A DNA stretch of 64,000 nt, taken from contig CADCII010000001.1 of the NCBI GenBank assembly GCA_902801515.1, positions 62,001 to 126,000 of the forward strand. The letters are read 5' to 3'. Positions within the stretch are counted from its first letter, which is position 1. Each line of letters begins with the position of its first letter. Under the pieces are notes generated by a model. The model was not told the DNA's origin. It did no database searches and worked only from the letters and a program-made list of their open reading frames with translations. This document shows positions 1-64,000 of the stretch, one piece after another. The stretch comes from an uncultured Lachnospiraceae bacterium (lineage in GTDB: Bacteria; Bacillota; Clostridia; Lachnospirales; Lachnospiraceae). A program made the position numbers and the translations under genes.

Positions 1-105
1 GTTATCGTGGAAGCGGCCGTATCAGGAAGTCTGTGACTTCAGTCATGGGAACTTCAAGGAAACTTGTCTAACTGTATAATTGTTCGGTTATCAGAATAAC
101 TTTAA
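1..105. other. left edge, no assignable gene
   Basis: No complete gene lies here. Two plus-strand frames are open from the left edge, one to a stop at 69-71 and one to a stop at 77-79, so the 3' tail of an upstream gene may be present. The remaining 20 to 25 residues are too few to identify. A TATAAT hexamer at 75-80 has no convincing -35 partner. Confidence 0.3.
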
Positions 106-134
106 TTGACTTTTCTGATGGCGTCCGCTATTAT
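106..134 (+). promoter_or_regulatory. sigma-A promoter of glyA
   Basis: TTGACT (106-111) and TATTAT (129-134) are separated by 17 bp, each one base from consensus. Transcription would start near 141 and give a leader of about 60 nt before the glyA ATG at 202. The leader is too short for a large riboswitch. It holds a small ACTTC/GAAGT hairpin around 151-165. Confidence 0.7.
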
Positions 135-201
135 TGCTGAGGTTCTTACGACTTCATTCAGAAGTACAGAGACTTCAACAAGAAAAGGAGATTCATTTTT
201 T

Positions 202-1440
202 ATGTATTCAATCGAAGATGTCAGGAAGGAAGATCCGCAGATCGCAGAGCTGATCGAGGCAGAGGTCAGAAGACAGAACAGCCATATTGAACTGATCGCT
301 TCTGAAAACTGGGTATCACATGCTGTCATGGCAGCTATGGGAAGCCCTCTTACGAATAAATATGCGGAAGGACTTCCGAAACGTCGTTTTTACGGTGGAT
401 GCAGTGTTGTCGATGATATCGAGAATATCGCGAGGGAAAGAGCCAAAGAGCTGTTCGGATGCACGTGGGCTAATGTACAGCCGCACTCCGGCGCACAGGC
501 AAACATGGCTGTGGAATTCGCGCTTCTGCAGCAAGGCGACACATACATGGGAATGAATCTTTTTGAAGGAGGACATCTCTCTCACGGAAGCCCCGCGAAC
601 TTCTCCGGAACTTATTTCAATGTTGTTCCCTATGGCGTCAGGGAAGATGGCTTCATCGATTATGATGAGGTGGAACGTATCGCGAAAGAGTGCAGACCGA
701 AGCTGATCATCTGCGGAGCCAGCGCTTACGGAAGGACCATAGACTTCAAGAGATTCCGCGAGATCGCGGATGAAGTTGGCGCGTACCTGCTGGCGGACAT
801 CGCACACATTGCAGGTCTTGTAGCTACCGGAGTACATCCGAGCCCATTCCCTTATGCCCATGTTGTGACGACCACAACTCATAAGACTCTCCGCGGACCG
901 CGCGGCGGCATGATCCTGTCGACTGCAGAGTTCGGCAAGGAACATAAGCTCAACAGAGGCGTGTTCCCGGGAATCCAGGGCGGACCGCTGGAGCATGTGA
1001 TCGCGGCAAAGGCTGTCTGCTTCAAGGAAGCGATGCAGCCTGAATTCAAAGAATACTGCGAGCAGATCGTGAAGAATGCCAAAGTCCTCGCAGACGGACT
1101 GATGAAGAGAGGCATCGATATCGTGTCCGGCGGTACGGACAATCATCTGATGCTGGTTGACCTGAGATCGGTCGGCAAGACCGGCGCTGAGATAGAAGAG
1201 GCGCTGGATGCGATCGGTATCACAGCCAACAAGAACACGGTGCCGAGGGACCCGCAGAGTGCGCTTGTGACCAGCGGACTGCGTCTCGGAACGCCGGCGG
1301 CAACAACCAGAGGACTGAAGGAAGAAGACTTCGAACAGATTGCGGAAGTCATCGCGACTGTCATCAAGGAAGGTGACGCGAAAGCTGATTACTGCAGACA
1401 GATCATCCAGGGAATCGTGGAGAAGTATCCGCTCAGCTGA
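202..1440 (+). CDS. glyA: serine hydroxymethyltransferase
   Basis: PLP enzyme that interconverts serine and glycine while loading tetrahydrofolate with a one-carbon unit in the cytoplasm. The 412-residue length is normal for the family. The PLP lysine is K228 in [15 protein letters not shown], and the substrate-loop motif SGAQAN and the [10 protein letters not shown] strand are intact. I start at ATG 202 because AAAGGAG (184-190) precedes it at good distance and the protein then begins like other GlyA proteins; the same frame stays open upstream to 106 but lies inside the promoter. It is monocistronic by appearance: its own promoter upstream and a hairpin terminator at 1525. Confidence 0.96.
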
Positions 1441-1524
1441 GAATACCCCTGAACGTGCCTGGGTGCAGTATTGCCGGGGCAGAACAGGCAGCCGGAACGG
1501 AATTGAGAAAAAGACATGCATTAT

Positions 1525-1562
1525 AACAGTACAGCGGCAGGATATGTCCGCTGTACTGTTTT
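1525..1562 (+). terminator. rho-independent terminator after glyA
   Basis: A perfect 13-bp stem (1525-1537 with 1548-1560) around a 10-nt loop ends in a short T run (1559-1562). It lies 85 bp after the glyA stop. Confidence 0.75.
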
Positions 1563-1640
1563 GACATAAATACTGCTTTGCTCTTCATTACGTATATGCT
1601 GCTTTTCTCCGCTCTGCACGCATGAAGCCATGCAGCCATT

Positions 1641-1669
1641 TTGACAGTCTATGCCCTTTTTGCTATAGT
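1641..1669 (+). promoter_or_regulatory. sigma-A promoter of the GT2-GtrA gene
   Basis: Consensus TTGACA (1641-1646), 17 bp, then TATAGT (1664-1669). The next start codon is the ATG at 1722, behind AAGGAGG, so this is a strong, well-placed promoter. Confidence 0.75.
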
Positions 1670-1721
1670 TAAAATACTGAAACAGCATGTAATGACAGAG
1701 TTGATGAAAGGAGGTAAGGAT

Positions 1722-2918
1722 ATGGGAACAAACGCTGTTATCGTTATCCCTGCCCTGAATCCGCCTTCATCGCTTGTGGGTTATGTAGGCAGTCTTATGG
1801 ATCGCGGCTTTTCCAGGTTCATTGTAGTCAATGACGGAAGCCGGACGGACAAGCTGCCTGTTTTTATGAAGTTAAAACGTCTGGGCGCTGTGGTGGTCGA
1901 CCATGAGATGAACATGGGACAGGGAGCCTCCCTGCGCACCGGATTTCAATATTATCTGGACCATTACCAGGGTGAATCAGACGGTGTGATCACGCTGAAT
2001 GCAGACCGCCAGATCTATCCGGAGGATGTGGCGAAGATTGCTTCCTCTCTGCACAATGAGCAGGCAATGGGATCTTTCGCTCTGGTCGTCGGGACACGCG
2101 ACCTTAACGGAAAACTGGTCGGAGACTACGACTACCGCATGGGCGGGATTATGAAGCTTCTCTATCATATGCTGATGGGCGTGCGCCTCAATGACCCGCT
2201 GTCAGGCGTGCTCGGCATTCCGGACCTGCGGGTGCGCCAGTGTGCTGACATAGAAGGAGACGGGTATGCTTACGTGACATCTGTGACGATGTCATTTGAA
2301 AAGATCGGATTTCTGCAGGTACCGGTCGAATATGTGCAGTATGAAGAGGGAGTGGAGAAAAACTTCCGTAAGGTCTCAGATACGATCCGTATCCTGTATA
2401 CGATCTTCAAGAAATTCATCCTCTACTCGATCACTTCGGTCAGTGCGTCGATACTGGACGTTATCATGTTCAGTATATTTACAGGGATCACATTCAGAGG
2501 CAATCCGTTCGCGATCCTGTACGCTACGATTCTTGCAAGACTTATATCTGCTTCGGCCAACTATATACTGACGAAGCATTTCGTGTTTCATTTCAAGTCC
2601 GATTCGGCACAGGGCAGTACAAAGAGTGCCGGCGCGTTTATGATCCTGTCAGCTGCGCAGTGTCTGTGTTCAGCGTTCGCGGTCAGCGCGATGAAGGCGC
2701 TGCTGGGAGGCAATGCCGTCGGATTCAAGGTACTGGTGGATATGACGCTGTTCTTTGTCAGTTACAAACTGCAGCATAAATACATATTCAAAGACGACAG
2801 GAAGAAGGAAGACGCGGAGCTGGAGGAGCAGAAGAAAATTGCTCAGAAACATGCGCAGGAAGAGGAACTGGTCCCGGTACAGATACAGGAAGGTCAGAAC
2901 AGTCCGGACCGGGCGTGA
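1722..2918 (+). CDS. GT2 glycosyltransferase fused to a GtrA-like membrane domain
   Basis: A 398-residue two-domain protein. Residues 1 to about 230 form a family 2 glycosyltransferase of the dolichol-phosphate-mannose-synthase type: VVNDGS (35-40), NMGQGASLRTG (64-74) and an NADRQ motif (93-97) where relatives usually have DADGQ. From about residue 240 a GtrA-like four-helix domain follows, with the typical ANYILTKHFVFH segment, then a charged Lys/Glu tail. Such proteins are expected to load undecaprenyl phosphate with a sugar and help flip it for cell-envelope decoration; the sugar is unknown. ATG 1722 is chosen because AAGGAGG lies at 1708-1714. It is flanked by its own promoter and terminator. 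Confidence 0.85.
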   Translation: MGTNAVIVIPALNPPSSLVGYVGSLMDRGFSRFIVVNDGSRTDKLPVFMKLKRLGAVVVDHEMNMGQGASLRTGFQYYLDHYQGESDGVITLNADRQIYPEDVAKIASSLHNEQAMGSFALVVGTRDLNGKLVGDYDYRMGGIMKLLYHMLMGVRLNDPLSGVLGIPDLRVRQCADIEGDGYAYVTSVTMSFEKIGFLQVPVEYVQYEEGVEKNFRKVSDTIRILYTIFKKFILYSITSVSASILDVIMFSIFTGITFRGNPFAILYATILARLISASANYILTKHFVFHFKSDSAQGSTKSAGAFMILSAAQCLCSAFAVSAMKALLGGNAVGFKVLVDMTLFFVSYKLQHKYIFKDDRKKEDAELEEQKKIAQKHAQEEELVPVQIQEGQNSPDRA

Positions 2919-2931
2919 ATATCAGATATGC

Positions 2932-2969
2932 AAGACAGCGGCTTACCGTCAGGTGAGCCGCTGTCTTTT
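2932..2969. terminator. bidirectional terminator
   Basis: A 14-bp stem (2934-2947 with 2952-2965, one G:T pair) with a GTCA loop is flanked by AA and TTTT. It serves the convergent genes ending at 2918 (plus) and 2974 (minus). Confidence 0.8.
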
Positions 2970-2973
2970 GCTG

Positions 2974-4308
2974 CTATATTTTGTTGGAGCGTACCCAGAT
3001 ATTCTGTCGGTCCGCTTCCCGGATCAGTTCGTCCCTGAACTGCGGATGGGCGATGGAGATCAGACGCTCCGCTCTCTCCCAGGTGGTGAGCCCGACCAGA
3101 TTAACGACGCCGTATTCAGTGACTATATAATAAGCCTGGCTTCTCGGATCGGTGATGATGTCTCCTGAAAAATGAGGCACGATGTTTGATTTCCGCTTCC
3201 CGCTGCGGTCTGTGAAGGAGGAGGTCATGCAGATAAATGACTTCCCGCCGCGGGAGATGGATGCTCCTGTCAGGAAATCGAGCTGGCCTCCTGTTCCGCT
3301 GATCTGCCGCTGCCCCACGCTCTCGGCACAGATCTGTCCGTACAGGTCTACAGCGATGCAGTTATTGATCGAGATCATATTGTCGATCTGGCCTATGATA
3401 TAAGGATCGTTGATATAGCTGAGCGGACAGGCCATGATGCCGGGATTGTTATTGACCCACTCATAGAGGGCTTTTGAACCGAACACCATGCCCGCGGCCC
3501 CCTTGCCCCGGTGCATCTGTATATTGCGGTTGGTGAGCCGGCCGGCTTTGTACAGTTCATAGTATGCATCCCCGCACAGTTCTGTGTGCATGCCCAGATC
3601 TTTCAGGTCAGATTCTGCAAGACGTTTTCCTATGATATTGGGCATGTTGCCGATTCCAAGCTGCAGGGTTGCTCCTGAAGGAATGTAGGGGATGATATGG
3701 TCCGCAATGAGCAGGTCTTCCTGGGACGGCGTGCCTGCAGGCAGCTCATGGAGCGGCGCATGCGCTCCTTCTACCACATAGTCTACCTCAGATATATGGA
3801 TGGTCTCGTCAAATCCCCCCAGTATGCGTGGGAGATTTTCATTTACCTCAACGATCACCAGATCCGCCTTCTCAAGGATCCCGCGGGCAACTCCTGTCGC
3901 GCAGGACAGGTTGAAGTAACCGTGTTCATCCATGGGGGTTACGCACATCATGGCGACGTTGACCGTCAGAAAATGCTTATAGTATTCCACGACCTGGCGG
4001 AAGATCATGGGGATGAAGTTGCACAGTCCCCGGTCGCTCAGTGACCTCTCATAGGCGGAGAAATGCCAGCTGTTGTATATGAAATGAGTTCTTGAAGGGT
4101 CGCACTCTGCTGCCTTGACAGGCCCGAACATCAGATTGCCGCGGATCTTGACATCTGTCAGTTCATCCCGCCTCTTAGCAAGAGCCTCGTCCAGCAGTGC
4201 CGGGAAACCAAGATTGGAAGTATAGTCTATCCAGTCCCCGCTTTTTACAACCTTGACAGCCTCATCGGGGGTCCTGAGTTTAGAGCGGTACTCGTCATAA
4301 ATATTCAT
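2974..4308 (-). CDS. acetyl-CoA hydrolase/transferase family CoA-transferase (butyryl-CoA:acetate or 4-hydroxybutyrate type)
   Basis: Class I CoA-transferase that moves CoA between short acyl groups through a glutamyl-CoA thioester. The 444-residue protein has the family landmarks VEVNENLPRILGG, LQLGIGNMPN, GMHTE with the expected catalytic Glu at 243, and SGTGGQLDFLTGASISRGG, the signature of butyryl-CoA:acetate and 4-hydroxybutyrate CoA-transferases of Clostridia. ATG 4308 is chosen because GAGGAA precedes it and the N-terminus (MNIYDEYR) then aligns with the family; the frame opens 7 codons earlier. It lies 54 bp downstream of the DUF402 gene on the same strand, probably one transcript. 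Exact acyl preference cannot be read from sequence. Confidence 0.88.
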   Translation of the reverse strand: MNIYDEYRSKLRTPDEAVKVVKSGDWIDYTSNLGFPALLDEALAKRRDELTDVKIRGNLMFGPVKAAECDPSRTHFIYNSWHFSAYERSLSDRGLCNFIPMIFRQVVEYYKHFLTVNVAMMCVTPMDEHGYFNLSCATGVARGILEKADLVIVEVNENLPRILGGFDETIHISEVDYVVEGAHAPLHELPAGTPSQEDLLIADHIIPYIPSGATLQLGIGNMPNIIGKRLAESDLKDLGMHTELCGDAYYELYKAGRLTNRNIQMHRGKGAAGMVFGSKALYEWVNNNPGIMACPLSYINDPYIIGQIDNMISINNCIAVDLYGQICAESVGQRQISGTGGQLDFLTGASISRGGKSFICMTSSFTDRSGKRKSNIVPHFSGDIITDPRSQAYYIVTEYGVVNLVGLTTWERAERLISIAHPQFRDELIREADRQNIWVRSNKI

Positions 4309-4362
4309 ACAGTTCCTCGTTCCGTGCACAGGGTGTCAGAAGAAATAAAAAAGACCGCGGAC

Positions 4363-4872
4363 TCAGGAGAGCCTGCGATCGATTTCTTCTGCGGAGTTGA
4401 CATATTTCTGTAGAGTATCAAAAGCTCCCTTATATATGATCGTGAGCAGCCGGTCCAGGTGACGCAGGGCTGCCTGCAGTTCTTCAGGTGTGATCTTGCG
4501 GTCTCTCTGGGCGTCGGCCAGTTCATCGAGGTCGACGACACGGACTCGGCCGTCCGGGTAGACGACTACATCCGCAAGCAGGTCAGTGAAAATGTAGGTG
4601 TCGACCCCGTCTTCAACGGTCTTTTCGGTCTTGATGATATCGCAGTACCAGCTGATCAGTTTGTCTTCATGGTCATAGAACTTGCTGACTTTGAAACCCC
4701 TCTCGAGAAAATAGCAGGAGTACCCGTGGGAGAGGGTCTTCTTGGGACGGATCGTGTTCCACTTCGTGATGATCACATCATTGTCCCGCTGAAGGAGAAT
4801 GTCATCCTTCAGAAAAACACATTCTTCAGGAATAATGCGTTTGCGGTAGAGCTTTAAACCTTCCATAAGCAT
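4363..4872 (-). CDS. DUF402 domain protein
   Basis: A 169-residue soluble protein of the DUF402 (FomD/YtqA-like) family. The core WYCDI, the DLLADVVVYPDGRVRVVD segment and the following DELADAQ are the conserved acidic strand-turn motifs; members studied elsewhere are metal-dependent phosphohydrolases acting on nucleoside phosphates, but the substrate here is unknown. The start at 4872 follows AAGGAAG at short spacing; a second ATG lies two codons on. The gene is first in a minus-strand pair with the CoA-transferase and has a good promoter at 4935-4963. Confidence 0.8.
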   Translation of the reverse strand: MLMEGLKLYRKRIIPEECVFLKDDILLQRDNDVIITKWNTIRPKKTLSHGYSCYFLERGFKVSKFYDHEDKLISWYCDIIKTEKTVEDGVDTYIFTDLLADVVVYPDGRVRVVDLDELADAQRDRKITPEELQAALRHLDRLLTIIYKGAFDTLQKYVNSAEEIDRRLS

Positions 4873-4934
4873 AATCTTCCTTTGGTGTGAAACCCTGATG
4901 TCAGCCTTCTGCATACAACAAAAAAGTTATTACT

Positions 4935-4963
4935 ATTGTAGGATAACAGAATGGGTTTGTAAA
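4935..4963 (-). promoter_or_regulatory. promoter of the DUF402/CoA-transferase pair
   Basis: Read on the minus strand: TTTACA (4963-4958), 17 bp, TACAAT (4940-4935). Both hexamers are one base from consensus. Confidence 0.65.
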
Positions 4964-5030
4964 TCCGGGAAAAGGGAAAAAGATCACACATTTTTTGTGG
5001 ATTCTGCGCTCTTTCTCCGGGCTGTATCAC

Positions 5031-5060
5031 TTGCGGTATGCAGCAGCCTCGTGCTATGCT
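5031..5060 (+). promoter_or_regulatory. candidate promoter of galT
   Basis: TTGCGG (5031-5036), 18 bp, TATGCT (5055-5060), 83 bp upstream of the galT start. Both hexamers are 4 of 6 matches, so this is only a candidate. Confidence 0.4.
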
Positions 5061-5143
5061 GTTACGGAAACTGTCCGGGCGCGGAAAACAGTGCTTTCGG
5101 GCAGTCTGCCTGTGAGAAAACATGAAAGGATAATAGGACAGAT

Positions 5144-6679
5144 ATGGTACAGGATGCGGTGGCCGGACTGATCCGGTATGCCCTTGCGGCAGAACTGATC
5201 AAAGAGGAAGATGCAGTTTTCAGCGCGAACCAGCTGCTGGAGGCGCTTCATATAGATGTTCTGGATGAGGAAGCGGAGGAGTCAATCCTCTCATTTGATC
5301 CGGAAGGCAAGGATCTTACGGGAGAACTTCCGCAGATTCTGGATGAACTGTGTGATTATGCTGTCGAAACTGGCCTGATCCCGCAGGACAGTGTTACGTA
5401 CCGCGATCTGTTTGATACAAAACTGATGGGGATTCTGACCGCCAGACCTTCAGAGGTCACGGCCAGGTTCCGGCAGATCCTCTCAGAAGAGGGGCAGACC
5501 GCTGCCACGGACTGGTACTATAAATTCAGCCAGGATACAAATTATATCCGCCGTGACCGTATCGCGAAGGATATGCGCTGGCTTGCGCCGACTGAGTACG
5601 GCGACCTTGACATTACGATCAACCTGAGCAAGCCGGAGAAGGATCCGAAAGCGATCGCTGCCGCAAGGCTTGCGAAGCAGACAGCCTATCCCAAGTGCCA
5701 GCTGTGCTATGAGAATGTCGGATATGCCGGGAGGGTGGATCATCCCGCAAGGGAGAATCACCGTGTTATCCCGGTCACCATAGACGGGCAGCCCTGGTGT
5801 CTGCAGTATTCTCCCTACGTTTATTACAATGAGCACTGCATCGTGTTTAACAGCCGCCATGTGCCGATGATCATAGACCGCAGTGCTTTCCGCAAGCTGT
5901 TTGACTTCGTATCACAGTTCCCGCACTATTTCGTGGGGTCAAACGCAGATCTTCCGATCGTCGGAGGAAGTATTCTCGCGCATGAGCATTTCCAGGGCGG
6001 TCACTATGAATTTGCCATGGCGAAAGCTCCGGTTGAGAGCCCGCTTTCATTTGCAGGCTTCGAAGACGTGAAGGCAGGGATCGTGAAATGGCCGATGTCG
6101 GTGATCCGTCTGAGCGGGCCTGATACATCGAGAATAGTCGATCTGGCAGACAGGATCCTTGGAGCGTGGCGCGGTTATACCGATGAGGATGCGTTCATTT
6201 TTGCCGAGACGGAGGGAGAGAAGCACAACACGATCACGCCGATCGCCAGGAAGCGCGGGGAGAACTATGAGCTTGATCTGGTCCTTCGCAATAATATCAC
6301 TACCCCGGAACATCCGCTTGGCGTCTATCATCCGCATGCTTCTCTGCACCACATCAAGAAGGAGAACATCGGCCTGATCGAGGTCATGGGATGTGCGATC
6401 CTTCCCGCCAGACTGAAGACGGAGATGGCGGATCTGAAGAGAGCAGTACTGGATGGAAACGATTACCGCACGGACGAAACGCTTGTGAAACATGCGGACT
6501 GGATGGATGATATCAGATCGAGATATGACGATCTGAATGAGACGAATATTGACAGTGTTCTGCAGAAGGAGATCGGCATCGTATTCGCGAAGGTACTGGA
6601 GGATGCCGGCGTTTACAAGCGCAGCGAAGAGGGGAATGCTGCATTCCTGCGTTTCGTGGACTATGTAAACAGAACTTGA
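5144..6679 (+). CDS. galT: UDP-glucose--hexose-1-phosphate uridylyltransferase, class II
   Basis: Leloir pathway enzyme that exchanges UMP between UDP-glucose and galactose-1-phosphate. The 511-residue size and the motifs NADLPIVGGSILAHEHFQGG and GVYHPHASLHHIKKENIG identify the Firmicutes class II GalT rather than the shorter E. coli type. The His-Glu-His-Phe-Gln stretch contains the nucleotidyl-transfer histidine. The start ATG follows AGGA at 5 bp. No galK or galE lies beside it; the next gene is proS, 62 bp downstream, and no terminator separates them, so read-through into proS is possible. Confidence 0.93.
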   Translation: MVQDAVAGLIRYALAAELIKEEDAVFSANQLLEALHIDVLDEEAEESILSFDPEGKDLTGELPQILDELCDYAVETGLIPQDSVTYRDLFDTKLMGILTARPSEVTARFRQILSEEGQTAATDWYYKFSQDTNYIRRDRIAKDMRWLAPTEYGDLDITINLSKPEKDPKAIAAARLAKQTAYPKCQLCYENVGYAGRVDHPARENHRVIPVTIDGQPWCLQYSPYVYYNEHCIVFNSRHVPMIIDRSAFRKLFDFVSQFPHYFVGSNADLPIVGGSILAHEHFQGGHYEFAMAKAPVESPLSFAGFEDVKAGIVKWPMSVIRLSGPDTSRIVDLADRILGAWRGYTDEDAFIFAETEGEKHNTITPIARKRGENYELDLVLRNNITTPEHPLGVYHPHASLHHIKKENIGLIEVMGCAILPARLKTEMADLKRAVLDGNDYRTDETLVKHADWMDDIRSRYDDLNETNIDSVLQKEIGIVFAKVLEDAGVYKRSEEGNAAFLRFVDYVNRT

Positions 6680-6741
6680 CGGAAAATGCCGAATTGGGTA
6701 ACATCTCAGTGGCAGTTTAATCACAGTAAGGAGAATGCGTC

Positions 6742-8184
6742 ATGGCTAAGGATAAAAAGTTTGTGGAAGAGATCACTTCGATGGAAGTTGATTTTGCCCA
6801 GTGGTATACAGATGTTGTCAAAAAGGCGGAACTGACCGGTTACACACAGGTTAAGGGCTGCATGGTCATCAAACCGGCGGGTTACGCGATCTGGGAGAAT
6901 ATCCAGGCAGAACTGGACCGCAGGTTCAAGGAAACTGGTGTGGAGAATGTCTATCTTCCTCTGCTGATCCCGGAGAGCCTGCTTCAGAAGGAGAAGGACC
7001 ATGTGGAAGGATTCGCTCCGGAAGTGGCGTGGGTTACCCATGGCGGGACAGAAGAACTGGAAGAGCGTATGTGCGTCAGACCGACTTCAGAGACGCTGTT
7101 TTCAGATTTCTATTCCAGGGATGTGCATTCTTACAGGGATCTGCCGAAGGTCTACAATCAGTGGTGCTCAGTCCTGCGCTGGGAGAAAACGACAAGACCG
7201 TTCCTGCGCTCCAGAGAATTCCTGTGGCAGGAAGGACACACCGTCCATGCAACTGCTGAGGAAGCCGAAGAGAGAACGATCCAGATGCTGAATGTGTATG
7301 CGGATTTTTCTGAAGAATTCCTCGCGATCCCGGTCGTACGCGGCAAAAAGACGGATAAAGAGAAGTTTGCAGGCGCTGTCGCAACCTATACGATCGAGGC
7401 ACTGATGCATGACGGCAAAGCCCTGCAGTGCGGAACCAGCCATAACTTCGGAGACGGGTTCGCGCGTGCGTTTGAGATCCAGTATGTAAGTAAGGACAAT
7501 AAACCGGAATACTGCCACCAGACTTCCTGGGGTATGACGACCCGCATGATCGGCGCGATCATCATGGTACACGGAGATGACAGCGGACTGAAACTGCCGC
7601 CGAGAGTGGCGCCTGTCCAGGCAATGGTCATCCCGATCCAGCAGAAGAAGGAAGGCGTTCTGGATAAGGCCTGCGAACTGAAGGATGCTCTGTGTGCTGC
7701 CGGGATCCGCGCGAGGCTGGATGATTCGGACAAGAGTCCGGGATGGAAGTTCTCCGACCAGGAGATGAGAGGAATTCCCGTGCGCCTGGAGATCGGCCCG
7801 AAGGATATCGAGCAGGGACAGTGTGTGATCGTCCGCAGAGATACCCGCGAGAAGATCGTCGCGCCTCTTGATGGAATCGGAGCGAAGGTGCAGGAAGTTC
7901 TGGAACAGATCCAGAACGACATGTTCGAGACTGCGAAGAAACGCATGGAGAATATGACCTACACAGCTTCCACGAAGGAAGAATTCAAAGAGATTGCAGA
8001 CACGAAGCCCGGATTCATCCGTACGATGTGGTGCGGCGACCGCAAGTGTGAGGAAGAGATCAAGGATCAGCTGGGCGGCGTGACCAGCAGATGCATGCCG
8101 TTTAAGCAGGAACATCTGTCAGACACCTGTATCTGGTGCGGCAGGGAAGCAAAGACCATGATCTACTGGGGTAAGGCTTATTGA
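6742..8184 (+). CDS. proS: prolyl-tRNA synthetase, short archaeal/eukaryote-like type
   Basis: Class II aminoacyl-tRNA synthetase charging tRNA-Pro. At 480 residues it is the short ProRS form without the bacterial editing insertion. Class II motif 2 ([13 protein letters not shown]) and motif 3 region are present, and the C-terminal extension carries a four-cysteine zinc site (MWCGDRKC and CIWCG) followed by the conserved tail ending in a Tyr near the C-terminus. TAAGGAG at 6727-6733 supports ATG 6742. There is no T-box leader: only 62 bp separate it from galT. Confidence 0.95.
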
Positions 8185-8221
8185 CAGTGGAAGACCGCCA
8201 AAGCGGCTGCACGGTCAGGCG

Positions 8222-8294
8222 CAAGTACGCCGATGTCGTACTTGAATAAAAAGAGACAGCGAGGCCTCAGTCCGGACAGGACTGAGGCCCGCTT
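8222..8294 (+). terminator. tandem hairpins after proS
   Basis: An 8-bp stem (8222-8229 with 8237-8244) followed by AATAAAAA, then an 11-bp GC-rich stem (8263-8273 with 8279-8289) followed by CGCTTT. T runs are short, so termination may be partial. The second hairpin ends 20 bp before the next gene. Confidence 0.5.
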
Positions 8295-8308
8295 TGATCT
8301 GAGGGTTT

Positions 8309-9211
8309 ATGAATAAAGAGAGATTATTCCGGCTGAGACAGTCACTGCTTCTTCTTGCCACGGCAGGTATCTGGGGCGTCGCGTTTGTCGCGCAGAGCGT
8401 CGGCATGGAGCATGTCGGTCCGTTCACATTTATAGCAGTCAGGTTTGCGCTCGGCGCTCTGACTCTTGTTCCTGTGATCCTGCTGCAGAACAGACAGTCT
8501 CACAAAGGAGCGGTCCGTGAAGGGGAAATGACTGACAGGCGTGCAAGATCCGGCAGGGTTCTGTGGACCGGTGGTATCCTGTGCGGAACCGCCCTGATGA
8601 TAGCATCCTCACTGCAGCAGTTCGGGATTATGCGTACGACGGTGGGAAAGGCGGGCTTTATCACAGCCATGTATATCATCATCGTCCCCATCCTGGGAAT
8701 CTTCACGAAGCGGAAGATCCGTCCTCACATATGGCTGTGTGTGCTGATTGCAGTCGCCGGTCTCTATCTGCTGAGCATGAACGGCTCATTTGTACTGCAG
8801 GACGGCGATGCCCTGTGTCTTGCCTGTGCTTTTGTATTTGCAGTGCAGATAATGCTGATAGATCATTTTGTAGACAGAGCAGACGGGGTGCGGCTGTCTG
8901 CAATACAGTTTCTGACCGCTTCTGTGCTCGGAACCGTGATGATGCTCATCTTTGAGAAGCCGTCATGGACTGCCGTCCAGAACGCGGGAATCCCGATCCT
9001 GTATACGGGCATCATGAGCTCGGGCGTTGCATATACACTTCAGATCATCGGACAGAGAGGGCTTAACCCGACGATCGCCTCTCTGATCATGAGCCTTGAA
9101 TCCGTGATCGCGGCAGTCGCGGGATTTTTATTTCTTCATCAGATTTTTACCGGAAGAGAGCTTGCAGGGTGTATACTTATGGCAGCAGCCATAGTTCTGG
9201 CTCAGCTGTAA
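8309..9211 (+). CDS. EamA/DMT family transporter
   Basis: A 300-residue integral membrane protein with about ten hydrophobic segments in two homologous halves, the pattern of drug/metabolite transporters. The N-terminal WGVAFVAQSVGMEHVGPFTFIAVRF and C-terminal SLESVIAAVAGFLFLHQ are typical EamA motifs. A cytoplasmic basic loop lies around residues 55-80. The substrate is unknown; relatives export amino acids or metabolites. ATG 8309 follows GAGGG. It is 25 bp upstream of the PII-like gene and probably shares its transcript. Confidence 0.85.
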   Translation: MNKERLFRLRQSLLLLATAGIWGVAFVAQSVGMEHVGPFTFIAVRFALGALTLVPVILLQNRQSHKGAVREGEMTDRRARSGRVLWTGGILCGTALMIASSLQQFGIMRTTVGKAGFITAMYIIIVPILGIFTKRKIRPHIWLCVLIAVAGLYLLSMNGSFVLQDGDALCLACAFVFAVQIMLIDHFVDRADGVRLSAIQFLTASVLGTVMMLIFEKPSWTAVQNAGIPILYTGIMSSGVAYTLQIIGQRGLNPTIASLIMSLESVIAAVAGFLFLHQIFTGRELAGCILMAAAIVLAQL

Positions 9212-9236
9212 GAATGAAACGGAGGAATCGACCGAT

Positions 9237-9587
9237 ATGGATATGAAACTGGTAGTGATCGTACTGAACAAGATCGAGTGCCTTGAAGATCTTCTTAAGG
9301 AATTCGCAGACCGCGGCCTTCCGGGGGCAACGATCCTGCAGTCCCACGGGATGATGCAGGAACTGGGAGTGGATTCCCAGATGCATTTCATGCTTTCTCT
9401 GAGAAATATCCTCAATCCGGAACACAGGGAAAACCGCACAATATTTATGGCCGCACCTGGATCCAGCGTTCCGGACATTGTAGACGCCGTCAACAAAGTG
9501 ACAGGCGGGCTTCACAGGAGCGATACAGGAATACTGTTTACCGTACCCATTGATTTTATGACCGGTATCGAGGTGAATGGTTCATGA
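9237..9587 (+). CDS. PII-like small regulatory protein
   Basis: A 116-residue protein with the beta-alpha-beta / beta-alpha-beta pattern of the PII superfamily: first unit KLVVIVLNKIECLEDLLKEF, then a long loop (about residues 42-65) in place of the T-loop, then a second unit ending GILFTVPIDFMTGI, like the last strand of GlnB proteins. The uridylylated tyrosine of classical PII is absent. Its stop codon overlaps the start of the antiporter gene (ATGA at 9584-9587), which strongly suggests it binds and gates that transporter in response to a nucleotide or other ligand. The start may be ATG 9237 or ATG 9243. Confidence 0.72.
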   Translation: MDMKLVVIVLNKIECLEDLLKEFADRGLPGATILQSHGMMQELGVDSQMHFMLSLRNILNPEHRENRTIFMAAPGSSVPDIVDAVNKVTGGLHRSDTGILFTVPIDFMTGIEVNGS

Positions 9588-10783
9588 ACATTTCTCTGAA
9601 TATGCTGACGAATCTGGGCATAATGATCCTTGCCGGGATCTTTATGGGGAGGCTGATGAAGCATCTCGGATTCCCGAACGTCACAGGATATATGCTGGCA
9701 GGACTCCTGCTGGGGCCTTACCTGCTTCCGATGCTGGGAAGTCCCGTTTCCATTCTCTCAGAAGGATTTGTAAACGGCATCAGTGTCATCACGGAAGTCG
9801 CGCTGGGAATGATCGCTTTCTCAGTAGGCGGTCAGCTTCATTTTTCATCGTTGAAAAAGGCAGGCAGAGCACTGATCATACTGGCTCTGGCTGAATCTGT
9901 TCTGGCCGCGGTCTTTGTCAGCATAGCGCTTCTGCTCACCGGAAATGAACCGGGCATGGCTCTGATCATGGGGCCGATCGCTGCAGCGACAGCGCCTGCA
10001 GCAACCATACTGGTAGTCCAGCAGTACCGGGCAAGGGGACCTGTGACGACCCTCCTGCTGCAGGTAGTAGCTCTGGATGACGTGACGGCGCTTCTTCTGT
10101 ATTCAGTCTCCGCAGCCATCATCAAGCACCTTGGCGCGGAAGGAAAGCAGATCCTGTCAGCCGTACTCAAGGAGATACTGCGTTTTGCAGAAGGTGCGGC
10201 GCTCGGACTGCTTCTGGCAATCGTCATGCTCTTTGTGCTCAGGTTTTTCAGGAGGAAGGGCAACCGAATGGCGATCATAACAGGATTCCTGTTCCTTGGG
10301 ATTGGTGTTGCGCAGCGCCTGGGACTGAATTCTCTTATCGTATGCATGGTAATGGGCGTAGCGGTAGCCAATCTCAGCATGGAGGCGGATGCCATCCTGG
10401 AAGCGGCGGAGCCGATCGCATCCCCTGTATTTATTCTGTTCTTCGTCGCTTCGGGAGCAGGGCTTCCGATCAACCTTCTGAAGACGGTGGGAGTCATAGG
10501 ACTTATCTATATTCTGGCAAGATATGCAGGCAAGATGGCAGGAACCATGCTCGGAGGCGTCCTCACAGGAATTGAGAAAAGACAGTGCTTATATCTCGGG
10601 CCGTGTCTGCTTCCCCAGGCCGGGATCGCCATAGGCCTCACTCTCGCAGCAGGCAGCGTACTGCCGGAATACGCCTCCAACATCAAGGCGATCGTCCTGA
10701 CAGGAACTCTGATCTGTGAACTGATCGGACCTGCCGTGACAAAGCTGAGTCTCAAAAAAGCGGGAGAAATCCCTGGGAAATAA
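9584..10783 (+). CDS. cation/proton antiporter, CPA2 family
   Basis: A 399-residue membrane protein with 11 to 13 predicted helices and the Na+/H+ exchanger fold of the CPA2 (Kef/NapA-like) family; the GFPNVTGYMLAGLLLGPYLLP opening and ALDDVTALLLYS, holding the paired acidic residues of the ion site, are diagnostic. There is no RCK/TrkA-N nucleotide domain at the C-terminus, so control probably comes from the separate PII-like partner whose gene overlaps its start by 4 bp. It likely exports Na+ or K+ in exchange for protons. A strong terminator follows. Confidence 0.85.
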   Translation: MNISLNMLTNLGIMILAGIFMGRLMKHLGFPNVTGYMLAGLLLGPYLLPMLGSPVSILSEGFVNGISVITEVALGMIAFSVGGQLHFSSLKKAGRALIILALAESVLAAVFVSIALLLTGNEPGMALIMGPIAAATAPAATILVVQQYRARGPVTTLLLQVVALDDVTALLLYSVSAAIIKHLGAEGKQILSAVLKEILRFAEGAALGLLLAIVMLFVLRFFRRKGNRMAIITGFLFLGIGVAQRLGLNSLIVCMVMGVAVANLSMEADAILEAAEPIASPVFILFFVASGAGLPINLLKTVGVIGLIYILARYAGKMAGTMLGGVLTGIEKRQCLYLGPCLLPQAGIAIGLTLAAGSVLPEYASNIKAIVLTGTLICELIGPAVTKLSLKKAGEIPGK

Positions 10784-10788
10784 AAAAC

Positions 10789-10833
10789 ACGCCGGAAACA
10801 GCAGCTTATTACAGCCTGTTTTCCGGCGTTTAT
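10789..10833. terminator. bidirectional terminator
   Basis: A 13-bp stem with one bulge (10789-10801 with 10816-10829) is preceded by A6 (10782-10787) and followed by TTTATT. It separates the antiporter from the convergent metal-sensor gene. Confidence 0.75.
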
Positions 10834-10866
10834 TCAACCAGGAAAGAATTTGACCACATCTCCTGT

Positions 10867-11157
10867 TCAGTCCTTCTCCATGACATGATCCACGCCCATA
10901 CTGAGGATCATCTCTACATGTTCATCATCCAGGGAATAGAAGATCGTCTTGCCGTCTCTGCGTGATTTGACAAGCTTTCCCTGTTTGAGCGTACTGAGCT
11001 GGTGAGAGATGGCACTCTGTGTCATGTCAAGCTGCTGCGCGATATCACTGACGCACATCTCTTTATTCTGCAGAACATACAGAATGCGGATCCTCGTCCG
11101 GTCTGCAAACATTTTATACAGATCGCTCAATTCCTGAAACACTTCTTCCGGAAGCAT
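10867..11157 (-). CDS. ArsR/SmtB-family metal-sensing repressor
   Basis: A 96-residue winged-helix repressor. The recognition helix lies in DMTQSAISHQLSTLKQ, and the C-terminal helix shows the full alpha-5 metal site D78-x-H80-x10-H91-x2-E94 of SmtB/CzrA zinc sensors, while the alpha-3 CxC arsenic site is absent. It is therefore predicted to release DNA on binding Zn, Co or Ni. ATG 11157 follows AAGGAAGG; the frame extends to a GTG at 11190 without a ribosome site. No metal transporter is adjacent on the same strand, so the regulated target is not evident. A good promoter lies at 11236-11265. Confidence 0.85.
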   Translation of the reverse strand: MLPEEVFQELSDLYKMFADRTRIRILYVLQNKEMCVSDIAQQLDMTQSAISHQLSTLKQGKLVKSRRDGKTIFYSLDDEHVEMILSMGVDHVMEKD

Positions 11158-11235
11158 CCTGGCCTTCCTTTCCGCAGCTGATCGCTGCACATCTGCCGCC
11201 GCTTTGAGGAAACCGGCAGAACTTTCATTTCATCA

Positions 11236-11265
11236 ACTATACTCTACAAATGAGCGGTCGGTCAA
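11236..11265 (-). promoter_or_regulatory. promoter of the ArsR/SmtB gene
   Basis: On the minus strand: TTGACC (11265-11260), 18 bp, TATAGT (11241-11236). Transcription would start about 70 nt before the ATG. Confidence 0.65.
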
Positions 11266-11319
11266 GTGAGAAAGGTGGTGCACACCATAGCGGGCGGGTC
11301 TGCCAGCGTGAATCAGCGG

Positions 11320-11348
11320 TTGAGACGAATCCACCGTGATGATATAAT
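11320..11348 (+). promoter_or_regulatory. promoter of the murE operon
   Basis: TTGAGA (11320-11325), 17 bp, perfect TATAAT (11343-11348) with an upstream TG (extended -10). It lies 41 bp before the murE ATG and appears to drive the long operon to thiN. Confidence 0.75.
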
Positions 11349-11389
11349 AGATAGAATTAAATTGAAGCAATAAGAAACGGGGGATTGCC

Positions 11390-12862
11390 ATGATTCTAGC
11401 AAAACTTCTTGAAAAGACTGAATATGAAGTGCTTCGCGGAAGCACAGATATAGAGATCACGGAGATTGTGAATGACTCCAGAAAGGTTAAGAAGGGCTGC
11501 GTTTTCCCCTGTATCAGAGGAGCTGCATTTGACGGCCACAAGTTTGCTGCGGAGGTTGCATCGAAGGGGGCTGCCGCGATTGTTGCTGAGGAGGATGTCG
11601 AGGTCCCGGACGGTGTCACGGTTATCCTGGTGAAGGATTCCAGGATCGCAATGGCGAGGATGGCCTGCGCATGGTTCGATTATCCGGCTGAGAAGCTGAA
11701 GATGATCGGCATCACAGGAACGAAGGGAAAGACGACAACTACCTACATGGTCAAGTCTATCCTGGAGTCGGCCGGACATAAGGTTGGACTGATCGGTACG
11801 ATCGAGACTCTGATCGGCTCAACCAGGGTTCCCAGTGCAAATACGACTCCGGAATCTCTGCTCCTGCAGGAATTTCTCGCAAAGATGGTGAAGGCAGGCT
11901 GTGACGCAGTCGTTATGGAGGTCAGCTCCCAGGCGCTGATGCTTCACCGTGTCGAGGGGATCACATTTGACATTGGCGTCTTTACAAACATCTCTGCCGA
12001 CCATATCGGACCTGCCGAGCACTCTTCATTTGAGGATTACATGGAATGCAAGAGCAGGCTTTTCAGGATGTGCGAGACGGGAATCTTTAATGGTGATGAC
12101 ATTCATCTTGGAAGGATCATGGAGGGACACACCTGCAGTGTTGAGACCTTCGGCCTGAAGAACACCAATGATCTTTACGCAGACGGGATCGAGCTGGTCT
12201 ATCGTCCGGGTTATCTCGGGACGAAGTTCTGTGTCAGGTGTGAAGATGATTATGAAGTGACTACGGACATTCCGGGTAAGTTCTCTGTCTACAATTCTCT
12301 GTGTGCGATCGCAGTCTGCAGGCATTTCGGCGTCACGAAGGATCAGATGCAGTCGGCGCTTGCAGATGTGAAGGTCAAGGGCAGGGTGGAGATGGTCAAA
12401 GTCAGTGATGACTTCATCCTGATGATCGATTACGCACATAATGCGATGGCGCTGGAGAGCATCCTTTCCACACTCAGGGAATACCATCCGTCCAGGATCG
12501 TGTGTGTGTTTGGCTGCGGCGGCAACCGCGCCAGGAGCAGACGTTATGAGATGGGGGAGGTATCCGGAAGGCATGCGGACTTTACGATCCTGACGTCCGA
12601 CAATCCCCGGTATGAGGATCCGGAAGCCATCCTGGATGATATCGAGATCGGCATGAAACGGACAAAGGGCAAGTATATCCGTATCGCGGACCGCAGGGAT
12701 GCGATTGCCTATGCGATCCATAACGGCCTGCCGGGCGATGTGATCGTGCTTGCCGGCAAGGGACATGAAGATTACCAGGAGATCTGCGGGAAGAAGTATC
12801 CGATGGATGAGAGGGTGCTGATCGCGGATATTCTTGCAGAGGATGCGAAGAAGGAGAACTGA
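11390..12862 (+). CDS. murE: UDP-MurNAc-L-Ala-D-Glu--meso-diaminopimelate ligase
   Basis: Mur ligase adding the third amino acid of the peptidoglycan stem peptide in the cytoplasm. The 490-residue protein has the ATP loop GITGTKGKTTTT, the middle-domain VMEVSSQAL and the C-terminal DNPR motif at 404-407, which marks ligases using meso-diaminopimelate rather than lysine. It starts at ATG 11390 behind a G-rich site and is first in the operon; priA begins 10 bp after its stop. This gene is the evidence that the cell wall is of the DAP type. Confidence 0.95.
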   Translation: MILAKLLEKTEYEVLRGSTDIEITEIVNDSRKVKKGCVFPCIRGAAFDGHKFAAEVASKGAAAIVAEEDVEVPDGVTVILVKDSRIAMARMACAWFDYPAEKLKMIGITGTKGKTTTTYMVKSILESAGHKVGLIGTIETLIGSTRVPSANTTPESLLLQEFLAKMVKAGCDAVVMEVSSQALMLHRVEGITFDIGVFTNISADHIGPAEHSSFEDYMECKSRLFRMCETGIFNGDDIHLGRIMEGHTCSVETFGLKNTNDLYADGIELVYRPGYLGTKFCVRCEDDYEVTTDIPGKFSVYNSLCAIAVCRHFGVTKDQMQSALADVKVKGRVEMVKVSDDFILMIDYAHNAMALESILSTLREYHPSRIVCVFGCGGNRARSRRYEMGEVSGRHADFTILTSDNPRYEDPEAILDDIEIGMKRTKGKYIRIADRRDAIAYAIHNGLPGDVIVLAGKGHEDYQEICGKKYPMDERVLIADILAEDAKKEN

Positions 12863-12871
12863 TCCGGATCT

Positions 12872-15091
12872 ATGACTTATGCGGATGTGATCGTCGATAT
12901 CACGGCAAAGGCGCTTGACCGGCCGTTTCAGTATCTGGTTCCCGAAGACCTGGAACCGGAAGTGGAAGAGGGGACTATCGTAGAGGCGCCATTCGGAAAC
13001 GGGAACCGCAAGATCACTGGCTATGTCATGTCGCTCTCTCACACTGCCCAGATTGATCCGGAGAAGATCAAACCAATACTGGGAGTTGTCACGTCCTCGT
13101 CGGATGAGGAGAAGCGGCTGACAGCTCTTGCGGTCTGGATCCGTGACAGGTACGGGTCTACCATGGCTTCGGCCATGCGTACGGTCCTTCCGGCCAGGAA
13201 GAAGACCGCTGCCAGGCAGAAGAAGATAGTGGTTCTCGCCGTCGGAGAAGAGACCGCGCACAGAGAACTGGATATTATGCGCAGGAAACATCAGTCTGCC
13301 AGAGTGAGGCTGATGGAGGCTCTGGTGGAGGAGAAAAAACTTCCCTATGAGATCTGTGCGGAGAAACTGCATATCACCTCTGCGGTTGTCACCGCTCTGG
13401 TCAGGAAGGGACTGGTCACGGTGGAACGGACCAGGGTCTACCGCAATCCTGCGCTGCCGGAAGGATTCTCCCGCAGGGAAGCTGTACTCAACGAGGAACA
13501 GTGCCGGGCGGTGGATATGGTCTGCGGGACCTGGGATGAAGGCCCGTGCGGAAGATTCCTGCTCTACGGTGTGACCGGAAGCGGGAAGACTGAGGTTTAT
13601 ATAGAACTGATCGCCCGGGCGGTTGCCATGGGACGTCAGGCAATCGTATTGATTCCCGAGATCGCGCTTACCTACCAGACGATGATGCGCTTTTATCATC
13701 GTTTTGGCGGAAGAGTCTCGGTGATTCATTCGAAAATGAGTGCCGGAGAGAAGCAGGATCAGTTTGACCGGGCAAGGCAGGGTGACCTTGACGTGATGAT
13801 CGGTCCCAGGTCTGCTTTATTTACCCCGTTCCCGAATCTTGGGATCATCGTGATCGATGAGGAACATGAGGAGAGCTACCGCAGTGAGCAGTCTCCGAGA
13901 TATCATGCCACAGAGGTGGCTTTCCAGCGGGCGAAGCTGGAGGGGGCATGTGTGGTGCTGGGTTCTGCAACTCCGTCCCTGGAGGCATACTACGCTGTTC
14001 AGACCGGGGAGATCACGCAGATCAGACTTATGAAGCGTGCCATGGACGCTCAGCTTCCGGAAGTCAGGATCATTGATATGCGAGATGAACTCCCTGCCGG
14101 AAACGGATCGGTCATCAGTCAGGAGCTGCAGTCCAGGATGAGGGAGACTCTCGGAAGAGGGGAACAGATCATGCTGTTCCTGAACCGGAGAGGATATGCC
14201 GGGTTCATTTCCTGCACGTCCTGCGGCAATGTTATAAAGTGTCCCCACTGTGATGTATCTCTGACCCTGCATAAGGGCGGAAGGCTGCTGTGCCATTACT
14301 GCGGGTATGAAACGGTCATGCCGGTAAGATGTCCGGAATGTGAGAGTCCGTTCCTTCGGACATTCCAGACTGGCACGGAGCAGGTGGAACAGGAAGTTTC
14401 CCTGCTGTTTCCGGATGCACGGATCGTTCGCATGGACAGGGACACTGTTGCGGGCAAGGACGGGCAGCTGAAAGTGCTCGCGCCGTTTGCTTCCCATGAG
14501 GCGGACATCATGATCGGTACCCAGATGATCGTGAAGGGACATGATTTTCCTGATGTGACGCTGGTGGGAATTCTGATGGCGGACCTGTCCCTGAATATCC
14601 CGAATTACAGGGCAGCGGAGCGGACTTTCCAGCTTCTCACGCAGGCAGCCGGAAGAGCGGGAAGAGCTCAGAGGGCAGGCGCAGTCCTGATCCAGACTTT
14701 CCAGCCGTCCCACTATGCGGTGCAGTGCGCTTCACGCCAGGATTATGACTCATTTTACAGACAGGAGATCTCTTACAGGGAGATGGCGGGGTATCCGCCC
14801 TGCGGAAGTCTGGTCGCAGTCCATATGAGCTGCGCGGATCAGGAGCATCTGCTTCTGGCGGCAGGCTATGTAAAACAGTTTCTGGAGAAGATCCTGGGGA
14901 AAGCGCCGGTACAGATCCTGGGGCCTGTCAGCGAACCGATCGCGAAAATCGCGGATGTATGGCGCCAGGTCATTTACCTGAAGGGCGGAAGTTCAGCTCT
15001 GCTGCGTGCCGCAAGGAACCGGCTGGAGCGTTATATAGAGCTCAATGACGGATTTTCAACTGTGGAGATCACATTTGACTCAACCATCTGA
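12872..15091 (+). CDS. priA: primosomal protein N' (replication restart helicase)
   Basis: Superfamily 2 3'-5' DNA helicase that recognises stalled forks and reloads the replisome. Order in the 739 residues: N-terminal 3'-end-binding and winged-helix regions, Walker A GVTGSGKTE (about 232-240), Walker B DEEH, an eight-cysteine zinc insertion (CTSCG, CPHC, CHYCG, CPEC), helicase motifs GTQMIVKGHDFPDVTLVG and LTQAAGRAGRA, then the C-terminal domain. The start follows murE by 10 bp with only a weak ribosome site nearby, suggesting coupling to murE. Confidence 0.96.
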   Translation: MTYADVIVDITAKALDRPFQYLVPEDLEPEVEEGTIVEAPFGNGNRKITGYVMSLSHTAQIDPEKIKPILGVVTSSSDEEKRLTALAVWIRDRYGSTMASAMRTVLPARKKTAARQKKIVVLAVGEETAHRELDIMRRKHQSARVRLMEALVEEKKLPYEICAEKLHITSAVVTALVRKGLVTVERTRVYRNPALPEGFSRREAVLNEEQCRAVDMVCGTWDEGPCGRFLLYGVTGSGKTEVYIELIARAVAMGRQAIVLIPEIALTYQTMMRFYHRFGGRVSVIHSKMSAGEKQDQFDRARQGDLDVMIGPRSALFTPFPNLGIIVIDEEHEESYRSEQSPRYHATEVAFQRAKLEGACVVLGSATPSLEAYYAVQTGEITQIRLMKRAMDAQLPEVRIIDMRDELPAGNGSVISQELQSRMRETLGRGEQIMLFLNRRGYAGFISCTSCGNVIKCPHCDVSLTLHKGGRLLCHYCGYETVMPVRCPECESPFLRTFQTGTEQVEQEVSLLFPDARIVRMDRDTVAGKDGQLKVLAPFASHEADIMIGTQMIVKGHDFPDVTLVGILMADLSLNIPNYRAAERTFQLLTQAAGRAGRAQRAGAVLIQTFQPSHYAVQCASRQDYDSFYRQEISYREMAGYPPCGSLVAVHMSCADQEHLLLAAGYVKQFLEKILGKAPVQILGPVSEPIAKIADVWRQVIYLKGGSSALLRAARNRLERYIELNDGFSTVEITFDSTI

Positions 15092-15132
15092 CTAATATTA
15101 GGAAAACTTAAGGAAAATTGGAGGCTTTGTTT

Positions 15133-15651
15133 ATGGCATTAAGACAGATCCGGGTTTATGGTGATGATATCCTGACCAAGAAATGCAGGGAAGTGAAGGA
15201 GATGACTCCCCGGCTGCAGGAACTGATCGATGATATGCTGGAGACCATGTACGACGCGGATGGCGTGGGACTGGCAGCTCCGCAGGTCGGTGTGCTTCGC
15301 AGGATAGTAGTCATCGATGTGGGAGAAGGTCCCATCGTTCTGGTCAATCCCAGGATCACGCTGCAGGAAGGGGAGCAGGAAGGAATGGAAGGCTGTCTGT
15401 CCGTGCCGGGCAAGATAGGCCAGGTCACCCGCCCCGGTCATGTGATCGTTGAGGGGCTGGACAGGGATATGAATCCTGTGACGGTAGAAGGCGAGGAACT
15501 TCTTGCGAGGGCGCTGTGCCATGAACTGGACCACCTGGAGGGTGTCGTGTATACCTCGAAGGTTGAAGGCGAACTGTATGACGCCGGAGCTCTTGACGAA
15601 GAGGAAGAAGACGGAGAAAGCGGAGAAAACGAAGACTCGGCTGAGAAGTAA
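15133..15651 (+). CDS. def: peptide deformylase
   Basis: Metalloenzyme removing the formyl group from nascent proteins. All three motifs are present: GVGLAAPQVG, EGCLSVP with the metal Cys, and CHELDHLEG with the two metal histidines and catalytic Glu. The 172-residue protein ends in a very acidic Glu/Asp tail of about 25 residues. I choose ATG 15133 because GGAGG (15120-15124) lies 8 bp before it; a TTG at 15118 is in frame but overlaps that site. It precedes fmt, its functional opposite. Confidence 0.95.
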   Translation: MALRQIRVYGDDILTKKCREVKEMTPRLQELIDDMLETMYDADGVGLAAPQVGVLRRIVVIDVGEGPIVLVNPRITLQEGEQEGMEGCLSVPGKIGQVTRPGHVIVEGLDRDMNPVTVEGEELLARALCHELDHLEGVVYTSKVEGELYDAGALDEEEEDGESGENEDSAEK

Positions 15652-15673
15652 AACACAGACAGGAGACTGAACA

Positions 15674-16612
15674 TTGGCTGACGTGGTTTTTATGGGGACG
15701 CCTGACTTTGCAGAGGGTATCCTGCAGGCGCTCATTGACTCAGATTACAGAGTGACGGCTGTATTTACACAGCCGGACAGGCCGAAGGGGAGAAAGGGGC
15801 TGCTTCAGGCTCCTCCGGTCAAGGAACTGGCACTGAAGCATGACATCCCGGTATACCAGCCGGAGAAGATCCGCCGGGAGGAAAACGTTGAGATTCTGAA
15901 GGAACTGAATCCTGACTACATCGTAGTCGCGGCGTTCGGACAGATCATTCCAAAGAGTATACTGGATATCCCGAAGTATGGATGCCTGAATGTCCATGCG
16001 TCTCTTCTTCCCAGATGGAGAGGAGCAGCCCCTATCCAGTGGTCGATCCTGACAGGCGAGAAAGAGACCGGAGTGACTATCATGCAGATGGCGGAAGGAC
16101 TTGACACCGGCGACTGTATAGACCAGGTCACAGTCCCGATCGGGGATGATGAGACCGGGGGAAGCCTGTTTGAAAAACTGATGAAGGCAGGAGCAGAGCA
16201 GCTGATCCTGACGATGGACAGGATAGGGCGCGGAGAAGCAGTATGGACGCCGCAGCCCGAAGAAAGCCCGACTCCCTACGCAAAGATGCTGACACGGGCA
16301 ACAGGCCTGGTTGACTGGACCAGAAGCGCTGCAGAGATCGAGCGGATGATCCGGGCACTGGATCCCTGGCCCGGCACCTACACATTCCTGAATGGAAAGA
16401 TGCTGAAGCTGTGGAAGGCAGAAGTTGTCGGAAGCAGCAGTTCGGAAGAGGAATGTGGAACAATCGTAGACATCCTGGCGGATGCAGTCGACGTACAGAC
16501 AGGAGACGGAATCCTGAGACTTCTGGAACTGCAGCCGGAAGGAAAGAAGCGGATGAGTACAGACGCTTACATACGGGGGTATCACCCGGAGAAGGGAACC
16601 GTACTCGGTTGA
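15674..16612 (+). CDS. fmt: methionyl-tRNA formyltransferase
   Basis: Transfers a formyl group from 10-formyl-tetrahydrofolate to the initiator Met-tRNA. The 312 residues contain VFMGTPDFAEGIL at the N-terminus, the folate-site signature SLLPRWRGAAPIQW and the C-terminal OB-like domain. The start codon is TTG at 15674: AGGAG (15661-15665) is 8 bp before it and there is no ATG before the first conserved motif. The gene follows def by 22 bp. Downstream, the 117 bp before rsmB are occupied mostly by palindromic repeats. Confidence 0.95.
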   Translation: MADVVFMGTPDFAEGILQALIDSDYRVTAVFTQPDRPKGRKGLLQAPPVKELALKHDIPVYQPEKIRREENVEILKELNPDYIVVAAFGQIIPKSILDIPKYGCLNVHASLLPRWRGAAPIQWSILTGEKETGVTIMQMAEGLDTGDCIDQVTVPIGDDETGGSLFEKLMKAGAEQLILTMDRIGRGEAVWTPQPEESPTPYAKMLTRATGLVDWTRSAAEIERMIRALDPWPGTYTFLNGKMLKLWKAEVVGSSSSEEECGTIVDILADAVDVQTGDGILRLLELQPEGKKRMSTDAYIRGYHPEKGTVLG

Positions 16613-16631
16613 TATATGGATGAGTGACGGT

Positions 16632-16706
16632 TTGAACAGGTGACAGGCACTTGTGCAATATTGAACAGGTGACAGGCACTTGTTCAAGAACAGGCACTTG
16701 TTCGAA
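16632..16706. repeat. three tandem short palindromic repeats
   Basis: Two 27-bp units (16632-16658 and 16661-16687) and one shortened unit (16688-16706). Each full unit has arms TTGAACA and TGTTCAA (the first copy ends TGTGCAA) around GGTGACAGGCACT, giving an 11-bp stem and a 5-nt loop. The third copy lacks 7 bases, as expected from slippage between its two ACAGG repeats. Related copies lie at 53580-53631. They resemble REP-type elements mobilised by Y1 transposases, but no transposase is present in the window. Confidence 0.8.
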
Positions 16707-16729
16707 ACTTTGTTTAGCGGGGCGTGATT

Positions 16730-18088
16730 ATGGCAGGCACGGTGAATTTACGGGAGATTGTCCTGGGGATACTTATGGAAGTGACGGAGAGAGAGGCGTA
16801 CAGCCATATCGCTCTGCGTAATACGCTGGAAAAGTATCAGTATCTGCCCAAGTATGACCGTGCGTTTATATCCCGGGTCACGGAGGGAACGCTCGAGAAT
16901 CTGATCCAGATTGATTATGTGATCGAGTGTTTTTCCAAGGTCCCGATCTACAATATGAAGCCGCTGATCCGCAATCTTCTGCGGATGAGCGTGTACCAGC
17001 TTAAATATATGGACAATATCCCGGATTCTGCGGTGGTAAATGAGGCGGTCCGCCTTGCGCAGAAGAGGGGATTCTACAATCTGAAGGGTTTTGTGAACGG
17101 TGTGCTGCGCGCGGCTGCCAGGGAGATGGATTCGATCACGTATCCGTCGGCGGATGTCAATCCCATCGAGTATCTCTCGGTGCGCTATTCCATGCCGCAG
17201 TGGATCCTGAAGAAATGGATGGACCAGTTCTCTTTTGAGGAGGTTGAGAAGGTCTGTGCCTCTTTCCAGGAGGATGAACCGGTCACTGTAAGGCTGCGTA
17301 CCGACCGGGTATCGAAGGAGCAGATCATTGAATCTCTGGAATCGGAGGGCGTGACCTGCCGGCAGCATCCGTATCTGGATTATGCCCTGAAACTGTCGGG
17401 CTTCAATTATCTGCAGGCGCTGACTGCGTTCAGAAACGGCTGGATCTATGTGCAGGATGTCAGTTCCATGCTGGTGGCTGAAGTTGCCGCCCCGAACTGG
17501 GGAGATTACTGCATCGATGTCTGTGCGGCGCCGGGAGGCAAGAGCACGCATATCTCGGATAAGCTGAAGGGCAGCGGATATGTGGAAGCCAGGGATAAAA
17601 GTGAAGACAAGGTCATGATGATGCAGGAAAATATCGACCGCCTGGGAATCATCAACATGGTTGCCGCACTGAAAGACGCGACTGTATTCGACCAGAATTC
17701 ATTTCACAAGGCAGATATTGTCCTGTGCGACGTTCCCTGTTCCGGGCTTGGAGTGATCGGGCGCAAGCAGGATATCCGCTACCGCATGAATCCGACAAGG
17801 CAGGAGGAACTGGTGCGGATCCAGCGAAGGATCCTGTCAGTTGCCCAGAATTATGTCAAGCCCGGCGGAGTGCTGATCTATTCGACCTGTACGATCGGGG
17901 CAGATGAGAATCAGATGAACCTGAAGTATTTCCTGGAGAACTTTCCGTTCCGCCTGGATTCGATCGATCCTTACATCCCGGAGCAGCTTCGCTGCCGCAC
18001 AAGCGAGGGAGGCTATATCCAGCTTCTGCCGGGGGTCCATGAGACGGACGGCTTCTTTATAGCCAGACTGAAGAGATATGATGAGTGA
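16730..18088 (+). CDS. rsmB: 16S rRNA (cytosine-967-C5)-methyltransferase
   Basis: Methylates C967 of 16S rRNA with S-adenosylmethionine. In the 452 residues an N-terminal NusB-like RNA-binding domain (to about residue 140) is followed by the Rossmann methyltransferase domain with CAAPGGKS, DVPCSGLGVIGRKQDIR (motif IV cysteine) and STCTI (motif VI cysteine), the two-cysteine arrangement of m5C methyltransferases. ATG 16730 is preferred over a GTG 6 bp upstream because of the GGGGCG spacing. Its stop lies inside the start of rlmN. Confidence 0.95.
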   Translation: MAGTVNLREIVLGILMEVTEREAYSHIALRNTLEKYQYLPKYDRAFISRVTEGTLENLIQIDYVIECFSKVPIYNMKPLIRNLLRMSVYQLKYMDNIPDSAVVNEAVRLAQKRGFYNLKGFVNGVLRAAAREMDSITYPSADVNPIEYLSVRYSMPQWILKKWMDQFSFEEVEKVCASFQEDEPVTVRLRTDRVSKEQIIESLESEGVTCRQHPYLDYALKLSGFNYLQALTAFRNGWIYVQDVSSMLVAEVAAPNWGDYCIDVCAAPGGKSTHISDKLKGSGYVEARDKSEDKVMMMQENIDRLGIINMVAALKDATVFDQNSFHKADIVLCDVPCSGLGVIGRKQDIRYRMNPTRQEELVRIQRRILSVAQNYVKPGGVLIYSTCTIGADENQMNLKYFLENFPFRLDSIDPYIPEQLRCRTSEGGYIQLLPGVHETDGFFIARLKRYDE

Positions 18089-19118
18089 GAAAACAGATAT
18101 CCTGACCCGGACGATTGAAGAACTCAGGGTGGATATGGAAGCGGCTTCGGAGAAGAGTTTCCGGGCGAAGCAGATCTACGAATGGCTCCATGTACACCAT
18201 GTGAAGTCATTTGACGAGATGACCAGTCTGTCAAAAATGCTCAGGGAGAAACTGGATCAAAGATTCAAGATCCCTTCGCTTCAGACGCTGGAAGTGCTTA
18301 CGTCACAGATCGACGGAACAAAGAAATATCTGTTTGCCCTGGAAGACGGAAATGTGATCGAATCGGTCATGATGCGTTACAGCTACGGTATCTCCGTCTG
18401 CATCTCTTCGCAGGTCGGCTGCCGTATGGGCTGCCGTTTCTGCGCATCGACGATCGGCGGCAGGGTGAGGGATCTCACCGCTTCCGAGATGCTGTGCCAG
18501 ATCACGGAGATCTCCCGCCAGGCTGGCGAGCGCGTCGGGCACGTGGTGATCATGGGAAGCGGAGAGCCGCTCGATAATTATGACAATCTGGTACGGTTTC
18601 TGCGCATCATCGGAGATCCGGACGGTGAGTGCCTGAGCCTTCGGGACATTACTGTCAGCACCTGCGGGATCGTGCCGAATATATATGCTCTCGCGGATGA
18701 GGGTCTGCCGGTCACACTTGCGCTCTCACTGCACGCCCCGACCCAGGAGAAGCGGGAGAGGCTGCTTCCGGTCTCACACAAGTACAAACTTCCGGAAGTG
18801 ATGGATGCCATGCGGTATTATTTTGAAAAGACCGGACGGCGCATTACCTTCGAGTACAGCTGTGTAGAGGGAGAAAATACTTCCCCGGAAGACGCTGCCC
18901 TGCTGGCGGATCTGGTCAGAGGGATGAACTGCCATATCAATCTGATCCCGGTCAATCCGGTCGGGGAGAGATCATTCAGGCGTCCGGACCGCCGTGATAT
19001 CGAGGCTTTCCGCGGGATGCTTGAAAAAAGAGGGATTTCTGTTACTATTAGGAGAGAAATGGGCCGTGATATCAATGGAGCGTGCGGCCAGCTGAGAAGA
19101 AGTTACCTGGAGAAATGA
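18078..19118 (+). CDS. rlmN: 23S rRNA/tRNA adenine-C2 methyltransferase (radical SAM)
   Basis: Radical SAM enzyme that methylates A2503 of 23S rRNA and A37 of some tRNAs. The iron-sulfur motif CRMGCRFC (about residues 115-122) and the C-terminal GACGQLR with the second catalytic cysteine are intact; length 346 is normal. It overlaps rsmB by 11 bp (or 8 bp from the second ATG at 18081) and its stop forms an ATGA overlap with the phosphatase gene, so translation is coupled. Confidence 0.95.
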   Translation: MMSEKTDILTRTIEELRVDMEAASEKSFRAKQIYEWLHVHHVKSFDEMTSLSKMLREKLDQRFKIPSLQTLEVLTSQIDGTKKYLFALEDGNVIESVMMRYSYGISVCISSQVGCRMGCRFCASTIGGRVRDLTASEMLCQITEISRQAGERVGHVVIMGSGEPLDNYDNLVRFLRIIGDPDGECLSLRDITVSTCGIVPNIYALADEGLPVTLALSLHAPTQEKRERLLPVSHKYKLPEVMDAMRYYFEKTGRRITFEYSCVEGENTSPEDAALLADLVRGMNCHINLIPVNPVGERSFRRPDRRDIEAFRGMLEKRGISVTIRREMGRDINGACGQLRRSYLEK

Positions 19119-19846
19119 AGCAGATGGAATCCTACTGCCAGACAGATGTCGGATTAAAAAGGAATAATAATCAGGACTTTGTCTATGCGTCCAACCACAA
19201 TGTCGGGACGCTGGCAGGTCTTCTGATCGTCGCGGACGGCATGGGTGGCCAGGCTGCCGGCGACCTTGCTTCGCGCCTGTGTGTCGAGACTATGGTAGAT
19301 TCCATACAGGCTTCTTCAAAGACCGGCGCGGTGCGTGTTCTTTCTGAAGCTATCCGGAATGCCAATACAGCGGTTACTTCCAAAGCATCTTCAGATCCCG
19401 CACTGGACGGAATGGGGACTACCCTGGTGGCTGCGGTGCCTGAAAACGGGAGCCTTATCGTTGCCAATGTAGGAGACTCCAGAATGTACCTGCTCGATGA
19501 TGACAGGATCGAGCAGATCACCCACGACCATTCACTGGTCGAAGAAATGGTAAGGGCCGGAAAACTGAAAAGAGAACAGGCCAGGAACCATCCCAAGAAG
19601 AATATTATAACCCGTGCGATCGGTGAGCCCGGGGACCCGGAGATCGATTTCTTCGACGTCGCCCTGAACCGCGGAGACATTGCTCTTCTGTGTTCGGACG
19701 GGCTTTCCAATATGGTGGAAGATGAACAGATCTTCCGGATCGTCAGGACTTCAGAGAGCCTTCAGGAAGCAGGCAGCAAACTTGTCGACGCTGCAAACCG
19801 TGCGGGCGGCAAGGATAATATCTCGGTAGTACTGGCAAAATTCTGA
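19115..19846 (+). CDS. stp: PP2C-type Ser/Thr protein phosphatase
   Basis: Metal-dependent phosphatase (PrpC/Stp) that reverses PrkC phosphorylation in the cytoplasm. The 243 residues carry the PP2C motifs ADGMGGQAAG, ANVGDSRMYLL, and LLCSDGLSNMV with metal-binding aspartates, and the N-terminal TDVGLKRNNNQD. I start at ATG 19115, which overlaps the rlmN stop by 4 bp; ATG 19124 is an alternative with better spacing from GGAG. The kinase gene follows after 53 bp, the standard Firmicutes pairing. Confidence 0.94.
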   Translation: MKQMESYCQTDVGLKRNNNQDFVYASNHNVGTLAGLLIVADGMGGQAAGDLASRLCVETMVDSIQASSKTGAVRVLSEAIRNANTAVTSKASSDPALDGMGTTLVAAVPENGSLIVANVGDSRMYLLDDDRIEQITHDHSLVEEMVRAGKLKREQARNHPKKNIITRAIGEPGDPEIDFFDVALNRGDIALLCSDGLSNMVEDEQIFRIVRTSESLQEAGSKLVDAANRAGGKDNISVVLAKF

Positions 19847-19899
19847 GAGACAACAACAGGCTGACTGATAAAAGAGCAGGGTAGAATCAGGTAGAGACT

Positions 19900-22095
19900 A
19901 TGTTGAATGCAGGCGATTTTCTTCAGAATCGGTATGAGATTATCAATTGCATAGGGTCAGGCGGAATGGCAGATGTATTTCGTGCCAGGGACCACAAACT
20001 GAACCGCTTCGTTGCCATCAAGGTGCTCAAGAGCGAGCTTCGGAGCGATAAAGAGTTTGTATCCAAATTCCGCGTGGAAGCGCAGGCTGCGGCAGGCCTG
20101 TCTCATCCGAACATCGTCAACGTATACGATGTCGGAGAAGAAGACGGGATTTATTTCATCGTGATGGAACTGGTAGAGGGAATCACGCTGAAGGCCTACA
20201 TCCTGAGCAAGGGGAATCTGTCGGTCCGTGAGACCACCGGGATCTGTCTCCAGGTGGCGTCGGGCCTTGAAGCTGCGCATAATAACAACATTATTCACAG
20301 AGACGTCAAGCCGCAGAACATCATCATATCTACAGACGGAACTGCCAAGGTGGCAGACTTCGGCATTGCCAGGGCGGCAAGCGCGGACACCATCAATTCC
20401 AATGTCATGGGATCGGTCCACTACAGCGCGCCCGAACAGTCCAGGGGCGGTTTCTCCGATGCGAAGAGCGATATCTATTCTCTCGGCATCACGATGTATG
20501 AGATGCTGACCGGAAGGGTTCCTTTTGACGGTGATTCGACCGTTGAAGTAGCGCTGAAACATCTTCAGGAGGAGATCATCTCTCCGCGTGATATCATTCC
20601 GGATCTTCCAAGGGCGATTGAGCAGATCATCCTGAAATGTACCCAGAAGAGTCCGGACAGGCGTTACCAGAATATGGCTCAGCTGATCCGCGACCTGAAA
20701 GAATCACTGGTAAATCCGAACGGTGATTTTGTCAGGATCGCCTCTGAGAACCCGACAGGAGCGACACATAAGTACTCCAGAGAAGACCTGGAGGAGATCA
20801 ACCGCCGGTCCCAGGATCCGGATGCGTATCCGGGACTGTTTGACGACCGGTACGATGACCGCGATGTCTATTCCGACGACGATGATCCGGACCGCTATTA
20901 TGATGAGCGGGACGATTATGATCCGGATGACCTGATCGACGAATCCGGAAGAGGCAGTGGAAGAGGACGGGGCTCAAGACGCGGCAGAAAGAACGATGGA
21001 GGATCTGACAAGATCGTGACCGTCATCTCCATACTGGTAGCCCTGGCTGTCGGCGCGCTGATCCTGTATCTGATCATCCATACATTTGATCTTCTCGGAG
21101 GCGGCGGAACGAATTCCACCGAGAAAGACAGCGGCGTCAACATCGATCTGACCGCCGGCACAGTCAAGGTGCCGGATCTTCTCGGCAAGACGGAAAATGA
21201 AGCACAGCAGATCCTGCGTGACAGCAATCTGGGATATAAGTATCTCGGTGAGACCAGTTCGGATGAATATGCTGCAGGACAGATCGCAAGCCAGGATACT
21301 GCTGCCGGATCGACAGTCAAGACAAATACGCGGATCGGATATACGCTGTCCATAGGCTCAGCCCAGGCACTGACAGTTCCCGACCTGACAAACAAGACCC
21401 AGGCAGATGCCGAGAAAGCGCTTACCAGTATCGGACTGCTGGTATCGGTGGACAACACCAGATACAGCGATGATGTGATATCGGGCAATGTCATCACGAC
21501 AAACCCGGGAGCCGGTTCTTCTGTTCACGAGGGGGATACGGTGACGATCTACGTCAGCCAGGGGCAGAATTCACAGTCTGTCCAGGTTCCGGATACGAGA
21601 GGAAAGTACAAGGAAGACGCAGTGACGATGCTGACCAATTCCGGTCTCTATGTCTATGTCGCAAGTGAACCCAGTACCACGGTAGACGCGAATCTGGTCA
21701 TCCGACAGGATATCGCCCCGGGTTCAAGCGTACAGACCGGGTCCTCCATAACGATCACAGTGTCAACGGGACCTGAGAATGCGATCGTGATCAATCCTGA
21801 CAATACGAATAACACGTCGACACAGAACGGCGGAAATGCAGGTTCCTGGATGTGCTATGCCCAGCTGCAGGCTCCCCAGGGAATAACGGAAGGAAGCACC
21901 TTCAGAGTCACACTGGAACAGAACGGAACTGAAACGACTGTGTTTGAAGGGGCGACCTCTTTCCCGTATCTTCTGAATGTTAAGGGACAGGACGGTGTCT
22001 CTACAGGCACTGCTTATGTATATATGCTGGATGCGTCCGGCAATGTGCTGTCTACCACCAAGTATGACGGGATTGCCTTCTATCAGCAGGGGTGA
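19900..22095 (+). CDS. prkC: PASTA-domain Ser/Thr protein kinase
   Basis: Membrane kinase sensing muropeptides or lipid II and controlling growth and dormancy. Order in 731 residues: kinase domain (about 10-270) with GSGGMADVF, K41, HRD 133-135, DFG 153-155; an Asp/Tyr-rich stretch (306-348); an Arg-Gly-rich stretch (349-363); one membrane helix (371-394); three PASTA repeats (about 423-625); an Asn/Thr linker; and a last beta-rich domain of about 80 residues. It follows stp and precedes rsgA by 3 bp. The acidic plus RG-rich juxtamembrane segment is unusual for the family. Confidence 0.95.
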   Translation: MLNAGDFLQNRYEIINCIGSGGMADVFRARDHKLNRFVAIKVLKSELRSDKEFVSKFRVEAQAAAGLSHPNIVNVYDVGEEDGIYFIVMELVEGITLKAYILSKGNLSVRETTGICLQVASGLEAAHNNNIIHRDVKPQNIIISTDGTAKVADFGIARAASADTINSNVMGSVHYSAPEQSRGGFSDAKSDIYSLGITMYEMLTGRVPFDGDSTVEVALKHLQEEIISPRDIIPDLPRAIEQIILKCTQKSPDRRYQNMAQLIRDLKESLVNPNGDFVRIASENPTGATHKYSREDLEEINRRSQDPDAYPGLFDDRYDDRDVYSDDDDPDRYYDERDDYDPDDLIDESGRGSGRGRGSRRGRKNDGGSDKIVTVISILVALAVGALILYLIIHTFDLLGGGGTNSTEKDSGVNIDLTAGTVKVPDLLGKTENEAQQILRDSNLGYKYLGETSSDEYAAGQIASQDTAAGSTVKTNTRIGYTLSIGSAQALTVPDLTNKTQADAEKALTSIGLLVSVDNTRYSDDVISGNVITTNPGAGSSVHEGDTVTIYVSQGQNSQSVQVPDTRGKYKEDAVTMLTNSGLYVYVASEPSTTVDANLVIRQDIAPGSSVQTGSSITITVSTGPENAIVINPDNTNNTSTQNGGNAGSWMCYAQLQAPQGITEGSTFRVTLEQNGTETTVFEGATSFPYLLNVKGQDGVSTGTAYVYMLDASGNVLSTTKYDGIAFYQQG

Positions 22096-22098
22096 TGC

Positions 22099-22977
22099 AT
22101 GAGAGGAAAGATCATTCGCGCAGTCGGAGGCTTCTATTTCGTATGGAGTTATGAAGACAGTCATATCTATCAGTGCCGGGCAAGAGGCATCTTCCGCAAA
22201 GACAGCTTCAAACCGCTGACGGGCGATGACTGCACATTCCGCCTGACACAGGCCCAGGACGTGGAGGGCTATGTCGAGACGATCGAAAAAAGGCGCAATC
22301 AGCTGATCCGTCCGCCGGTCGCCAACGTAGACCAGGCTCTTGTGGTATTCGCACTGACAAGCCCGGAGCCGAACCTGTCTCTGCTGGACAGGTTCCTGAT
22401 CGAAATGAGAAGGCAGGGGATCCCTTCTGTCATCTGCTTTAACAAAAAGGACCTTGCCCTTGAGGAAAGGGCGAAGGAACTGACAGAAATATACAGCCGC
22501 TGCGGCTGCAGGGTGCTGACGGTAAGTGTTCTGAAACAGGACGGACTGGAAGCGGTCCGGGATCTGATGAGGGGGAAGACTACCGTGCTTGCAGGTCCCA
22601 GCGGAGTTGGCAAGAGTTCACTGACCAACTTCCTGTGCCCGGACGCGCAGATGGAGGTCGGATCTCTGTCAGAGCGCACAGAGCGGGGGAAACAGACGAC
22701 CCGCCACGCCGAACTGTTTGCGATCGGGGAAGATACATTTTTCCTGGACACGCCCGGGTTTTCCAGTCTTGAACTGAGAGGTATGAAGAGGGAGGAAGTG
22801 AAGGAATTCTTCCCGGAGTTTACCGAACATGAACCATACTGCCGATTCCAGGGGTGCATGCATATCCATGAACCGGAATGCGGGATCAAGGACGCCGTGG
22901 AAGAGGGACAGATCAGCAGGGCGAGGTATGACAGTTATCTGCAGCTGGTGCAGGAACTGTCGGATATGAAACGGTAG
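22099..22977 (+). CDS. rsgA: ribosome small subunit-dependent GTPase A
   Basis: Circularly permuted GTPase that checks late 30S assembly. The G motifs occur in permuted order: NKKD (G4) before GPSGVGKSS (G1) and DTPGF (G3), with an N-terminal OB fold and a C-terminal zinc knuckle (C-x4-C-x-H-x5-C). Length 292 is normal. It sits 3 bp after prkC, which is known to phosphorylate RsgA (CpgA) in Bacillus, so shared expression makes sense. Confidence 0.95.
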   Translation: MRGKIIRAVGGFYFVWSYEDSHIYQCRARGIFRKDSFKPLTGDDCTFRLTQAQDVEGYVETIEKRRNQLIRPPVANVDQALVVFALTSPEPNLSLLDRFLIEMRRQGIPSVICFNKKDLALEERAKELTEIYSRCGCRVLTVSVLKQDGLEAVRDLMRGKTTVLAGPSGVGKSSLTNFLCPDAQMEVGSLSERTERGKQTTRHAELFAIGEDTFFLDTPGFSSLELRGMKREEVKEFFPEFTEHEPYCRFQGCMHIHEPECGIKDAVEEGQISRARYDSYLQLVQELSDMKR

Positions 22978-23014
22978 AGGGTTTTGTACAGAAGGAAATA
23001 AAAGGAGAACAGGG

Positions 23015-23674
23015 ATGAGTAATTATCTTGCGCCATCGATTCTTTCAGCAGATTTTACACATCTTGGAGAGGATATCCTGGCAGTGAGAGACTGCGGGGC
23101 AAAGTATCTTCATTTTGATGTGATGGATGGATTGTTTGTCCCGAGCATATCCTTCGGGATGCCTGTCCTGAAGTCGATCCGTCCTCTGACGGATATGTTT
23201 TACGACGTTCATCTCATGGTGCAGGATCCGGAACGCTATATCGATGATTTCGCCAAAGCAGGGGCAGACGGGATCACGGTTCATGCGGAAGCCTGCAGGC
23301 ATCTTGACAGAGCGCTGGACCAGATCCATGAAAAAGGGCTCAGGACCGGCGTCGCTCTGAACCCGGCAACGCCGCTCAATGTCCTGGAATATGTGTATGA
23401 GAAGGTTGACATGTTCCTGCTCATGACCGTCAATCCGGGATTCGGGGGACAGAAACTGATCCCTGCGGTACTGCCGAAGATTGCGAAACTGAGGGGCATC
23501 ATTAATGAGAGAGGCCTGAAGGCGGATCTTGAGATCGACGGAGGCGTCAGCACGGCTACAATCTCGTCGGTGCTGGACGCGGGTGCAAATGTTCTGGTCG
23601 CGGGATCTTCCATTTTCAAAGGAGATATAAAAGCGAATTACAGGGCGCTGGAATCGTATCTGGGAGAGAAGTGA
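23015..23674 (+). CDS. rpe: ribulose-phosphate 3-epimerase
   Basis: Pentose phosphate pathway enzyme interconverting ribulose-5-phosphate and xylulose-5-phosphate. The 219-residue TIM barrel has HFDVMDGLFVPS, MTVNPGFGGQ and LEIDGGV with metal-binding His and Asp residues. AAAGGAG precedes ATG 23015. The last 4 bases overlap thiN (GTGA). Confidence 0.95.
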   Translation: MSNYLAPSILSADFTHLGEDILAVRDCGAKYLHFDVMDGLFVPSISFGMPVLKSIRPLTDMFYDVHLMVQDPERYIDDFAKAGADGITVHAEACRHLDRALDQIHEKGLRTGVALNPATPLNVLEYVYEKVDMFLLMTVNPGFGGQKLIPAVLPKIAKLRGIINERGLKADLEIDGGVSTATISSVLDAGANVLVAGSSIFKGDIKANYRALESYLGEK

Positions 23675-24333
23675 CAGTGAAAAACAGAGCTGTGATTATC
23701 GCAGGGGGCGAGATCAATGATGACCTTGCCCTCTCTTTTATTCAGGAAGACAGTTATATCATCGCTGCCGACCGGGGACTTGATTTTCTGGCAAGGCATG
23801 ATATCCTGCCGGACCTGGTCGTGGGTGATTTCGATTCGGCCAGGGAAGAGACGGTAGCAGAATTCCGGGAAGCACACCCCGGTATAGAGGTGAGGGAGTA
23901 TAACTGGGAGAAGGAATATACAGACCTGGAGATTGCCGCGGTGGCTGCCGCGGACCGGGGATTTGAACAGATCGATATCCTGGGGGCAACCGGTACCAGG
24001 ATCGACCATATGATCGGAGCTCTGCAGACACTTGCCCTGCTTCTGGACCGGGGCTGCAGAGGATGTGTGATCGATCCCTGCAACAGGATCACCATGCATG
24101 ACGATAACTTCTCCATACGAAAAGACAGTCAGTGGGGACGGTATGTTTCCCTGTTTGCCTGGGGCGGACCGGCAGAAGGGATAACGTTGAAGGGATTTCA
24201 TTTTCCCATGGAGAACGGGACCATCACAACGTCAGGGACTCTGGCAATCTCCAACCAGATCGAAGCTGATGAGGCAGAGGTCTGCTTTAAAAAGGGAAGG
24301 CTTCTGCTGATCGAGTCCGCGGACATGCCCTGA
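23671..24333 (+). CDS. thiN: thiamine diphosphokinase
   Basis: Makes thiamine diphosphate from thiamine and ATP. The 220 residues show DLVVGDFDS and GATGTRIDHM, the ATP/Mg and thiamine-site signatures of the ThiN family, and a C-terminal beta domain with GTLAISNQ. The start is GTG 23671 overlapping the rpe stop, or the in-frame GTG 23677, which has more normal spacing from GGGAG. It is the last recognisable gene of the conserved operon. Confidence 0.92.
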   Translation: MTVKNRAVIIAGGEINDDLALSFIQEDSYIIAADRGLDFLARHDILPDLVVGDFDSAREETVAEFREAHPGIEVREYNWEKEYTDLEIAAVAAADRGFEQIDILGATGTRIDHMIGALQTLALLLDRGCRGCVIDPCNRITMHDDNFSIRKDSQWGRYVSLFAWGGPAEGITLKGFHFPMENGTITTSGTLAISNQIEADEAEVCFKKGRLLLIESADMP

Positions 24334-24378
24334 CAGGAGAGCCGGACTGATCAGAAAGTTTGATGAGGAGAGGGAGAA

Positions 24379-24678
24379 ATGAAATTCTTTTATACACCCG
24401 AATTGCTGGAATACATGCGCAGGAAGGGGAAAAAGCATATTTCTGTGGAAGTTGCCACTGCTGATCATTCGGACTTTGACGTCGCGGAGCTGTACTACCG
24501 TATCATAGATGACAGAACAGTGGAATTTCTGAAGAAGAAGCGGTACAGGGCGGTTGAGACAGAGCACGGCCTGGTAATGCTTCCCCCGTATCATCTTGAA
24601 TATGATGAGAACGTGACCTTTCGGCTGAAGAAGGTGCTGCTGTTCTATTCTGTGACGACAGACGGGATCAGGCTCTGA
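24379..24678 (+). CDS. conserved-looking small protein of unknown function
   Basis: A 99-residue soluble protein I do not recognise. It starts at ATG 24379 behind GGAGAGGGAG. The composition is alternating charged and hydrophobic, with a basic early segment (about residues 14-20) and a predicted alpha then mostly beta pattern; it contains no cysteine, so an iron-sulfur carrier role is unlikely. It lies 45 bp after thiN on the same strand and ends before the hairpin at 24721, so it is probably the last gene of the murE-thiN transcript. Codon use matches its neighbours, which supports a real gene. Confidence 0.65.
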   Translation: MKFFYTPELLEYMRRKGKKHISVEVATADHSDFDVAELYYRIIDDRTVEFLKKKRYRAVETEHGLVMLPPYHLEYDENVTFRLKKVLLFYSVTTDGIRL

Positions 24679-24720
24679 AGGACCAGGCTTTTTCAAAATA
24701 TCATATCGACGACAAAGACT

Positions 24721-24750
24721 GCGGCGCAGAGGCTATCTCCTCTGCGCCGC
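24721..24750. terminator. hairpin between convergent genes
   Basis: A perfect 12-bp GC-rich stem (24721-24732 with 24739-24750). It overlaps the LysR gene's last codons. The best U tract lies on the minus-strand side (AGTCTTTG), so it terminates LysR transcription at least. Confidence 0.55.
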
Positions 24751-25623
24751 ATATTCAAGTACAAAATCACGGAACCGCTCGGCAGTACTGCTGAGGGGCC
24801 GGTTCGCGCGCACAGCCAGATAGGTTCTGCGCTTCATGTTCAGTCCGGGCATGTTCAGAACCGAAATGTTGCCTGAGGACAGAGAGTCCGTCCTGACGAT
24901 AAACGCCCACCCAAGGCCCTGAGCCACCAGGTTGTTGATCTGGACGGCCGACGAGCGGTAGCAGATATCAGGGTGCATATCCCATTTCTGAAAGAAACGG
25001 TCCAGCTGCTGCTGGAGAGCGGAGCCTGTTCCGTAGGAGATACAGGGTCTTCCGGCGAGATCCTGCACAGTGACAGTATCGAGGGAAGAGAGTGGATCTG
25101 TACGCGCTGCACAAAGTACGATGTCCTGCTCTGTGACCGGATACAGTTTGAGCCTGTCGTCAGGCGAAGGCGGTTCGGAACAGAACCCGAACGTGATCTC
25201 ATCGTGCAGAAGCGCATCTATGATCTTGCCCGTTCCGGCAATATCACTCTCTATCCTGACATTCTGATTCTCCTCTCTTTCCAGAAAACCACGTATCACG
25301 TCAGGAATAAAATGTTTTGGCAGAGGCTCCGTATGCATGAAACGGATCAGACCGTTGCGGTCGAGATAAATATGGCGCGCGGCGGTCTGGGCCTGTTCCC
25401 CGGAGAGAAGGACGTTTTTTGCGTACGGCAGGAAGATCTGGCCTTCTTTTGTAAGAATAAGGGTGCGCCCTTTGCTGCTGAACAGCGGGAAACCGAGTTC
25501 TTTTTCCAGTTTCCCGATAGCCTGGGAGAGAGAAGGCTGGGCAATCATCAGTTCAGCGGCTGAACGTGTCAGGTGTCCGTTCTCGGCTACTTTGACAAAA
25601 TATCGAAGCTGGTTAAGGGTCAT
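24733..25623 (-). CDS. LysR-family transcriptional regulator
   Basis: A 296-residue LTTR: N-terminal winged helix-turn-helix (MTLNQLRYFVKVAENGHLTRSA onward, helix AQPSLSQAIGKLEKELG) and a C-terminal two-lobed ligand-binding domain (about 90-296). It is divergent from the yjbQ gene that opens the carbohydrate locus, with 172 AT-rich bp between them, the usual layout for an LTTR controlling its neighbour. The ribosome site is weak, which fits low expression. The inducer is unknown but is expected to be the substrate or an intermediate of the locus. Confidence 0.88.
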   Translation of the reverse strand: MTLNQLRYFVKVAENGHLTRSAAELMIAQPSLSQAIGKLEKELGFPLFSSKGRTLILTKEGQIFLPYAKNVLLSGEQAQTAARHIYLDRNGLIRFMHTEPLPKHFIPDVIRGFLEREENQNVRIESDIAGTGKIIDALLHDEITFGFCSEPPSPDDRLKLYPVTEQDIVLCAARTDPLSSLDTVTVQDLAGRPCISYGTGSALQQQLDRFFQKWDMHPDICYRSSAVQINNLVAQGLGWAFIVRTDSLSSGNISVLNMPGLNMKRRTYLAVRANRPLSSTAERFRDFVLEYAAQRR

Positions 25624-25651
25624 AAAAAATATCCAAAAAGTATTGTGCTTT

Positions 25652-25739
25652 ACTTCGAGAAACTGTATGATATGACTAAGGTGCGAAGTTGTTTAAACCA
25701 TAGGCAAAACCTTCGAAAACTTAGGATAAGTAATATTAT
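25652..25739 (+). promoter_or_regulatory. candidate LysR-controlled promoter region
   Basis: An inverted repeat ACTTCG (25652-25657) and CGAAGT (25684-25689) lies upstream of a third CTTCGA copy (25711-25716). That third copy overlaps a poor -35 (TTCGAA, 25712-25717), which is 16 bp before TATTAT (25734-25739). A distal site plus a site over a weak -35 is the usual arrangement for LTTR activation. This is inferred from sequence only. Confidence 0.4.
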
Positions 25740-25795
25740 ACAACAGCCATAATCTTGTTTAAAATATTTAAAAAGGACGAAAACGGAGGTATATT

Positions 25796-26326
25796 ATGGC
25801 TGTTTATAAGCAAAAGATACAGATTAAATCCCATGGCGGAACACCGACTTTCGTCAATATAACCGAAGAGGTCAAAAAGGCGATCGCAGAGTCGGGGATC
25901 AGGAACGGGATCGTAACCGTTATCTCTCCGCACACTACCTGCTCCGTGTTTTTTGAGGAGTATGTCCATGACGTACTTCCCGACGGAACGGAGTATCTTC
26001 AGAGGGATCTGAACAGAGTCCTTGAGAAGATCATCCCGGATCAGACGGAAGCTCCTTCTGAAGCAACCTACCTGTATCCCGGCGAGAAACACTATGAGGC
26101 TGTCGAGAGCTGGCCGGATGCCGCGTCTTATCTCCCGGGAGGAGACAGAACGGCTCTCTACAACTGTGATGCGCATCTGAAGGCTACGATGCTTGGCTCG
26201 AGCGCCACTCTTGAGGTGGATGAAGGCAGGATGGCAGTCGGCCCGACAGGATATGTGTATTTTGTGGATTTCGACAGAACCCGTGAACGTACCAGAAAAT
26301 GCAGCATCATCGTGATGGGAGAGTGA
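25796..26326 (+). CDS. YjbQ/UPF0047 family protein (first copy)
   Basis: A 176-residue protein of the YjbQ family, sometimes annotated as a secondary thiamine-phosphate synthase from a side activity. The conserved core ISPHTTCSVFFEEYVHDV and the later NCDAHLKATMLGSS supply the His and Cys residues that line the family's pocket; the C-terminal TGYVYFVDFD is typical. A GGAGG site precedes ATG 25796. It opens the carbohydrate locus and has a paralogue at 38479, which argues for a role in the sugar pathway rather than in thiamine synthesis. Confidence 0.82.
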   Translation: MAVYKQKIQIKSHGGTPTFVNITEEVKKAIAESGIRNGIVTVISPHTTCSVFFEEYVHDVLPDGTEYLQRDLNRVLEKIIPDQTEAPSEATYLYPGEKHYEAVESWPDAASYLPGGDRTALYNCDAHLKATMLGSSATLEVDEGRMAVGPTGYVYFVDFDRTRERTRKCSIIVMGE

Positions 26327-26333
26327 GGGGATT

Positions 26334-27026
26334 ATGAAGGTTAAAAGTCCGTTTCTGGTAGTTAACCCGAAGTCTTATCTGTATGGACAGAAGAGTCTGG
26401 AACTGGCAAAGGCAGCCGATGAGACCGCTGCCGCAGTGGGGATTCCCGTTCTGTTCACCTGCCCGTATGCCGATATCCGGCTGATCCGCGAGAATACGGA
26501 GCATGTTATCGTATGCGCGCAGTCTATGGATCCGCTGACACCGGGACGCGGGATGGGGCACATTCTTCCCGAATCACTGAAGGAAGCAGGTGCTGACGCT
26601 GTTTTCCTGAACCACGCGGAAAACACGAAGACCCTGACAGAACTCTATGCCTGCATTCGCAGGGCAAAGGAACTGGATATGTTTACCGTTGTCTGCGCGG
26701 ACAGCGTCACTGAGGCAAAGGCAGTCTGCTGTCTTGGCGCTGATGCGGTGCTTGCCGAGCCTACAGACCTGATCGGTACAGGACAGGTGGCTGATGACTC
26801 CTACACGATCGATACGGTGAAGGCACTGCATGAGATCGACCCTGAGGTTCTTGTGATGATCGCCTCCGGCGTAACGACAGCGGATGACTGCTACAATGTG
26901 ATCCATCTGGGAGCCGACGGAACCGGGGCTACGTCCGGGATCCTGAAAGCCCCGTCTCCGGCAGTCCGGATCAGAGAGATGGCGGAAGCGATCGCGAAGG
27001 CAGGGCGTGAGCGCGGATTACTGTGA
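26334..27026 (+). CDS. triosephosphate isomerase-like sugar-phosphate isomerase
   Basis: A 230-residue TIM barrel of the short, archaeal-type TpiA family. Candidate catalytic residues are the Lys of VNPKSY, the His of LNHAEN and the Glu of LAEPTDLIGTG, and a phosphate-binding loop lies near DGTGATSG. Proteins of this type in erythritol/threitol loci (LerI, EryH) isomerise tetrulose phosphates; given the Dha-type kinase downstream, I infer a similar role rather than glycolytic TIM. It follows yjbQ by 7 bp. Housekeeping TpiA is expected elsewhere in the genome. Confidence 0.78.
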   Translation: MKVKSPFLVVNPKSYLYGQKSLELAKAADETAAAVGIPVLFTCPYADIRLIRENTEHVIVCAQSMDPLTPGRGMGHILPESLKEAGADAVFLNHAENTKTLTELYACIRRAKELDMFTVVCADSVTEAKAVCCLGADAVLAEPTDLIGTGQVADDSYTIDTVKALHEIDPEVLVMIASGVTTADDCYNVIHLGADGTGATSGILKAPSPAVRIREMAEAIAKAGRERGLL

Positions 27027-27048
27027 ACACGTCTGAAAAATGAAAGTA

Positions 27049-27093
27049 ACATCCGGGGTACGATTTTGGTCTGTCGATGACCGGACCGGATGT
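27049..27093 (+). other. intercistronic RNA hairpin before the binding-protein gene
   Basis: An 8-bp outer stem (27049-27056 with 27086-27093) encloses an inner GGTC/GACC hairpin. No T run follows. It sits 40 bp before the binding-protein start and could be a processing or attenuation site that separates its expression from the upstream genes. Confidence 0.45.
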
Positions 27094-27132
27094 CGCTGAT
27101 ATATTCTCTATAACTCAAAAGGAGGAATGCTT

Positions 27133-28146
27133 ATGAAAAAGAAACTGATGTCCCTGTTGCTTGCCGGATCCATGATTGCCGGACTGCTGGGCGGTACTAT
27201 GACCGCGAAGGCAGAAGATAACGACTTCACCATCGTTACGATTGTTAAACTGACTGGTGTTGCGTGGTTCGACCGTATGGAAGAAGGCGTTAACAAGTTT
27301 GCTGAGGATACTGGTGTTGATGCTTACCAGATTGGTGACACGACTGCTGACCCGGCTGCTCAGGTGCAGAAGATCCGCGAGGCAATGGATGCGGGCGCTG
27401 ATGCAATCTGCGTTGTTCCGAACTCAACAGAGTCACTGGAAGAAGTATTCAAAGAAGCCCGTGAGAAGGGCATCATCGTAATCGCTCACGAAGCTTCCGA
27501 TGTCCAGAATGCAGACTACGATATCGAGGCATTTGACAATGCAGCATATGGTCAGCACTTCATGGAAGAATACCTTGGACCGATGATGGAAGGAAAGGGC
27601 AAATACACCACCTTCGTCGGCTCCCTGACCGCTACTTCCCACAATGAATGGGTAGATGCTTCCGTTGCTTTCCAGGAAGAGAACTATCCGGATATGGAAC
27701 TGGTTTCCAATAAGAACGAGACCACTGAAGACTCAGAGAATGCTTACAACATCACGAAGCAGCTGCTTCAGAGTGATCCGGACATCGTCGGCTTCCAGGG
27801 CTCCGCTATGACGGATATCCCGGGTGCTGCACGTGCGATCGAAGAGATGGGTCTGCAGGATTCCACCTTCGCAGTAGGAACTTCTCTTGTTTCGGTTTCC
27901 GGCCAGTATCTTGAGACCGGCGCTATCGACAAGATCTCCTTCTGGGATCCGGCTCTGGCAGGATATGCAATGAATGAGATCGCTCTGAAACTTCTCAAGG
28001 GCGAGGAGATCACAGACGGCATGGATCTTGAGGCAGAAGGCTATCAGGGCCTGCTGCTCAAAGAGAACGACAAGGGCGCGAAGGTCCTCTACGGACAGGC
28101 GTGGATCGATGTCGACAAGGACAACATGGGCGACTATGACTTCTAA
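27133..28146 (+). CDS. sugar ABC transporter substrate-binding protein (RbsB/RhaS-like)
   Basis: A 337-residue type I periplasmic-binding-fold protein delivering a sugar or polyol to the importer that follows. It begins with a clear signal peptide: Lys-rich start, hydrophobic core to about residue 24, then AKA-E cleavage. The mature part has the RbsB/RhaS pattern TADPAAQVQKIREAMDAGADAI and GFQGSAMTDIPGAARAI. There is no lipobox cysteine, which is unusual for a Gram-positive binding protein. ATG 27133 is chosen because GGAGG is 7 bp before it; ATG 27127 is too close. A hairpin lies on each side of the gene. Confidence 0.88.
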   Translation: MKKKLMSLLLAGSMIAGLLGGTMTAKAEDNDFTIVTIVKLTGVAWFDRMEEGVNKFAEDTGVDAYQIGDTTADPAAQVQKIREAMDAGADAICVVPNSTESLEEVFKEAREKGIIVIAHEASDVQNADYDIEAFDNAAYGQHFMEEYLGPMMEGKGKYTTFVGSLTATSHNEWVDASVAFQEENYPDMELVSNKNETTEDSENAYNITKQLLQSDPDIVGFQGSAMTDIPGAARAIEEMGLQDSTFAVGTSLVSVSGQYLETGAIDKISFWDPALAGYAMNEIALKLLKGEEITDGMDLEAEGYQGLLLKENDKGAKVLYGQAWIDVDKDNMGDYDF

Positions 28147-28211
28147 TTTTAGAGATATAGAATAAAGCAAAATCGTATCTTCTTTAATCAGCAGATCAAT
28201 TTGCTTTTTGC

Positions 28212-28247
28212 GAGGGACTGTTATGGAGGATGTCATAACAGTCCCTC
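28212..28247 (+). other. intercistronic stem-loop after the binding-protein gene
   Basis: A perfect 14-bp stem (28212-28225 with 28234-28247) with an 8-nt loop and no T run. Such hairpins after binding-protein genes protect the upstream message from 3' decay or reduce read-through, giving more binding protein than transporter. Confidence 0.6.
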
Positions 28248-28295
28248 CTCCGTATGGAGGGACAACAGAATTCCGATTCGGAAAGGAAGAGACGC

Positions 28296-29810
28296 ATGGC
28301 AGGGAAAACACTAATCAAGCTGAACGGGATCTCCATCTCCTTCGGCGGCGTGCATGCGCTGCAGGATGTGGACTTTGAGGTCCTGGAAGGGCAGACACTG
28401 TGCCTGGCGGGAGAAAACGGCGGCGGAAAATCCACGCTGATCAAGATCATCTCGGGCTTCTACCGGCCGGACAGAGGTACGATCGAGATCGATGGAAAGC
28501 AGTATTCGCACCTGACACCGAAGCAGGCGATCAACCTTGGCATACAGGTCATCTATCAGGATTTTGCCATTTTCCCGAACCTGACCGTGGCAGAGAATAT
28601 TGCGCTCTCAGCGGAACGGCTTGACGGCAGGAAAACGGTCAACTGGAAAAATGTCAGGAAGCGTGCCCAGGAAGCGCTCGACATGATCAATGTAAAAATG
28701 GATCTGGACGCAATCCTCGCTGATCTTCCCGTAGCCAGCAAGCAGCTGGTCGCAATCTGCCGCTCACTGCTGCAGAACGCAAGGCTTCTCATCATGGATG
28801 AGCCGACCACGGCACTCACGAAGAATGAGATCAATTCTCTCTTCAAGGTGATCAGGGATCTGCAGAAGAAGGGAATCTCTGTCATCTTCGTCAGCCATAA
28901 GCTTGATGAGGTCTATGAGGTTGCGGAACAGCTGGTGATCCTGCGGAACGGCAAGAAAGTTATCGAGGGACCGATCCGGGAATTTGACCGGAAACGGTTC
29001 ATTTACTACATGACGGGCCGCGAGATCGAAAGTGAAACATTTGAGGCGAAAAACATCGGATCAGAGCCCGTCCTCGAGGTGAGGAACATCGGGATCAAGG
29101 ATCTGTTTGCAGATATTTCTTTCAAACTTTATGCAGGTGAGGTGCTGGGGATCACCGGACTGCTCGGTTCCGGGCGAAGTGAACTGGCGCGGGCGCTGTT
29201 TAATCTGGAGAAGATCGACACAGGTCAGATTTTCCTGGAAGGGAAAGAGCTGAAACTGAGCAGTGTGAAAGATGCGATCAACGCAGGAATTGCGTATGTG
29301 CCGGAAGACCGGCTGACAGAAGGGCTCTTCATGCCGCAGACGATCTCGCGCAACATGATCTCTGCTGTGATCGAACGCAATCTCAACAAAGCAGGACTGA
29401 TTGACAATGCAGGCGTGAAAGAACGGTCAGCCGAATGGGTAAAGGAACTGAAGGTCAAGACTCCTTCCACGGAGCTGCCGGTACAGGCCCTGTCCGGCGG
29501 CAATCAGCAGAAGGTAGTCCTTGCGAAATGGCTTTCGACGAAACCGAAAGTACTGATCCTGAACAGTCCGACCGTGGGAATTGACGTCGGCGCGAAGGCA
29601 GATATCTACGCCTATACAAGAAGGCTGGCTGAGGAGGGGATCGGTGTGATCATCATCTCGGACGATCTGCCTGAAGTTCTCGATAACTGCAACCGTGCGC
29701 TCATCATGAAGCGGGGCAGGCTGGCCGGTGAATTCGAGACCAGTGAGATGAACGAGACCCGCCTGGCGGATATCCTGGCGGAGGCCAGTGGTAAAGGAGG
29801 TGCTGCGTGA
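28296..29810 (+). CDS. sugar ABC transporter ATP-binding protein (RbsA type, two ABC domains)
   Basis: A 504-residue tandem ATPase energising the permeases that follow. The first domain has Walker A AGENGGGKST and Walker B LLIMDEPTTAL; the second has the degenerate GLLGSGRSE and the signature LSGGNQQK with EDR and D-loop segments. This one-strong, one-degenerate pattern is normal for RbsA/MglA-type proteins (carbohydrate uptake transporter class 2). ATG 28296 follows AAGGAAG; the frame is open for 14 codons upstream without a site. Its stop overlaps the next gene. Confidence 0.93.
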   Translation: MAGKTLIKLNGISISFGGVHALQDVDFEVLEGQTLCLAGENGGGKSTLIKIISGFYRPDRGTIEIDGKQYSHLTPKQAINLGIQVIYQDFAIFPNLTVAENIALSAERLDGRKTVNWKNVRKRAQEALDMINVKMDLDAILADLPVASKQLVAICRSLLQNARLLIMDEPTTALTKNEINSLFKVIRDLQKKGISVIFVSHKLDEVYEVAEQLVILRNGKKVIEGPIREFDRKRFIYYMTGREIESETFEAKNIGSEPVLEVRNIGIKDLFADISFKLYAGEVLGITGLLGSGRSELARALFNLEKIDTGQIFLEGKELKLSSVKDAINAGIAYVPEDRLTEGLFMPQTISRNMISAVIERNLNKAGLIDNAGVKERSAEWVKELKVKTPSTELPVQALSGGNQQKVVLAKWLSTKPKVLILNSPTVGIDVGAKADIYAYTRRLAEEGIGVIIISDDLPEVLDNCNRALIMKRGRLAGEFETSEMNETRLADILAEASGKGGAA

Positions 29811-30811
29811 TGCTGAAGAAAGCAATGAAGACAAATGAGTTTTTTGTGCTGATCGCCCTCGTTGTACTCTGCCTCATCATCGGGATCGCGAACCCGGTAT
29901 TCTTTACGACCGGCAATGTCGTGTCTCTGATGAAGAACAGTATCGTGATGGGAATCATGACGTTTGCGCTCATGCCAGGCATCATTGCGGGAGGAATCGA
30001 TGTTTCCTTCCCGGCCATCGCAGTCTGCGGCATGTTTACCACAAGTAAGATCCTGGACAGTATCGGTTACGGGGGACCGGTGATCCTGCCGATCCTGATG
30101 TCCATCGCAATAGGAACGGTACTCGGATTCCTGAACGGCGTCATCATTACGAGATTCTCTCTCCCGGCGTTCATCGTGACCCTGGGTACTTCTTCCCTGT
30201 ACTATGGCCTTCTGATCACGCTGGTCGGAAGCAAGCCGGTAAACAGACTGTGCAAGCCCATGGAGGATTTCGGAAAGGCTGTCATGATCAGCGGCAGATC
30301 CGGAGCGGTCACCACGACCTGTACCTGGACATTCCTGTTTCTTGTAGCGGTCGCCCTCATCGTATACCTGATCCTGAAGTATACGATGCTCGGCAGAGGC
30401 ATCTACGCAATCGGCGGAAACCGTGTCTCGGCAGAAAGAGCCGGATTCAACGTCACCGGCATCCTGATCTTCGTCTACACCTTTATCGGTGCGTGCGCGG
30501 GTCTCGCCGGAATCTGTCATACAATGCAGGCACGTATCTGCATGCCGACGGATCTGATGGGAAGTGAGATGCTCTGCATCGCGGCAGTCGTCCTGGGCGG
30601 AACCAATATCGCCGGGGGCAGAGGCACCGTTATCGGAACAACACTCGGCCTGATCCTGATTACCGTTGCACGCAGTTCTCTGACGCTGGTCGGCATCGAT
30701 TCTTCCTGGCAGCAGATGATCGTAGGCATCATCATCGTCGCAGGTACGGCACTCTCCGCATACAAGGAACTGAAGAGCAGCCGGAAGATCGCGAAGATAC
30801 TGGAAGACTAG
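29810..30811 (+). CDS. sugar ABC transporter permease, first subunit (RbsC-like)
   Basis: An approximately 333-residue membrane protein with 8 to 10 helices and the BPD_transp_2 pattern; GGIDVSFPAIA and the late VVLGGTNIAGGRGTVIGT, the ATPase-coupling region, are characteristic. AAAGGAGG precedes two adjacent starts, GTG 29807 and ATG 29810, both overlapping the ATPase stop. It pairs with the second permease to form the channel. Confidence 0.9.
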   Translation: MLKKAMKTNEFFVLIALVVLCLIIGIANPVFFTTGNVVSLMKNSIVMGIMTFALMPGIIAGGIDVSFPAIAVCGMFTTSKILDSIGYGGPVILPILMSIAIGTVLGFLNGVIITRFSLPAFIVTLGTSSLYYGLLITLVGSKPVNRLCKPMEDFGKAVMISGRSGAVTTTCTWTFLFLVAVALIVYLILKYTMLGRGIYAIGGNRVSAERAGFNVTGILIFVYTFIGACAGLAGICHTMQARICMPTDLMGSEMLCIAAVVLGGTNIAGGRGTVIGTTLGLILITVARSSLTLVGIDSSWQQMIVGIIIVAGTALSAYKELKSSRKIAKILED

Positions 30812-30824
30812 GGAGGGCTGACAG

Positions 30825-31856
30825 ATGCGCAATGAAAAAGGCTTTGTAAAATATATCAGGGATATCACGCAGGATGCGCGGATGGTGCGGCTCTTTGTCA
30901 TCATGGTGACGGCATTTGTGATTATGGGCGCGGCGAACGGCAAGAAGTTCCTGTCCCTGTCGAATTTCCAGTCGATGGCAAGAACCTTCCCCGAAGTCGG
31001 TATCCTGGCGATAGCCGTTTCGCTGGCTATGCTGCTGGGCGGCATCAACCTGTCCGTGGTCGGCATCGCGAACCTCAGCGGAATCTTCTGCTGCCAGTTC
31101 ATTATCTGGGCCCAGGAGAAGATCGGAATGTGGCCTGCGATCTTTATCGGTCTTGCGATCGCGATGGCCGTCGGAGCACTCTGCGGCCTGCTGAACGGCT
31201 TCCTGATCGCTTATGTCGGAATCCCAGCGATGCTCGCCACGCTGGGAGCCCAGGAAATATTCACGGGAATCGGCGTAGGCGTGACCAAGGGAGCAGCTGT
31301 CTTCGGGACGCCATCCGAGTTTACCTTCTTCGGCGGCGCCTATATCTTCGGCGTGATCCCGATGTCTCTGATCGTCTTCGTGATCGTGGTCATCATCTTC
31401 ACGATCCTTCTTCAGAGAAAACAGTACGGCATGGAACTCTACCTCGTAGGAACAAACTCGAAGGCATCAAGATTCTCAGGTATTAAAAATGAACGTGTCA
31501 TCCTGAAGACGCATGTCTACGGCGGCATCCTCTCAGCAATTGCCGGTATCATCATCGCGTCAGGAACGAACTCAGCCAAGGCAAGTTATGGATCTTCCTA
31601 TGTTCTGCGCTGCCTGATCGTCGCGATCCTGGGCGGAATCAATCCGTCAGGAGGATTCGGCAAGATTACGGGAGTTGTCATGGCTGTACTCACGATTCAG
31701 TTCCTTTCCAGCGGTTTTGGCATCCTGCGTGTAGACAGTTACTTCCAGACATTTGTCTGGGGAGCAGTACTGGTCGGGGATATGATTCTCAACTACTGTC
31801 TGGATAAGCTTGCCGAGAACAGAAAGAAGAAAAAAGCAGAGAAGGAAAACGCATAA
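30825..31856 (+). CDS. sugar ABC transporter permease, second subunit (RbsC-like)
   Basis: A 343-residue homologue of the preceding permease with the same GGINLSVVGIANLSG and AILGGINPSGGFGKITGV landmarks and a Lys/Glu-rich cytoplasmic tail. It starts 14 bp after the first permease. Two different RbsC-type subunits in tandem are typical of the AI-2, rhamnose and tetritol type importers rather than the ribose type with one permease. Confidence 0.9.
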   Translation: MRNEKGFVKYIRDITQDARMVRLFVIMVTAFVIMGAANGKKFLSLSNFQSMARTFPEVGILAIAVSLAMLLGGINLSVVGIANLSGIFCCQFIIWAQEKIGMWPAIFIGLAIAMAVGALCGLLNGFLIAYVGIPAMLATLGAQEIFTGIGVGVTKGAAVFGTPSEFTFFGGAYIFGVIPMSLIVFVIVVIIFTILLQRKQYGMELYLVGTNSKASRFSGIKNERVILKTHVYGGILSAIAGIIIASGTNSAKASYGSSYVLRCLIVAILGGINPSGGFGKITGVVMAVLTIQFLSSGFGILRVDSYFQTFVWGAVLVGDMILNYCLDKLAENRKKKKAEKENA

Positions 31857-31897
31857 CCAAACAGGAACAGTTTTATACACATAAGGAGGAAATGACT

Positions 31898-32905
31898 ATG
31901 CAGAGATTACTTAACAAACCGGAAGATTATGTTGATGAGATGCTGAAAGGCATATATGCCGCATATCCGGACCGGGTGAAATATGTAAACGATGACCTCA
32001 GGTGCTATGTGACAACGAAAAAGACAGAGGGCAAAGTCGGCATCATGACCGGCGGCGGTTCCGGACATCTTCCGCTGTTCCTGGGCTATGTAGGAGACGG
32101 AATGATCGACGGCTGCGCGATCGGCGGAGTATTCCAGTCCCCGAGCGCGGAGCAGATTGCAAACGTGACCAGAGAGATCGACTCCGGTGCGGGCGTGCTC
32201 TATGTGTACGGCAACTATACAGGCGACATCATGAACTTTGAGATGGCAGAAGAACTCGTGGACTTTGACGACATCAAGTGCCTCCACGTGAAAGGCTGCG
32301 ACGATGTGGCATCCGCCGACAAGGGGGATGAAGACAAGCGCCGCGGAGTCGCCGGCATCTATTTTGTTTTCAAATGCGCAGGCGCGGCTGCTGACGCAAT
32401 GCTGCCGCTGGAAGAAGTTGCAAGGATCGCTGAGAAGGCAAACGGCGCAGTGCGCACCTTCGGTGTTGCTCTGTCTCCCTGCATCATTCCGGAGAACGGC
32501 AAGGCTAATTTCTCAGTCAATGAAGGCGAGATGGAACTGGGCATGGGCATCCACGGAGAACCCGGCGTAGAGGTCTGCCCGGTCAAGACAGCGGATGAGA
32601 CCGTAGACTATATGCTGGAGCGTATCCTGAAGGATCTGGAGGCGAAGGAAGGCGACGAGGTTGCAGTCCTTATGAACGGGCTTGGCGCAACGCCGCTTGA
32701 GGAACTGTACATCATGTACCGCCGTGTCAATGAGACGCTGACAGAAAAGGGTATCAAAGTATACTTCGCGAAGCTTGGTGAATTTGCAACATCCATGGAT
32801 ATGGCCGGAGCTTCGGTCTCTGTCATGAAGCTGGATGACGAATTGAAGAAGTATCTGTCACCGGCAGCTGATACACCGTTTATTCACCAGAATGCCATCG
32901 GATGA
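31898..32905 (+). CDS. DhaK-type dihydroxyacetone/tetrulose kinase, substrate subunit
   Basis: A 335-residue homologue of DhaK. It keeps the substrate pocket GGGSGHLPLFLGYVG and the covalent histidine at 219 in GMGIHGEPG (H218 in E. coli DhaK), which forms a hemiaminal with the keto group of the substrate. It therefore handles a short ketose such as dihydroxyacetone or erythrulose. ATG 31898 is chosen because AAGGAGG is 8 bp before it; ATG 31892 is too near. No DhaM phosphocarrier gene is adjacent, so the kinase probably uses ATP or a remote DhaM. DhaL follows with overlapping ends. Confidence 0.88.
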   Translation: MQRLLNKPEDYVDEMLKGIYAAYPDRVKYVNDDLRCYVTTKKTEGKVGIMTGGGSGHLPLFLGYVGDGMIDGCAIGGVFQSPSAEQIANVTREIDSGAGVLYVYGNYTGDIMNFEMAEELVDFDDIKCLHVKGCDDVASADKGDEDKRRGVAGIYFVFKCAGAAADAMLPLEEVARIAEKANGAVRTFGVALSPCIIPENGKANFSVNEGEMELGMGIHGEPGVEVCPVKTADETVDYMLERILKDLEAKEGDEVAVLMNGLGATPLEELYIMYRRVNETLTEKGIKVYFAKLGEFATSMDMAGASVSVMKLDDELKKYLSPAADTPFIHQNAIG

Positions 32906-32922
32906 AAGAGAGGATACCTGCC

Positions 32923-33552
32923 ATGGAGATAACCAGAGAAGACGTTGTCCGTTTTATTGAAAAAGCTTCAGATGAAATGAACGCGAATAAGGATTACCTG
33001 ATTGAACTGGATGCGAATTCCGGCGACGGGGATCTGGGACTTACGATGAGCAAGGGCTTTATGGCCGCAAAAGAGAAAGCAGAAGCATCTGAAGAGACAG
33101 ATCTCGGAAAACTGTTCTTTGCAGTGGGATCCGCGATCGCATCTGCCGTTCCGTCAACAATGGGAACCCTGATGGGAAGCGGAATGCTCGGCGCGGCAAA
33201 GGCTCTGAAGGGCAGAGAGAGCCTGGACGCAGATGGTTTTGCCACATTTGCCAAAGGGTATTACGACGGCGTACAGAAGAGAGGAAAAGCCAATCCGGGA
33301 GAGCGTACGCTGCTTGATTCCCTGAAGCCTGCAGCAGATGCTGCCAGGGCAGCTGCCGACGAGGGCTGCGACGATAAGAAAGAGATCGCGAAGAAAGCCT
33401 ATGAGGCAGCGTGCGCAGGAGTGGAAGCCACAAAAGAGATGGCTCCTGTTTACGGCAAGGCATTTGTGCACAGAGAGAAACTGCACGGTGTGCCGGACCA
33501 GGGGGCGATCGTAGGAAGTCTGTTATATAAAGCATGGGTGGAAGCACTCTGA
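32923..33552 (+). CDS. DhaL-type kinase, nucleotide-binding subunit
   Basis: A 209-residue all-alpha DhaL domain; the segment LIELDANSGDGDLG carries the Asp cluster that binds Mg and the adenine nucleotide, followed by the lid residues in MGTLMGSGMLGAA. ATG 32923 is supported by GAGAGG; an ATG at 32902 overlaps the DhaK stop but lacks a site. Together with DhaK it forms one kinase, most likely for a C3-C4 ketose. Confidence 0.88.
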   Translation: MEITREDVVRFIEKASDEMNANKDYLIELDANSGDGDLGLTMSKGFMAAKEKAEASEETDLGKLFFAVGSAIASAVPSTMGTLMGSGMLGAAKALKGRESLDADGFATFAKGYYDGVQKRGKANPGERTLLDSLKPAADAARAAADEGCDDKKEIAKKAYEAACAGVEATKEMAPVYGKAFVHREKLHGVPDQGAIVGSLLYKAWVEAL

Positions 33553-33569
33553 AGGAGGAATGCAGCTTT

Positions 33570-34379
33570 ATGTGGATGAAGGAACTATTCGGCGTTGAGA
33601 AGCCGATCATTGCCATGTGCCATATGCAGCCTATGCCGGGAGATCCGGCATACGATGCGGACGGCGGTATGGAGAAGGTGCTGGAGTGCGCCAGGAAAGA
33701 TCTTCTGGCACTTCAGGAAGGCGGCGTTGACGGTATCATGTTCTCAAATGAGTTCAGCCTGCCTTATCTCACAAAAGTGGAAACCGTGACAGTCGCCAGC
33801 ATGGCTGCCGTGATCGGAGAACTGAAAAGTGAGATTAAGATTCCCTACGGGGTCAACTGCCTCTGGGATCCGGTTGCCTCTATCGATCTTGCGGTCGCCG
33901 TAGGCGGCAAGTTCATTCGCGAGATCATCACAGGAGTTTATGCTTCGGATTTCGGACTGTGGAATACCAACGTCGGAGCTACTGTCCGCCATAAGATGGC
34001 AGTGTCCGGGAAGGACATCAAGATGCTCTACAATATCGTCCCTGAAGCCGCGACTTACCTGGGCGGAAGGGATATCGAGAGCATTGCCAAGACGACAGAG
34101 TTCAATAATCATCCGGACGCACTGTGCGTTTCCGGACTTACAGCGGGATCAGAGACCGATACACAGATCCTGATGCGTGTCAAAAATGCCGTAAAGCATA
34201 CTCCGGTGCTCTGCAATACCGGATGCAATAAGGACAATATTAAAAGACAGCTTCAGTATTCGGACGGCGCGGTCTGCGCAACGACATTCAAGGTTGACGG
34301 GATATTTGAGAATCCTGTCGATGTAAACCGCGTGAAAGAATTCATGGCGGAGGTAAAAGATTTCCGTGCCGGACTGTGA
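33570..34379 (+). CDS. BtpA/SgcQ family protein
   Basis: A 269-residue TIM-barrel-like protein of the BtpA family, whose founder affects photosystem I stability in cyanobacteria and whose E. coli member SgcQ lies in a sugar locus. The N-terminal KPIIAMCHMQPMPGDPAYD and the VGGKFIREIITGVYASDFG segment are family hallmarks. Its reaction is not established. In this position, between a ketose kinase and an FGGY kinase, a role as aldolase, lyase or isomerase in the pathway is plausible. ATG 33570 follows AGGAGG. Confidence 0.82.
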   Translation: MWMKELFGVEKPIIAMCHMQPMPGDPAYDADGGMEKVLECARKDLLALQEGGVDGIMFSNEFSLPYLTKVETVTVASMAAVIGELKSEIKIPYGVNCLWDPVASIDLAVAVGGKFIREIITGVYASDFGLWNTNVGATVRHKMAVSGKDIKMLYNIVPEAATYLGGRDIESIAKTTEFNNHPDALCVSGLTAGSETDTQILMRVKNAVKHTPVLCNTGCNKDNIKRQLQYSDGAVCATTFKVDGIFENPVDVNRVKEFMAEVKDFRAGL

Positions 34380-34456
34380 TCCGGATGAACTCAGCGGGGG
34401 AAGGTTCCCTCGCTGAGATCTGGTTTGGGCAGGAACAGAATAGTTGGGGGATGGTT

Positions 34457-35992
34457 ATGTCAGAAAAATATATAGTGGGATTCGATATGGGCACAGGCAG
34501 TGTCCGGGTTGGCGTCTATAAACTGGACGGTCATGAGATAGGCTTTGCCGCGACGGAATATGAGACGATCCACGAGCATCCGGGCTGGGCAGAACAGCGC
34601 CCCATGGACTGGTGGAACGGTCTTCAGAAGAGCATGAAGGCTGCCATGGAGATGGCGGGCGTCGACAAAGAGGACATCATAGCGATCGGATATGATGTGA
34701 CCTGCTGCTCCGTCATGCTCTGCAAGAAGGACGGAACGCCGCTGCGCGACTGCCTGATCTGGATGGATGTACGCTCCGCAAAGGAGGCAGAGGAGATCGC
34801 CGCAACCGGTGATGACGCTCTTAAGTTCAACAGTTACGGCAGTGTGTCCGCAGAGTGGATGCCCTGTAAGGCATTGTGGCTGAAGCGCCATGAGAGAGAG
34901 AATTATGATGCGGCTGATGTGGTCTGCGAATGCACAGACTGGATCACCTACATGCTGACCGGAAGATGGACCGCGAGCATGTCCAATATATCCGCACGCT
35001 GGTACTACGATTCCAGAAACGGCGGATTCCCGAAGTCTCTGTATGAGGCTGTCGGACTGGGAGACGTTCTGGAGAAGTTCCCCCAGGATATTCATTTCCT
35101 CGGAGATTCACTGGGAACACTTACGAAAGAAGCCGCGCAGTTCCTCGGACTGAGCGAGAATACGATCGTTGCCCAGGGCGGCCCGGATGCATTTATCGGC
35201 TGCTTCGGACTGGGCGTGATCTCGCCCGGAAAAGTTGCTCTGATCACAGGGTCCAGCCACCTGATCCTCGGCCTGACAGATGTGTTCAAGTACTCAAAGA
35301 GCGGTATCTTTGGTCCGTTCCCGGGAGCTATCCGCGAGGAATACGGCATGGTAGAGGGAGGACAGACATCTTCCGGCTCCATCGTCAGCTGGTTCAAGAA
35401 TAACTTCTGCGGCGACCTGAAGGATAAAGAAGGAGGCGCCTACGGGGAACTGAACCGGCAGGCAGCGAAGCTGGAACCGGGTTCTGACGGACTTCTGGTG
35501 CTCGACTGGTGGCAGGGCAACCGGACGCCATACACGGACGGAAGTATCCGGGGCAATATCTACGGCCTGTCCCTTGGACATACGCAGGGGCATCTGTTCC
35601 GCGCTATCATGGAAGGCGTGGCTTACGGGACAGAGAATGTATTCCAGTCATTCCGTGAAGCGGGGTATGAGGTAAATGAGATCTACATGGGCGGCGGCAC
35701 TACGAACAGTGACCTTTTCATGCAGATCCATGCGGATGTATCCAATGTTGTCGTAAACGTTCCGGAAGATCCTCAGTCCTGTGCGCTCGGAAGCGCGATC
35801 CTTGCGACGATCGCCGCCGGCGTCTATGACACTTTTGAAGAGGCTGTCGCGCATATGGTCCGCTACAGCAAGAGGATCGAGCCGAACCTGGAAAACCATA
35901 AGAAATATCAGCAGTATTTTGCACAGTACCGCAAGGCGTACGATACCTTCGGACAGTGGATGCGGGATACCAGCGCTGTAAATGTGCATTGA
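34457..35992 (+). CDS. FGGY family carbohydrate kinase
   Basis: A 511-residue sugar kinase with the two actin-like domains: FDMGTGSVRVGVY (phosphate 1), the substrate motif LIWMDVRSAKEA, and the C-terminal MGGGTTNSDLFMQIHADV with the second signature. This subfamily phosphorylates polyols, ketopentoses or related sugars; the exact substrate is open, but residues near EWMPCKALW suggest a xylulo- or ribulokinase-like pocket. ATG 34457 is preferred because the G5 tract directly abuts ATG 34451. The UlaE-like gene begins 6 bp after its stop. Confidence 0.88.
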   Translation: MSEKYIVGFDMGTGSVRVGVYKLDGHEIGFAATEYETIHEHPGWAEQRPMDWWNGLQKSMKAAMEMAGVDKEDIIAIGYDVTCCSVMLCKKDGTPLRDCLIWMDVRSAKEAEEIAATGDDALKFNSYGSVSAEWMPCKALWLKRHERENYDAADVVCECTDWITYMLTGRWTASMSNISARWYYDSRNGGFPKSLYEAVGLGDVLEKFPQDIHFLGDSLGTLTKEAAQFLGLSENTIVAQGGPDAFIGCFGLGVISPGKVALITGSSHLILGLTDVFKYSKSGIFGPFPGAIREEYGMVEGGQTSSGSIVSWFKNNFCGDLKDKEGGAYGELNRQAAKLEPGSDGLLVLDWWQGNRTPYTDGSIRGNIYGLSLGHTQGHLFRAIMEGVAYGTENVFQSFREAGYEVNEIYMGGGTTNSDLFMQIHADVSNVVVNVPEDPQSCALGSAILATIAAGVYDTFEEAVAHMVRYSKRIEPNLENHKKYQQYFAQYRKAYDTFGQWMRDTSAVNVH

Positions 35993-35998
35993 CGGATA

Positions 35999-36841
35999 AT
36001 GGAAAAAGCTATGTATAAATACTCTCTGGGAATGTACGAGAAGGCGCTTCCGGATGATATGCCTCTGGAAGAGAAGATGCAGCTTGCCAAAGAGAGCGGA
36101 TATGATCACGTTGAGTTCTGTGTGGATCTCAATGAAGAGCGCGCGGCCAGGCTGAACTGGTCTGTGGAGGAGAGGGAGAAGTGGCGCAGCCTCTCGGTGA
36201 AGATGGGTGTTCCGTTTACCACCTTCTCCCTGAGCCTTCTGCGGAAAACTCCTCTCGGGCTTCTGGACCGGGAGAAGAATCAGGAAGCATTCCGCGTCAT
36301 AGACGAGGGCTGCGCTCTTGCGGCCGCCCTTGGAAGCCGTGTCATGCTGGTCAACGGATATGACGTATATGATGAACCGTCGACCCCGGAAACCGTTGCC
36401 AGGTTCTATGAGAATCTGCCGGTCGCAGTTGGAATCTGCGCATACCATGGAGTGATCATGGGGATCGAAAATGCGGAGATGCCATTCTGCTCAACCATCA
36501 GTGATGCCGCAGAATTCTGCCGCAGGGTGCCGTCGCCTTTCTTCCGTGTATACGGGGATATCGGCAATACGACCAATGCCTTTGCCGGCGACGCGGACCG
36601 TACGGCAGCCGATCTGCTGAAGGGGAAAGGGTATGTTACGTCTCTTCATTTAAAAGATTCCATCCCCGGTGAATACCGCTTCAGGGATTACGGGAAGGGA
36701 CATGTGGATTTTCAGCGCTGCATCGATGCTGCGAAAGAGATCGGTGTGCATATCTTTACTGCAGAGATCTTCTGCGATACATCGAAAGATTATGTCAGCT
36801 ATGTCGCTGAAGTGTCACGCTTTTTGAGAGGTTATTTCTAA
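35999..36841 (+). CDS. UlaE/SgbU-like L-pentulose-5-phosphate 3-epimerase
   Basis: A 280-residue xylose-isomerase-type TIM barrel. It matches E. coli UlaE at the start (LGMYEKALP), VNGYDVYDEP, YGDIGNTTNA and LHLKDSIPG, including the metal-binding Glu, Asp and His positions. UlaE converts L-xylulose-5-phosphate to L-ribulose-5-phosphate. Next to an FGGY kinase this suggests phosphorylation then epimerisation of a ketopentose or related sugar. The start may be ATG 35999 or ATG 36011. Confidence 0.85.
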   Translation: MEKAMYKYSLGMYEKALPDDMPLEEKMQLAKESGYDHVEFCVDLNEERAARLNWSVEEREKWRSLSVKMGVPFTTFSLSLLRKTPLGLLDREKNQEAFRVIDEGCALAAALGSRVMLVNGYDVYDEPSTPETVARFYENLPVAVGICAYHGVIMGIENAEMPFCSTISDAAEFCRRVPSPFFRVYGDIGNTTNAFAGDADRTAADLLKGKGYVTSLHLKDSIPGEYRFRDYGKGHVDFQRCIDAAKEIGVHIFTAEIFCDTSKDYVSYVAEVSRFLRGYF

Positions 36842-36859
36842 ACAGAAAGGAATCGGACT

Positions 36860-37351
36860 ATGATCAGGATCAAAGCAGAAAAACTGACACCGGAGGCATT
36901 TGCCCCGTTTGGCACCTATACCAATGTCATGAACCCGGAAGGGTATCATATCGGAGGGGAGTTCCATGACTTCTACCGCGACCAGGCAAAGTTTTATTCT
37001 GACAGCCTGCTTCCGGTCGGCCTGTCTCCGCTGACTGTCAGGAATCACGGATATGTCGTGGAAGGCGTGGAGTGGCACAATCATACCTGTGAAGGTATGA
37101 TGCCGGTCAACGATGACGCTGTGATGCATGTTTCGCTTGCAAGCGGTGACTATGATGTCAGCCAGACCAGAGCCTTTATCATCCCGAAGGGGACAATTAT
37201 TACGATCTTCCCGGCGGTCTATCATCTGACGCCGCTCCCGGTTCATGAGAAAGAACTTCACGCACTGATCATGCTGCCGGAGAGATGCTATGTCAATGAC
37301 TTCTTCTACAAGGATCTCGATGAAGACAGTCGTTTTGAGATCGAGCTGTAA
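36860..37351 (+). CDS. ureidoglycolate lyase (AllA)-like beta-barrel protein
   Basis: A 163-residue protein resembling the AllA/cupin-like superfamily: PEAFAPFGTY near the N-terminus, VEWHNHTCEGMMPV with a His-rich turn, and AFIIPKGTIITIFPAVYHLTPLP, the strand that in AllA precedes the conserved W-H-H segment. AllA releases urea from ureidoglycolate, but no other ureide gene is present here, so I infer a related carbohydrate-side reaction such as lactone, carbamoyl or isomerase chemistry. AAAGGA precedes the ATG. It is 18 bp after the UlaE-like gene. Confidence 0.65.
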   Translation: MIRIKAEKLTPEAFAPFGTYTNVMNPEGYHIGGEFHDFYRDQAKFYSDSLLPVGLSPLTVRNHGYVVEGVEWHNHTCEGMMPVNDDAVMHVSLASGDYDVSQTRAFIIPKGTIITIFPAVYHLTPLPVHEKELHALIMLPERCYVNDFFYKDLDEDSRFEIEL

Positions 37352-37388
37352 TGCGTGATCTGCCGGTTGGTATGTTTGGGGGGCAGAT

Positions 37389-38456
37389 ATGAGAGATTTG
37401 GATAAACGCTGGCAGAAGCTGGGTGAGATGCTGGTCAATTATTCACTGAAGGTCCGGCCCGGTGAGAAAGTCATGATCATGATGCTTGAGCCGGAGACAG
37501 TCGCCCTTGCGGAGGCGGTATACGGCGAGGTTATCAAAGCGGGCGGCTATGCCCAGATCCAGTACATGAGTGAAGCGATCAAGCACCGTATCCTGGCATA
37601 TGGCAATGAGGAGCAGATCGGCTGGATTCCCGGGATCGAGGCATACGGCATGGAGTGGGCTGACTGTTATCTGGGCCTTCGCGGTGCTTTCAACCTGGAT
37701 GAATGCTGGGATATCCCAGCTGAGAAAGTCGCCCTCTATCAGAAAGCAATGGGGAAGATCAGCACTCTGCGCTGGCAGAAGACCAGATGGGCGCTGGTCC
37801 GTGTTCCAAATGAACATTTCGCGCAGCAGGCCCATGTGAGCTGCGACAGGATGATGGATCTGTTCTTTGACGCCTGCACCCTCGACTGGGAAGCATACAA
37901 GAAAGAGAACCAGAGGATCGCGGATATCCTGGACCAGGGACAGTCCCTGCGCATCACCGGAAGAAAGACCGACCTGTCATTTTCCTTCGGGTCCAATAAA
38001 TGGATCGTGATGGACAACACACAGAATATTCCGGACGGCGAGACTTATGTAACTCCGCTGTGGGAGAGCGTGCAGGGGCAGATCTATTTCGAGCTTCCTG
38101 CCACCCTCGGGGGCAAGGTGATGAACGGTGTATACCTTGAGTTTGACAGGGGACATGTGGTCCGGGCGGATGCAGAGACGAATGCGGATTTCCTGAATAT
38201 GATCATCCAGGGCAATGAGAATGCGGACCGTGCGGGCGAGATCGCGTTCGGAACAAACCCGTACATCAATATCTGTACGACCGATGTGCTGATCGATGAG
38301 AAGATCGGAGGTACGATGCATCTTGCCCTCGGAAGGCCTTATGACGGGAACTACAATTCTCCGATCCACTGGGACCTGATCAAGGATACACGCACGCAGT
38401 CGGAAGTGTTCCTGGACGGCAGGCTGATCTTCAGGGACGGAAAGTTCACAATCTGA
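37389..38456 (+). CDS. M29-family aminopeptidase-like protein
   Basis: A 355-residue member of the thermophilic aminopeptidase (M29) family. Landmarks are RPGEKVMIM near the start, a WESVQGQIYFELPA segment, the metal-ligand region RAGEIAFGTNP, and the terminal GGTMHLALGRPYDG and NSPIHWDLI. It is about 50 residues shorter than typical M29 enzymes. A peptidase is unexpected inside a sugar locus, but peptidase-like genes also occur in the E. coli sgc and frv sugar loci, so it may process a glycoconjugate or have changed substrate. Confidence 0.78.
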   Translation: MRDLDKRWQKLGEMLVNYSLKVRPGEKVMIMMLEPETVALAEAVYGEVIKAGGYAQIQYMSEAIKHRILAYGNEEQIGWIPGIEAYGMEWADCYLGLRGAFNLDECWDIPAEKVALYQKAMGKISTLRWQKTRWALVRVPNEHFAQQAHVSCDRMMDLFFDACTLDWEAYKKENQRIADILDQGQSLRITGRKTDLSFSFGSNKWIVMDNTQNIPDGETYVTPLWESVQGQIYFELPATLGGKVMNGVYLEFDRGHVVRADAETNADFLNMIIQGNENADRAGEIAFGTNPYINICTTDVLIDEKIGGTMHLALGRPYDGNYNSPIHWDLIKDTRTQSEVFLDGRLIFRDGKFTI

Positions 38457-38478
38457 GCAGAACATGCAGGGAGGTTTT

Positions 38479-38988
38479 ATGGTCAGGCACAAAATACTGA
38501 AGTTCGAGACAAAGGGGAAGAAGACAGAGTATATCAATATCAAAGATGATGTGATTGCGTTTGTCGAGGAGAGCGGTATCAAGAACGGGATCCTCAACGT
38601 ACAGTCTGCTCATACGACCTGTGCCGTGATCTTTGAGGAGATGGTGCACGATGTGGACATCAAGGGGGATGAGTTCCTTCAGGTCGATCTGAACCACGGT
38701 CTGGGGAAGGTTTTCCCGAAGCAGGAGTCAGATGATTATTATTACCGCTATCCGGGTCCGCTCCATCAGGAGTTTGGAGATCGGATGGATCCGGACGTGC
38801 ACGAAGACATGCGGACACTGCTCAATGCCCATTCACATCTGAGGGCTTCCCTACTGGGGGCAAGCGAGAGTTTTGCCGTGATCGACGGCGTTGTACAGAC
38901 AGGGCAGTGGGGGTATATATATTTTGTAGATTTTGATGACCTTCGGCCCAGAAACCGGAAATGTATCCTGACGATCGTAGGAGAATGA
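38479..38988 (+). CDS. YjbQ/UPF0047 family protein (second copy)
   Basis: A 169-residue paralogue of the protein at 25796. The pocket motifs are retained (SAHTTCAVIFEEMVHDV, LLNAHSHLRASLLGAS, WGYIYFVDFD) but the middle differs: it has DYYYRYPGPLHQEFGDRM where the first copy has YLYPGEKHYEAVESWP. Two diverged copies at opposite ends of one locus point to two related substrates or a hetero-oligomer. ATG 38479 follows GGGAGG. Confidence 0.82.
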   Translation: MVRHKILKFETKGKKTEYINIKDDVIAFVEESGIKNGILNVQSAHTTCAVIFEEMVHDVDIKGDEFLQVDLNHGLGKVFPKQESDDYYYRYPGPLHQEFGDRMDPDVHEDMRTLLNAHSHLRASLLGASESFAVIDGVVQTGQWGYIYFVDFDDLRPRNRKCILTIVGE

Positions 38989-39036
38989 GTACAATATGAT
39001 GAGATAGTGTGCTTCAGATTGAAGGAGGTACCTGCT

Positions 39037-40155
39037 GTGGAGACAAGACCGTATGTCGACTGGGAAACAATGAATTCGTTTATGATTGACGTTTTCAAGG
39101 CTTACGGGGTACCGGAGGAAGACGCTGCGATCTGTACAGACGTGCTTCTGGAATCAGACCGCAGGGGAATAGAAAGTCATGGCTGTAACCGGTTCAAACC
39201 GATCTATCTGGACCGTATTGAAAACGGGACACTTCTGCCGGTGACGAAACTGGATATCGTAAAGGAGACGCCTACGACGGTAGTTATGGACGCCAATAAC
39301 GGTATGGGTATGGTGGCAAGCTGGCACATGATGAATATGCTCATTGAGAAGGCATCAAAGTACGGGATGGCAGGAGGAACGATCTATAACTCTACGCATT
39401 ACGGAATCGCCGGCTACTGGACAACGATGGCTGAGAAGGCGGGTATGATCGGAATCTCAGGAACCAATGCGAGGCCCTCCGTAGCGCCGACCTTCGGCGT
39501 GGAACCTATGATGGGCACCAATCCGCTGACATTCACCATGCCTACGGATGAAGAGTTTCCGGTTAATTTCGATTGTGCTACCAGCATTGTGCAAAATGGA
39601 AAGATCGAGTTCTATGAACGAAACGGTGAGCCTACTCCTGCGGGGCTGGTGGTGACAGAGGATGGCAATACACTGACCGATTCGGGGACGATCCTCAGAG
39701 AAATGAGAGCCGGACACTGTGCTCTGCTTCCGATCGGAGGACTGGGGGAAAAGACCGGCGGCTATAAGGGGTATGGATTCACCATGATCGTAGAGATCCT
39801 GTCCGCCGCTCTCGCCGGAGGACCTTTTATGAAGGAACTGAGCGGAAAGAACCCGGATGGCACCAACCGAATGTACCGGCTGGGACATTTTTTCTTTGTT
39901 ATTAATCCGGAATTCTTCGGCGGTCTGGATGTTTTCAAAAAGACGGCCGGCGATATCTGCCGTACGCTTCGTGAATCAAAAAAGTCACCGGGTGCGGAGC
40001 GTATCTACACTGCCGGAGAGAAAGAATGGCTGGCATGGCAGGAGAGGAAAGACAAAGGAGTGCCTGTCGGAGAGGCGATTCAGAAAGAACTCACCGGACT
40101 GAGAGACAGATTCCATCTTCCTTACAGATTCTCCTTCGAAGAAGACGCAGAATAG
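39037..40155 (+). CDS. Ldh family (malate/L-lactate dehydrogenase-type) oxidoreductase
   Basis: A 372-residue NAD(P)-dependent dehydrogenase of the LDH2/MDG2 family, which includes ureidoglycolate, sulfolactate and 2,3-diketogulonate dehydrogenases. The catalytic histidine lies in NSTHYGIAGYW, and DRRGIESHGCNRF and GTNPLTFTMP form the substrate and cofactor regions. The start is GTG 39037, 8 bp after AAGGAGG; the frame upstream is open but lacks a site. The last 34 bp overlap the convergent MFS gene. It probably oxidises or reduces a 2-hydroxy or 2-oxo acid of the pathway. Confidence 0.87.
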   Translation: METRPYVDWETMNSFMIDVFKAYGVPEEDAAICTDVLLESDRRGIESHGCNRFKPIYLDRIENGTLLPVTKLDIVKETPTTVVMDANNGMGMVASWHMMNMLIEKASKYGMAGGTIYNSTHYGIAGYWTTMAEKAGMIGISGTNARPSVAPTFGVEPMMGTNPLTFTMPTDEEFPVNFDCATSIVQNGKIEFYERNGEPTPAGLVVTEDGNTLTDSGTILREMRAGHCALLPIGGLGEKTGGYKGYGFTMIVEILSAALAGGPFMKELSGKNPDGTNRMYRLGHFFFVINPEFFGGLDVFKKTAGDICRTLRESKKSPGAERIYTAGEKEWLAWQERKDKGVPVGEAIQKELTGLRDRFHLPYRFSFEEDAE

Positions 40156-41345
40156 AGTTTTTGATCGCGTCCTTTTATATGAATAAGGACTATAGTACCG
40201 CACAGCATCAGGATCGGGAATACGATCGCACACAGGATTCCGGTCTTCAGATTATCACCGGCTGCAGATGAGATCAGTCCGACCCAGGTCGGACCGCCGC
40301 TGCAGCCGACATCTCCGCCAAGAGCCAGCAGTGCGAACATGGCAGTTCCGCCCGTAGGCAGAGCGGCTGCTGCCATAGAGAACGTACCCGGCCACAGGAT
40401 CCCTACTGAGAAACCGCAGATCCCGCATCCGATGAGGCCGAGGGCGGGCAGGGGCGAGAGGGATATGATCAGATAGGAGGCAAGGCACAGCAGCGTGCTG
40501 CCGATGATACATTTCTTCAGGGGGAGTTTCTCCCCAAGCTTTCCGTAGATCAGACGGGAAGTCCCCATCATGATGGCAAAAAACATAGGTCCGGTCAGGT
40601 CTCCGAGGGTTTTGGTGACTCCGAGAGCCTGTTCGGCAAAGGTGGAAGCCCACTGACTGACGGCCTGCTCACAGGCACCGGCGCAGATCATGAGAAGCAC
40701 AAAGAGCCAGAACAGCCGGTTCTTCAGAAGGCGTCCCAGCGGGATCGCACTCTCCCCTTCCGGAAGCAGGTCTGCGATGGGAACCCGGGTGAACACCAGC
40801 ATATTGACCGCCGGGATCACAGCCCACAGAATGGCAAGGATCTGCCAGTGTGAGATCCCAAACAGGGCAAAGAACAGTGTAGAGAGAAGAACGACGCCCA
40901 CATGTCCCCAGCAATAGAAAGAGTGAAGGAGGCTCATGGCAGCCTCTTTATTTGGTGTCGGGCAGGATTCCATCACCGGGCTGACAACGACCTCGAGAAG
41001 CCCGCCTCCCACTGCGTAGAAGAAGACCGCAATCAGGATCCCCATGTAAGGATCGGACAGGATACCGGGCAGGACCGCCAGCATGACCAGACCGAAGGCT
41101 GCGGTCAGATGTGCAAGGATCAGAGCGGCGCGGTAACCGATCCGGTCGACAAACCTGACCGATACCAGATCCACCAAAAGCTGAAGCGCGAAATTGAAAG
41201 TCACCAGAAAAGTGATTCTGGAGAGCGGTATCCCGTATGACCTGTGGAAGGTCAGGAACAGGAGCGGAGCAAAGTTATTGACGATCGCCTGTACAATATA
41301 GCCGACGAAACAGGCATAGACGGTTTTCTGATATCTGACATCCAT
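40122..41345 (-). CDS. MFS transporter
   Basis: A 407-residue major facilitator with 12 predicted helices in two halves and a central loop near residues 180-200. RFVDRIGYRAAL is the MFS motif between helices 2 and 3, and its mirror RLIYGKLGEKLPLKK lies in the second half; the set resembles fucose-permease-like MFS members. ATG 41345 follows AAAGGGA; an upstream ATG at 41384 has no site. It is convergent with, and overlaps, the dehydrogenase gene, so the transcripts are antisense at their 3' ends. The substrate is unknown. Confidence 0.85.
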   Translation of the reverse strand: MDVRYQKTVYACFVGYIVQAIVNNFAPLLFLTFHRSYGIPLSRITFLVTFNFALQLLVDLVSVRFVDRIGYRAALILAHLTAAFGLVMLAVLPGILSDPYMGILIAVFFYAVGGGLLEVVVSPVMESCPTPNKEAAMSLLHSFYCWGHVGVVLLSTLFFALFGISHWQILAILWAVIPAVNMLVFTRVPIADLLPEGESAIPLGRLLKNRLFWLFVLLMICAGACEQAVSQWASTFAEQALGVTKTLGDLTGPMFFAIMMGTSRLIYGKLGEKLPLKKCIIGSTLLCLASYLIISLSPLPALGLIGCGICGFSVGILWPGTFSMAAAALPTGGTAMFALLALGGDVGCSGGPTWVGLISSAAGDNLKTGILCAIVFPILMLCGTIVLIHIKGRDQKLYSASSSKENL

Positions 41346-41710
41346 AGGGCAGTCCCTTTCAATACAATCTTCATCCATATTCATCGTAATTCATATAAAA
41401 GTCAATAGCAGTTTCAGGGAGCGGTAAAGATTAAAGAATGAATGCGCTTATGCAAAGCAGTTTTCCGCCATCTTCCGAACCACATTGACATATACAGGAT
41501 CGTGAATAAAATGAAAAATAACTGTTTCCGGAATGCGCCTGCCGGGGCATTCAAAACTTCAAAAGCGCACAGGCGCAATACCACCATGGCGGAATTGGCA
41601 GCTGGAGAGGAAAAGCCGGTTTGAAAAACCGTACGATGTCGGTGATGATGCCTGTTATGATGTTTATAATACATGGATCAAGGCTGTCTGACGGCAGAAG
41701 GAGGACCGAC
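41346..41710. other. 365-bp stretch without a clear gene
   Basis: It holds a near-consensus promoter (41485-41512), inverted repeats GAATGC/GCATTC and GCGCCTG/CAGGCGC between about 41533 and 41575, and a perfect CGGTTT-GAA-AAACCG hairpin. Short frames are open on both strands, including a 37-codon plus-strand frame from ATG 41511 to about 41624, but none has a convincing ribosome site. A small RNA, or the leader of the NUDIX gene at 41711, is possible. Confidence 0.45.
41485..41512 (+). promoter_or_regulatory. near-consensus promoter in the gene-free stretch
   Basis: TTGACA (41485-41490), 16 bp, TAAAAT (41507-41512). Transcription would begin near 41519, giving a 190-nt structured leader before the NUDIX gene or a small RNA. 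A second -10-like TATAAT at 41665-41670 has a poor -35. Confidence 0.55.
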
Positions 41711-42301
41711 ATGGAGAGCGACAAGAGGAGAAAACTGCTGGACCAGATCACGGCATATGTGCCCTTCAATGAACAGGAGGAGCGGGACCGGGAACTGATC
41801 CTGCACGCGCTCAAGACGGAGAAAGACGTGTTTACGAGGGATAATGCATTATGCCATATGACCGCAAGCGCATGGATCGTGAACGCGGAGCGGACAAAAG
41901 CCCTGATGGCTTACCACAATATCTACGATTCCTGGAGCTGGCTTGGCGGGCACGCGGACGGTGAGGAGGATCTGCTGTCCGTTGCAATGAAGGAGGCGCG
42001 TGAGGAGGCCGGGATCCTGAATGTGCGGCCTGTGTCGGATGAGATCTTCTCCCTGGAGGTCCTTACGGTGGACGGCCATGTGAAGAGGGGCAGGTATGTC
42101 AGTTCCCATCTGCACCTGAATGTGACCTATCTGCTGGAGGCGGATGAAGAGGAAGGACTTCATGTCAGAGAAGGGGAGAACAGCGGCGTTCAGTGGTTTG
42201 GCCTTGACGAGGCAGTACAGGCCAGCTCAGAGCCGTGGTTCAGGGAACATATCTATTCGAAACTGAATGCAAAGCTGCTGCATCTGTACTGCGGAAAATG
42301 A
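41711..42301 (+). CDS. NUDIX hydrolase
   Basis: A 196-residue NUDIX protein that hydrolyses a nucleoside diphosphate derivative. The NUDIX box is complete: GGHADGEEDLLSVAMKEAREEAGI, with the REEAG Mg-binding glutamates. The N-terminal 45 residues are charged and helical, and the flanking SHLHLNVTYLLEADEEEGL is typical of a subgroup common in Firmicutes. ATG 41711 follows AAGGAGG by 6 bp; the frame extends 30 codons upstream without a site. The substrate cannot be predicted. Confidence 0.85.
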   Translation: MESDKRRKLLDQITAYVPFNEQEERDRELILHALKTEKDVFTRDNALCHMTASAWIVNAERTKALMAYHNIYDSWSWLGGHADGEEDLLSVAMKEAREEAGILNVRPVSDEIFSLEVLTVDGHVKRGRYVSSHLHLNVTYLLEADEEEGLHVREGENSGVQWFGLDEAVQASSEPWFREHIYSKLNAKLLHLYCGK

Positions 42302-42307
42302 ACAGTA

Positions 42308-42336
42308 TTGAGAGGAGAGAGCCCGTTTGCTATAAT
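42308..42336 (+). promoter_or_regulatory. promoter of the two-isomerase operon
   Basis: TTGAGA (42308-42313), 17 bp, perfect TATAAT (42331-42336). The -10 lies in the loop of the hairpin that appears to terminate the NUDIX transcript. Confidence 0.65.
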
Positions 42337-42359
42337 TTACATATGCAACAGGCTCTTTT
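42318..42359 (+). terminator. terminator after the NUDIX gene, overlapping the next promoter
   Basis: AGAGCC (42318-42323) pairs with GGCTCT (42351-42356), extended inward by GTTTGC/GCAAC with a bulge, and is followed by TTTTG. The loop contains the next promoter's -10. It could also act as an operator. Confidence 0.5.
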
Positions 42360-42394
42360 GTTATACCATGTTCATGGAATAGGAGGATGCGGCG

Positions 42395-43264
42395 ATGGAA
42401 GGAAAAGTATATGCACAGGTATACTCTCTGATCAGAGTGGAGCGGGATGGCCTGATTGACGCATTGAAAGAATTCTCAAGAATCGGTTACGATGGAGTGG
42501 AGATCGTCTCTGATAACTCAGGCGGCTTACCGCTTGATGAGTTTAAGGCGCTTCTTAAGGAGCTGAATCTTGACGTAATTGCAATCCACGGATGGGGCTC
42601 TGATTCTGAGATCGCTATGGCGAAGGCGTGCGGGATCAAATATCTGGCATTTGACGCCAAGATCGAGAATTACAAGCGAGAGACCGTCCTCAGGGTCTGT
42701 CAGGAACTGAATGAGAAAGGACGCCAGATCAGGGATCTGGGAATGAAACTGACCATTCATAACCATGCAGATGAGTTCCTGTGGGTTGAAGGAGAAGAAG
42801 AAAAGACAAGAGTTTATGATCTGCTTCTGTCAAAGACGGATCCGGAACTTGTGGGCTTCCAGCTTGATGTGGGCTGGGCAGTTCTTGCAGGCGCCGACGT
42901 ATGTGACTATGTCGAGAAGAATCCGGGTCGTTTCCCGCTGCTTCATGTCAAAGAGTGTGATCACGTCGCTAAGGACCCGGCAGAGTTTGAGCATTTCCCG
43001 CCGGAGATCGTAAAACAGATCAAGAGAGATGAGCACGGAGCACCGATCTTTACAGATGAGATCAAGGCACAACTCTATGAGACAAGAAGCTGGAACAAGG
43101 GCCTCGGACAGGGAATCATCGACTGGAAGCGACTTGCAGAGCTGGCAAATGCCCAGGGCTGTGAGGCATTTATCAGCGAACGTGAATACTATCACTTTGA
43201 GGGTTCTGACGGAACTGCGATCAGTGCCGCAGAGTTTGACTACAATTTCCTTAGAAGCTTATAA
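42395..43264 (+). CDS. sugar phosphate isomerase/epimerase (IolE-like TIM barrel), first
   Basis: A 289-residue xylose-isomerase-like TIM barrel. GYDGVEIVSDN, IHNHADEF, FQLDVGWAVLAG and LLHVKECDHV carry the metal-ligand Glu, His and Asp positions, and the C-terminal GQGIIDWKRL is typical of the family (inosose dehydratases, ketose 3-epimerases). The exact sugar is unknown. AGGAGG is 8 bp before ATG 42395. It forms an operon with the next gene and lies 1 kb after the carbohydrate locus, so it may feed the same pathway. Confidence 0.84.
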   Translation: MEGKVYAQVYSLIRVERDGLIDALKEFSRIGYDGVEIVSDNSGGLPLDEFKALLKELNLDVIAIHGWGSDSEIAMAKACGIKYLAFDAKIENYKRETVLRVCQELNEKGRQIRDLGMKLTIHNHADEFLWVEGEEEKTRVYDLLLSKTDPELVGFQLDVGWAVLAGADVCDYVEKNPGRFPLLHVKECDHVAKDPAEFEHFPPEIVKQIKRDEHGAPIFTDEIKAQLYETRSWNKGLGQGIIDWKRLAELANAQGCEAFISEREYYHFEGSDGTAISAAEFDYNFLRSL

Positions 43265-43290
43265 AACTTACCTGACGGGGATGAGCAATT

Positions 43291-44115
43291 ATGGAACTGA
43301 GCATGATGACTTTTATGCTGGAGTTTCCGGTTTTATTTTTCAAACCGGGAACGAAGGAAGAGAAGGCAAAGGAAATAGAATCCTTCATAGAGCTCACAGC
43401 AGAAACCGGATATAAGAATATCGATCTGATCTGGCAGACGGTCCGGCTTGTCGGAAAAGAAGAGATAAAACGCATGCTGGAGAAAAACGGACTGAGGCTC
43501 AGCTGCGTGATCTGTATGGACACTGCAGGAGATATAGAAGGCGCTGACGGCATTGTGGAAGCATGTGAGTATCTGAACTGTGGGAAGATAATGCTGGTGC
43601 CGGGATTGCCCACTGAGAACAGGAAGGAACTCTTCGACCTTATGGTCAGGAATTACTCAAAGATCGTTAACCTCGCTGCCCCGAAGGGAATCATCTGCGT
43701 ATGTGAAGATGATCCCAATATCAAAGTCCCCTGCGGATCGCGGGAGGAAGTTGATGCGATACTGAATGCAGTTCCGGGGCTTCGTCTCGTATATGATTCT
43801 GCGAACATGCTTCCGTCCGGTGACGAGGTAGTCCCATATTATGAATACTTTGCAGACAGAACAGCACATATCCATCTGAAAGACATGTCAGTTGCAGATA
43901 CAAAGCCGGAGCAGTACGCAAACCCCGGTGTGGATGGCCGTTTCTATCTGAATGCACCGCACGGAACCGGCATCGTTGACTTTGACGCTCTGTTTGAAGC
44001 TCTTCATAAACATGGATACAATGACACTCTTGCGGTAGAGTTTGTTCCCATGCCGGATATGGATCTTAAAGATGACATGAAGCGCGTCTACGATCTTTTT
44101 GCCTGCCGTGTCTGA
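43291..44115 (+). CDS. sugar phosphate isomerase/epimerase, second
   Basis: A 274-residue TIM barrel of the same superfamily but a different subgroup. Metal ligands are expected at CEDDPN (Glu), YDSANM (Asp), AHIHLKDM (His) and VEFVP (Glu). It starts 26 bp after the first isomerase. No signal peptide or extra domain is present. A tandem pair of distinct isomerase/epimerase genes suggests two consecutive steps on one sugar or inositol-like substrate. A good terminator follows. Confidence 0.82.
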   Translation: MELSMMTFMLEFPVLFFKPGTKEEKAKEIESFIELTAETGYKNIDLIWQTVRLVGKEEIKRMLEKNGLRLSCVICMDTAGDIEGADGIVEACEYLNCGKIMLVPGLPTENRKELFDLMVRNYSKIVNLAAPKGIICVCEDDPNIKVPCGSREEVDAILNAVPGLRLVYDSANMLPSGDEVVPYYEYFADRTAHIHLKDMSVADTKPEQYANPGVDGRFYLNAPHGTGIVDFDALFEALHKHGYNDTLAVEFVPMPDMDLKDDMKRVYDLFACRV

Positions 44116-44145
44116 ACAGAAATTTCATAAAATGATGGAGAAACG

Positions 44146-44192
44146 AGAGCCGATGTGATAAAGTTATGTCTGTCACATCAGGCTCTTTTTTC
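44146..44192 (+). terminator. rho-independent terminator after the isomerase pair
   Basis: AGAGCC (44146-44151) pairs with GGCTCT (44181-44186) and ATGTGA (44153-44158) with TCACAT (44173-44178), followed by T6. It shares the GAGCC/GGCTC arms with the hairpin at 42318. Confidence 0.8.
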
Positions 44193-44211
44193 TTAAGGAG
44201 ATGTACAAAAA

Positions 44212-45309
44212 ATGAAATTAGGTATTCTGGGGCTGCCGAATGTCGGTAAGAGCACCCTTTTTAATTCTCTGACAAAAGCAGGAGCGGAATCTGCGAACTA
44301 TCCGTTCTGCACGATCGATCCGAATGTAGGCGTTGTTCCGGTTCCGGACGAGCGTCTGAAACTGCTGGGCGATATGTACAATTCCAAGAAAGTCACACCG
44401 GCTGTGATCGAATTCGTGGACATCGCAGGCCTGGTCAAAGGCGCCTCCAAGGGTGAGGGCCTGGGCAACCAGTTCCTGGGAAATGTGCGTGAGTGCGATG
44501 CACTCGTGCATGTGGTCCGCTGCTTTGAGGACGCCAATGTTGTGCATGTGGACGGCAGCGTAGATCCGGCACGCGATGTGGAGACCATCAATCTGGAACT
44601 GATCTTCGCCGATCTGGAAGTGCTCGAGCGCAGGATGTCCAGAGTCGGAAGGGCTGCGAAGAACGACAAGGATGCGGCCGCCGAGCTAGCCATGCTCCAG
44701 AGATTAAAAACATTCCTGGAAGAAGGGAAGCTTGCCATCTCCTTCGAATTGAAGAATGAAGCAGAGAGCGCTCTGTTTGCGGAACTGAATCTTCTGACCG
44801 CCAAGCCGGTGATCTTTGCTGCAAACGTGGCAGAAGATGACGCGGCGGATGACGGAGCGAACAATCCGCACGTACAGGCAGTCCGGAAACTGGCAGCGGA
44901 GTCCGGTTCGGAAGTGTTTGTGGTCTGCGCGCAGATCGAGGAAGAGATCTCGGAGCTGGACGATGATGAGAAGCAGATGTTCCTGGAAGACCTGGGACTT
45001 ACAGAGTCCGGCCTGGACAAACTGATCCGTGCAAGCTACAGCTTGCTCGGACTGATGAGTTTCCTTACAGCGGGAGAGAAAGAGACCAGAGCCTGGACCA
45101 TTAAGAAGGGAACCAAGGCACCCCAGGCAGCAGGCAAGATCCATACCGACTTCGAGCGCGGATTCATCCGTGCAGAGGTCGTCAACTACAAAGACCTGCT
45201 GGAGTGCGGCTCACTTGGCGCCGCCAGGGAAAAAGGCATCGTCCGTCTGGAAGGAAAAGAATACGTAGTGCAGGACGGCGATGTCATCCTGTTCAGGTTT
45301 AATGTATAA
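44212..45309 (+). CDS. ychF: redox-regulated ATPase / Obg-like protein
   Basis: A 365-residue member of the Obg GTPase superfamily that prefers ATP and binds ribosomes. The P-loop GLPNVGKST is at the N-terminus, VDIAGLVKGASKGEGLG forms G3, a coiled coil lies near residues 120-160, and a C-terminal TGS domain ends the protein (about 280-365). ATG 44212 follows AAGGAG. Lgt begins 14 bp after its stop. Confidence 0.95.
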   Translation: MKLGILGLPNVGKSTLFNSLTKAGAESANYPFCTIDPNVGVVPVPDERLKLLGDMYNSKKVTPAVIEFVDIAGLVKGASKGEGLGNQFLGNVRECDALVHVVRCFEDANVVHVDGSVDPARDVETINLELIFADLEVLERRMSRVGRAAKNDKDAAAELAMLQRLKTFLEEGKLAISFELKNEAESALFAELNLLTAKPVIFAANVAEDDAADDGANNPHVQAVRKLAAESGSEVFVVCAQIEEEISELDDDEKQMFLEDLGLTESGLDKLIRASYSLLGLMSFLTAGEKETRAWTIKKGTKAPQAAGKIHTDFERGFIRAEVVNYKDLLECGSLGAAREKGIVRLEGKEYVVQDGDVILFRFNV

Positions 45310-45323
45310 AAAAGGAATTCACT

Positions 45324-46187
45324 ATGTCTATAGACTTCCCGAATCTGGGAATCCATCTGCCGTATGTCATCAAGTCTTTCAGCGTGTTCGGCTATGAGAT
45401 CGCGCTCTACGGGATCACGATGGCACTGGGAATTCTGGCAGGACTCTACGTTGCCATGTGGATGGCAAAAAAAACAGGGCAGGAGAGCGATGATTACGTC
45501 AATATCGCCCTTCTTGGAATCGTGCTGGGGCTGCTTGGAGCAAGGACTTATTACGTTGTATTCAGCTGGGATTATTATAAGGATCACCTGAATGAGATCC
45601 TGGACTTTCGCGGAGGCGGACTTGCACTGTACGGTTCTCTGATCGGGGCGGTGCTTGCGGTCCTTATCTACTGCGGCGTTAAAAAGCTGAAGATACCTCT
45701 GATCCTGGATACGGCCTGTCTTGGAATGGTGACCGGACAGATAGTAGGAAGATGGGGAAACTTCTTCAACAGGGAAGCTTTCGGAGGATATACGGATAAC
45801 CTGCTGGCGATGCGCCTTCCTCTTGATGCGGTCCGCGCGGCCGAGGTAACAGAGCAGATGAGGGAGCATGCACAGGTCATCGGCGGAATTACTTATATCC
45901 AGGTGCATCCGACCTTTCTGTATGAATCTCTGTGGAATCTGGCAGTGCTGATCGTGCTTGTGATCATCACCCTGAAACATCTGAAGAGATTCCACGGGGA
46001 GATCTTTCTGGGATACCTGATGCTGTACGGCATCGGGAGATTCTGGATCGAAGGTCTTCGGACGGACCAGCTCAGGTTCTGGGGCACACAGATCGCAGTC
46101 TCCCAGGTGCTTGCGGCGATCCTTGCAGTCGGTTCTGCCGTATTGATCCTGCTGATCCGCAGCAGAAACAGCAGCAGAAATCTATAA
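45324..46187 (+). CDS. lgt: prolipoprotein diacylglyceryl transferase
   Basis: Membrane enzyme that adds diacylglyceryl to the lipobox cysteine of prelipoproteins. The 287-residue protein has seven hydrophobic segments and the signature GRWGNFFNREAFG, and HPTFLYESLWN and GIGRFWIEGLR carry conserved His, Tyr and Arg residues. An active lgt shows that the organism makes lipoproteins, which makes the non-lipoprotein sugar-binding protein at 27133 more notable. It lies between ychF and mreB on the same strand. Confidence 0.93.
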   Translation: MSIDFPNLGIHLPYVIKSFSVFGYEIALYGITMALGILAGLYVAMWMAKKTGQESDDYVNIALLGIVLGLLGARTYYVVFSWDYYKDHLNEILDFRGGGLALYGSLIGAVLAVLIYCGVKKLKIPLILDTACLGMVTGQIVGRWGNFFNREAFGGYTDNLLAMRLPLDAVRAAEVTEQMREHAQVIGGITYIQVHPTFLYESLWNLAVLIVLVIITLKHLKRFHGEIFLGYLMLYGIGRFWIEGLRTDQLRFWGTQIAVSQVLAAILAVGSAVLILLIRSRNSSRNL

Positions 46188-46239
46188 GAAATTGATATAT
46201 TGTTCATTTTGAAAACAGACCAGTATTGAGAGGATATAT

Positions 46240-47220
46240 ATGGCAGTAACAGATGTAGGAATCGATCTCGGAACTTCGAGTATTCTCGTATATGTGCGCG
46301 GCAGGGGAGTTGTCCTCAAAGAGCCGTCGATCGCAGCTTATGACAGGGATGATGACAAGATCCGCGCGATCGGTGAGGAAGCAAGGATCCAGCTGTCCCG
46401 CTCAGAGGGAAACCTGACGGAGATCCATCCTCTGGAAAATGGGATCATCGCGGATTATGTGGTCACGGAGCAGATGCTTCGCACCTTTATCCAGAAAGCG
46501 GTCGGACGCCTTTCATTTCGGAAGCCGCGTGTATGCATCTGCATCCCGGTCGGACTTACGGAAGTGGAACGCCATGCTGTCGAGGACGCTGCATACCAGG
46601 CCGGCGCCAGAGATGTGCATATGGTTGAGGAACCCATTGCAGCCGCGATTGGAGCGGGAATTGATTTCTCCAAACCCAGCGGCAATATGATCGTCGATAT
46701 CGGCGGAGGAAGCACCAGTGTCGCCATCCTGTCGATGGACGGAATTGTGGTCAGCACCCGTGTTAAGGTTGGCGGAAATGACTATGACGAGGCTCTTATC
46801 AAGTATATCCGCAACCAGTTTGGCGTAGTCATTGAGAAGGCTGCCGCGGAAGAGATCAAGATGCAGGTCGGGACTGTGTATGAACGCCCGGAAGAGAGAT
46901 TCCTGGAGTTCATCGGAAGAGATATAGAGACCGGTCTTCCCAAGAAAGTCCGCATCAGTTCAGAGAACTGCAGGATCGCCTGCCGTGAACTGACCGGGCG
47001 TGTTGTTGAGGCAGTTCACAGCGTGCTGGAAAAGACGCCGCCGGAACTGGCTTCGGATGTTGTTTCCAGAGGAATCGTCCTGGTGGGCGGAGGATGCCTG
47101 ATCGACGGACTGGAAGAATTGCTGGAAGCGCGTACAGGCGTCAATACGGTCACGTGCGATGATCCGCTGTGTGCTGTTGCGATCGGAACCGGGCGCTTCG
47201 CTGAACTTATGCTGGATTAA
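46240..47220 (+). CDS. mreB: rod shape-determining protein MreB
   Basis: Actin-like ATPase that organises lateral wall synthesis on the membrane. The 326 residues contain GIDLGTSSILVYVRGRGVVLKEPS, VVTEQMLRTF, MVEEPIAAAIGAG (phosphate 2) and LVGGGCLIDGL (adenosine motif). The length is about 10 residues shorter than usual. No mreC or mreD follows; instead recD2 begins 1 bp after the stop, so this may be an Mbl-type or second copy. Confidence 0.92.
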   Translation: MAVTDVGIDLGTSSILVYVRGRGVVLKEPSIAAYDRDDDKIRAIGEEARIQLSRSEGNLTEIHPLENGIIADYVVTEQMLRTFIQKAVGRLSFRKPRVCICIPVGLTEVERHAVEDAAYQAGARDVHMVEEPIAAAIGAGIDFSKPSGNMIVDIGGGSTSVAILSMDGIVVSTRVKVGGNDYDEALIKYIRNQFGVVIEKAAAEEIKMQVGTVYERPEERFLEFIGRDIETGLPKKVRISSENCRIACRELTGRVVEAVHSVLEKTPPELASDVVSRGIVLVGGGCLIDGLEELLEARTGVNTVTCDDPLCAVAIGTGRFAELMLD

Positions 47221-47221
47221 A

Positions 47222-49705
47222 ATGGATTCTGTTAAAGGTTATGTAGAACACATCACATACCGCAATGAGGAAAACGGATACACCGTCCTCAGCCTGTCTG
47301 ACCCTGAGCGGGAGAAGGCAGGTGAGGACTGTGTGTTTACCGCAGTGGGTTCCCTGCCGGAAGTCGGAGAGGGAGAACTGCTGAATCTGAGCGGTTTCTG
47401 GACCACCCATTCCACATACGGAGAACAATTTAAAATCGACTCTTTCGAGATCCTTCCGCCGGAGAACGCTGCAGCCATGGAGCGGTATCTGGCTTCCGGA
47501 CAGGTCAAGGGGATCAAAAAGGCACTGGCACACCGGATCGTACAGGCTTTCGGGGACGATACATTTACGATACTGGACCAGGAGCCGGAGAGACTTGCGG
47601 AGATTAAGGGAATCTCTCTGAAAAAAGCCAGGCAGATCGCGCAGCAGGTCTTTGAAAAGCGCGACATGAGAGACGGGCTTCTGTTTCTTGCCGGCTTCAA
47701 TATATCCAATACTCTGTCCATGAAGATCTGGCAGCAGTACGGCCCGGACATCTACCGCATTGTAAAGGACAATCCCTATAAACTTGCTGATGACGTAGCG
47801 GGAGTCGGATTCAGGACAGCGGATGAGATCGCCAGAAAAGCAGGCTTTGCGGCTGATTCCAGATTCAGGATCTCAAGCGCCATTCTCTATGTACTTGAAC
47901 TGGCGTCAGCGGAAGGAAGCATGTATCTTCCGAAGGATATCCTTGTCAGGAGGACAGCAAATCTGCTTGGATTTGGCGGATCTCAGCCCCAGTATTCCGG
48001 AGAAGATGCAGATCCTTTCTATTCGTATGAGGATATGGAATATGCTGCTCCGGTGCTGCTGCCGGAAGCGCTCAGCGGAGCGGATGATCCGGTGGTGGCT
48101 GCGCTTCTGGACCTGTCCGTAGACAGGAAGATTATCCTGAAGAGAGAAGAAGACACTGAGCGTGTCTACACTTCACAGGCATACTATACGGAACTGCGTG
48201 TCGCCAGGATGCTGGAAGAACTGAATCTGACATGTGACGTTGATCAGGATGAAGTCCGTTCGCGGGCAGTAAAGGCGGCTGCAGGATCTGGAAATGAACT
48301 GGATGAGATGCAGATGGAGGCTGTCCTGCAGGCGATGGAGCACACGCTGATGATCCTCACCGGCGGCCCCGGCACCGGAAAGACAACCACCATCAATACC
48401 ATGATCTCCGTGTTTGAGAGAGAGGGTATGAGCATTGAACTTGCTGCTCCTACAGGGCGCGCTGCCAAGCGGATGAAAGAAGCGACCGGCAGGGAGGCAA
48501 GGACTCTCCACAGGCTTCTGGAAGTGAGCGGCGATCCCGAGACGGGCACTCATTTTAACAAAGATACAGATGATCCGCTGGAGACGGACGTCATCATAGT
48601 CGATGAGATGTCCATGGTCGATATCTATCTGTTCCAGTCGCTTCTGCGTGCAGTTATTCCGGGCACGCACCTGATCATGGTCGGGGACGCGAATCAGCTG
48701 CCCAGTGTCGGTCCCGGAAGTGTGCTGAAGGACATGATCGAGTCCGGTAAGATCCTGACCGTAACACTGGAGCGGATCTTCCGGCAGGCACAGATGAGTG
48801 ACATCGTAGTGAATGCCCATAAGATCAACGCAGGCCAGCATCCGGTCGTGAACAATAAGAGCCCGGACTTTTTCTTTATCCGTCAGAGCGATCCTGGAAC
48901 CATTATCGGGACTGCCGTCAAGCTGGTAGGAGAGAACCTGCCCCGCTATCTGAAGACAGACAGCAGTGAGATCCAGGTCATGGCTCCGATGAAGAAGGGA
49001 GTTCTGGGCATCACCAACCTGAATAAAGTAATGCAGACTTACCTGAACCCGGCCAGTCCTCATAAGGAAGAGCACAGCAGAGGGGAGACACTCTTCCGGG
49101 AAGGCGACAGGGTCATGCAGGTGCGCAACAATTACCAGATCGCATGGACCGTACGCGGCCGGCATAACGCAGTGCTCGACAACGGAGAGGGCGTCTTTAA
49201 CGGAGACATGGGGATCATCCGACAGATCAGCCGGTACACGGAGACGCTCACTGTTGAATTCGACGAACATCGATACGTCGATTACGACTTTAACGATCTG
49301 GACCAGCTGGAACTTGCTTATGCAGTGACCATCCACAAGGCCCAGGGAAGCGAATACCCGGCAGTCGTGATACCGCTGCTGCGGGGCCCGCGGATGCTTA
49401 TGAACCGTAACCTGCTGTACACAGCGATCACACGCGCAAGATCAATGGTCGTACTGATCGGAGAGCCGGCAGTCATGAACGAGATGATCGACAATGTGCA
49501 GGAGGCAAAACGATACACGACCCTGGCACTGAGAATCAAGGAAGCATATGCGGTCAGAGAAGCCGGCGGGGCAGATGAGGCTGCCTTCGGAGGGAACTCA
49601 GGAGCAGGAGGCTTCGGCGCAGAAAGTTCAGGTGTTGGGGGTGCTGGCGGATTTGAAGAATTTGATCCGGACGACCCCTTTGCAGGCTGGGACGATATGG
49701 AATGA
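47222..49705 (+). CDS. recD2: RecD2-type ATP-dependent DNA helicase
   Basis: A 5'-3' superfamily 1B helicase of the RecBC-independent RecD2 group, acting in replication-fork repair. The 827 residues have an extended N-terminal region with helix-hairpin-helix repeats, Walker A TGGPGTGKTT with K387, VDEMSMVD (motif II), an SH3-like domain, and TIHKAQGSEYP near the end. After about residue 783 comes an unusual Gly-rich tail closing in an acidic tip containing D815-P-D-D-P-F820. ATG 47222 is 1 bp after the mreB stop with a weak ribosome site, implying coupling. Confidence 0.94.
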   Translation: MDSVKGYVEHITYRNEENGYTVLSLSDPEREKAGEDCVFTAVGSLPEVGEGELLNLSGFWTTHSTYGEQFKIDSFEILPPENAAAMERYLASGQVKGIKKALAHRIVQAFGDDTFTILDQEPERLAEIKGISLKKARQIAQQVFEKRDMRDGLLFLAGFNISNTLSMKIWQQYGPDIYRIVKDNPYKLADDVAGVGFRTADEIARKAGFAADSRFRISSAILYVLELASAEGSMYLPKDILVRRTANLLGFGGSQPQYSGEDADPFYSYEDMEYAAPVLLPEALSGADDPVVAALLDLSVDRKIILKREEDTERVYTSQAYYTELRVARMLEELNLTCDVDQDEVRSRAVKAAAGSGNELDEMQMEAVLQAMEHTLMILTGGPGTGKTTTINTMISVFEREGMSIELAAPTGRAAKRMKEATGREARTLHRLLEVSGDPETGTHFNKDTDDPLETDVIIVDEMSMVDIYLFQSLLRAVIPGTHLIMVGDANQLPSVGPGSVLKDMIESGKILTVTLERIFRQAQMSDIVVNAHKINAGQHPVVNNKSPDFFFIRQSDPGTIIGTAVKLVGENLPRYLKTDSSEIQVMAPMKKGVLGITNLNKVMQTYLNPASPHKEEHSRGETLFREGDRVMQVRNNYQIAWTVRGRHNAVLDNGEGVFNGDMGIIRQISRYTETLTVEFDEHRYVDYDFNDLDQLELAYAVTIHKAQGSEYPAVVIPLLRGPRMLMNRNLLYTAITRARSMVVLIGEPAVMNEMIDNVQEAKRYTTLALRIKEAYAVREAGGADEAAFGGNSGAGGFGAESSGVGGAGGFEEFDPDDPFAGWDDME

Positions 49706-49771
49706 TAAGAGTCGGAGCAGACCCGCATCCGGAAGTACCGGCAAACAGAGAGAGTACGCGCGGTATGTCTC

Positions 49772-50590
49772 ATGCAGCGCAGAATAAGGAAACACAGAAT
49801 AAAACCATACAGAAGAGAGCAATACGAAGGCAACCGGGAGAAGCTGCCTGGCAGGTGTGTCGAAAAACTGTTTCATGCCGCCGGATCGATGTTTATCGAT
49901 GCACTCTTCCCGCCCCGGTGTGCTGTATGCGGTATGATCCTTCCGCTTAAGGAAAAGATGATCTGCAGGAAGTGCGCGGCGGATCTTCCGTATGTCGGAA
50001 GTACGTACTGTCTGAAGTGCGGCAAGCCGATCGACAGTACTGAAAGGGAATACTGTTCGGACTGTGAGACACATCCTCACAGATACGAAGAGGGAAGAGC
50101 GGCCCTGCTCTATGAAAAAGGAGCGCGCAGGGCAATCGATCGTCTGAAGTTTTATAACAGGAGAGAGTCGGTTCCTTTCTTTGGTGTCTGCCTTAACAAG
50201 CTTGCAGCGGAATACTTTCCGCGGTGGAAGCCGGATTGTCTTGTTCCGGTTCCGATGCATCCGAAAAAGAGAGCAGAGAGAGGATTTGACCAGGCGGCTT
50301 TGCTTGCGGAAGAGCTGGGAAGAAGGACCGGGGTAGAAGTCAGAGAGGACCTGCTGGTACGCCAGCGGTATACAGGTGCGTCCAAAAAGCTGGGAAGGGC
50401 CAGCCGCAGGAAGAACCTTCGGGGAGTTTTTGCGGTGGACGATGACGCGGATATCCCATTTTCTGTGGTACTGATCGATGATATCTACACTACCGGGGCA
50501 ACCATGGATGAAGCAGGATATGCTCTGCAAAAGGCAGGTGTGAGACATGTTTTCTTTCTTACAGTCTGTATAGGCAGGGGTCAGACATGA
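49772..50590 (+). CDS. comF: ComF-family phosphoribosyltransferase-like protein
   Basis: A 272-residue protein of the ComF/GntX family, linked to DNA uptake and helicase partners in naturally transformable bacteria. The N-terminal zinc finger has four CxxC-type pairs (CAVCG, CRKC, CLKCG, CSDC), and the C-terminal PRTase domain carries SVVLIDDIYTTGATMDEA. The start is uncertain: ATG 49772 adds a very basic 39-residue extension, while ATG 49889 begins just before the conserved FPPRC. It follows recD2 on the same strand. Confidence 0.85.
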   Translation: MQRRIRKHRIKPYRREQYEGNREKLPGRCVEKLFHAAGSMFIDALFPPRCAVCGMILPLKEKMICRKCAADLPYVGSTYCLKCGKPIDSTEREYCSDCETHPHRYEEGRAALLYEKGARRAIDRLKFYNRRESVPFFGVCLNKLAAEYFPRWKPDCLVPVPMHPKKRAERGFDQAALLAEELGRRTGVEVREDLLVRQRYTGASKKLGRASRRKNLRGVFAVDDDADIPFSVVLIDDIYTTGATMDEAGYALQKAGVRHVFFLTVCIGRGQT

Positions 50591-50713
50591 CAGATATGGT
50601 CAAAGAAGCTGACCCTGTGAGTAAATGAAGAGGAATGATCGGACAAGGTACATAACGCAGTAGAAACTGCGGAAAATAAATGTCGCCCACACGGCGGCGG
50701 ATTGGAGAAGGCT

Positions 50714-51544
50714 ATGAACAAAGAAAACAAAAAGATGGCACAGGAGCGCAGAGCGCAGGAGAGAGCAAGAGCTCAGCAGGCTGCCAAGTGGAAGACAATT
50801 CTTCCTACACTTATCGGAGTGGTAGTCATAGCAATTGCAGCGGTCGCGGTTCTTACTCAGGGAAGACAGAAGGAAAATGCGGCTCCGGAAACGGAAATCT
50901 CTGCAGCTGCAGCATCCAGTGCAGGAGCAGAGAAAGCCTCAGGCAGCAGCGCGGATGCTTCCGGACAGACTGAGTCTGCAGAAGGGAATGGCTCTTATGT
51001 TAAGTTTGCCGCTTCAGCGCTGAAGGGCTGCTATGATATCTCTTCGGACGAACTGACTTATGTGCAGATCAAGGTCAGGGATTACGGCACCATTACCGCA
51101 GCACTGGATGAGACGATCGCTCCGGAGAGCGTGAAGAATTTTGTCGCACTTGCCAAAGACGGGTTCTATGACGGCCTGACCTTCCACAGGATCATTGACG
51201 GATTCATGATTCAGGGCGGCGATCCGCTCGGTAACGGAACGGGCGGCAGCGATAAGACGATCAAGGGTGAATTCAACGATAATGGAGTAGAGAATCCGAT
51301 CACACATGTGAGAGGAGCCATCTCCATGGCGCGGTCACAGCTTCCGGACAGCGCAAGTTCACAGTTCTTCATCGTCCAGTCGGACAGCACTTTCCTGGAC
51401 GGACAGTACGCCGGATTCGGGTATGTGACCGATGGCATGGATGTAGTGGACAAGATCAGCAAAGATGCAAAGCCGACTGACAACAACGGTTCTATCGCGA
51501 AGGAGAACCAGCCGGTGATAGAGTCGGTGACGGTCATTTCCTGA
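50714..51544 (+). CDS. membrane-anchored cyclophilin-type peptidylprolyl isomerase
   Basis: A 276-residue prolyl isomerase. Residues 1-28 are charged and helical, about 29-49 form one membrane helix, an Ala/Ser/Glu linker runs to about 100, and the rest is the cyclophilin domain: FHRIIDGFMIQGGDP, SMARSQLPDSASSQFFIVQ and YAGFGYVTDGMDVV. The active domain lies outside the membrane, so it likely folds secreted or surface proteins. No lipobox is seen. ATG 50714 follows GGAG by 6 bp; a TTG at 50702 is in frame but unlikely. Confidence 0.92.
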   Translation: MNKENKKMAQERRAQERARAQQAAKWKTILPTLIGVVVIAIAAVAVLTQGRQKENAAPETEISAAAASSAGAEKASGSSADASGQTESAEGNGSYVKFAASALKGCYDISSDELTYVQIKVRDYGTITAALDETIAPESVKNFVALAKDGFYDGLTFHRIIDGFMIQGGDPLGNGTGGSDKTIKGEFNDNGVENPITHVRGAISMARSQLPDSASSQFFIVQSDSTFLDGQYAGFGYVTDGMDVVDKISKDAKPTDNNGSIAKENQPVIESVTVIS

Positions 51545-51615
51545 TCGCCGCTATGCCGGCAGGCGCAGTGGGTCATACCGCATCATCGCTGTACCGGGAG
51601 ATATGGCAGATTATA

Positions 51616-51655
51616 CCGCAAGCCGGCAGGCAGCTGGCTTGCGGCAGTTTATTTT
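51616..51655 (+). terminator. terminator after the cyclophilin gene
   Basis: A 12-bp stem with one G:T pair (51616-51627 with 51633-51644) and a 5-nt loop, followed by CAGTTTATTTT. It lies 22 bp before the NUDIX start. Confidence 0.65.
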
Positions 51656-51676
51656 CAGGCAGAAAAGGAGAGACGG

Positions 51677-52222
51677 ATGAGAGAAGATCATCTCACCTGG
51701 AAACTGATCCGGGAGAAGAAACTGGTAGACAATGAGTGGATCGATTTCAGGGAGAGTGAATGGAGATTCCCGGACGGTCTGGAACTGGGACCGTTCTATA
51801 CGTACCACCGGAAGGACTATGCGGTGATCGCAGCGCTGGATGAAGAAGGCAGATTCCTGTGCGTAAGGCAGTTTCGCCAGGGAATCCGATGTGTGACAAC
51901 TGAGTTTCCCGCCGGAGGGATCGAAGAGGGTGAGGATCCTTTGACAGCGGCGAAGAGAGAACTGAGAGAGGAAACAGGATATGTTTCCGATGAGTGGACA
52001 TTTCTCGCAAAAATCCCCTCGAACGCAACGATGGCGGATAATTATGCATATCTGTACCTGGCGCGAAACTGCCGGAGAGAAGCGCCCCTGCACCTGGATG
52101 TAACAGAGTTCGTAGAGACAGAAAGCATAACAGGACAGGAACTGGAGAAACGGATACGCAGCGGATCGTTCGAGCAGGCTGTACATACCACAGGGTACTA
52201 TATAGCCCGGGATAATCTGTGA
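51677..52222 (+). CDS. NUDIX hydrolase, ADP-ribose pyrophosphatase type
   Basis: A 181-residue NUDIX protein with the YrfE/NudF pattern: LTWKLIREKKLVDNEWIDF, a beta-strand region with YAVIAALDE, the full box GGIEEGEDPLTAAKRELREETGY, and a proline 16 or so residues after the box region as in ADP-ribose hydrolases. It likely cleaves ADP-ribose or similar sugar nucleotides. AAGGAG precedes the ATG. An AU-rich hairpin (52225-52232 with 52243-52250) follows its stop and may act as a weak terminator. Confidence 0.86.
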   Translation: MREDHLTWKLIREKKLVDNEWIDFRESEWRFPDGLELGPFYTYHRKDYAVIAALDEEGRFLCVRQFRQGIRCVTTEFPAGGIEEGEDPLTAAKRELREETGYVSDEWTFLAKIPSNATMADNYAYLYLARNCRREAPLHLDVTEFVETESITGQELEKRIRSGSFEQAVHTTGYYIARDNL

Positions 52223-52390
52223 ACGTATTGAACAGAAGCTTTTTCAATACTTCCGGATCTGCTGGGATTGCGAAGAGTGCAGGATTGAGGTATACAGTAC
52301 TTATCACAGACACAACCAGGTCCGCTTCCAAACCGGGACAGACGGATGCTGGATAAGCGAGAGAGGGAAGTCCCCGGAAAGGATTGGGAG

Positions 52391-53575
52391 ATGTACAGTA
52401 ATTTTGAATTTTTTGCACCCACAAAGATTGTGTTTGGAAAAGGGGCGGAAGAAAACGCCGGAAAGATGGTAAAAGCATTTGGCGGAACCAGAGTCCTGAT
52501 CCATTACGGAAGCCAGTCAGCGCTCCGCTCCGGCCTTATCGGAAGGGTTCAGAAGAGTCTGGATGCCGAGGGTTTGTACCACGTGGAACTGGGCGGAGTC
52601 GTGCCGAATCCGCATCTTGGAAAAGTGTATGAAGGCATCGAGCTTGGCAAAAAGGAAGGGATTGATTTCATCCTTGCCGTCGGCGGCGGAAGCGTGATTG
52701 ACTCTTCCAAGACGATCGCGCTTGGTCTTGCCAATCCGGAAGACGATGTGTGGGATTACTATATCGGGAAAAAGACAACCAATAAGTCGCTCCCGATCGG
52801 ATGTATCCTGACGCTGGCTGCCGCAGGAAGCGAAATGAGCGGCGGCGCTGTTATTACCAATGAGAAGAACGGTCTGAAGCGAGATTACGGTTCAGACTGT
52901 ATGCGCTCAAAATTCTCTCTGCTGAATCCGGAACTGACGATGACGCTGCCGGCGTACCAGACAAGCTGCGGTGTTGCTGATATCCTGATGCACACGATGG
53001 AGAGGTTCTTCAATCTGTGTGACAACATGGAGATGACCGACCGGATCAGTGTGACTCTCATGCGCAATGTCATGAAATACGCGAAGGTCCTGATGAAGGA
53101 ACCGGACAATTACAAAGCCAGAGCAGAGATCATGTGGGCAGGAACGCTCTCACACAATGATCTGACAGGCTGCGGATGTGCGGGCGGAGACTGGGCAACC
53201 CACAACATGGAGCATGAGATGGGCGGCATGTTTGACGTGGCGCACGGTGCGGGACTTGCAGCTATCTGGGGCAGCTGGGCAAGATACGTGTATAAAGCAG
53301 CGCCGGAGCGTTTTGTAAAGTTTGCCCTGGAGGTCATGGGAGTGATGCCCGGGGATCACGATGAAGACACCATCGAGAGTGGAATCCAGGCGATGGAGAG
53401 ATTCTACCATCAGATCGGCATGCCGGTGAATATGAGAGAACTCGGCATCGAACCGACCGAAGAACAGATTGCATTCATGGCGGCAAGCTGTGAAGAGAAA
53501 GCAGGAGGAGCCAACGGACAGGTCATCCCGCTGAAGAAGGAAGATATGGAAAAGATCTACCGCATGGCATTGTGA
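52391..53575 (+). CDS. iron-containing alcohol dehydrogenase (butanol dehydrogenase type)
   Basis: A 394-residue group III alcohol dehydrogenase. The dinucleotide region has AVGGGSVIDSSKTIAL and the metal site lies in YQTSCGVADILMHTMERF, HNMEHEMGGMFDVAHGAGLA with its histidines. Closest resemblance is to NAD(P)H-dependent butanol dehydrogenases of clostridia (BdhA, YugJ). ATG 52391 follows AAAGGA. A candidate promoter, TTGCGA (52268-52273), 17 bp, TATACA (52291-52296), is weak. The gene ends 4 bp before a repeat hairpin. Confidence 0.9.
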   Translation: MYSNFEFFAPTKIVFGKGAEENAGKMVKAFGGTRVLIHYGSQSALRSGLIGRVQKSLDAEGLYHVELGGVVPNPHLGKVYEGIELGKKEGIDFILAVGGGSVIDSSKTIALGLANPEDDVWDYYIGKKTTNKSLPIGCILTLAAAGSEMSGGAVITNEKNGLKRDYGSDCMRSKFSLLNPELTMTLPAYQTSCGVADILMHTMERFFNLCDNMEMTDRISVTLMRNVMKYAKVLMKEPDNYKARAEIMWAGTLSHNDLTGCGCAGGDWATHNMEHEMGGMFDVAHGAGLAAIWGSWARYVYKAAPERFVKFALEVMGVMPGDHDEDTIESGIQAMERFYHQIGMPVNMRELGIEPTEEQIAFMAASCEEKAGGANGQVIPLKKEDMEKIYRMAL

Positions 53576-53579
53576 GGAT

Positions 53580-53631
53580 GAACAAGTGCCTGTCACTCGT
53601 ATAACATTAAACAAGTGACAGGCGCTCGTTC
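53580..53631. repeat. inverted pair of the 16.6-kb repeat family, forming a hairpin
   Basis: Two copies in opposite orientation (53580-53600 and 53611-53631) pair over 21 positions with two mismatches and one G:T pair around a 10-nt loop. The shared core is GTGACAGGC. The element fills the space between two convergent genes and its last bases form the stop codon of the DUF4317 gene, so it probably acts as the terminator for both. Confidence 0.75.
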
Positions 53632-54754
53632 ACATCTGGGAGATCCGTATTCCATTGACTGTCAGCTCGTCTGTGACCGGGATTACCAGGCAGCGTCTTC
53701 CGTCTATGATGCGTTCTTCGATCAGGTCGGAGCGGTCCGGACTGATGCGGATGCTGATATCAGGCGTGTGGATGTCCAGCTTTGTTTTCGCCGTCACATT
53801 GGATGCCTGGATCTTCCCGTCTTCACCGACGTTTTCGTCATAGACGGTGTCGAAGTTCTGAAGATTCTCTTCTTCCACGCCTGCTTTGCTCAGGATTACT
53901 TTCACATCATGCTTGTCAAAGGATATCGGATCAGGGTTCTCTTTTTCCTGCTCTGCTTTCTCCCGCAGCGTATCGTGGATCATCAGGACGTTTTCAAAAC
54001 TGCAGTTTTCTCCAAGTGTCTGTTCCACCACCTGCTGGAAGGCTTCTTTCTGGAGTCCTGCCGTAAGAGGAAGTGTGCAGCCCAGAAGACGGTCGGTGAG
54101 ATCAAAATGAAGGTCTTCGGCGTCTTTGGAATAATACAGGACGCTGTGGATGTCATTTCCCCTGTCATTGAAAGCAGGGAAGAGGAATCCGAGGACGGGC
54201 ATTCCCACGATCCACTGGCGGTTCAGGCTGTGGAAACTCTGCGTCTCACGGTCATAGGAGAGTGCGGGTTTTGCCAGGTCTACGGGGCAGATCACCGCCT
54301 GGAAATAGTCATAGACTTCATCGGAGGCGTCGAACATCTCTGATCCATCGGTGGCTTTCCCCGGAACGTCATAGGCATTGGCGATCAGAAGGATCAGATA
54401 ACTTTCACCTGTGATGTAACTGTCGATGACTTTGTCGTAAAACTCATTGAGAAGTTCTTCATCCTCCAGATGGCTCTGGCGCAGGTCGTACAGGAATCTT
54501 TCGGTTCCGCCTTCCACCTCTGATTCAGCTGTAAAATCCATATTCAGGAGATTTTTTCCAAGTGTCCCGGACAGGCTCTTTTTAAAGATATCCAGATATT
54601 TGAAGATCTCTTCCTCTTCAAGGAGCCCGAAACTCTGGGAGAAGGTCGTGATCTTCTCCTTTTCCGCGCTCACGTAGCACCCGCAGATTCTGGTGATGGT
54701 CTGGCGTGTTGGATTGAGTTGTTTCCTGATCTCTGCGACCTCTTTCTTATTCAT
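53630..54754 (-). CDS. DUF4317 domain protein
   Basis: A 374-residue cytoplasmic protein of the DUF4317 family, found mainly in Clostridia and of unknown function. The N-terminal MNKKEVAEIRKQ, then ITRICGCYV, and the middle CPVDLAKPALSY and RQWIVGMPVLGFLFPAFNDR are recognisable family segments. It is acidic, has no signal or membrane segment, and no catalytic motif I can name. GGAGG lies 6 bp before ATG 54754. It is divergent from fucO and convergent with the alcohol dehydrogenase; its last codon sits in the repeat hairpin. Confidence 0.82.
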   Translation of the reverse strand: MNKKEVAEIRKQLNPTRQTITRICGCYVSAEKEKITTFSQSFGLLEEEEIFKYLDIFKKSLSGTLGKNLLNMDFTAESEVEGGTERFLYDLRQSHLEDEELLNEFYDKVIDSYITGESYLILLIANAYDVPGKATDGSEMFDASDEVYDYFQAVICPVDLAKPALSYDRETQSFHSLNRQWIVGMPVLGFLFPAFNDRGNDIHSVLYYSKDAEDLHFDLTDRLLGCTLPLTAGLQKEAFQQVVEQTLGENCSFENVLMIHDTLREKAEQEKENPDPISFDKHDVKVILSKAGVEEENLQNFDTVYDENVGEDGKIQASNVTAKTKLDIHTPDISIRISPDRSDLIEERIIDGRRCLVIPVTDELTVNGIRISQM

Positions 54755-54879
54755 GACCGACCTCCGGTTATTTTTGCTTATTTCAGATACACCTCAGTGT
54801 GGGATCGTCCTCCGCCACTGAAGTCGTATTCAGGAAACCACATTCTATCATAGTTGACAGTTTTTTCACAGTTTTTATC

Positions 54880-54908
54880 TTGCATGGTTTTTTCAACTTT
54901 TTTATAAT
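54880..54908 (+). promoter_or_regulatory. promoter of fucO
   Basis: TTGCAT (54880-54885), 17 bp, perfect TATAAT (54903-54908). A second candidate lies just upstream, TTGACA (54854-54859), 16 bp, TATCTT (54876-54881). The two spacers share T-rich stretches. Confidence 0.6.
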
Positions 54909-54956
54909 GCTTCTGACAGTTGTTTTTACTTAAAATGAAGAAAGAGAGAAATGAAT

Positions 54957-56102
54957 ATGGCTAACAGATTTATCCTGAATCCGGTTTCTTATCACGGCAA
55001 AGGCGCTATCCAGGAGATCCCGGGGATCGCTAAGAAAGAAGGTTTCAGCAAAGTATTCGTCGCATCCGATCCGGACCTGGTGAAGTTCGGCGTTACCGCC
55101 AAAGTTACTGATCTGCTTGAGAAGGAAGGCATCGCATATACTCTGTATACCGATATCAAGCCGAACCCCACAATTGAAAATGTACAGAACGGCGTTAAGG
55201 CGTTTAAGGAAGCCGGAGCGGATTCTATCATCGCGATCGGCGGAGGTTCTTCCATGGATACCGCCAAGGCGATCGGCATTATCATCACCAATCCGGAGTT
55301 TGCGGATGTCCGTTCTCTGGAAGGCGTCGCACCGACGAAGAATCACGCGGTCAAGACCATCGCTGTCCCGACGACTGCAGGTACGGCTGCTGAGGTCACC
55401 ATCAACTATGTCATCACGGATGTCGAGAAGGAAAGAAAGTTCGTCTGTGTCGACGAGCATGATATCCCGGAATACGCAGTGGTTGACCCTGAGATGATGT
55501 CCTCCATGCCGAAGGGGCTTACCGCTTCCACAGGTATGGATGCCCTGACACACGCGATCGAAGGCTACACCACAAGGGGTGCCTGGGAACTGTCCGATAT
55601 GTTCCATATCGAAGCGATCCGTCTGATCGGCAAGCACCTGAGAGATGCTGTCAACAATGAGACCTCCGGACGTGAAGGAATGGCGCTGGGTCAGTATATC
55701 GCAGGAATGGGATTCTCCAATGTCGGTCTTGGCATCGATCACGCGATGGCACACACCCTGTCCGCTCATTACGATACTCCGCATGGTGTTGCATGTGCGA
55801 TGTTCCTGCCCATCAGCATGGAATTCAACCGGGATTACACAGGCGAGCGTTATCGTGAGATCGCCCGTGCTCTCGGAGTGAAGGGTGTGGACGAGATGTC
55901 CCAGGAAGAGTACCGTGACGCTGCGATCAATGCGGTCAGGCAGCTGTCTGAGGATGTCGGTATTCCGAAGAAAAATGAGAAGATCCGTGAGGAAGATCTG
56001 GATCAGCTGGCAACGGATGCTCTGAACGACGCCTGCTACCCGGGCAATCCGAGAGAGGCTGACAAAGAGCAGGTCATCGCCATGTTCCGCCAGCTCATGT
56101 AA
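54957..56102 (+). CDS. fucO: lactaldehyde reductase / propanediol oxidoreductase
   Basis: An iron-dependent group III alcohol dehydrogenase, 381 residues from ATG 54957. Long stretches match E. coli FucO, such as NPEFADVRSLEG, PTTAGTAAEVTINYVITD and MALGQYVAGMGFSNVGLG with one or two changes; the metal residues are in TGMDALTHAIEGY, GIDHAMAHTLSAHYDTPHG. It reduces L-lactaldehyde to 1,2-propanediol when deoxysugars are fermented. No fucose or rhamnose genes are adjacent. ATG 54951 is also possible. It is monocistronic, with its own promoter and terminator. Confidence 0.92.
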   Translation: MANRFILNPVSYHGKGAIQEIPGIAKKEGFSKVFVASDPDLVKFGVTAKVTDLLEKEGIAYTLYTDIKPNPTIENVQNGVKAFKEAGADSIIAIGGGSSMDTAKAIGIIITNPEFADVRSLEGVAPTKNHAVKTIAVPTTAGTAAEVTINYVITDVEKERKFVCVDEHDIPEYAVVDPEMMSSMPKGLTASTGMDALTHAIEGYTTRGAWELSDMFHIEAIRLIGKHLRDAVNNETSGREGMALGQYIAGMGFSNVGLGIDHAMAHTLSAHYDTPHGVACAMFLPISMEFNRDYTGERYREIARALGVKGVDEMSQEEYRDAAINAVRQLSEDVGIPKKNEKIREEDLDQLATDALNDACYPGNPREADKEQVIAMFRQLM

Positions 56103-56139
56103 ACTGCATAAAGCAGTTTCTGGCAGCCTTAAAGTATAC

Positions 56140-56170
56140 AGCACCGGTCCGTTCCCGGACCGGTGCTTTT
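56140..56170 (+). terminator. rho-independent terminator after fucO
   Basis: A perfect 12-bp GC-rich stem (56140-56151 with 56156-56167), 4-nt loop, and TTTT. A small AACTGC/GCAGTT hairpin (56102-56118) precedes it. Confidence 0.85.
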
Positions 56171-56267
56171 GTATATCCGGCTGCACTCGCACAGTGTACA
56201 GGAATATGATATGATATATTGATTACAGAACAGACAGATATACCAGTCATTGTGGGGCGGTAAACAC

Positions 56268-57242
56268 ATGCTGAATTTATTTCACAGACTTTCCGGAGTT
56301 CTTCCAATCCTGGAGGCATCACTTGCCCAGACGGAAGAAGGGACTCTGCTGAACAATGAATATACACAGGAACTGAAGGACGGGGCGAAGTTTGCCTGGT
56401 CTACTGTCTTTTCGTCAAAATTTTTCTTTGCACTGATCCTTGCAGTCATGCTGCCGGTTCTTTTCAAGGTCGTGGACCTGGTGGTCAGGCCGATCCGGAA
56501 ACGCAATGCCAGCGCGCTGATCGCATTTCTTGCGGGTATGGTCAAGGCGGTGATCGCGATCGTCATTATCGTCCGGATCGTGAACCTGTTTTTTCCGATC
56601 AGCGGGATCGCTGAACAGCTCCTGATGTCTTCCTCTCTGGTGGTGGTTGTTCTCGGGTTTGTGTTCCAGGAAGGACTGTCCAATATCGTACATGGATTCA
56701 TTTTGTCGGTATCAAAACCGTTCCAGATCGGGGACCGCGTTACTGTCACGATCGACGGGACTGCGCTGACCGGATATATCCGGTCCATGGGGCTTCGGTC
56801 GACTACGATACAGAATGTTGAGAACAATGCGATGGTAATCGTCCCCAATTCAAAGATGGACCTGGCGATGATCCAGAATAACTATCTGGAATCGGAAGAT
56901 TCCAGTTCGGCTTTCCTGGATCTGAGCGTGACCTATGAATCAGACCTGGAAGAGGCCATCGCCCTGATCAGGCACTGCATCGCGGACAATCCGGCTGTTG
57001 CGTCGGAATGTATCAGGACACTGAATGCAGATCCGCCGATGGTTCTTGTCAGGAATTTCGGTGAATCCGGTATCGATATACGAGGGATCGTCAGGACCCA
57101 TACGGTGGAGGAAAACTTTGCCGCCTGTTCTGAGATCAGAAGAGCTGTCAAGAAGGCAATCGATGAGAGTCCTTCGGTCTTCTTTGCGTATCCGCATGTA
57201 CATGTTGTTACCGGGGAGGATAAAAATGAGACAGCATCATAA
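56268..57242 (+). CDS. mechanosensitive ion channel, MscS family
   Basis: A 324-residue small-conductance mechanosensitive channel opening under hypo-osmotic stress. Three membrane helices (about 48-70, 85-110, 118-140) end in the pore-lining VVVVLGFVFQEGLSNIVHGFILS, followed by the beta domain PFQIGDRVTV and the MscS signature IVPNSKMDLAMIQN. ATG 56268 is preferred because GGGGCGG lies about 8 bp before it. A weak candidate promoter, TGCACT (56182-56187), 17 bp, TATGAT (56205-56210), lies upstream. Its 3' end overlaps the next gene by 17 bp. Confidence 0.9.
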   Translation: MLNLFHRLSGVLPILEASLAQTEEGTLLNNEYTQELKDGAKFAWSTVFSSKFFFALILAVMLPVLFKVVDLVVRPIRKRNASALIAFLAGMVKAVIAIVIIVRIVNLFFPISGIAEQLLMSSSLVVVVLGFVFQEGLSNIVHGFILSVSKPFQIGDRVTVTIDGTALTGYIRSMGLRSTTIQNVENNAMVIVPNSKMDLAMIQNNYLESEDSSSAFLDLSVTYESDLEEAIALIRHCIADNPAVASECIRTLNADPPMVLVRNFGESGIDIRGIVRTHTVEENFAACSEIRRAVKKAIDESPSVFFAYPHVHVVTGEDKNETAS

Positions 57243-58029
57243 CGGTATCAGGATCCGGAAAGTATTCTTTCTGGCTATCCTGATCACTCTGATCCTTTCA
57301 TCCGGCGCATATGCGAAGACCGCAAAATATTACAAACCTGCCCAGGCGGCGTCGTGGATCCGGAGACAGGCAGGAAAGTCTGTCTACTACTGGAATCCGA
57401 AGTCTTCTGCCCAGTGTACGGAGCTTGTTTACAGCTATTACAGACATCTGGATGTAAATGCGCCGGATACGGACGCGTGGCAGTATTCAGAGGCAAAGCC
57501 GCCCTCGGGATGGAAGAAGATCCGGTACTATGCCGGTTTTACAGCCCAGCCGGGAGACGTGGCAGTCTGGACCGGAGGGCGGTACGGACATGTGTCGCTT
57601 ATAGTGTCCGCGAATTCATCTTCATTTCTGTCACTGGACCAGAACATGAACGGAAGACACTTTGCGGCTTTCTACCGGCATTCTTATGCGCAGGAAGGAG
57701 AATTGTCCTTCTGGGGCGTGATACGGCCGGGGTTTAAAAAGGGTAAGAAGGACAGCCATGCCGTATCTTCCGGGAGAAAGATACGAAGCTGCGTCTACTA
57801 TTACAGGGGAAGCGGTAAACACTTTGCCGTCAAGGATATACAGATCCGCATGCGCAGAGGCAAGATAACCTGCTCCTGTAAGGTTTACTGTAAAAATAAA
57901 CTGCTCAGCAGAAAGAAATACCGGATCAGATGCAGCGTAAACCGCAAAAAAAAGACAGTAACCTGTTATATTACGGGAAAAGGGGCGTACAGTAAGTGCA
58001 GGGGTAAGGTCAGGGTACCGGTAACCTGA
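57226..58029 (+). CDS. secreted CHAP-like (NlpC/P60 superfamily) protein
   Basis: A 267-residue exported protein. A signal peptide with a basic start and hydrophobic core ends in SSGAYA. Then comes a CHAP-like amidase/peptidase domain with the likely catalytic Cys in AQCTELVYSYY and His in GGRYGHVSLIVS after QPGDVAVW. The last about 80 residues are very basic and hold six cysteines, which could bind wall polymers or form disulfides. GGGGAGGA precedes ATG 57226, inside the mscS gene. It probably cleaves or remodels peptidoglycan. Confidence 0.78.
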   Translation: MRQHHNGIRIRKVFFLAILITLILSSGAYAKTAKYYKPAQAASWIRRQAGKSVYYWNPKSSAQCTELVYSYYRHLDVNAPDTDAWQYSEAKPPSGWKKIRYYAGFTAQPGDVAVWTGGRYGHVSLIVSANSSSFLSLDQNMNGRHFAAFYRHSYAQEGELSFWGVIRPGFKKGKKDSHAVSSGRKIRSCVYYYRGSGKHFAVKDIQIRMRRGKITCSCKVYCKNKLLSRKKYRIRCSVNRKKKTVTCYITGKGAYSKCRGKVRVPVT

Positions 58030-58040
58030 TAAAACTTTAA

Positions 58041-58069
58041 GAGAAACACAGACTGTTCTGTGGTATACT
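58041..58069 (+). promoter_or_regulatory. candidate extended -10 promoter for the cdaA operon
   Basis: TATACT (58064-58069) is preceded by TG at the extended -10 position; the -35 (58041-58046) is poor. The spacer holds a CACAGA/TCTGTG inverted repeat (58047-58062) that could be a regulator site. Confidence 0.45.
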
Positions 58070-58117
58070 CTTAGAAAGACAGCATACAAGTCCGGACGCA
58101 GAGGGGAGTACGTGTCC

Positions 58118-58744
58118 ATGGCACAACAGGAAAAGATAAGACTGATGACGAGGCTTGCGATCCTCGAAAAACAGCATGGAAAACAGATCCGGAGAGCGGA
58201 GAACGCATTCCGGATTGATTTGCTGACCAATCCCGTCTGGAAGATGGGATTTTTTGCGTCGCTGGCATGTGCTGCTGTTGCTGGTATACTCATGGCGCTC
58301 AATATCAATATGTTCCTGGATGCTTTTGCCTCAGGACAGTTGAAAAGCCTGATCATGATCGTTCTGATCGCCTACGGCAGCATTCTCCTGATCACGATTA
58401 TTATCGCCGCCATCAGATCTTACGGCGCGTACAGGAAGTCGCTCTATTACCAGAGACAGTATCACAGCCTGCTTGAGAAGATCAGAAGGTTTGACCAGGA
58501 ACGCGGAGGGGGATCCAGGTATGCTCAGGGTTCCGGAGGTTCTTCTTCCCGCTATGCCGGCGGAACCCCCCGCCGCCCTTCGGATGATGATGACGACTGG
58601 GAGGACGATGACGTCCCGGGGGATGTTCCGAAGGGGAAAAGAAAGAGAGAAGACCTTGACTACCGGCGCATGGAGACGCTGGAGTTTGAGGATGATGAAT
58701 ACAGTTATTACGTAGAAGCGACACCGAAGAGAGGAGGCAGATAA
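58118..58744 (+). CDS. small two-helix membrane protein of unknown function
   Basis: A 208-residue protein I do not recognise. Residues 1-45 are charged and helical, two membrane helices follow (about 46-66 and 80-102), then a basic helix, a Gly/Ser-rich linker, a run of acidic residues (about 152-167) and a charged tail. GAGGGGAG lies 9 bp before ATG 58118. The gene sits 2 bp before cdaA in the same transcript, so it may assist or respond to cyclic-di-AMP signalling at the membrane. Confidence 0.72.
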   Translation: MAQQEKIRLMTRLAILEKQHGKQIRRAENAFRIDLLTNPVWKMGFFASLACAAVAGILMALNINMFLDAFASGQLKSLIMIVLIAYGSILLITIIIAAIRSYGAYRKSLYYQRQYHSLLEKIRRFDQERGGGSRYAQGSGGSSSRYAGGTPRRPSDDDDDWEDDDVPGDVPKGKRKREDLDYRRMETLEFEDDEYSYYVEATPKRGGR

Positions 58745-58746
58745 GG

Positions 58747-59610
58747 ATGAGCAGTCTGGTAGCATGGATCGACTCCCATCTTAATTTTCTGCGCCTTCCC
58801 AATGTGTCGGTTACCGCGACAGACATAGTTGAGATCCTGATCCTGACATGGCTGGTATACCGCCTTCTGAACTTTATCAAAACTTCACATGCATGGACAC
58901 TCCTTCGGGGAATCCTGATCATCGCGGCGGCTCTGGCAGCAGTCTATCTGTTCCAGATGGACACCCTGATCTATATCATTAATCAGGGAATGAGCATCGT
59001 GATCATCACGCTGGTCGTCGTGTTCCAGCCGGAACTGAGGAAAGTTCTGGAGACACTGGGTGAGCGGGAGATCCTGAATCATTCATTTCTCTTCGGTCAG
59101 AACAGGAATGCTGCCGGAAGATTCTCCGACAGGACGGTGGATGAACTGGTCCGTGCCTGCGTTGAGATGTCCTCTGAGCGCACCGGGGCACTTATCGTGA
59201 TCGAGCAGAATGAGAATCTTCATGAATATGAACGAACCGGAATTGAGATCGATGCTCTGGTGACGAGCCAGCTTCTGATCAATATTTTCGAGCACAACAC
59301 ACCGCTGCATGACGGTGCTGTGATCGTGCGCGGAGACCGCGTGACAGCAGCTACCTGTTATCTGCCTCTGTCGGACAATAAGTCTCTGTCCAAGGCACTG
59401 GGTACAAGACACCGCGCCGGCGTAGGCGTATCGGAGATGACAGATTCCTTCACGATCATAGTATCTGAGGAGACCGGCGGTATCTCTGCGGCTTACAAGG
59501 GTGAACTTCAGAGAAATATCACGGAGAAGATGCTGCGTGACCGGCTGGTGGAATTGCAGAACAAGGTCGTTGTGCAGAAGAAAAAACGCAGGACAAGGAG
59601 GGCAGGATAA
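58747..59610 (+). CDS. cdaA: diadenylate cyclase CdaA
   Basis: Makes the second messenger cyclic-di-AMP from two ATP. The 287-residue protein has three N-terminal membrane helices (to about residue 95) and a DAC domain with both catalytic motifs, DGA at 189-191 and RHR at 221-223. The C-terminus is very basic. It overlaps cdaR by one base (TAATG). The usual third gene glmM is not present downstream. Confidence 0.96.
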   Translation: MSSLVAWIDSHLNFLRLPNVSVTATDIVEILILTWLVYRLLNFIKTSHAWTLLRGILIIAAALAAVYLFQMDTLIYIINQGMSIVIITLVVVFQPELRKVLETLGEREILNHSFLFGQNRNAAGRFSDRTVDELVRACVEMSSERTGALIVIEQNENLHEYERTGIEIDALVTSQLLINIFEHNTPLHDGAVIVRGDRVTAATCYLPLSDNKSLSKALGTRHRAGVGVSEMTDSFTIIVSEETGGISAAYKGELQRNITEKMLRDRLVELQNKVVVQKKKRRTRRAG

Positions 59611-60923
59611 TGGTGCATAAGATCCGTCAGGCCCTTCTGGGCAATCTGTGGCTGAAGTTTCTCTCTCTTGTAATAGGTGCGGCTATCTGGCTGATGGTAT
59701 CCAACGCGGACAATCCGACCAGAACCCAGCTGTTTACCAACATACCGATCAATATCGTCAATCAGGATTCGATTGCGGATATCGGCAAGGTCGTTGAACC
59801 GGAGGGCAACGGTACAGTTACTCTGCGTGTTACGGAGAAGCGGTCTGTCCTGGAAAAACTGAGCAAATCAGGATCTGCTTTCTATGTAGAGGCAGACATG
59901 AATAATATCACGGAACTGAACACGGTTCCTCTTACAGTCACCTGTTCCAATGCGGCAGTCACCTGGGATAAGATCGAGGTTCTCCCATCCAGTCTGAAGG
60001 TTACACTTGAAGACAAGGTGGAGCAGACTTATGTTGCCTCCGTATCGGCAGACGGCTCTCCGGCCATCGGCTATGAAGTCGGCAGCACCCAGATCCTTGA
60101 AGGCAAGAACGTTGTCATAGCAGGACCGAGGTCGCTGATGAATATTATCAACCAGGTAGTGGCTCCGGTCAATGTGGCGGGAATGGAAGCAGACGCGGTC
60201 CTGAGCGGTATCCTGAAAGTATATGACAAGAACGGTGCTGCATTCACAGACTCACAGCTGTCCAGCCTTGAGTTCAAGGATGAAGTGGGCAATATCATTA
60301 CCGAACATACGGTCAATGTCAGTGTGGACCTGTGGAAGATCAAGACAGATGTACCGATCATTGTTACGACTACAGGCAGCCCCGCGTGGGGATATAATGT
60401 AACGCGCATCACAACGATTCCGGAGACGATCAGTGTTGCCGGAACCGATGAGGCTCTGGAAGCGCTTGGCAATGAGTTCGATGTTGCCGATCCGGTGGAT
60501 GTCAGCGGAGCAAAGGAGACTGTGACGGCCGAGATCGATCTGACCAATACTCTGGCCGGCATGGACGGAATCAAACTGATTACGGATGCGGATCCGACGG
60601 TCCAGGTATCTGTTGTGATCGAGGCAAACGGAGATGTTACTCTGTCCGTTCCGCTCAGCGACATCAATTTTGAGAACAGGCCGGAGGGAATGAATCTGGT
60701 TGTGACGCCTGCCGATGAAGTGTCGGTCAAGATCCATCCGCAGTCGGAAGATGCTGCACAGATCACCGGGTCAGACCTGACTCTAAGTGCGGATCTTGCT
60801 TCCTGCTCTGAGGCGGGCAGCTACGATATTCCGATTACGGTTGAACTGCCTGAAGGGTATGAACTGGCAGAGAACGTCAGTATTACTGTGGTCTCGACCA
60901 GACAGGAAGAGCAGACAGAATGA
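59610..60923 (+). CDS. cdaR: CdaA regulator, YbbR-domain protein
   Basis: A 437-residue protein that modulates CdaA from outside the membrane. One N-terminal helix (about 12-32) is followed by four YbbR-type beta repeats, each starting with a short FxNIPI or VPI-like strand. The C-terminus ends in Glu/Gln. The start ATG shares its A with the cdaA stop codon, so translation is coupled. In this genome the next gene belongs to polysaccharide synthesis rather than to glucosamine metabolism. Confidence 0.93.
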   Translation: MVHKIRQALLGNLWLKFLSLVIGAAIWLMVSNADNPTRTQLFTNIPINIVNQDSIADIGKVVEPEGNGTVTLRVTEKRSVLEKLSKSGSAFYVEADMNNITELNTVPLTVTCSNAAVTWDKIEVLPSSLKVTLEDKVEQTYVASVSADGSPAIGYEVGSTQILEGKNVVIAGPRSLMNIINQVVAPVNVAGMEADAVLSGILKVYDKNGAAFTDSQLSSLEFKDEVGNIITEHTVNVSVDLWKIKTDVPIIVTTTGSPAWGYNVTRITTIPETISVAGTDEALEALGNEFDVADPVDVSGAKETVTAEIDLTNTLAGMDGIKLITDADPTVQVSVVIEANGDVTLSVPLSDINFENRPEGMNLVVTPADEVSVKIHPQSEDAAQITGSDLTLSADLASCSEAGSYDIPITVELPEGYELAENVSITVVSTRQEEQTE

Positions 60924-60959
60924 GCATAAGCCATTCGGATATTTTGGGGAATTCGGTTC

Positions 60960-63281
60960 ATGAGGAGAGAAAGATATAAGCGCCTGATCATGTTTTTTGC
61001 ATCACTTTTAGTGATCGGCATGCAGACGGCTCATTTTGCCTATATCTGGTATACCGAATATAATCGCCGTTCCGTCATCCAGATCTTTTACTGGAGGCGA
61101 GGCAACTGGGTGCTGATCGGGCTGTATGCCCTGATCGTATTCCTGATGTCGAAGCTTTTTGGCGCACTTAAAGTGGGCTACATGCGGGTTCAGGATGTCA
61201 TCATAGCCCAGATCTGTTCGGTCATATGTACTAATATCATCGCATATGTCCAGCTGGCCCTGATCGGCCGCTGGCGCTTTCTTGACCATATAGGCCCCAT
61301 GCTCAGACTGACCGGGATCAATCTGGTCATAGTCATCCTGTGGGTCATTTTCATGCGGTGGATCTACAATACGATCTATCCGCCGAAGTCGGTCATACTG
61401 ATTTATGACGAGCATAATCCGGAAAAACTTCTCAAGAATATCGCGTCCCGCAGGGATAAATATGAGATCGCGGAGGCAGTCCTGATCGACCGTGGTATCG
61501 ATTATATCAAGGAGAGGATCCCCAGTTACCAGGCATGCATTCTCGGCGACATGCCGGCACATGAACGCAACCTTCTTGTGAAATATTGTTTTGAGATCGG
61601 AGTGCGGTGCTACTGCAGCCCGAAGATCTCGGACATCATGCTCATGAGCGCTGAGAAGATCCACATGTTCGATACGCCGCTGCTGCTGATGCGCAACCGC
61701 GGACTTACAGTGGAACAGCAGTTTGTAAAGAGAACTCTGGATATTATCGTCTGTATGCTTCTGACGGTTGTTCTTTCCCCGATACTCCTGCTGATCGCTC
61801 TTCTGGTGAAACTGTATGACGGCGGTCCCGTTTTCTACAGGCAGGACAGACTTACCAAAGACGGCCGCGTATTCAGGATCATCAAGTTCCGTTCCATGAG
61901 AGTGGATTCCGAGAACAAGAGCGGAGCCAGACTGGCGGCGCAGGGAGACTCACGGATCACTCCGGTGGGACGCGTGCTCAGGAAGATTCATTTTGACGAA
62001 CTGCCGCAGCTGTTCAATATCATCAAAGGTGATATGTCGATCGTCGGCCCCAGACCGGAGCGGCCGGAGATTGCTGCCCAGTATGAGGAGGAGATTCCCG
62101 AGTTCAGCTACAGACTCAAGGTTCTTGCCGGCCTTACAGGTTATGCGCAGGTCTATGGGAAGTACAATACGAAACCTTATGACAAACTCAAACTTGACCT
62201 GACCTATATTGAGAATTATTCACTTTTGCTGGACCTGCAGCTGGTCGCGACTACGGTTAAGATCCTGTTCCAGAAAGAGAATACGGAAGGCGTGGACCAG
62301 TCTCAGAAGACTGCTTCCGCAGGCGAAGAGAATATCGTATCCGACAAGAGACAGCTGGAGAAAGATGTCCAGAATACGATAAATGAACTGAAAGAAGAAG
62401 CGGTTTCAGGCTCATATGAGGATGTCACTCCGGAGAAGGCGGCTGCCCTTCCGCGAGGCGTCAGGGCAAAGGATGTTGCCGCCCAGCATGTTCCGGGTCT
62501 GCTGGTCTCTGTGATCATACCGGTCCACAACAGTTCAAAGACTCTGAAGGATGCCATCGACAGTGTGCTGGATCAGGATATGCATTTTGAATCAGCCCAG
62601 CGCATCGGACGCGGGAGCGTTCAGGAACTGGAGATCCTGGTGATCGACGATGCTTCCACAGACGATCTGGAATCGATAGAAAAACTGTATTCGGATCATC
62701 CGGAAGTGATCTTTCTCCACAATGAGCATAACCTTGGAGCGGCAAAGAGCCGCAACAGAGGGGTTCTGCTAGCCAGGGGCAAATATGTCGCTTTCCTGGA
62801 TGCGGATGATTCCTGGGACAGGGAGAAACTGAAGAAGCAGTTTGCCCGCATCTATGAGACCGGCGATGTTCTGTGCTGTACGGCACGGGAGCTGATGGAT
62901 GAAGACGGAAAGATGACCGGACGAGTTATCCCGGTGAAAGAACGTCTCACCTACAGGGATCTTCTGTGGCACAATCAGATCAATTGTTCCTCGGTTGTCA
63001 TGCTCACGAAGGTGGCAAGACGGTTCCCGATGGCGCATGAGGATTCACATGAGGACTATATTACCTGGATGCAGATCCTCAGCGAATATGATGAGGTCTG
63101 CGCAGTAAACGAACCTCTTCTCAGGTACAGAGTCTCAAACAAAGGCAAGAGCGGCAGCAAACTTCGCAGTGCTGTGATGACATACAAGGCATACCGCTAT
63201 ATGGGATTTGGTCCGCTGAAGAGTGCGGCGCTGTTTGTAAGCTACGCAGTCAACGGCGTGATTAAGTATACAAGAGCCTGA
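60960..63281 (+). CDS. polyprenyl-phosphate sugar transferase fused to a GT2 glycosyltransferase
   Basis: A 773-residue two-enzyme fusion. The N-terminal part (to about 250) has four or more membrane helices and a CoA-binding-like domain; about 258-445 is a bacterial sugar transferase (WbaP/EpsL type) with FRSMRVDSENKSG, HFDELPQLFNIIKGDMSIVGPRPERP and AGLTGYAQVYGKY. A charged linker (445-510) leads to a family 2 glycosyltransferase (about 513-773) with VIIPVHNSS, VIDDAST, LDADDSWD. The first domain would start a glycan on undecaprenyl phosphate and the second add another sugar. It opens the polysaccharide locus. Confidence 0.9.
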   Translation: MRRERYKRLIMFFASLLVIGMQTAHFAYIWYTEYNRRSVIQIFYWRRGNWVLIGLYALIVFLMSKLFGALKVGYMRVQDVIIAQICSVICTNIIAYVQLALIGRWRFLDHIGPMLRLTGINLVIVILWVIFMRWIYNTIYPPKSVILIYDEHNPEKLLKNIASRRDKYEIAEAVLIDRGIDYIKERIPSYQACILGDMPAHERNLLVKYCFEIGVRCYCSPKISDIMLMSAEKIHMFDTPLLLMRNRGLTVEQQFVKRTLDIIVCMLLTVVLSPILLLIALLVKLYDGGPVFYRQDRLTKDGRVFRIIKFRSMRVDSENKSGARLAAQGDSRITPVGRVLRKIHFDELPQLFNIIKGDMSIVGPRPERPEIAAQYEEEIPEFSYRLKVLAGLTGYAQVYGKYNTKPYDKLKLDLTYIENYSLLLDLQLVATTVKILFQKENTEGVDQSQKTASAGEENIVSDKRQLEKDVQNTINELKEEAVSGSYEDVTPEKAAALPRGVRAKDVAAQHVPGLLVSVIIPVHNSSKTLKDAIDSVLDQDMHFESAQRIGRGSVQELEILVIDDASTDDLESIEKLYSDHPEVIFLHNEHNLGAAKSRNRGVLLARGKYVAFLDADDSWDREKLKKQFARIYETGDVLCCTARELMDEDGKMTGRVIPVKERLTYRDLLWHNQINCSSVVMLTKVARRFPMAHEDSHEDYITWMQILSEYDEVCAVNEPLLRYRVSNKGKSGSKLRSAVMTYKAYRYMGFGPLKSAALFVSYAVNGVIKYTRA

Positions 63282-63315
63282 CGGTGTGACTTATGGAAGG
63301 ATACTTACACAATCT

Positions 63316-64000
63316 ATGCTGAATTATTTAGTTACGGAGCGTCGGCTGATATGGACGCTCGCCAAAAATGACTTCCGGAAGAAATTCGCAGGATCCTACC
63401 TCGGAGTCGTCTGGGCACTGGTGCAGCCGGTGGTGACGATCCTGGTTTACTGGTTTGTGTTCCAGGTCGGACTGAGGCAGACTTCCAGGGTGGGAGGCGT
63501 TCCCTTCATCCTGTGGATGCTGGCCGGACTGGTCCCGTGGTTTTATTTCAATGACGCGCTGCAGGGCGGGACAAAGTCTCTGGTTGAATACAGCTATCTG
63601 GTCAAAAAGGTAGTGTTCAAGATCGAGATCCTGCCTATGGTGAAGGCGGTCAGCGCTCTGTATGTACATGTCTTTTTCGTACTGCTGACCTGGCTGCTGT
63701 ACTGCGTATACGGCAAATTCCCGGGAATCTTTACCCTTCAGCTCATCTATTATTCTTTCTGTATGTTCCTGATGGTACTGAGCCTTGCCTACGCGACATC
63801 AGCGATCACAGTACTGTTCCGGGATATGGAGCAGCTGATCGCGATCGTGCTTCAGATCGGCGTCTGGGCAACACCTATCATGTGGAATCTGGCGGATATC
63901 GGCCTTCCCGGGTGGCTGGTCATACTGTTTAAAATGAACCCGATGTACTATATTGTCTACGGATACCGGGACACCCTGATCTTCCACAAAGGATTCTGGG
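63316..64000 (+). CDS. polysaccharide-export ABC transporter permease (partial)
   Basis: The first 228 codons of an ABC-2 type permease of the Wzm/TagG family, cut by the window edge. Six membrane segments are expected; the N-terminal motif KNDFRKKFAGSYLGVVWALVQP and the later AYATSAITVLFRDMEQLI and PMYYIVYGYRD are characteristic of O-antigen and teichoic acid exporters. Its ATPase partner should lie beyond the edge. It begins 34 bp after the fusion glycosyltransferase; a GGAAGG site is at 63295-63300, somewhat far from ATG 63316. Confidence 0.88.
   Translation, partial: MLNYLVTERRLIWTLAKNDFRKKFAGSYLGVVWALVQPVVTILVYWFVFQVGLRQTSRVGGVPFILWMLAGLVPWFYFNDALQGGTKSLVEYSYLVKKVVFKIEILPMVKAVSALYVHVFFVLLTWLLYCVYGKFPGIFTLQLIYYSFCMFLMVLSLAYATSAITVLFRDMEQLIAIVLQIGVWATPIMWNLADIGLPGWLVILFKMNPMYYIVYGYRDTLIFHKGFW

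Follow-up and report, generated by a model that had tools for sequence, protein, structure and literature searches.

A conserved Lachnospiraceae operon possibly serving the catabolism of an unusual ketopentose-like sugar

We identified an operon of 15 genes in an uncultured Lachnospiraceae bacterium which, judged by its recurrence in related genomes, is a conserved catabolic unit of gut and rumen bacteria with small differences between genomes. The stretch analyzed, referred to here as the window, is 64,000 nucleotides long (GCA_902801515.1, contig CADCII010000001.1, positions 62,001 to 126,000), and the operon occupies positions 25796-40155. We tentatively propose that the substrate is an unusual ketopentose-like sugar, that the central intermediate is 1-deoxy-D-xylulose 5-phosphate (DXP) or its 3-epimer, and that the aldolase products are dihydroxyacetone phosphate (DHAP) and acetaldehyde; this is a possibility well short of an even chance. 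More generally, a widespread trio of enzymes, so far little studied, may break down a rare five-carbon sugar that bears a methyl group.

Gene content and organization

The open reading frame list together with Pfam and NCBIfam profile searches yields 15 genes, all on the plus strand. The sequence-only reading counted fourteen same-strand genes; the shared strand stands, and the count is corrected by its own list, which also sums to 15. All of the families it named are present, although the AllA-like protein is recognized only by weak scores. The intergenic gaps range from -4 to 107 bp, which fits one transcription unit.

The first gene encodes a YjbQ protein (UPF0047; YjbQ1, 25796..26326; PF01894, 92.6 bits), partner to a TIM-like isomerase of the archaeal type PRK04302 (26334..27026; NCBIfam NF003302, 170.9 bits, cut-off 132). 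An RbsABC-type importer follows, consisting of a solute-binding protein of the ketopentose type (27127..28146), an RbsA-type ATPase with two PF00005 stretches (28254..29810), and two permeases (29807..30811 and 30825..31856; both PF02653). Downstream are the DhaK-type (31892..32905; PF02733, 392.9 bits) and DhaL-type (32902..33552; PF02734, 139.3 bits) kinase subunits, a TIM barrel of the family that NCBIfam names BtpA/SgcQ (33570..34379; PF03437, 293.3 bits), a ribulokinase-like FGGY kinase (34457..35992; PF00370 and PF02782), and a UlaE-like 3-epimerase (35999..36841; NF009689, 211.4 bits, cut-off 200). The series ends with an AllA/DUF4867-like protein (36860..37351; PF04115 at 30.7 bits and PF16161 at 30.5 bits, both weak), an M29-family protein (37389..38456; PF02073, 174.2 bits), a second UPF0047 protein, YjbQ2 (38464..38988; PF01894, 88.4 bits), and an accessory Ldh_2 dehydrogenase (39007..40155; PF02615, 390.3 bits). 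Relatives favor starts at 33570 for BtpA and 34457 for FGGY; the automatically assigned positions, 33534 and 34376 respectively, probably lie upstream of the true starts.

A LysR-family gene (24733..25623, minus strand; Pfam LysR_substrate and HTH_1) lies divergently upstream and is the probable regulator of the operon. Its orthologue is divergent beside YjbQ1 in G314, G315, G316 and G317 (65-69% identity to the window in G317, G314 and G316) and is absent from that position in G313. Promoter-like sites number 25 with 13.8 expected, and several fall directly 5' of YjbQ1 (25735-25797). Terminator-like sites are at background (14 with 12.7 expected), and no Rfam match reaches the gathering threshold within window positions 20000-46000.

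Conservation of the operon

A near-identical operon is found in seven further Lachnospiraceae genomes, giving eight window-type genomes including that of the window itself (G000). Orthologous proteins are 78-100% identical and the gene order is almost unchanged, with some contigs broken. The same gene set and order at this level of identity in eight genomes is more than chance would produce. The locus looks like the single sugar or polyol catabolic unit that was suggested from the sequence, but its gene set cannot be called mixed in the sense of haphazard.

Between genomes, genes have been gained and lost and one has shifted. A class II aldolase is present in the operon of five of the eight window-type genomes; none is in the window, and none was found in G300 (genome 75% complete) or in G316, where the contig ends. 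The Ldh_2 gene of the window occupies the position of the relatives' aldolase, and among the fetched window-type loci Ldh occurs only in the window and G300 (99% identity). BtpA is at the locus in seven of eight genomes, G307 being the exception, the AllA/DUF4867-like gene is in five of eight, and an M29 match was found in all seven other window-type genomes searched.

Parts of the operon also exist separately. RbsABC with DhaKL forms a unit in L096, L097 and L098, and RbsABC-BtpA-FGGY-peptidase forms another in L025 and L081, the peptidase-family gene belonging to M42 in the former and M29 in the latter. Orthologues of FGGY and UlaE (68% and 60% identical to those of the window, respectively) flank an aldolase-TIM-YjbQ series in L198 and L201. 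The earlier view that the two kinases come from separate settings is borne out by these arrangements.

A TIM-YjbQ-aldolase module

The TIM and YjbQ1 genes of the window are 7 bp apart. This pair is part of a module of three genes, the third a class II aldolase, found widely across Bacillota. Among the 80 loci whose TIM is closest to that of the window, 78 have a YjbQ gene within 2.5 kb of it and 67 a class II aldolase within 4 kb. The catalytic Lys, His and Glu positions of TIM are kept in all 80 in the alignment, and the catalytic residues of the aldolase in 66-67 of 67. The PDB relatives of the window TIM are triosephosphate isomerases (1hg3, 2h6r, 1w0m). Identity to the window TIM is 57-80%, while that of the triad aldolases to the G307 aldolase is 34-58% (three of 67 below 44%). 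Because the aldolase has diverged more than TIM, the substrate cleaved may vary between loci. In NCBIfam, YjbQ carries the name secondary thiamine-phosphate synthase; in the text available from a 2021 review (PMC7954711) its function is given as unknown. No tie of YjbQ, TIM and aldolase was found in the literature searched, which comprised titles and abstract openings and lay outside most subscription papers.

Association with DXR-II and a glucitol-type PTS

About half of the loci examined link the module to a glucitol-type PTS and a DXR-II-family reductoisomerase: a PTS-gut gene is present in 46 of the 80 loci and a DXR-II-type gene within 12 kb in 37, with PTS-gut in 36 of those 37. The enzyme of L129 scores 312 bits against the DXR-II structures 3upl and 3upy. 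The diagnostic DXR-II residues, taken from the available part of PMC3847144, are kept with few exceptions where aligned (Thr229 33/33, Arg320 34/34, His250 32/33). An SDR dehydrogenase resembling that of L129 accompanies only four of the 37. The window-type TIMs form one clade (support 100/99) inside a 54-row clade that holds 37 PTS/DXR-II rows, and the window TIM shares 78-80% identity with, for example, the L129 and L140 TIMs.

In 24 genomes whose triad stands apart from PTS and DXR-II genes, DXR-II was found elsewhere in 15 (in one merely as a fragment) and not found in nine; PTS-gut genes lie near the distant DXR-II in all 12 such loci fetched. DXR-II was found in none of the eight window-type genomes (the window genome and seven others, the search of those seven including positive controls), which is expected if an ABC/kinase route replaces it. 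In an order-wide sample of 295 genomes, DXR-II (at least 50% identity) occurs in five and this TIM in five, with both only in G067, indicating that the triad is not the sole partner of DXR-II. In L274, DXR-II is accompanied by FSA/TalC and a split transketolase in place of the triad. TktN is near seven of the 80 TIM loci and TalC near five, and these genes can be read either way, as an erythritol or a methylerythritol route. Erythritol itself was considered as the PTS-gut/DXR-II substrate and appears less likely, as oxidation at C1 would lead straight to erythrose 4-phosphate, with no task left for TIM, YjbQ and the aldolase. PDH/acetoin-type E1 genes near TIM or PTS-DXR-II genes (L077, L200, L197, L277, L292) suit acyloins such as DXP and count for the DXP reading.

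The accessible text of PMC3847144 treats DXR-II (DRL) as an isoprenoid biosynthetic enzyme, Firmicutes members included, and describes it in Finegoldia magna together with no other isoprenoid pathway gene. Titles and abstract openings, a search that lay outside most subscription papers, contained no connection between DXR-II and the PTS. If the module degrades DXP, many Firmicutes DXR-IIs would be catabolic rather than biosynthetic, and consumption of methylerythritol would explain DXR-II in bacteria that already have DXR-I or have no other isoprenoid genes. DXR-II would then be an unreliable sign of isoprenoid synthesis, YjbQ would gain a physiological and testable reaction as a sugar-phosphate ketol isomerase, and rumen and gut ecology would gain a new carbon source.

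Importer, kinases and epimerase

The solute-binding protein scores 314 bits against PDB 5bra and 180.9 bits against 9i1m (AauA with D-ribulose) in the PDB sequence search. Five of the six AauA ligand contacts given in the available text of PMC12307932 (Lys37, Trp43, Glu118, His167, Glu196 and Ser223) are kept in an alignment read by eye, and Ser223 is replaced by Met, so the ligand need not be D-ribulose. As described there, the D-ribulose systems Rbl (Citrobacter rodentium) and Aau (EHEC) share with the window an ABC importer with a binding protein of the same family, and Rbl also shares the FGGY kinase. However, Rbl adds to its importer only the kinase and a KpsF-like isomerase, whereas the window has ten more genes beyond importer and FGGY.

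The closest NCBIfam family of the FGGY protein is ribulokinase PRK04123 (338.9 bits, below the cut-off of 428), and we propose that it is a ketopentose kinase. The UlaE-like protein scores 145.6 bits against UlaE (PDB 3cqh). DhaK keeps GIHGEPG and YTGD, which we take to be the catalytic motifs.

A proposed pathway and its alternatives

In the scheme we favor, the importer would take up a ketopentose that FGGY (or DhaKL) phosphorylates, and the UlaE-like enzyme could act as an epimerase at carbon 3. Two enediol steps, catalyzed by the TIM-like enzyme and YjbQ1, would then carry the ketone away from carbon 2 in the direction of the phosphate end, and a class II aldolase would cleave the resulting ketose 1-phosphate to DHAP and a two-carbon aldehyde. 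DXP is the suggested hub because DXR-II interconverts MEP and DXP; with DXP or its 3-epimer, the cleavage would yield DHAP and acetaldehyde. The hub would be reached from 2-C-methyl-D-erythritol in PTS-fed bacteria and from a free 1-deoxypentulose in the window operon. A somewhat more doubtful extension is that the module is a dedicated DXP catabolic route, moving the ketone from C2 to C4 and acting after DXR-II run in reverse on imported 2-C-methyl-D-erythritol in PTS-gut loci, with the window as an ABC/kinase-fed version for free 1-deoxypentuloses. Both the working direction of DXR-II in those loci and the isomerase activity of YjbQ are putative. The window genome has five class II aldolases elsewhere, and one of these (less likely BtpA) would have to complete the pathway; the best is only 43% identical to the operon aldolase orthologue, which counts against the scheme. 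So does the fact that it leaves DhaKL, BtpA, M29, the AllA-like protein, YjbQ2 and Ldh without a place.

DhaK-family kinases paired with TIM-like isomerases are the erythrulose pattern, in which EryH and LerI shift the ketone of tetrulose phosphate. The operon shares such a kinase and isomerase and an RbsABC-type importer with the erythritol and erythrulose systems (EryH/EryI, LerK/LerI), a DhaK-like gene directly precedes aldolase-TIM-YjbQ in L193 (Dak1) and L179, and RbsABC-DhaKL can stand alone. DhaKL might therefore phosphorylate imported D- or L-erythrulose, with the TIM-like enzyme shifting the ketone to give erythrose 4-phosphate and FGGY and UlaE serving a second sugar. We consider this unlikely, and it fits less well than the ketopentose reading. 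No RpiB-like reading frame was found in the 80 TIM loci, the 15 window-type loci or window positions 22001-46000 (controls L099 and L100 positive), and Pfam reveals no tetritol or tetritol phosphate dehydrogenase family among the operon genes. The operon has instead YjbQ, FGGY, UlaE, BtpA and, in relatives, the aldolase, and a tetrulose pathway leaves the triad's aldolase and YjbQ without a role. A distinct locus in sister genomes, a separate system in the same genus, combines a fused Dak1-Dak2 kinase with RpiB and resembles the tetrulose type (L099 in G297 by Pfam, L100 in G303 alike; L101 in G310 is truncated by the contig end). The likeness to erythrulose and erythritol loci drawn in the sequence-only reading is weakened accordingly. 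Furthermore, kin of the window TIM are mostly with PTS-gut and DXR-II, favoring a C5 (deoxy)ketose phosphate over a C4 compound. An ordinary pentose is likewise improbable as the substrate. FGGY and UlaE could feed L-ribulose, L-xylulose or D-ribulose to the pentose phosphate pathway via an AraD/UlaF-type enzyme encoded elsewhere, or a carbonyl shift and aldolase could convert an ordinary ketopentose to glycolaldehyde, other genes being auxiliary. FGGY is nearest the ribulokinases, though under their cut-offs, UlaE is above its family cut-off, and the binding protein is near 9i1m. L078, with TIM, two YjbQ genes, FGGY and an L-arabinose-isomerase-family gene, suggests ordinary rather than deoxy pentoses at that locus. 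However, plain D-ribulose would require the kinase alone, the pentose phosphate form leaves the conserved TIM, YjbQ and aldolase unexplained, and neither form explains the DXR-II link. The ula and yia systems for L-ascorbate and 2,3-diketogulonate share the UlaE-family 3-epimerase and FGGY. The operon lacks UlaD decarboxylase and the UlaF/AraD 4-epimerase (no Aldolase_II among its genes), and the shared Ldh-family dehydrogenase is not conserved, being confined to the window and G300.

It is conceivable, though very unlikely, that the operon serves the catabolism of Amadori or glycated compounds, in which FGGY, BtpA and the aminopeptidase-like M29 protein would dismantle amino-deoxy-ketoses and TIM, YjbQ and aldolase would degrade the sugar part. 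The units in L025 and L081 join BtpA, FGGY and RbsABC to a peptidase-family gene, and a 1-amino-1-deoxy-ketose is compatible with a ketopentose-like binding protein carrying Ser to Met. However, Pfam shows neither a fructosamine deglycase nor a fructosamine kinase family among the operon genes. Peptidase-family genes also occur in the sugar loci sgc and frv, where we know of no Amadori chemistry. In E. coli sgc, SgcQ is of the BtpA family and SgcX of M42; as in the operon, a BtpA-family protein is accompanied by a peptidase-family member and a sugar transporter. That transporter is a PTS instead of an ABC importer, and FGGY, DhaKL, TIM and YjbQ are missing. Several independent short pathways sharing just one regulator and transcript are also improbable. 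Separate modules do exist (the triad in most of the 80 loci, and the two RbsABC-containing units described above), but they stay together in eight genomes at 78-100% protein identity, and FGGY-UlaE is joined to the triad in L198 and L201 as well. No characterized counterpart of the operon was found in the literature searched, mostly titles and abstract openings.

BtpA and the remaining proteins

G307 has the aldolase and no BtpA at the locus, and the window has BtpA and no aldolase, which prompted the idea that BtpA substitutes for the aldolase. As a general rule this is ruled out: G313, G314, G315 and G317 have both, and G307 has three BtpA proteins elsewhere (43-76%). Replacement is possible for the window and G300 alone. 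BtpA has no PDB sequence relative at an E-value of 0.01. Its AlphaFold model (pLDDT 92.5) matches many phosphate-binding TIM barrels in Foldseek, including PcrB/GGGPS, thiamin phosphate synthase, HisF and KDPG aldolase; as the scores are similar, the fold does not fix the reaction. The structure model of the AllA-like protein is poor (pLDDT 43.9, 4 sequences), and the M29-family protein scores 48.2 bits against PDB 2ayi.

A conserved operon in Lachnospiraceae

Window 25796-40155 contains 15 ORF-called genes, all on the + strand, with intergenic gaps of -4 to 107 bp. By Pfam and NCBIfam these encode, in order, a YjbQ protein (UPF0047; YjbQ1), a TIM-like isomerase (archaeal type PRK04302), a periplasmic sugar-binding protein (SBP), an ABC ATPase, two permeases, DhaK, DhaL, BtpA, an FGGY kinase, a UlaE-like L-ribulose-5-phosphate 3-epimerase, a weakly AllA/DUF4867-like protein, an M29-family protein, a second YjbQ (YjbQ2) and an Ldh_2 dehydrogenase. 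The sequence-only reading had the families and the common strand right, but its count of fourteen genes falls one short. A divergent LysR gene (24733-25623) lies upstream and a convergent MFS gene (40122-41384) downstream. In genome coordinates the window corresponds to G000:C1:62001-126000, part of a draft assembly of 3.08 Mb. An Rfam search of 20000-46000 returned no family at gathering score. A terminator-like hairpin of 12 pairs with a poor T tail is present at 34390-34417, after BtpA and ahead of the probable start of FGGY. Outside the operon, a gene at 23671-24333 resembles thiamine pyrophosphokinase by eye, and two more xylose-isomerase-like TIM-barrel genes (PF01261) lie at 42395-44115, beyond the MFS gene.

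We scanned an alignment of the TIM against named genomes and took the best 80 of 525 relatives, among which six loci from Lachnospiraceae MAGs (L123-L128) have TIMs 86-94% identical to that of the window. One operon is common to eight genomes: G000 (the window's own), G300, G307 (the same as record G318), G313, G314, G315, G316 and G317, although in G300, G313, G315 and G316 it is in pieces or partly off the contig. The fullest copy, in G317 (L219), consists of a divergent LysR gene followed by YjbQ1, TIM, SBP, ABC, permease 1, permease 2, DhaK, DhaL, BtpA, FGGY, UlaE, the AllA-like gene, M29, YjbQ2 and a class II aldolase. The operon proteins are 78-100% identical to those of the window, whereas LysR is less conserved (65-69%). 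Recurrence of the operon, and of a triad of TIM, YjbQ and class II aldolase, is direct sequence evidence that the locus is a conserved operon and not a chance mixture. Within the genus, BtpA was matched in 4 of 19 genomes and DhaK in 9 of 19, which means that the operon is missing from the majority of them.

The copies differ in several genes. LysR lies upstream in G314, G315, G316 and G317, and not in G313. Only G307 lacks BtpA at this locus, and three BtpA genes lie elsewhere in its genome. The AllA-like gene is present in G000, G300, G307 (between YjbQ2 and the aldolase), G315 and G317, and was not seen between UlaE and M29 in G313, G314 and G316. Five genomes carry the operon aldolase, with 74-80% identity to the G307 protein: G307, G313 (in two parts on separate contigs), G314, G315 and G317. 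It is absent from G000, was not found in G300 and was not seen in G316, where the contig ends; because several of these assemblies, G300 among them, are incomplete drafts, the absence of a gene there carries little weight. The five class II aldolases elsewhere in G000 are 43% or less identical to the operon aldolase, and none is orthologous. G000 and G300 have Ldh_2 after YjbQ2. A thiamine pyrophosphokinase gene lies between the two in G300 (L224:4472-5128).

The TIM-YjbQ-aldolase core

Among these nearest kin (the best 80 of 525), to which the counts apply, 78 of 80 loci have YjbQ within 2.5 kb of the TIM, and 67 have a class II aldolase no more than 4 kb away. YjbQ is missing near the TIM in L197, where the contig is 3.5 kb long, and in L178, from a genome with YjbQ adjoining DXR-II on a different contig (L290). 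A near aldolase is missing in 13 loci, namely six of the window type, L139, L143, L154, L177, L178, L197 and L199; the L177 genome has an aldolase in a DXR-II operon (L288). All 80 TIMs retain Lys, His and Glu, and 66-67 of the 67 aldolases retain the Asp and the metal ligands. We take these residues to be catalytic, and their retention leads us to expect working isomerases and aldolases. YjbQ carries the NCBIfam name secondary thiamine-phosphate synthase; its function is unknown according to PMC7954711.

Association with glucitol-type PTS and DXR-II genes

At least one glucitol-type PTS gene lies within 12 kb of the TIM in 46 of the best 80 loci, a 440-residue oxidoreductase in 37, and both in 36. 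The oxidoreductase of L129 (PF21135, DRL_cat) scores 312 bits against both 3upl and 3upy. According to PMC3847144, 3upy is DXR-II, and particular residues separate DXR-II from related oxidoreductases. In the 37 proteins, five of them partial, these residues are kept in nearly all rows aligned at each site: Gly121 (36/36), Glu174 (34/34), Phe178 (33/34), Lys191 (34/34), Lys193 (34/34), Thr229 (33/33), His250 (32/33), Arg320 (34/34), Tyr322 (33/34) and Val351 (32/33). The company of glucitol-type PTS genes at 36 of the 37 DXR-II genes near this TIM (L129:8512-9831 and 36 loci of L123-L202) suggests a catabolic rather than an isoprenoid role. Such a role, if true, would resolve why Finegoldia magna keeps DXR-II with no other isoprenoid pathway gene, as reported in PMC3847144. 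DXR-II genes of Listeria and Eubacterium limosum are also listed in that paper, and carriers among the present loci include Anaerostipes sp. 992a (L175) and Eubacterium callanderi (L173). Of two dehydrogenase types, an SDR like that of L129 occurs in only 4 of 37 DXR-II loci and an MDR like that of L175 in one. Two tandem DXR-II genes of equal score (745.9 bits) flank a SorC-type regulator at L285:4566-8452.

Another 27 of the 80 loci, spread over 25 genomes, are neither window-type nor near PTS or DXR-II genes. When 24 of these genomes were searched (all but that of L163), DXR-II was found elsewhere in 15, as a fragment only in G321, and not in nine; all 12 DXR-II loci fetched, from 11 of the 15, have glucitol-type PTS genes within the retrieved sequence. 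DXR-II was found in none of the eight window-type genomes, while three genomes known to carry it were matched as positive controls.

In a TIM tree of 81 rows the seven window-type TIMs form one clade (100/99) within a 54-row clade, 37 rows of which come from PTS/DXR-II loci. On this tree the label 'PTS or DXR-II' requires 14 changes compared with 26.1 in shuffles; the association has thus been gained or lost many times. The sister of the window-type clade is a pair of Anaerostipes loci, L164 and L166, neither of which has DXR-II close by. A galactitol-type PTS and an Aldolase_II gene occur in L166; two DXR-II genes lie elsewhere in the same genome, one with a second aldolase-YjbQ-TIM set (L282).

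Importer, kinases and candidate pathway

The closest PDB relatives of the SBP are 5bra (314 bits), for which a literature search found no publication, and 9i1m (180.9 bits), which PMC12307932 describes as AauA with D-ribulose. By eye in the alignment, five of the six AauA ligand contacts are kept (Lys37, Trp43, Glu118, His167 and Glu196) and Ser223 is replaced by Met. The FGGY kinase is closest to ribulokinases, with scores under their cut-offs. Its nearest orthologue found outside the operon (68%) occurs with UlaE (60%) in L198 and L201, both from a single genome, adjoining aldolase-TIM-YjbQ. RbsABC occurs with DhaKL alone in L096-L098, and with BtpA, FGGY and a peptidase-family gene of type M29 (L081:8535-12020) or M42 (L025:8392-11880), which indicates that the operon joins modules that also occur separately. 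The BtpA-peptidase association also occurs in sgc. An alternative would have DhaKL and the TIM act on erythrulose. The window DhaK keeps the known motifs; what looks like the true tetrulose-type locus of the genus lies in a sister genome (L099:8306-15311), with RbsABC-type genes, a fused Dak1-Dak2 kinase and an RpiB gene.

We tentatively prefer, at rather less than even confidence, carbonyl migration and aldol cleavage of a (deoxy)ketopentose phosphate as the best mechanism. In a pentulose 5-phosphate the ketone lies two carbons from the position that this aldolase family needs. The TIM-like enzyme and then YjbQ would each contribute one ketone shift, exactly two in all, and the class II aldolase would then release dihydroxyacetone phosphate and a two-carbon aldehyde. 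We infer this scheme from known enediol and aldol chemistry, and EryH-type ketone migration provides a precedent. It covers the importer, FGGY, UlaE, TIM, YjbQ1 and the aldolase and leaves out DhaKL, BtpA, M29, the AllA-like protein, YjbQ2 and Ldh. DXR-II would make 1-deoxy-D-xylulose 5-phosphate (DXP) the natural hub of the PTS-fed loci. Because the window TIM is 78-80% identical to many TIMs of those loci, its sequence suggests the same reaction. A general ketopentose version is possible, with glycolaldehyde in place of acetaldehyde. A literature search found no characterisation of this pathway.

Variants of the DXR-II loci

In an order-wide sample of 295 genomes, a DXR-II-like match occurs in 18, reaching at least 50% identity in five, and this TIM in five at 44% or more, G000 included; the two (DXR-II at 50% or more) coincide only in G067. 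Its locus L075 has both the triad and, by eye, transketolase and transaldolase sets. L274 has glucitol-type PTS and DXR-II genes, then FSA/TalC and a split transketolase, with no triad. PDH/acetoin-type E1 genes adjoin such PTS and DXR-II genes in L277 and L292, and E1 genes lie near the TIM in L200 and L197. L077:1-8882 reads as an ABC importer gene, E1 alpha, E1 beta, E2, E3, TIM, YjbQ and an aldo-keto reductase, which we read as TIM-YjbQ coupled to a complex of the acyloin-cleaving type. DXP belongs to the acyloins and, from family chemistry, could be cleaved by a transketolase or by an acetoin-dehydrogenase-like complex; the E1 and transketolase variants are therefore compatible with DXP as hub, and are not proof of it. 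In L078, an L-arabinose-isomerase-family gene, FGGY, TIM and two YjbQ genes favour an ordinary ketopentose for that locus. In Intestinibacter bartlettii (L292:1082-10317) the PTS, DXR-II and E1 genes adjoin ispD and ispF (Pfam); imported methylerythritol might also feed isoprenoid synthesis in this organism.
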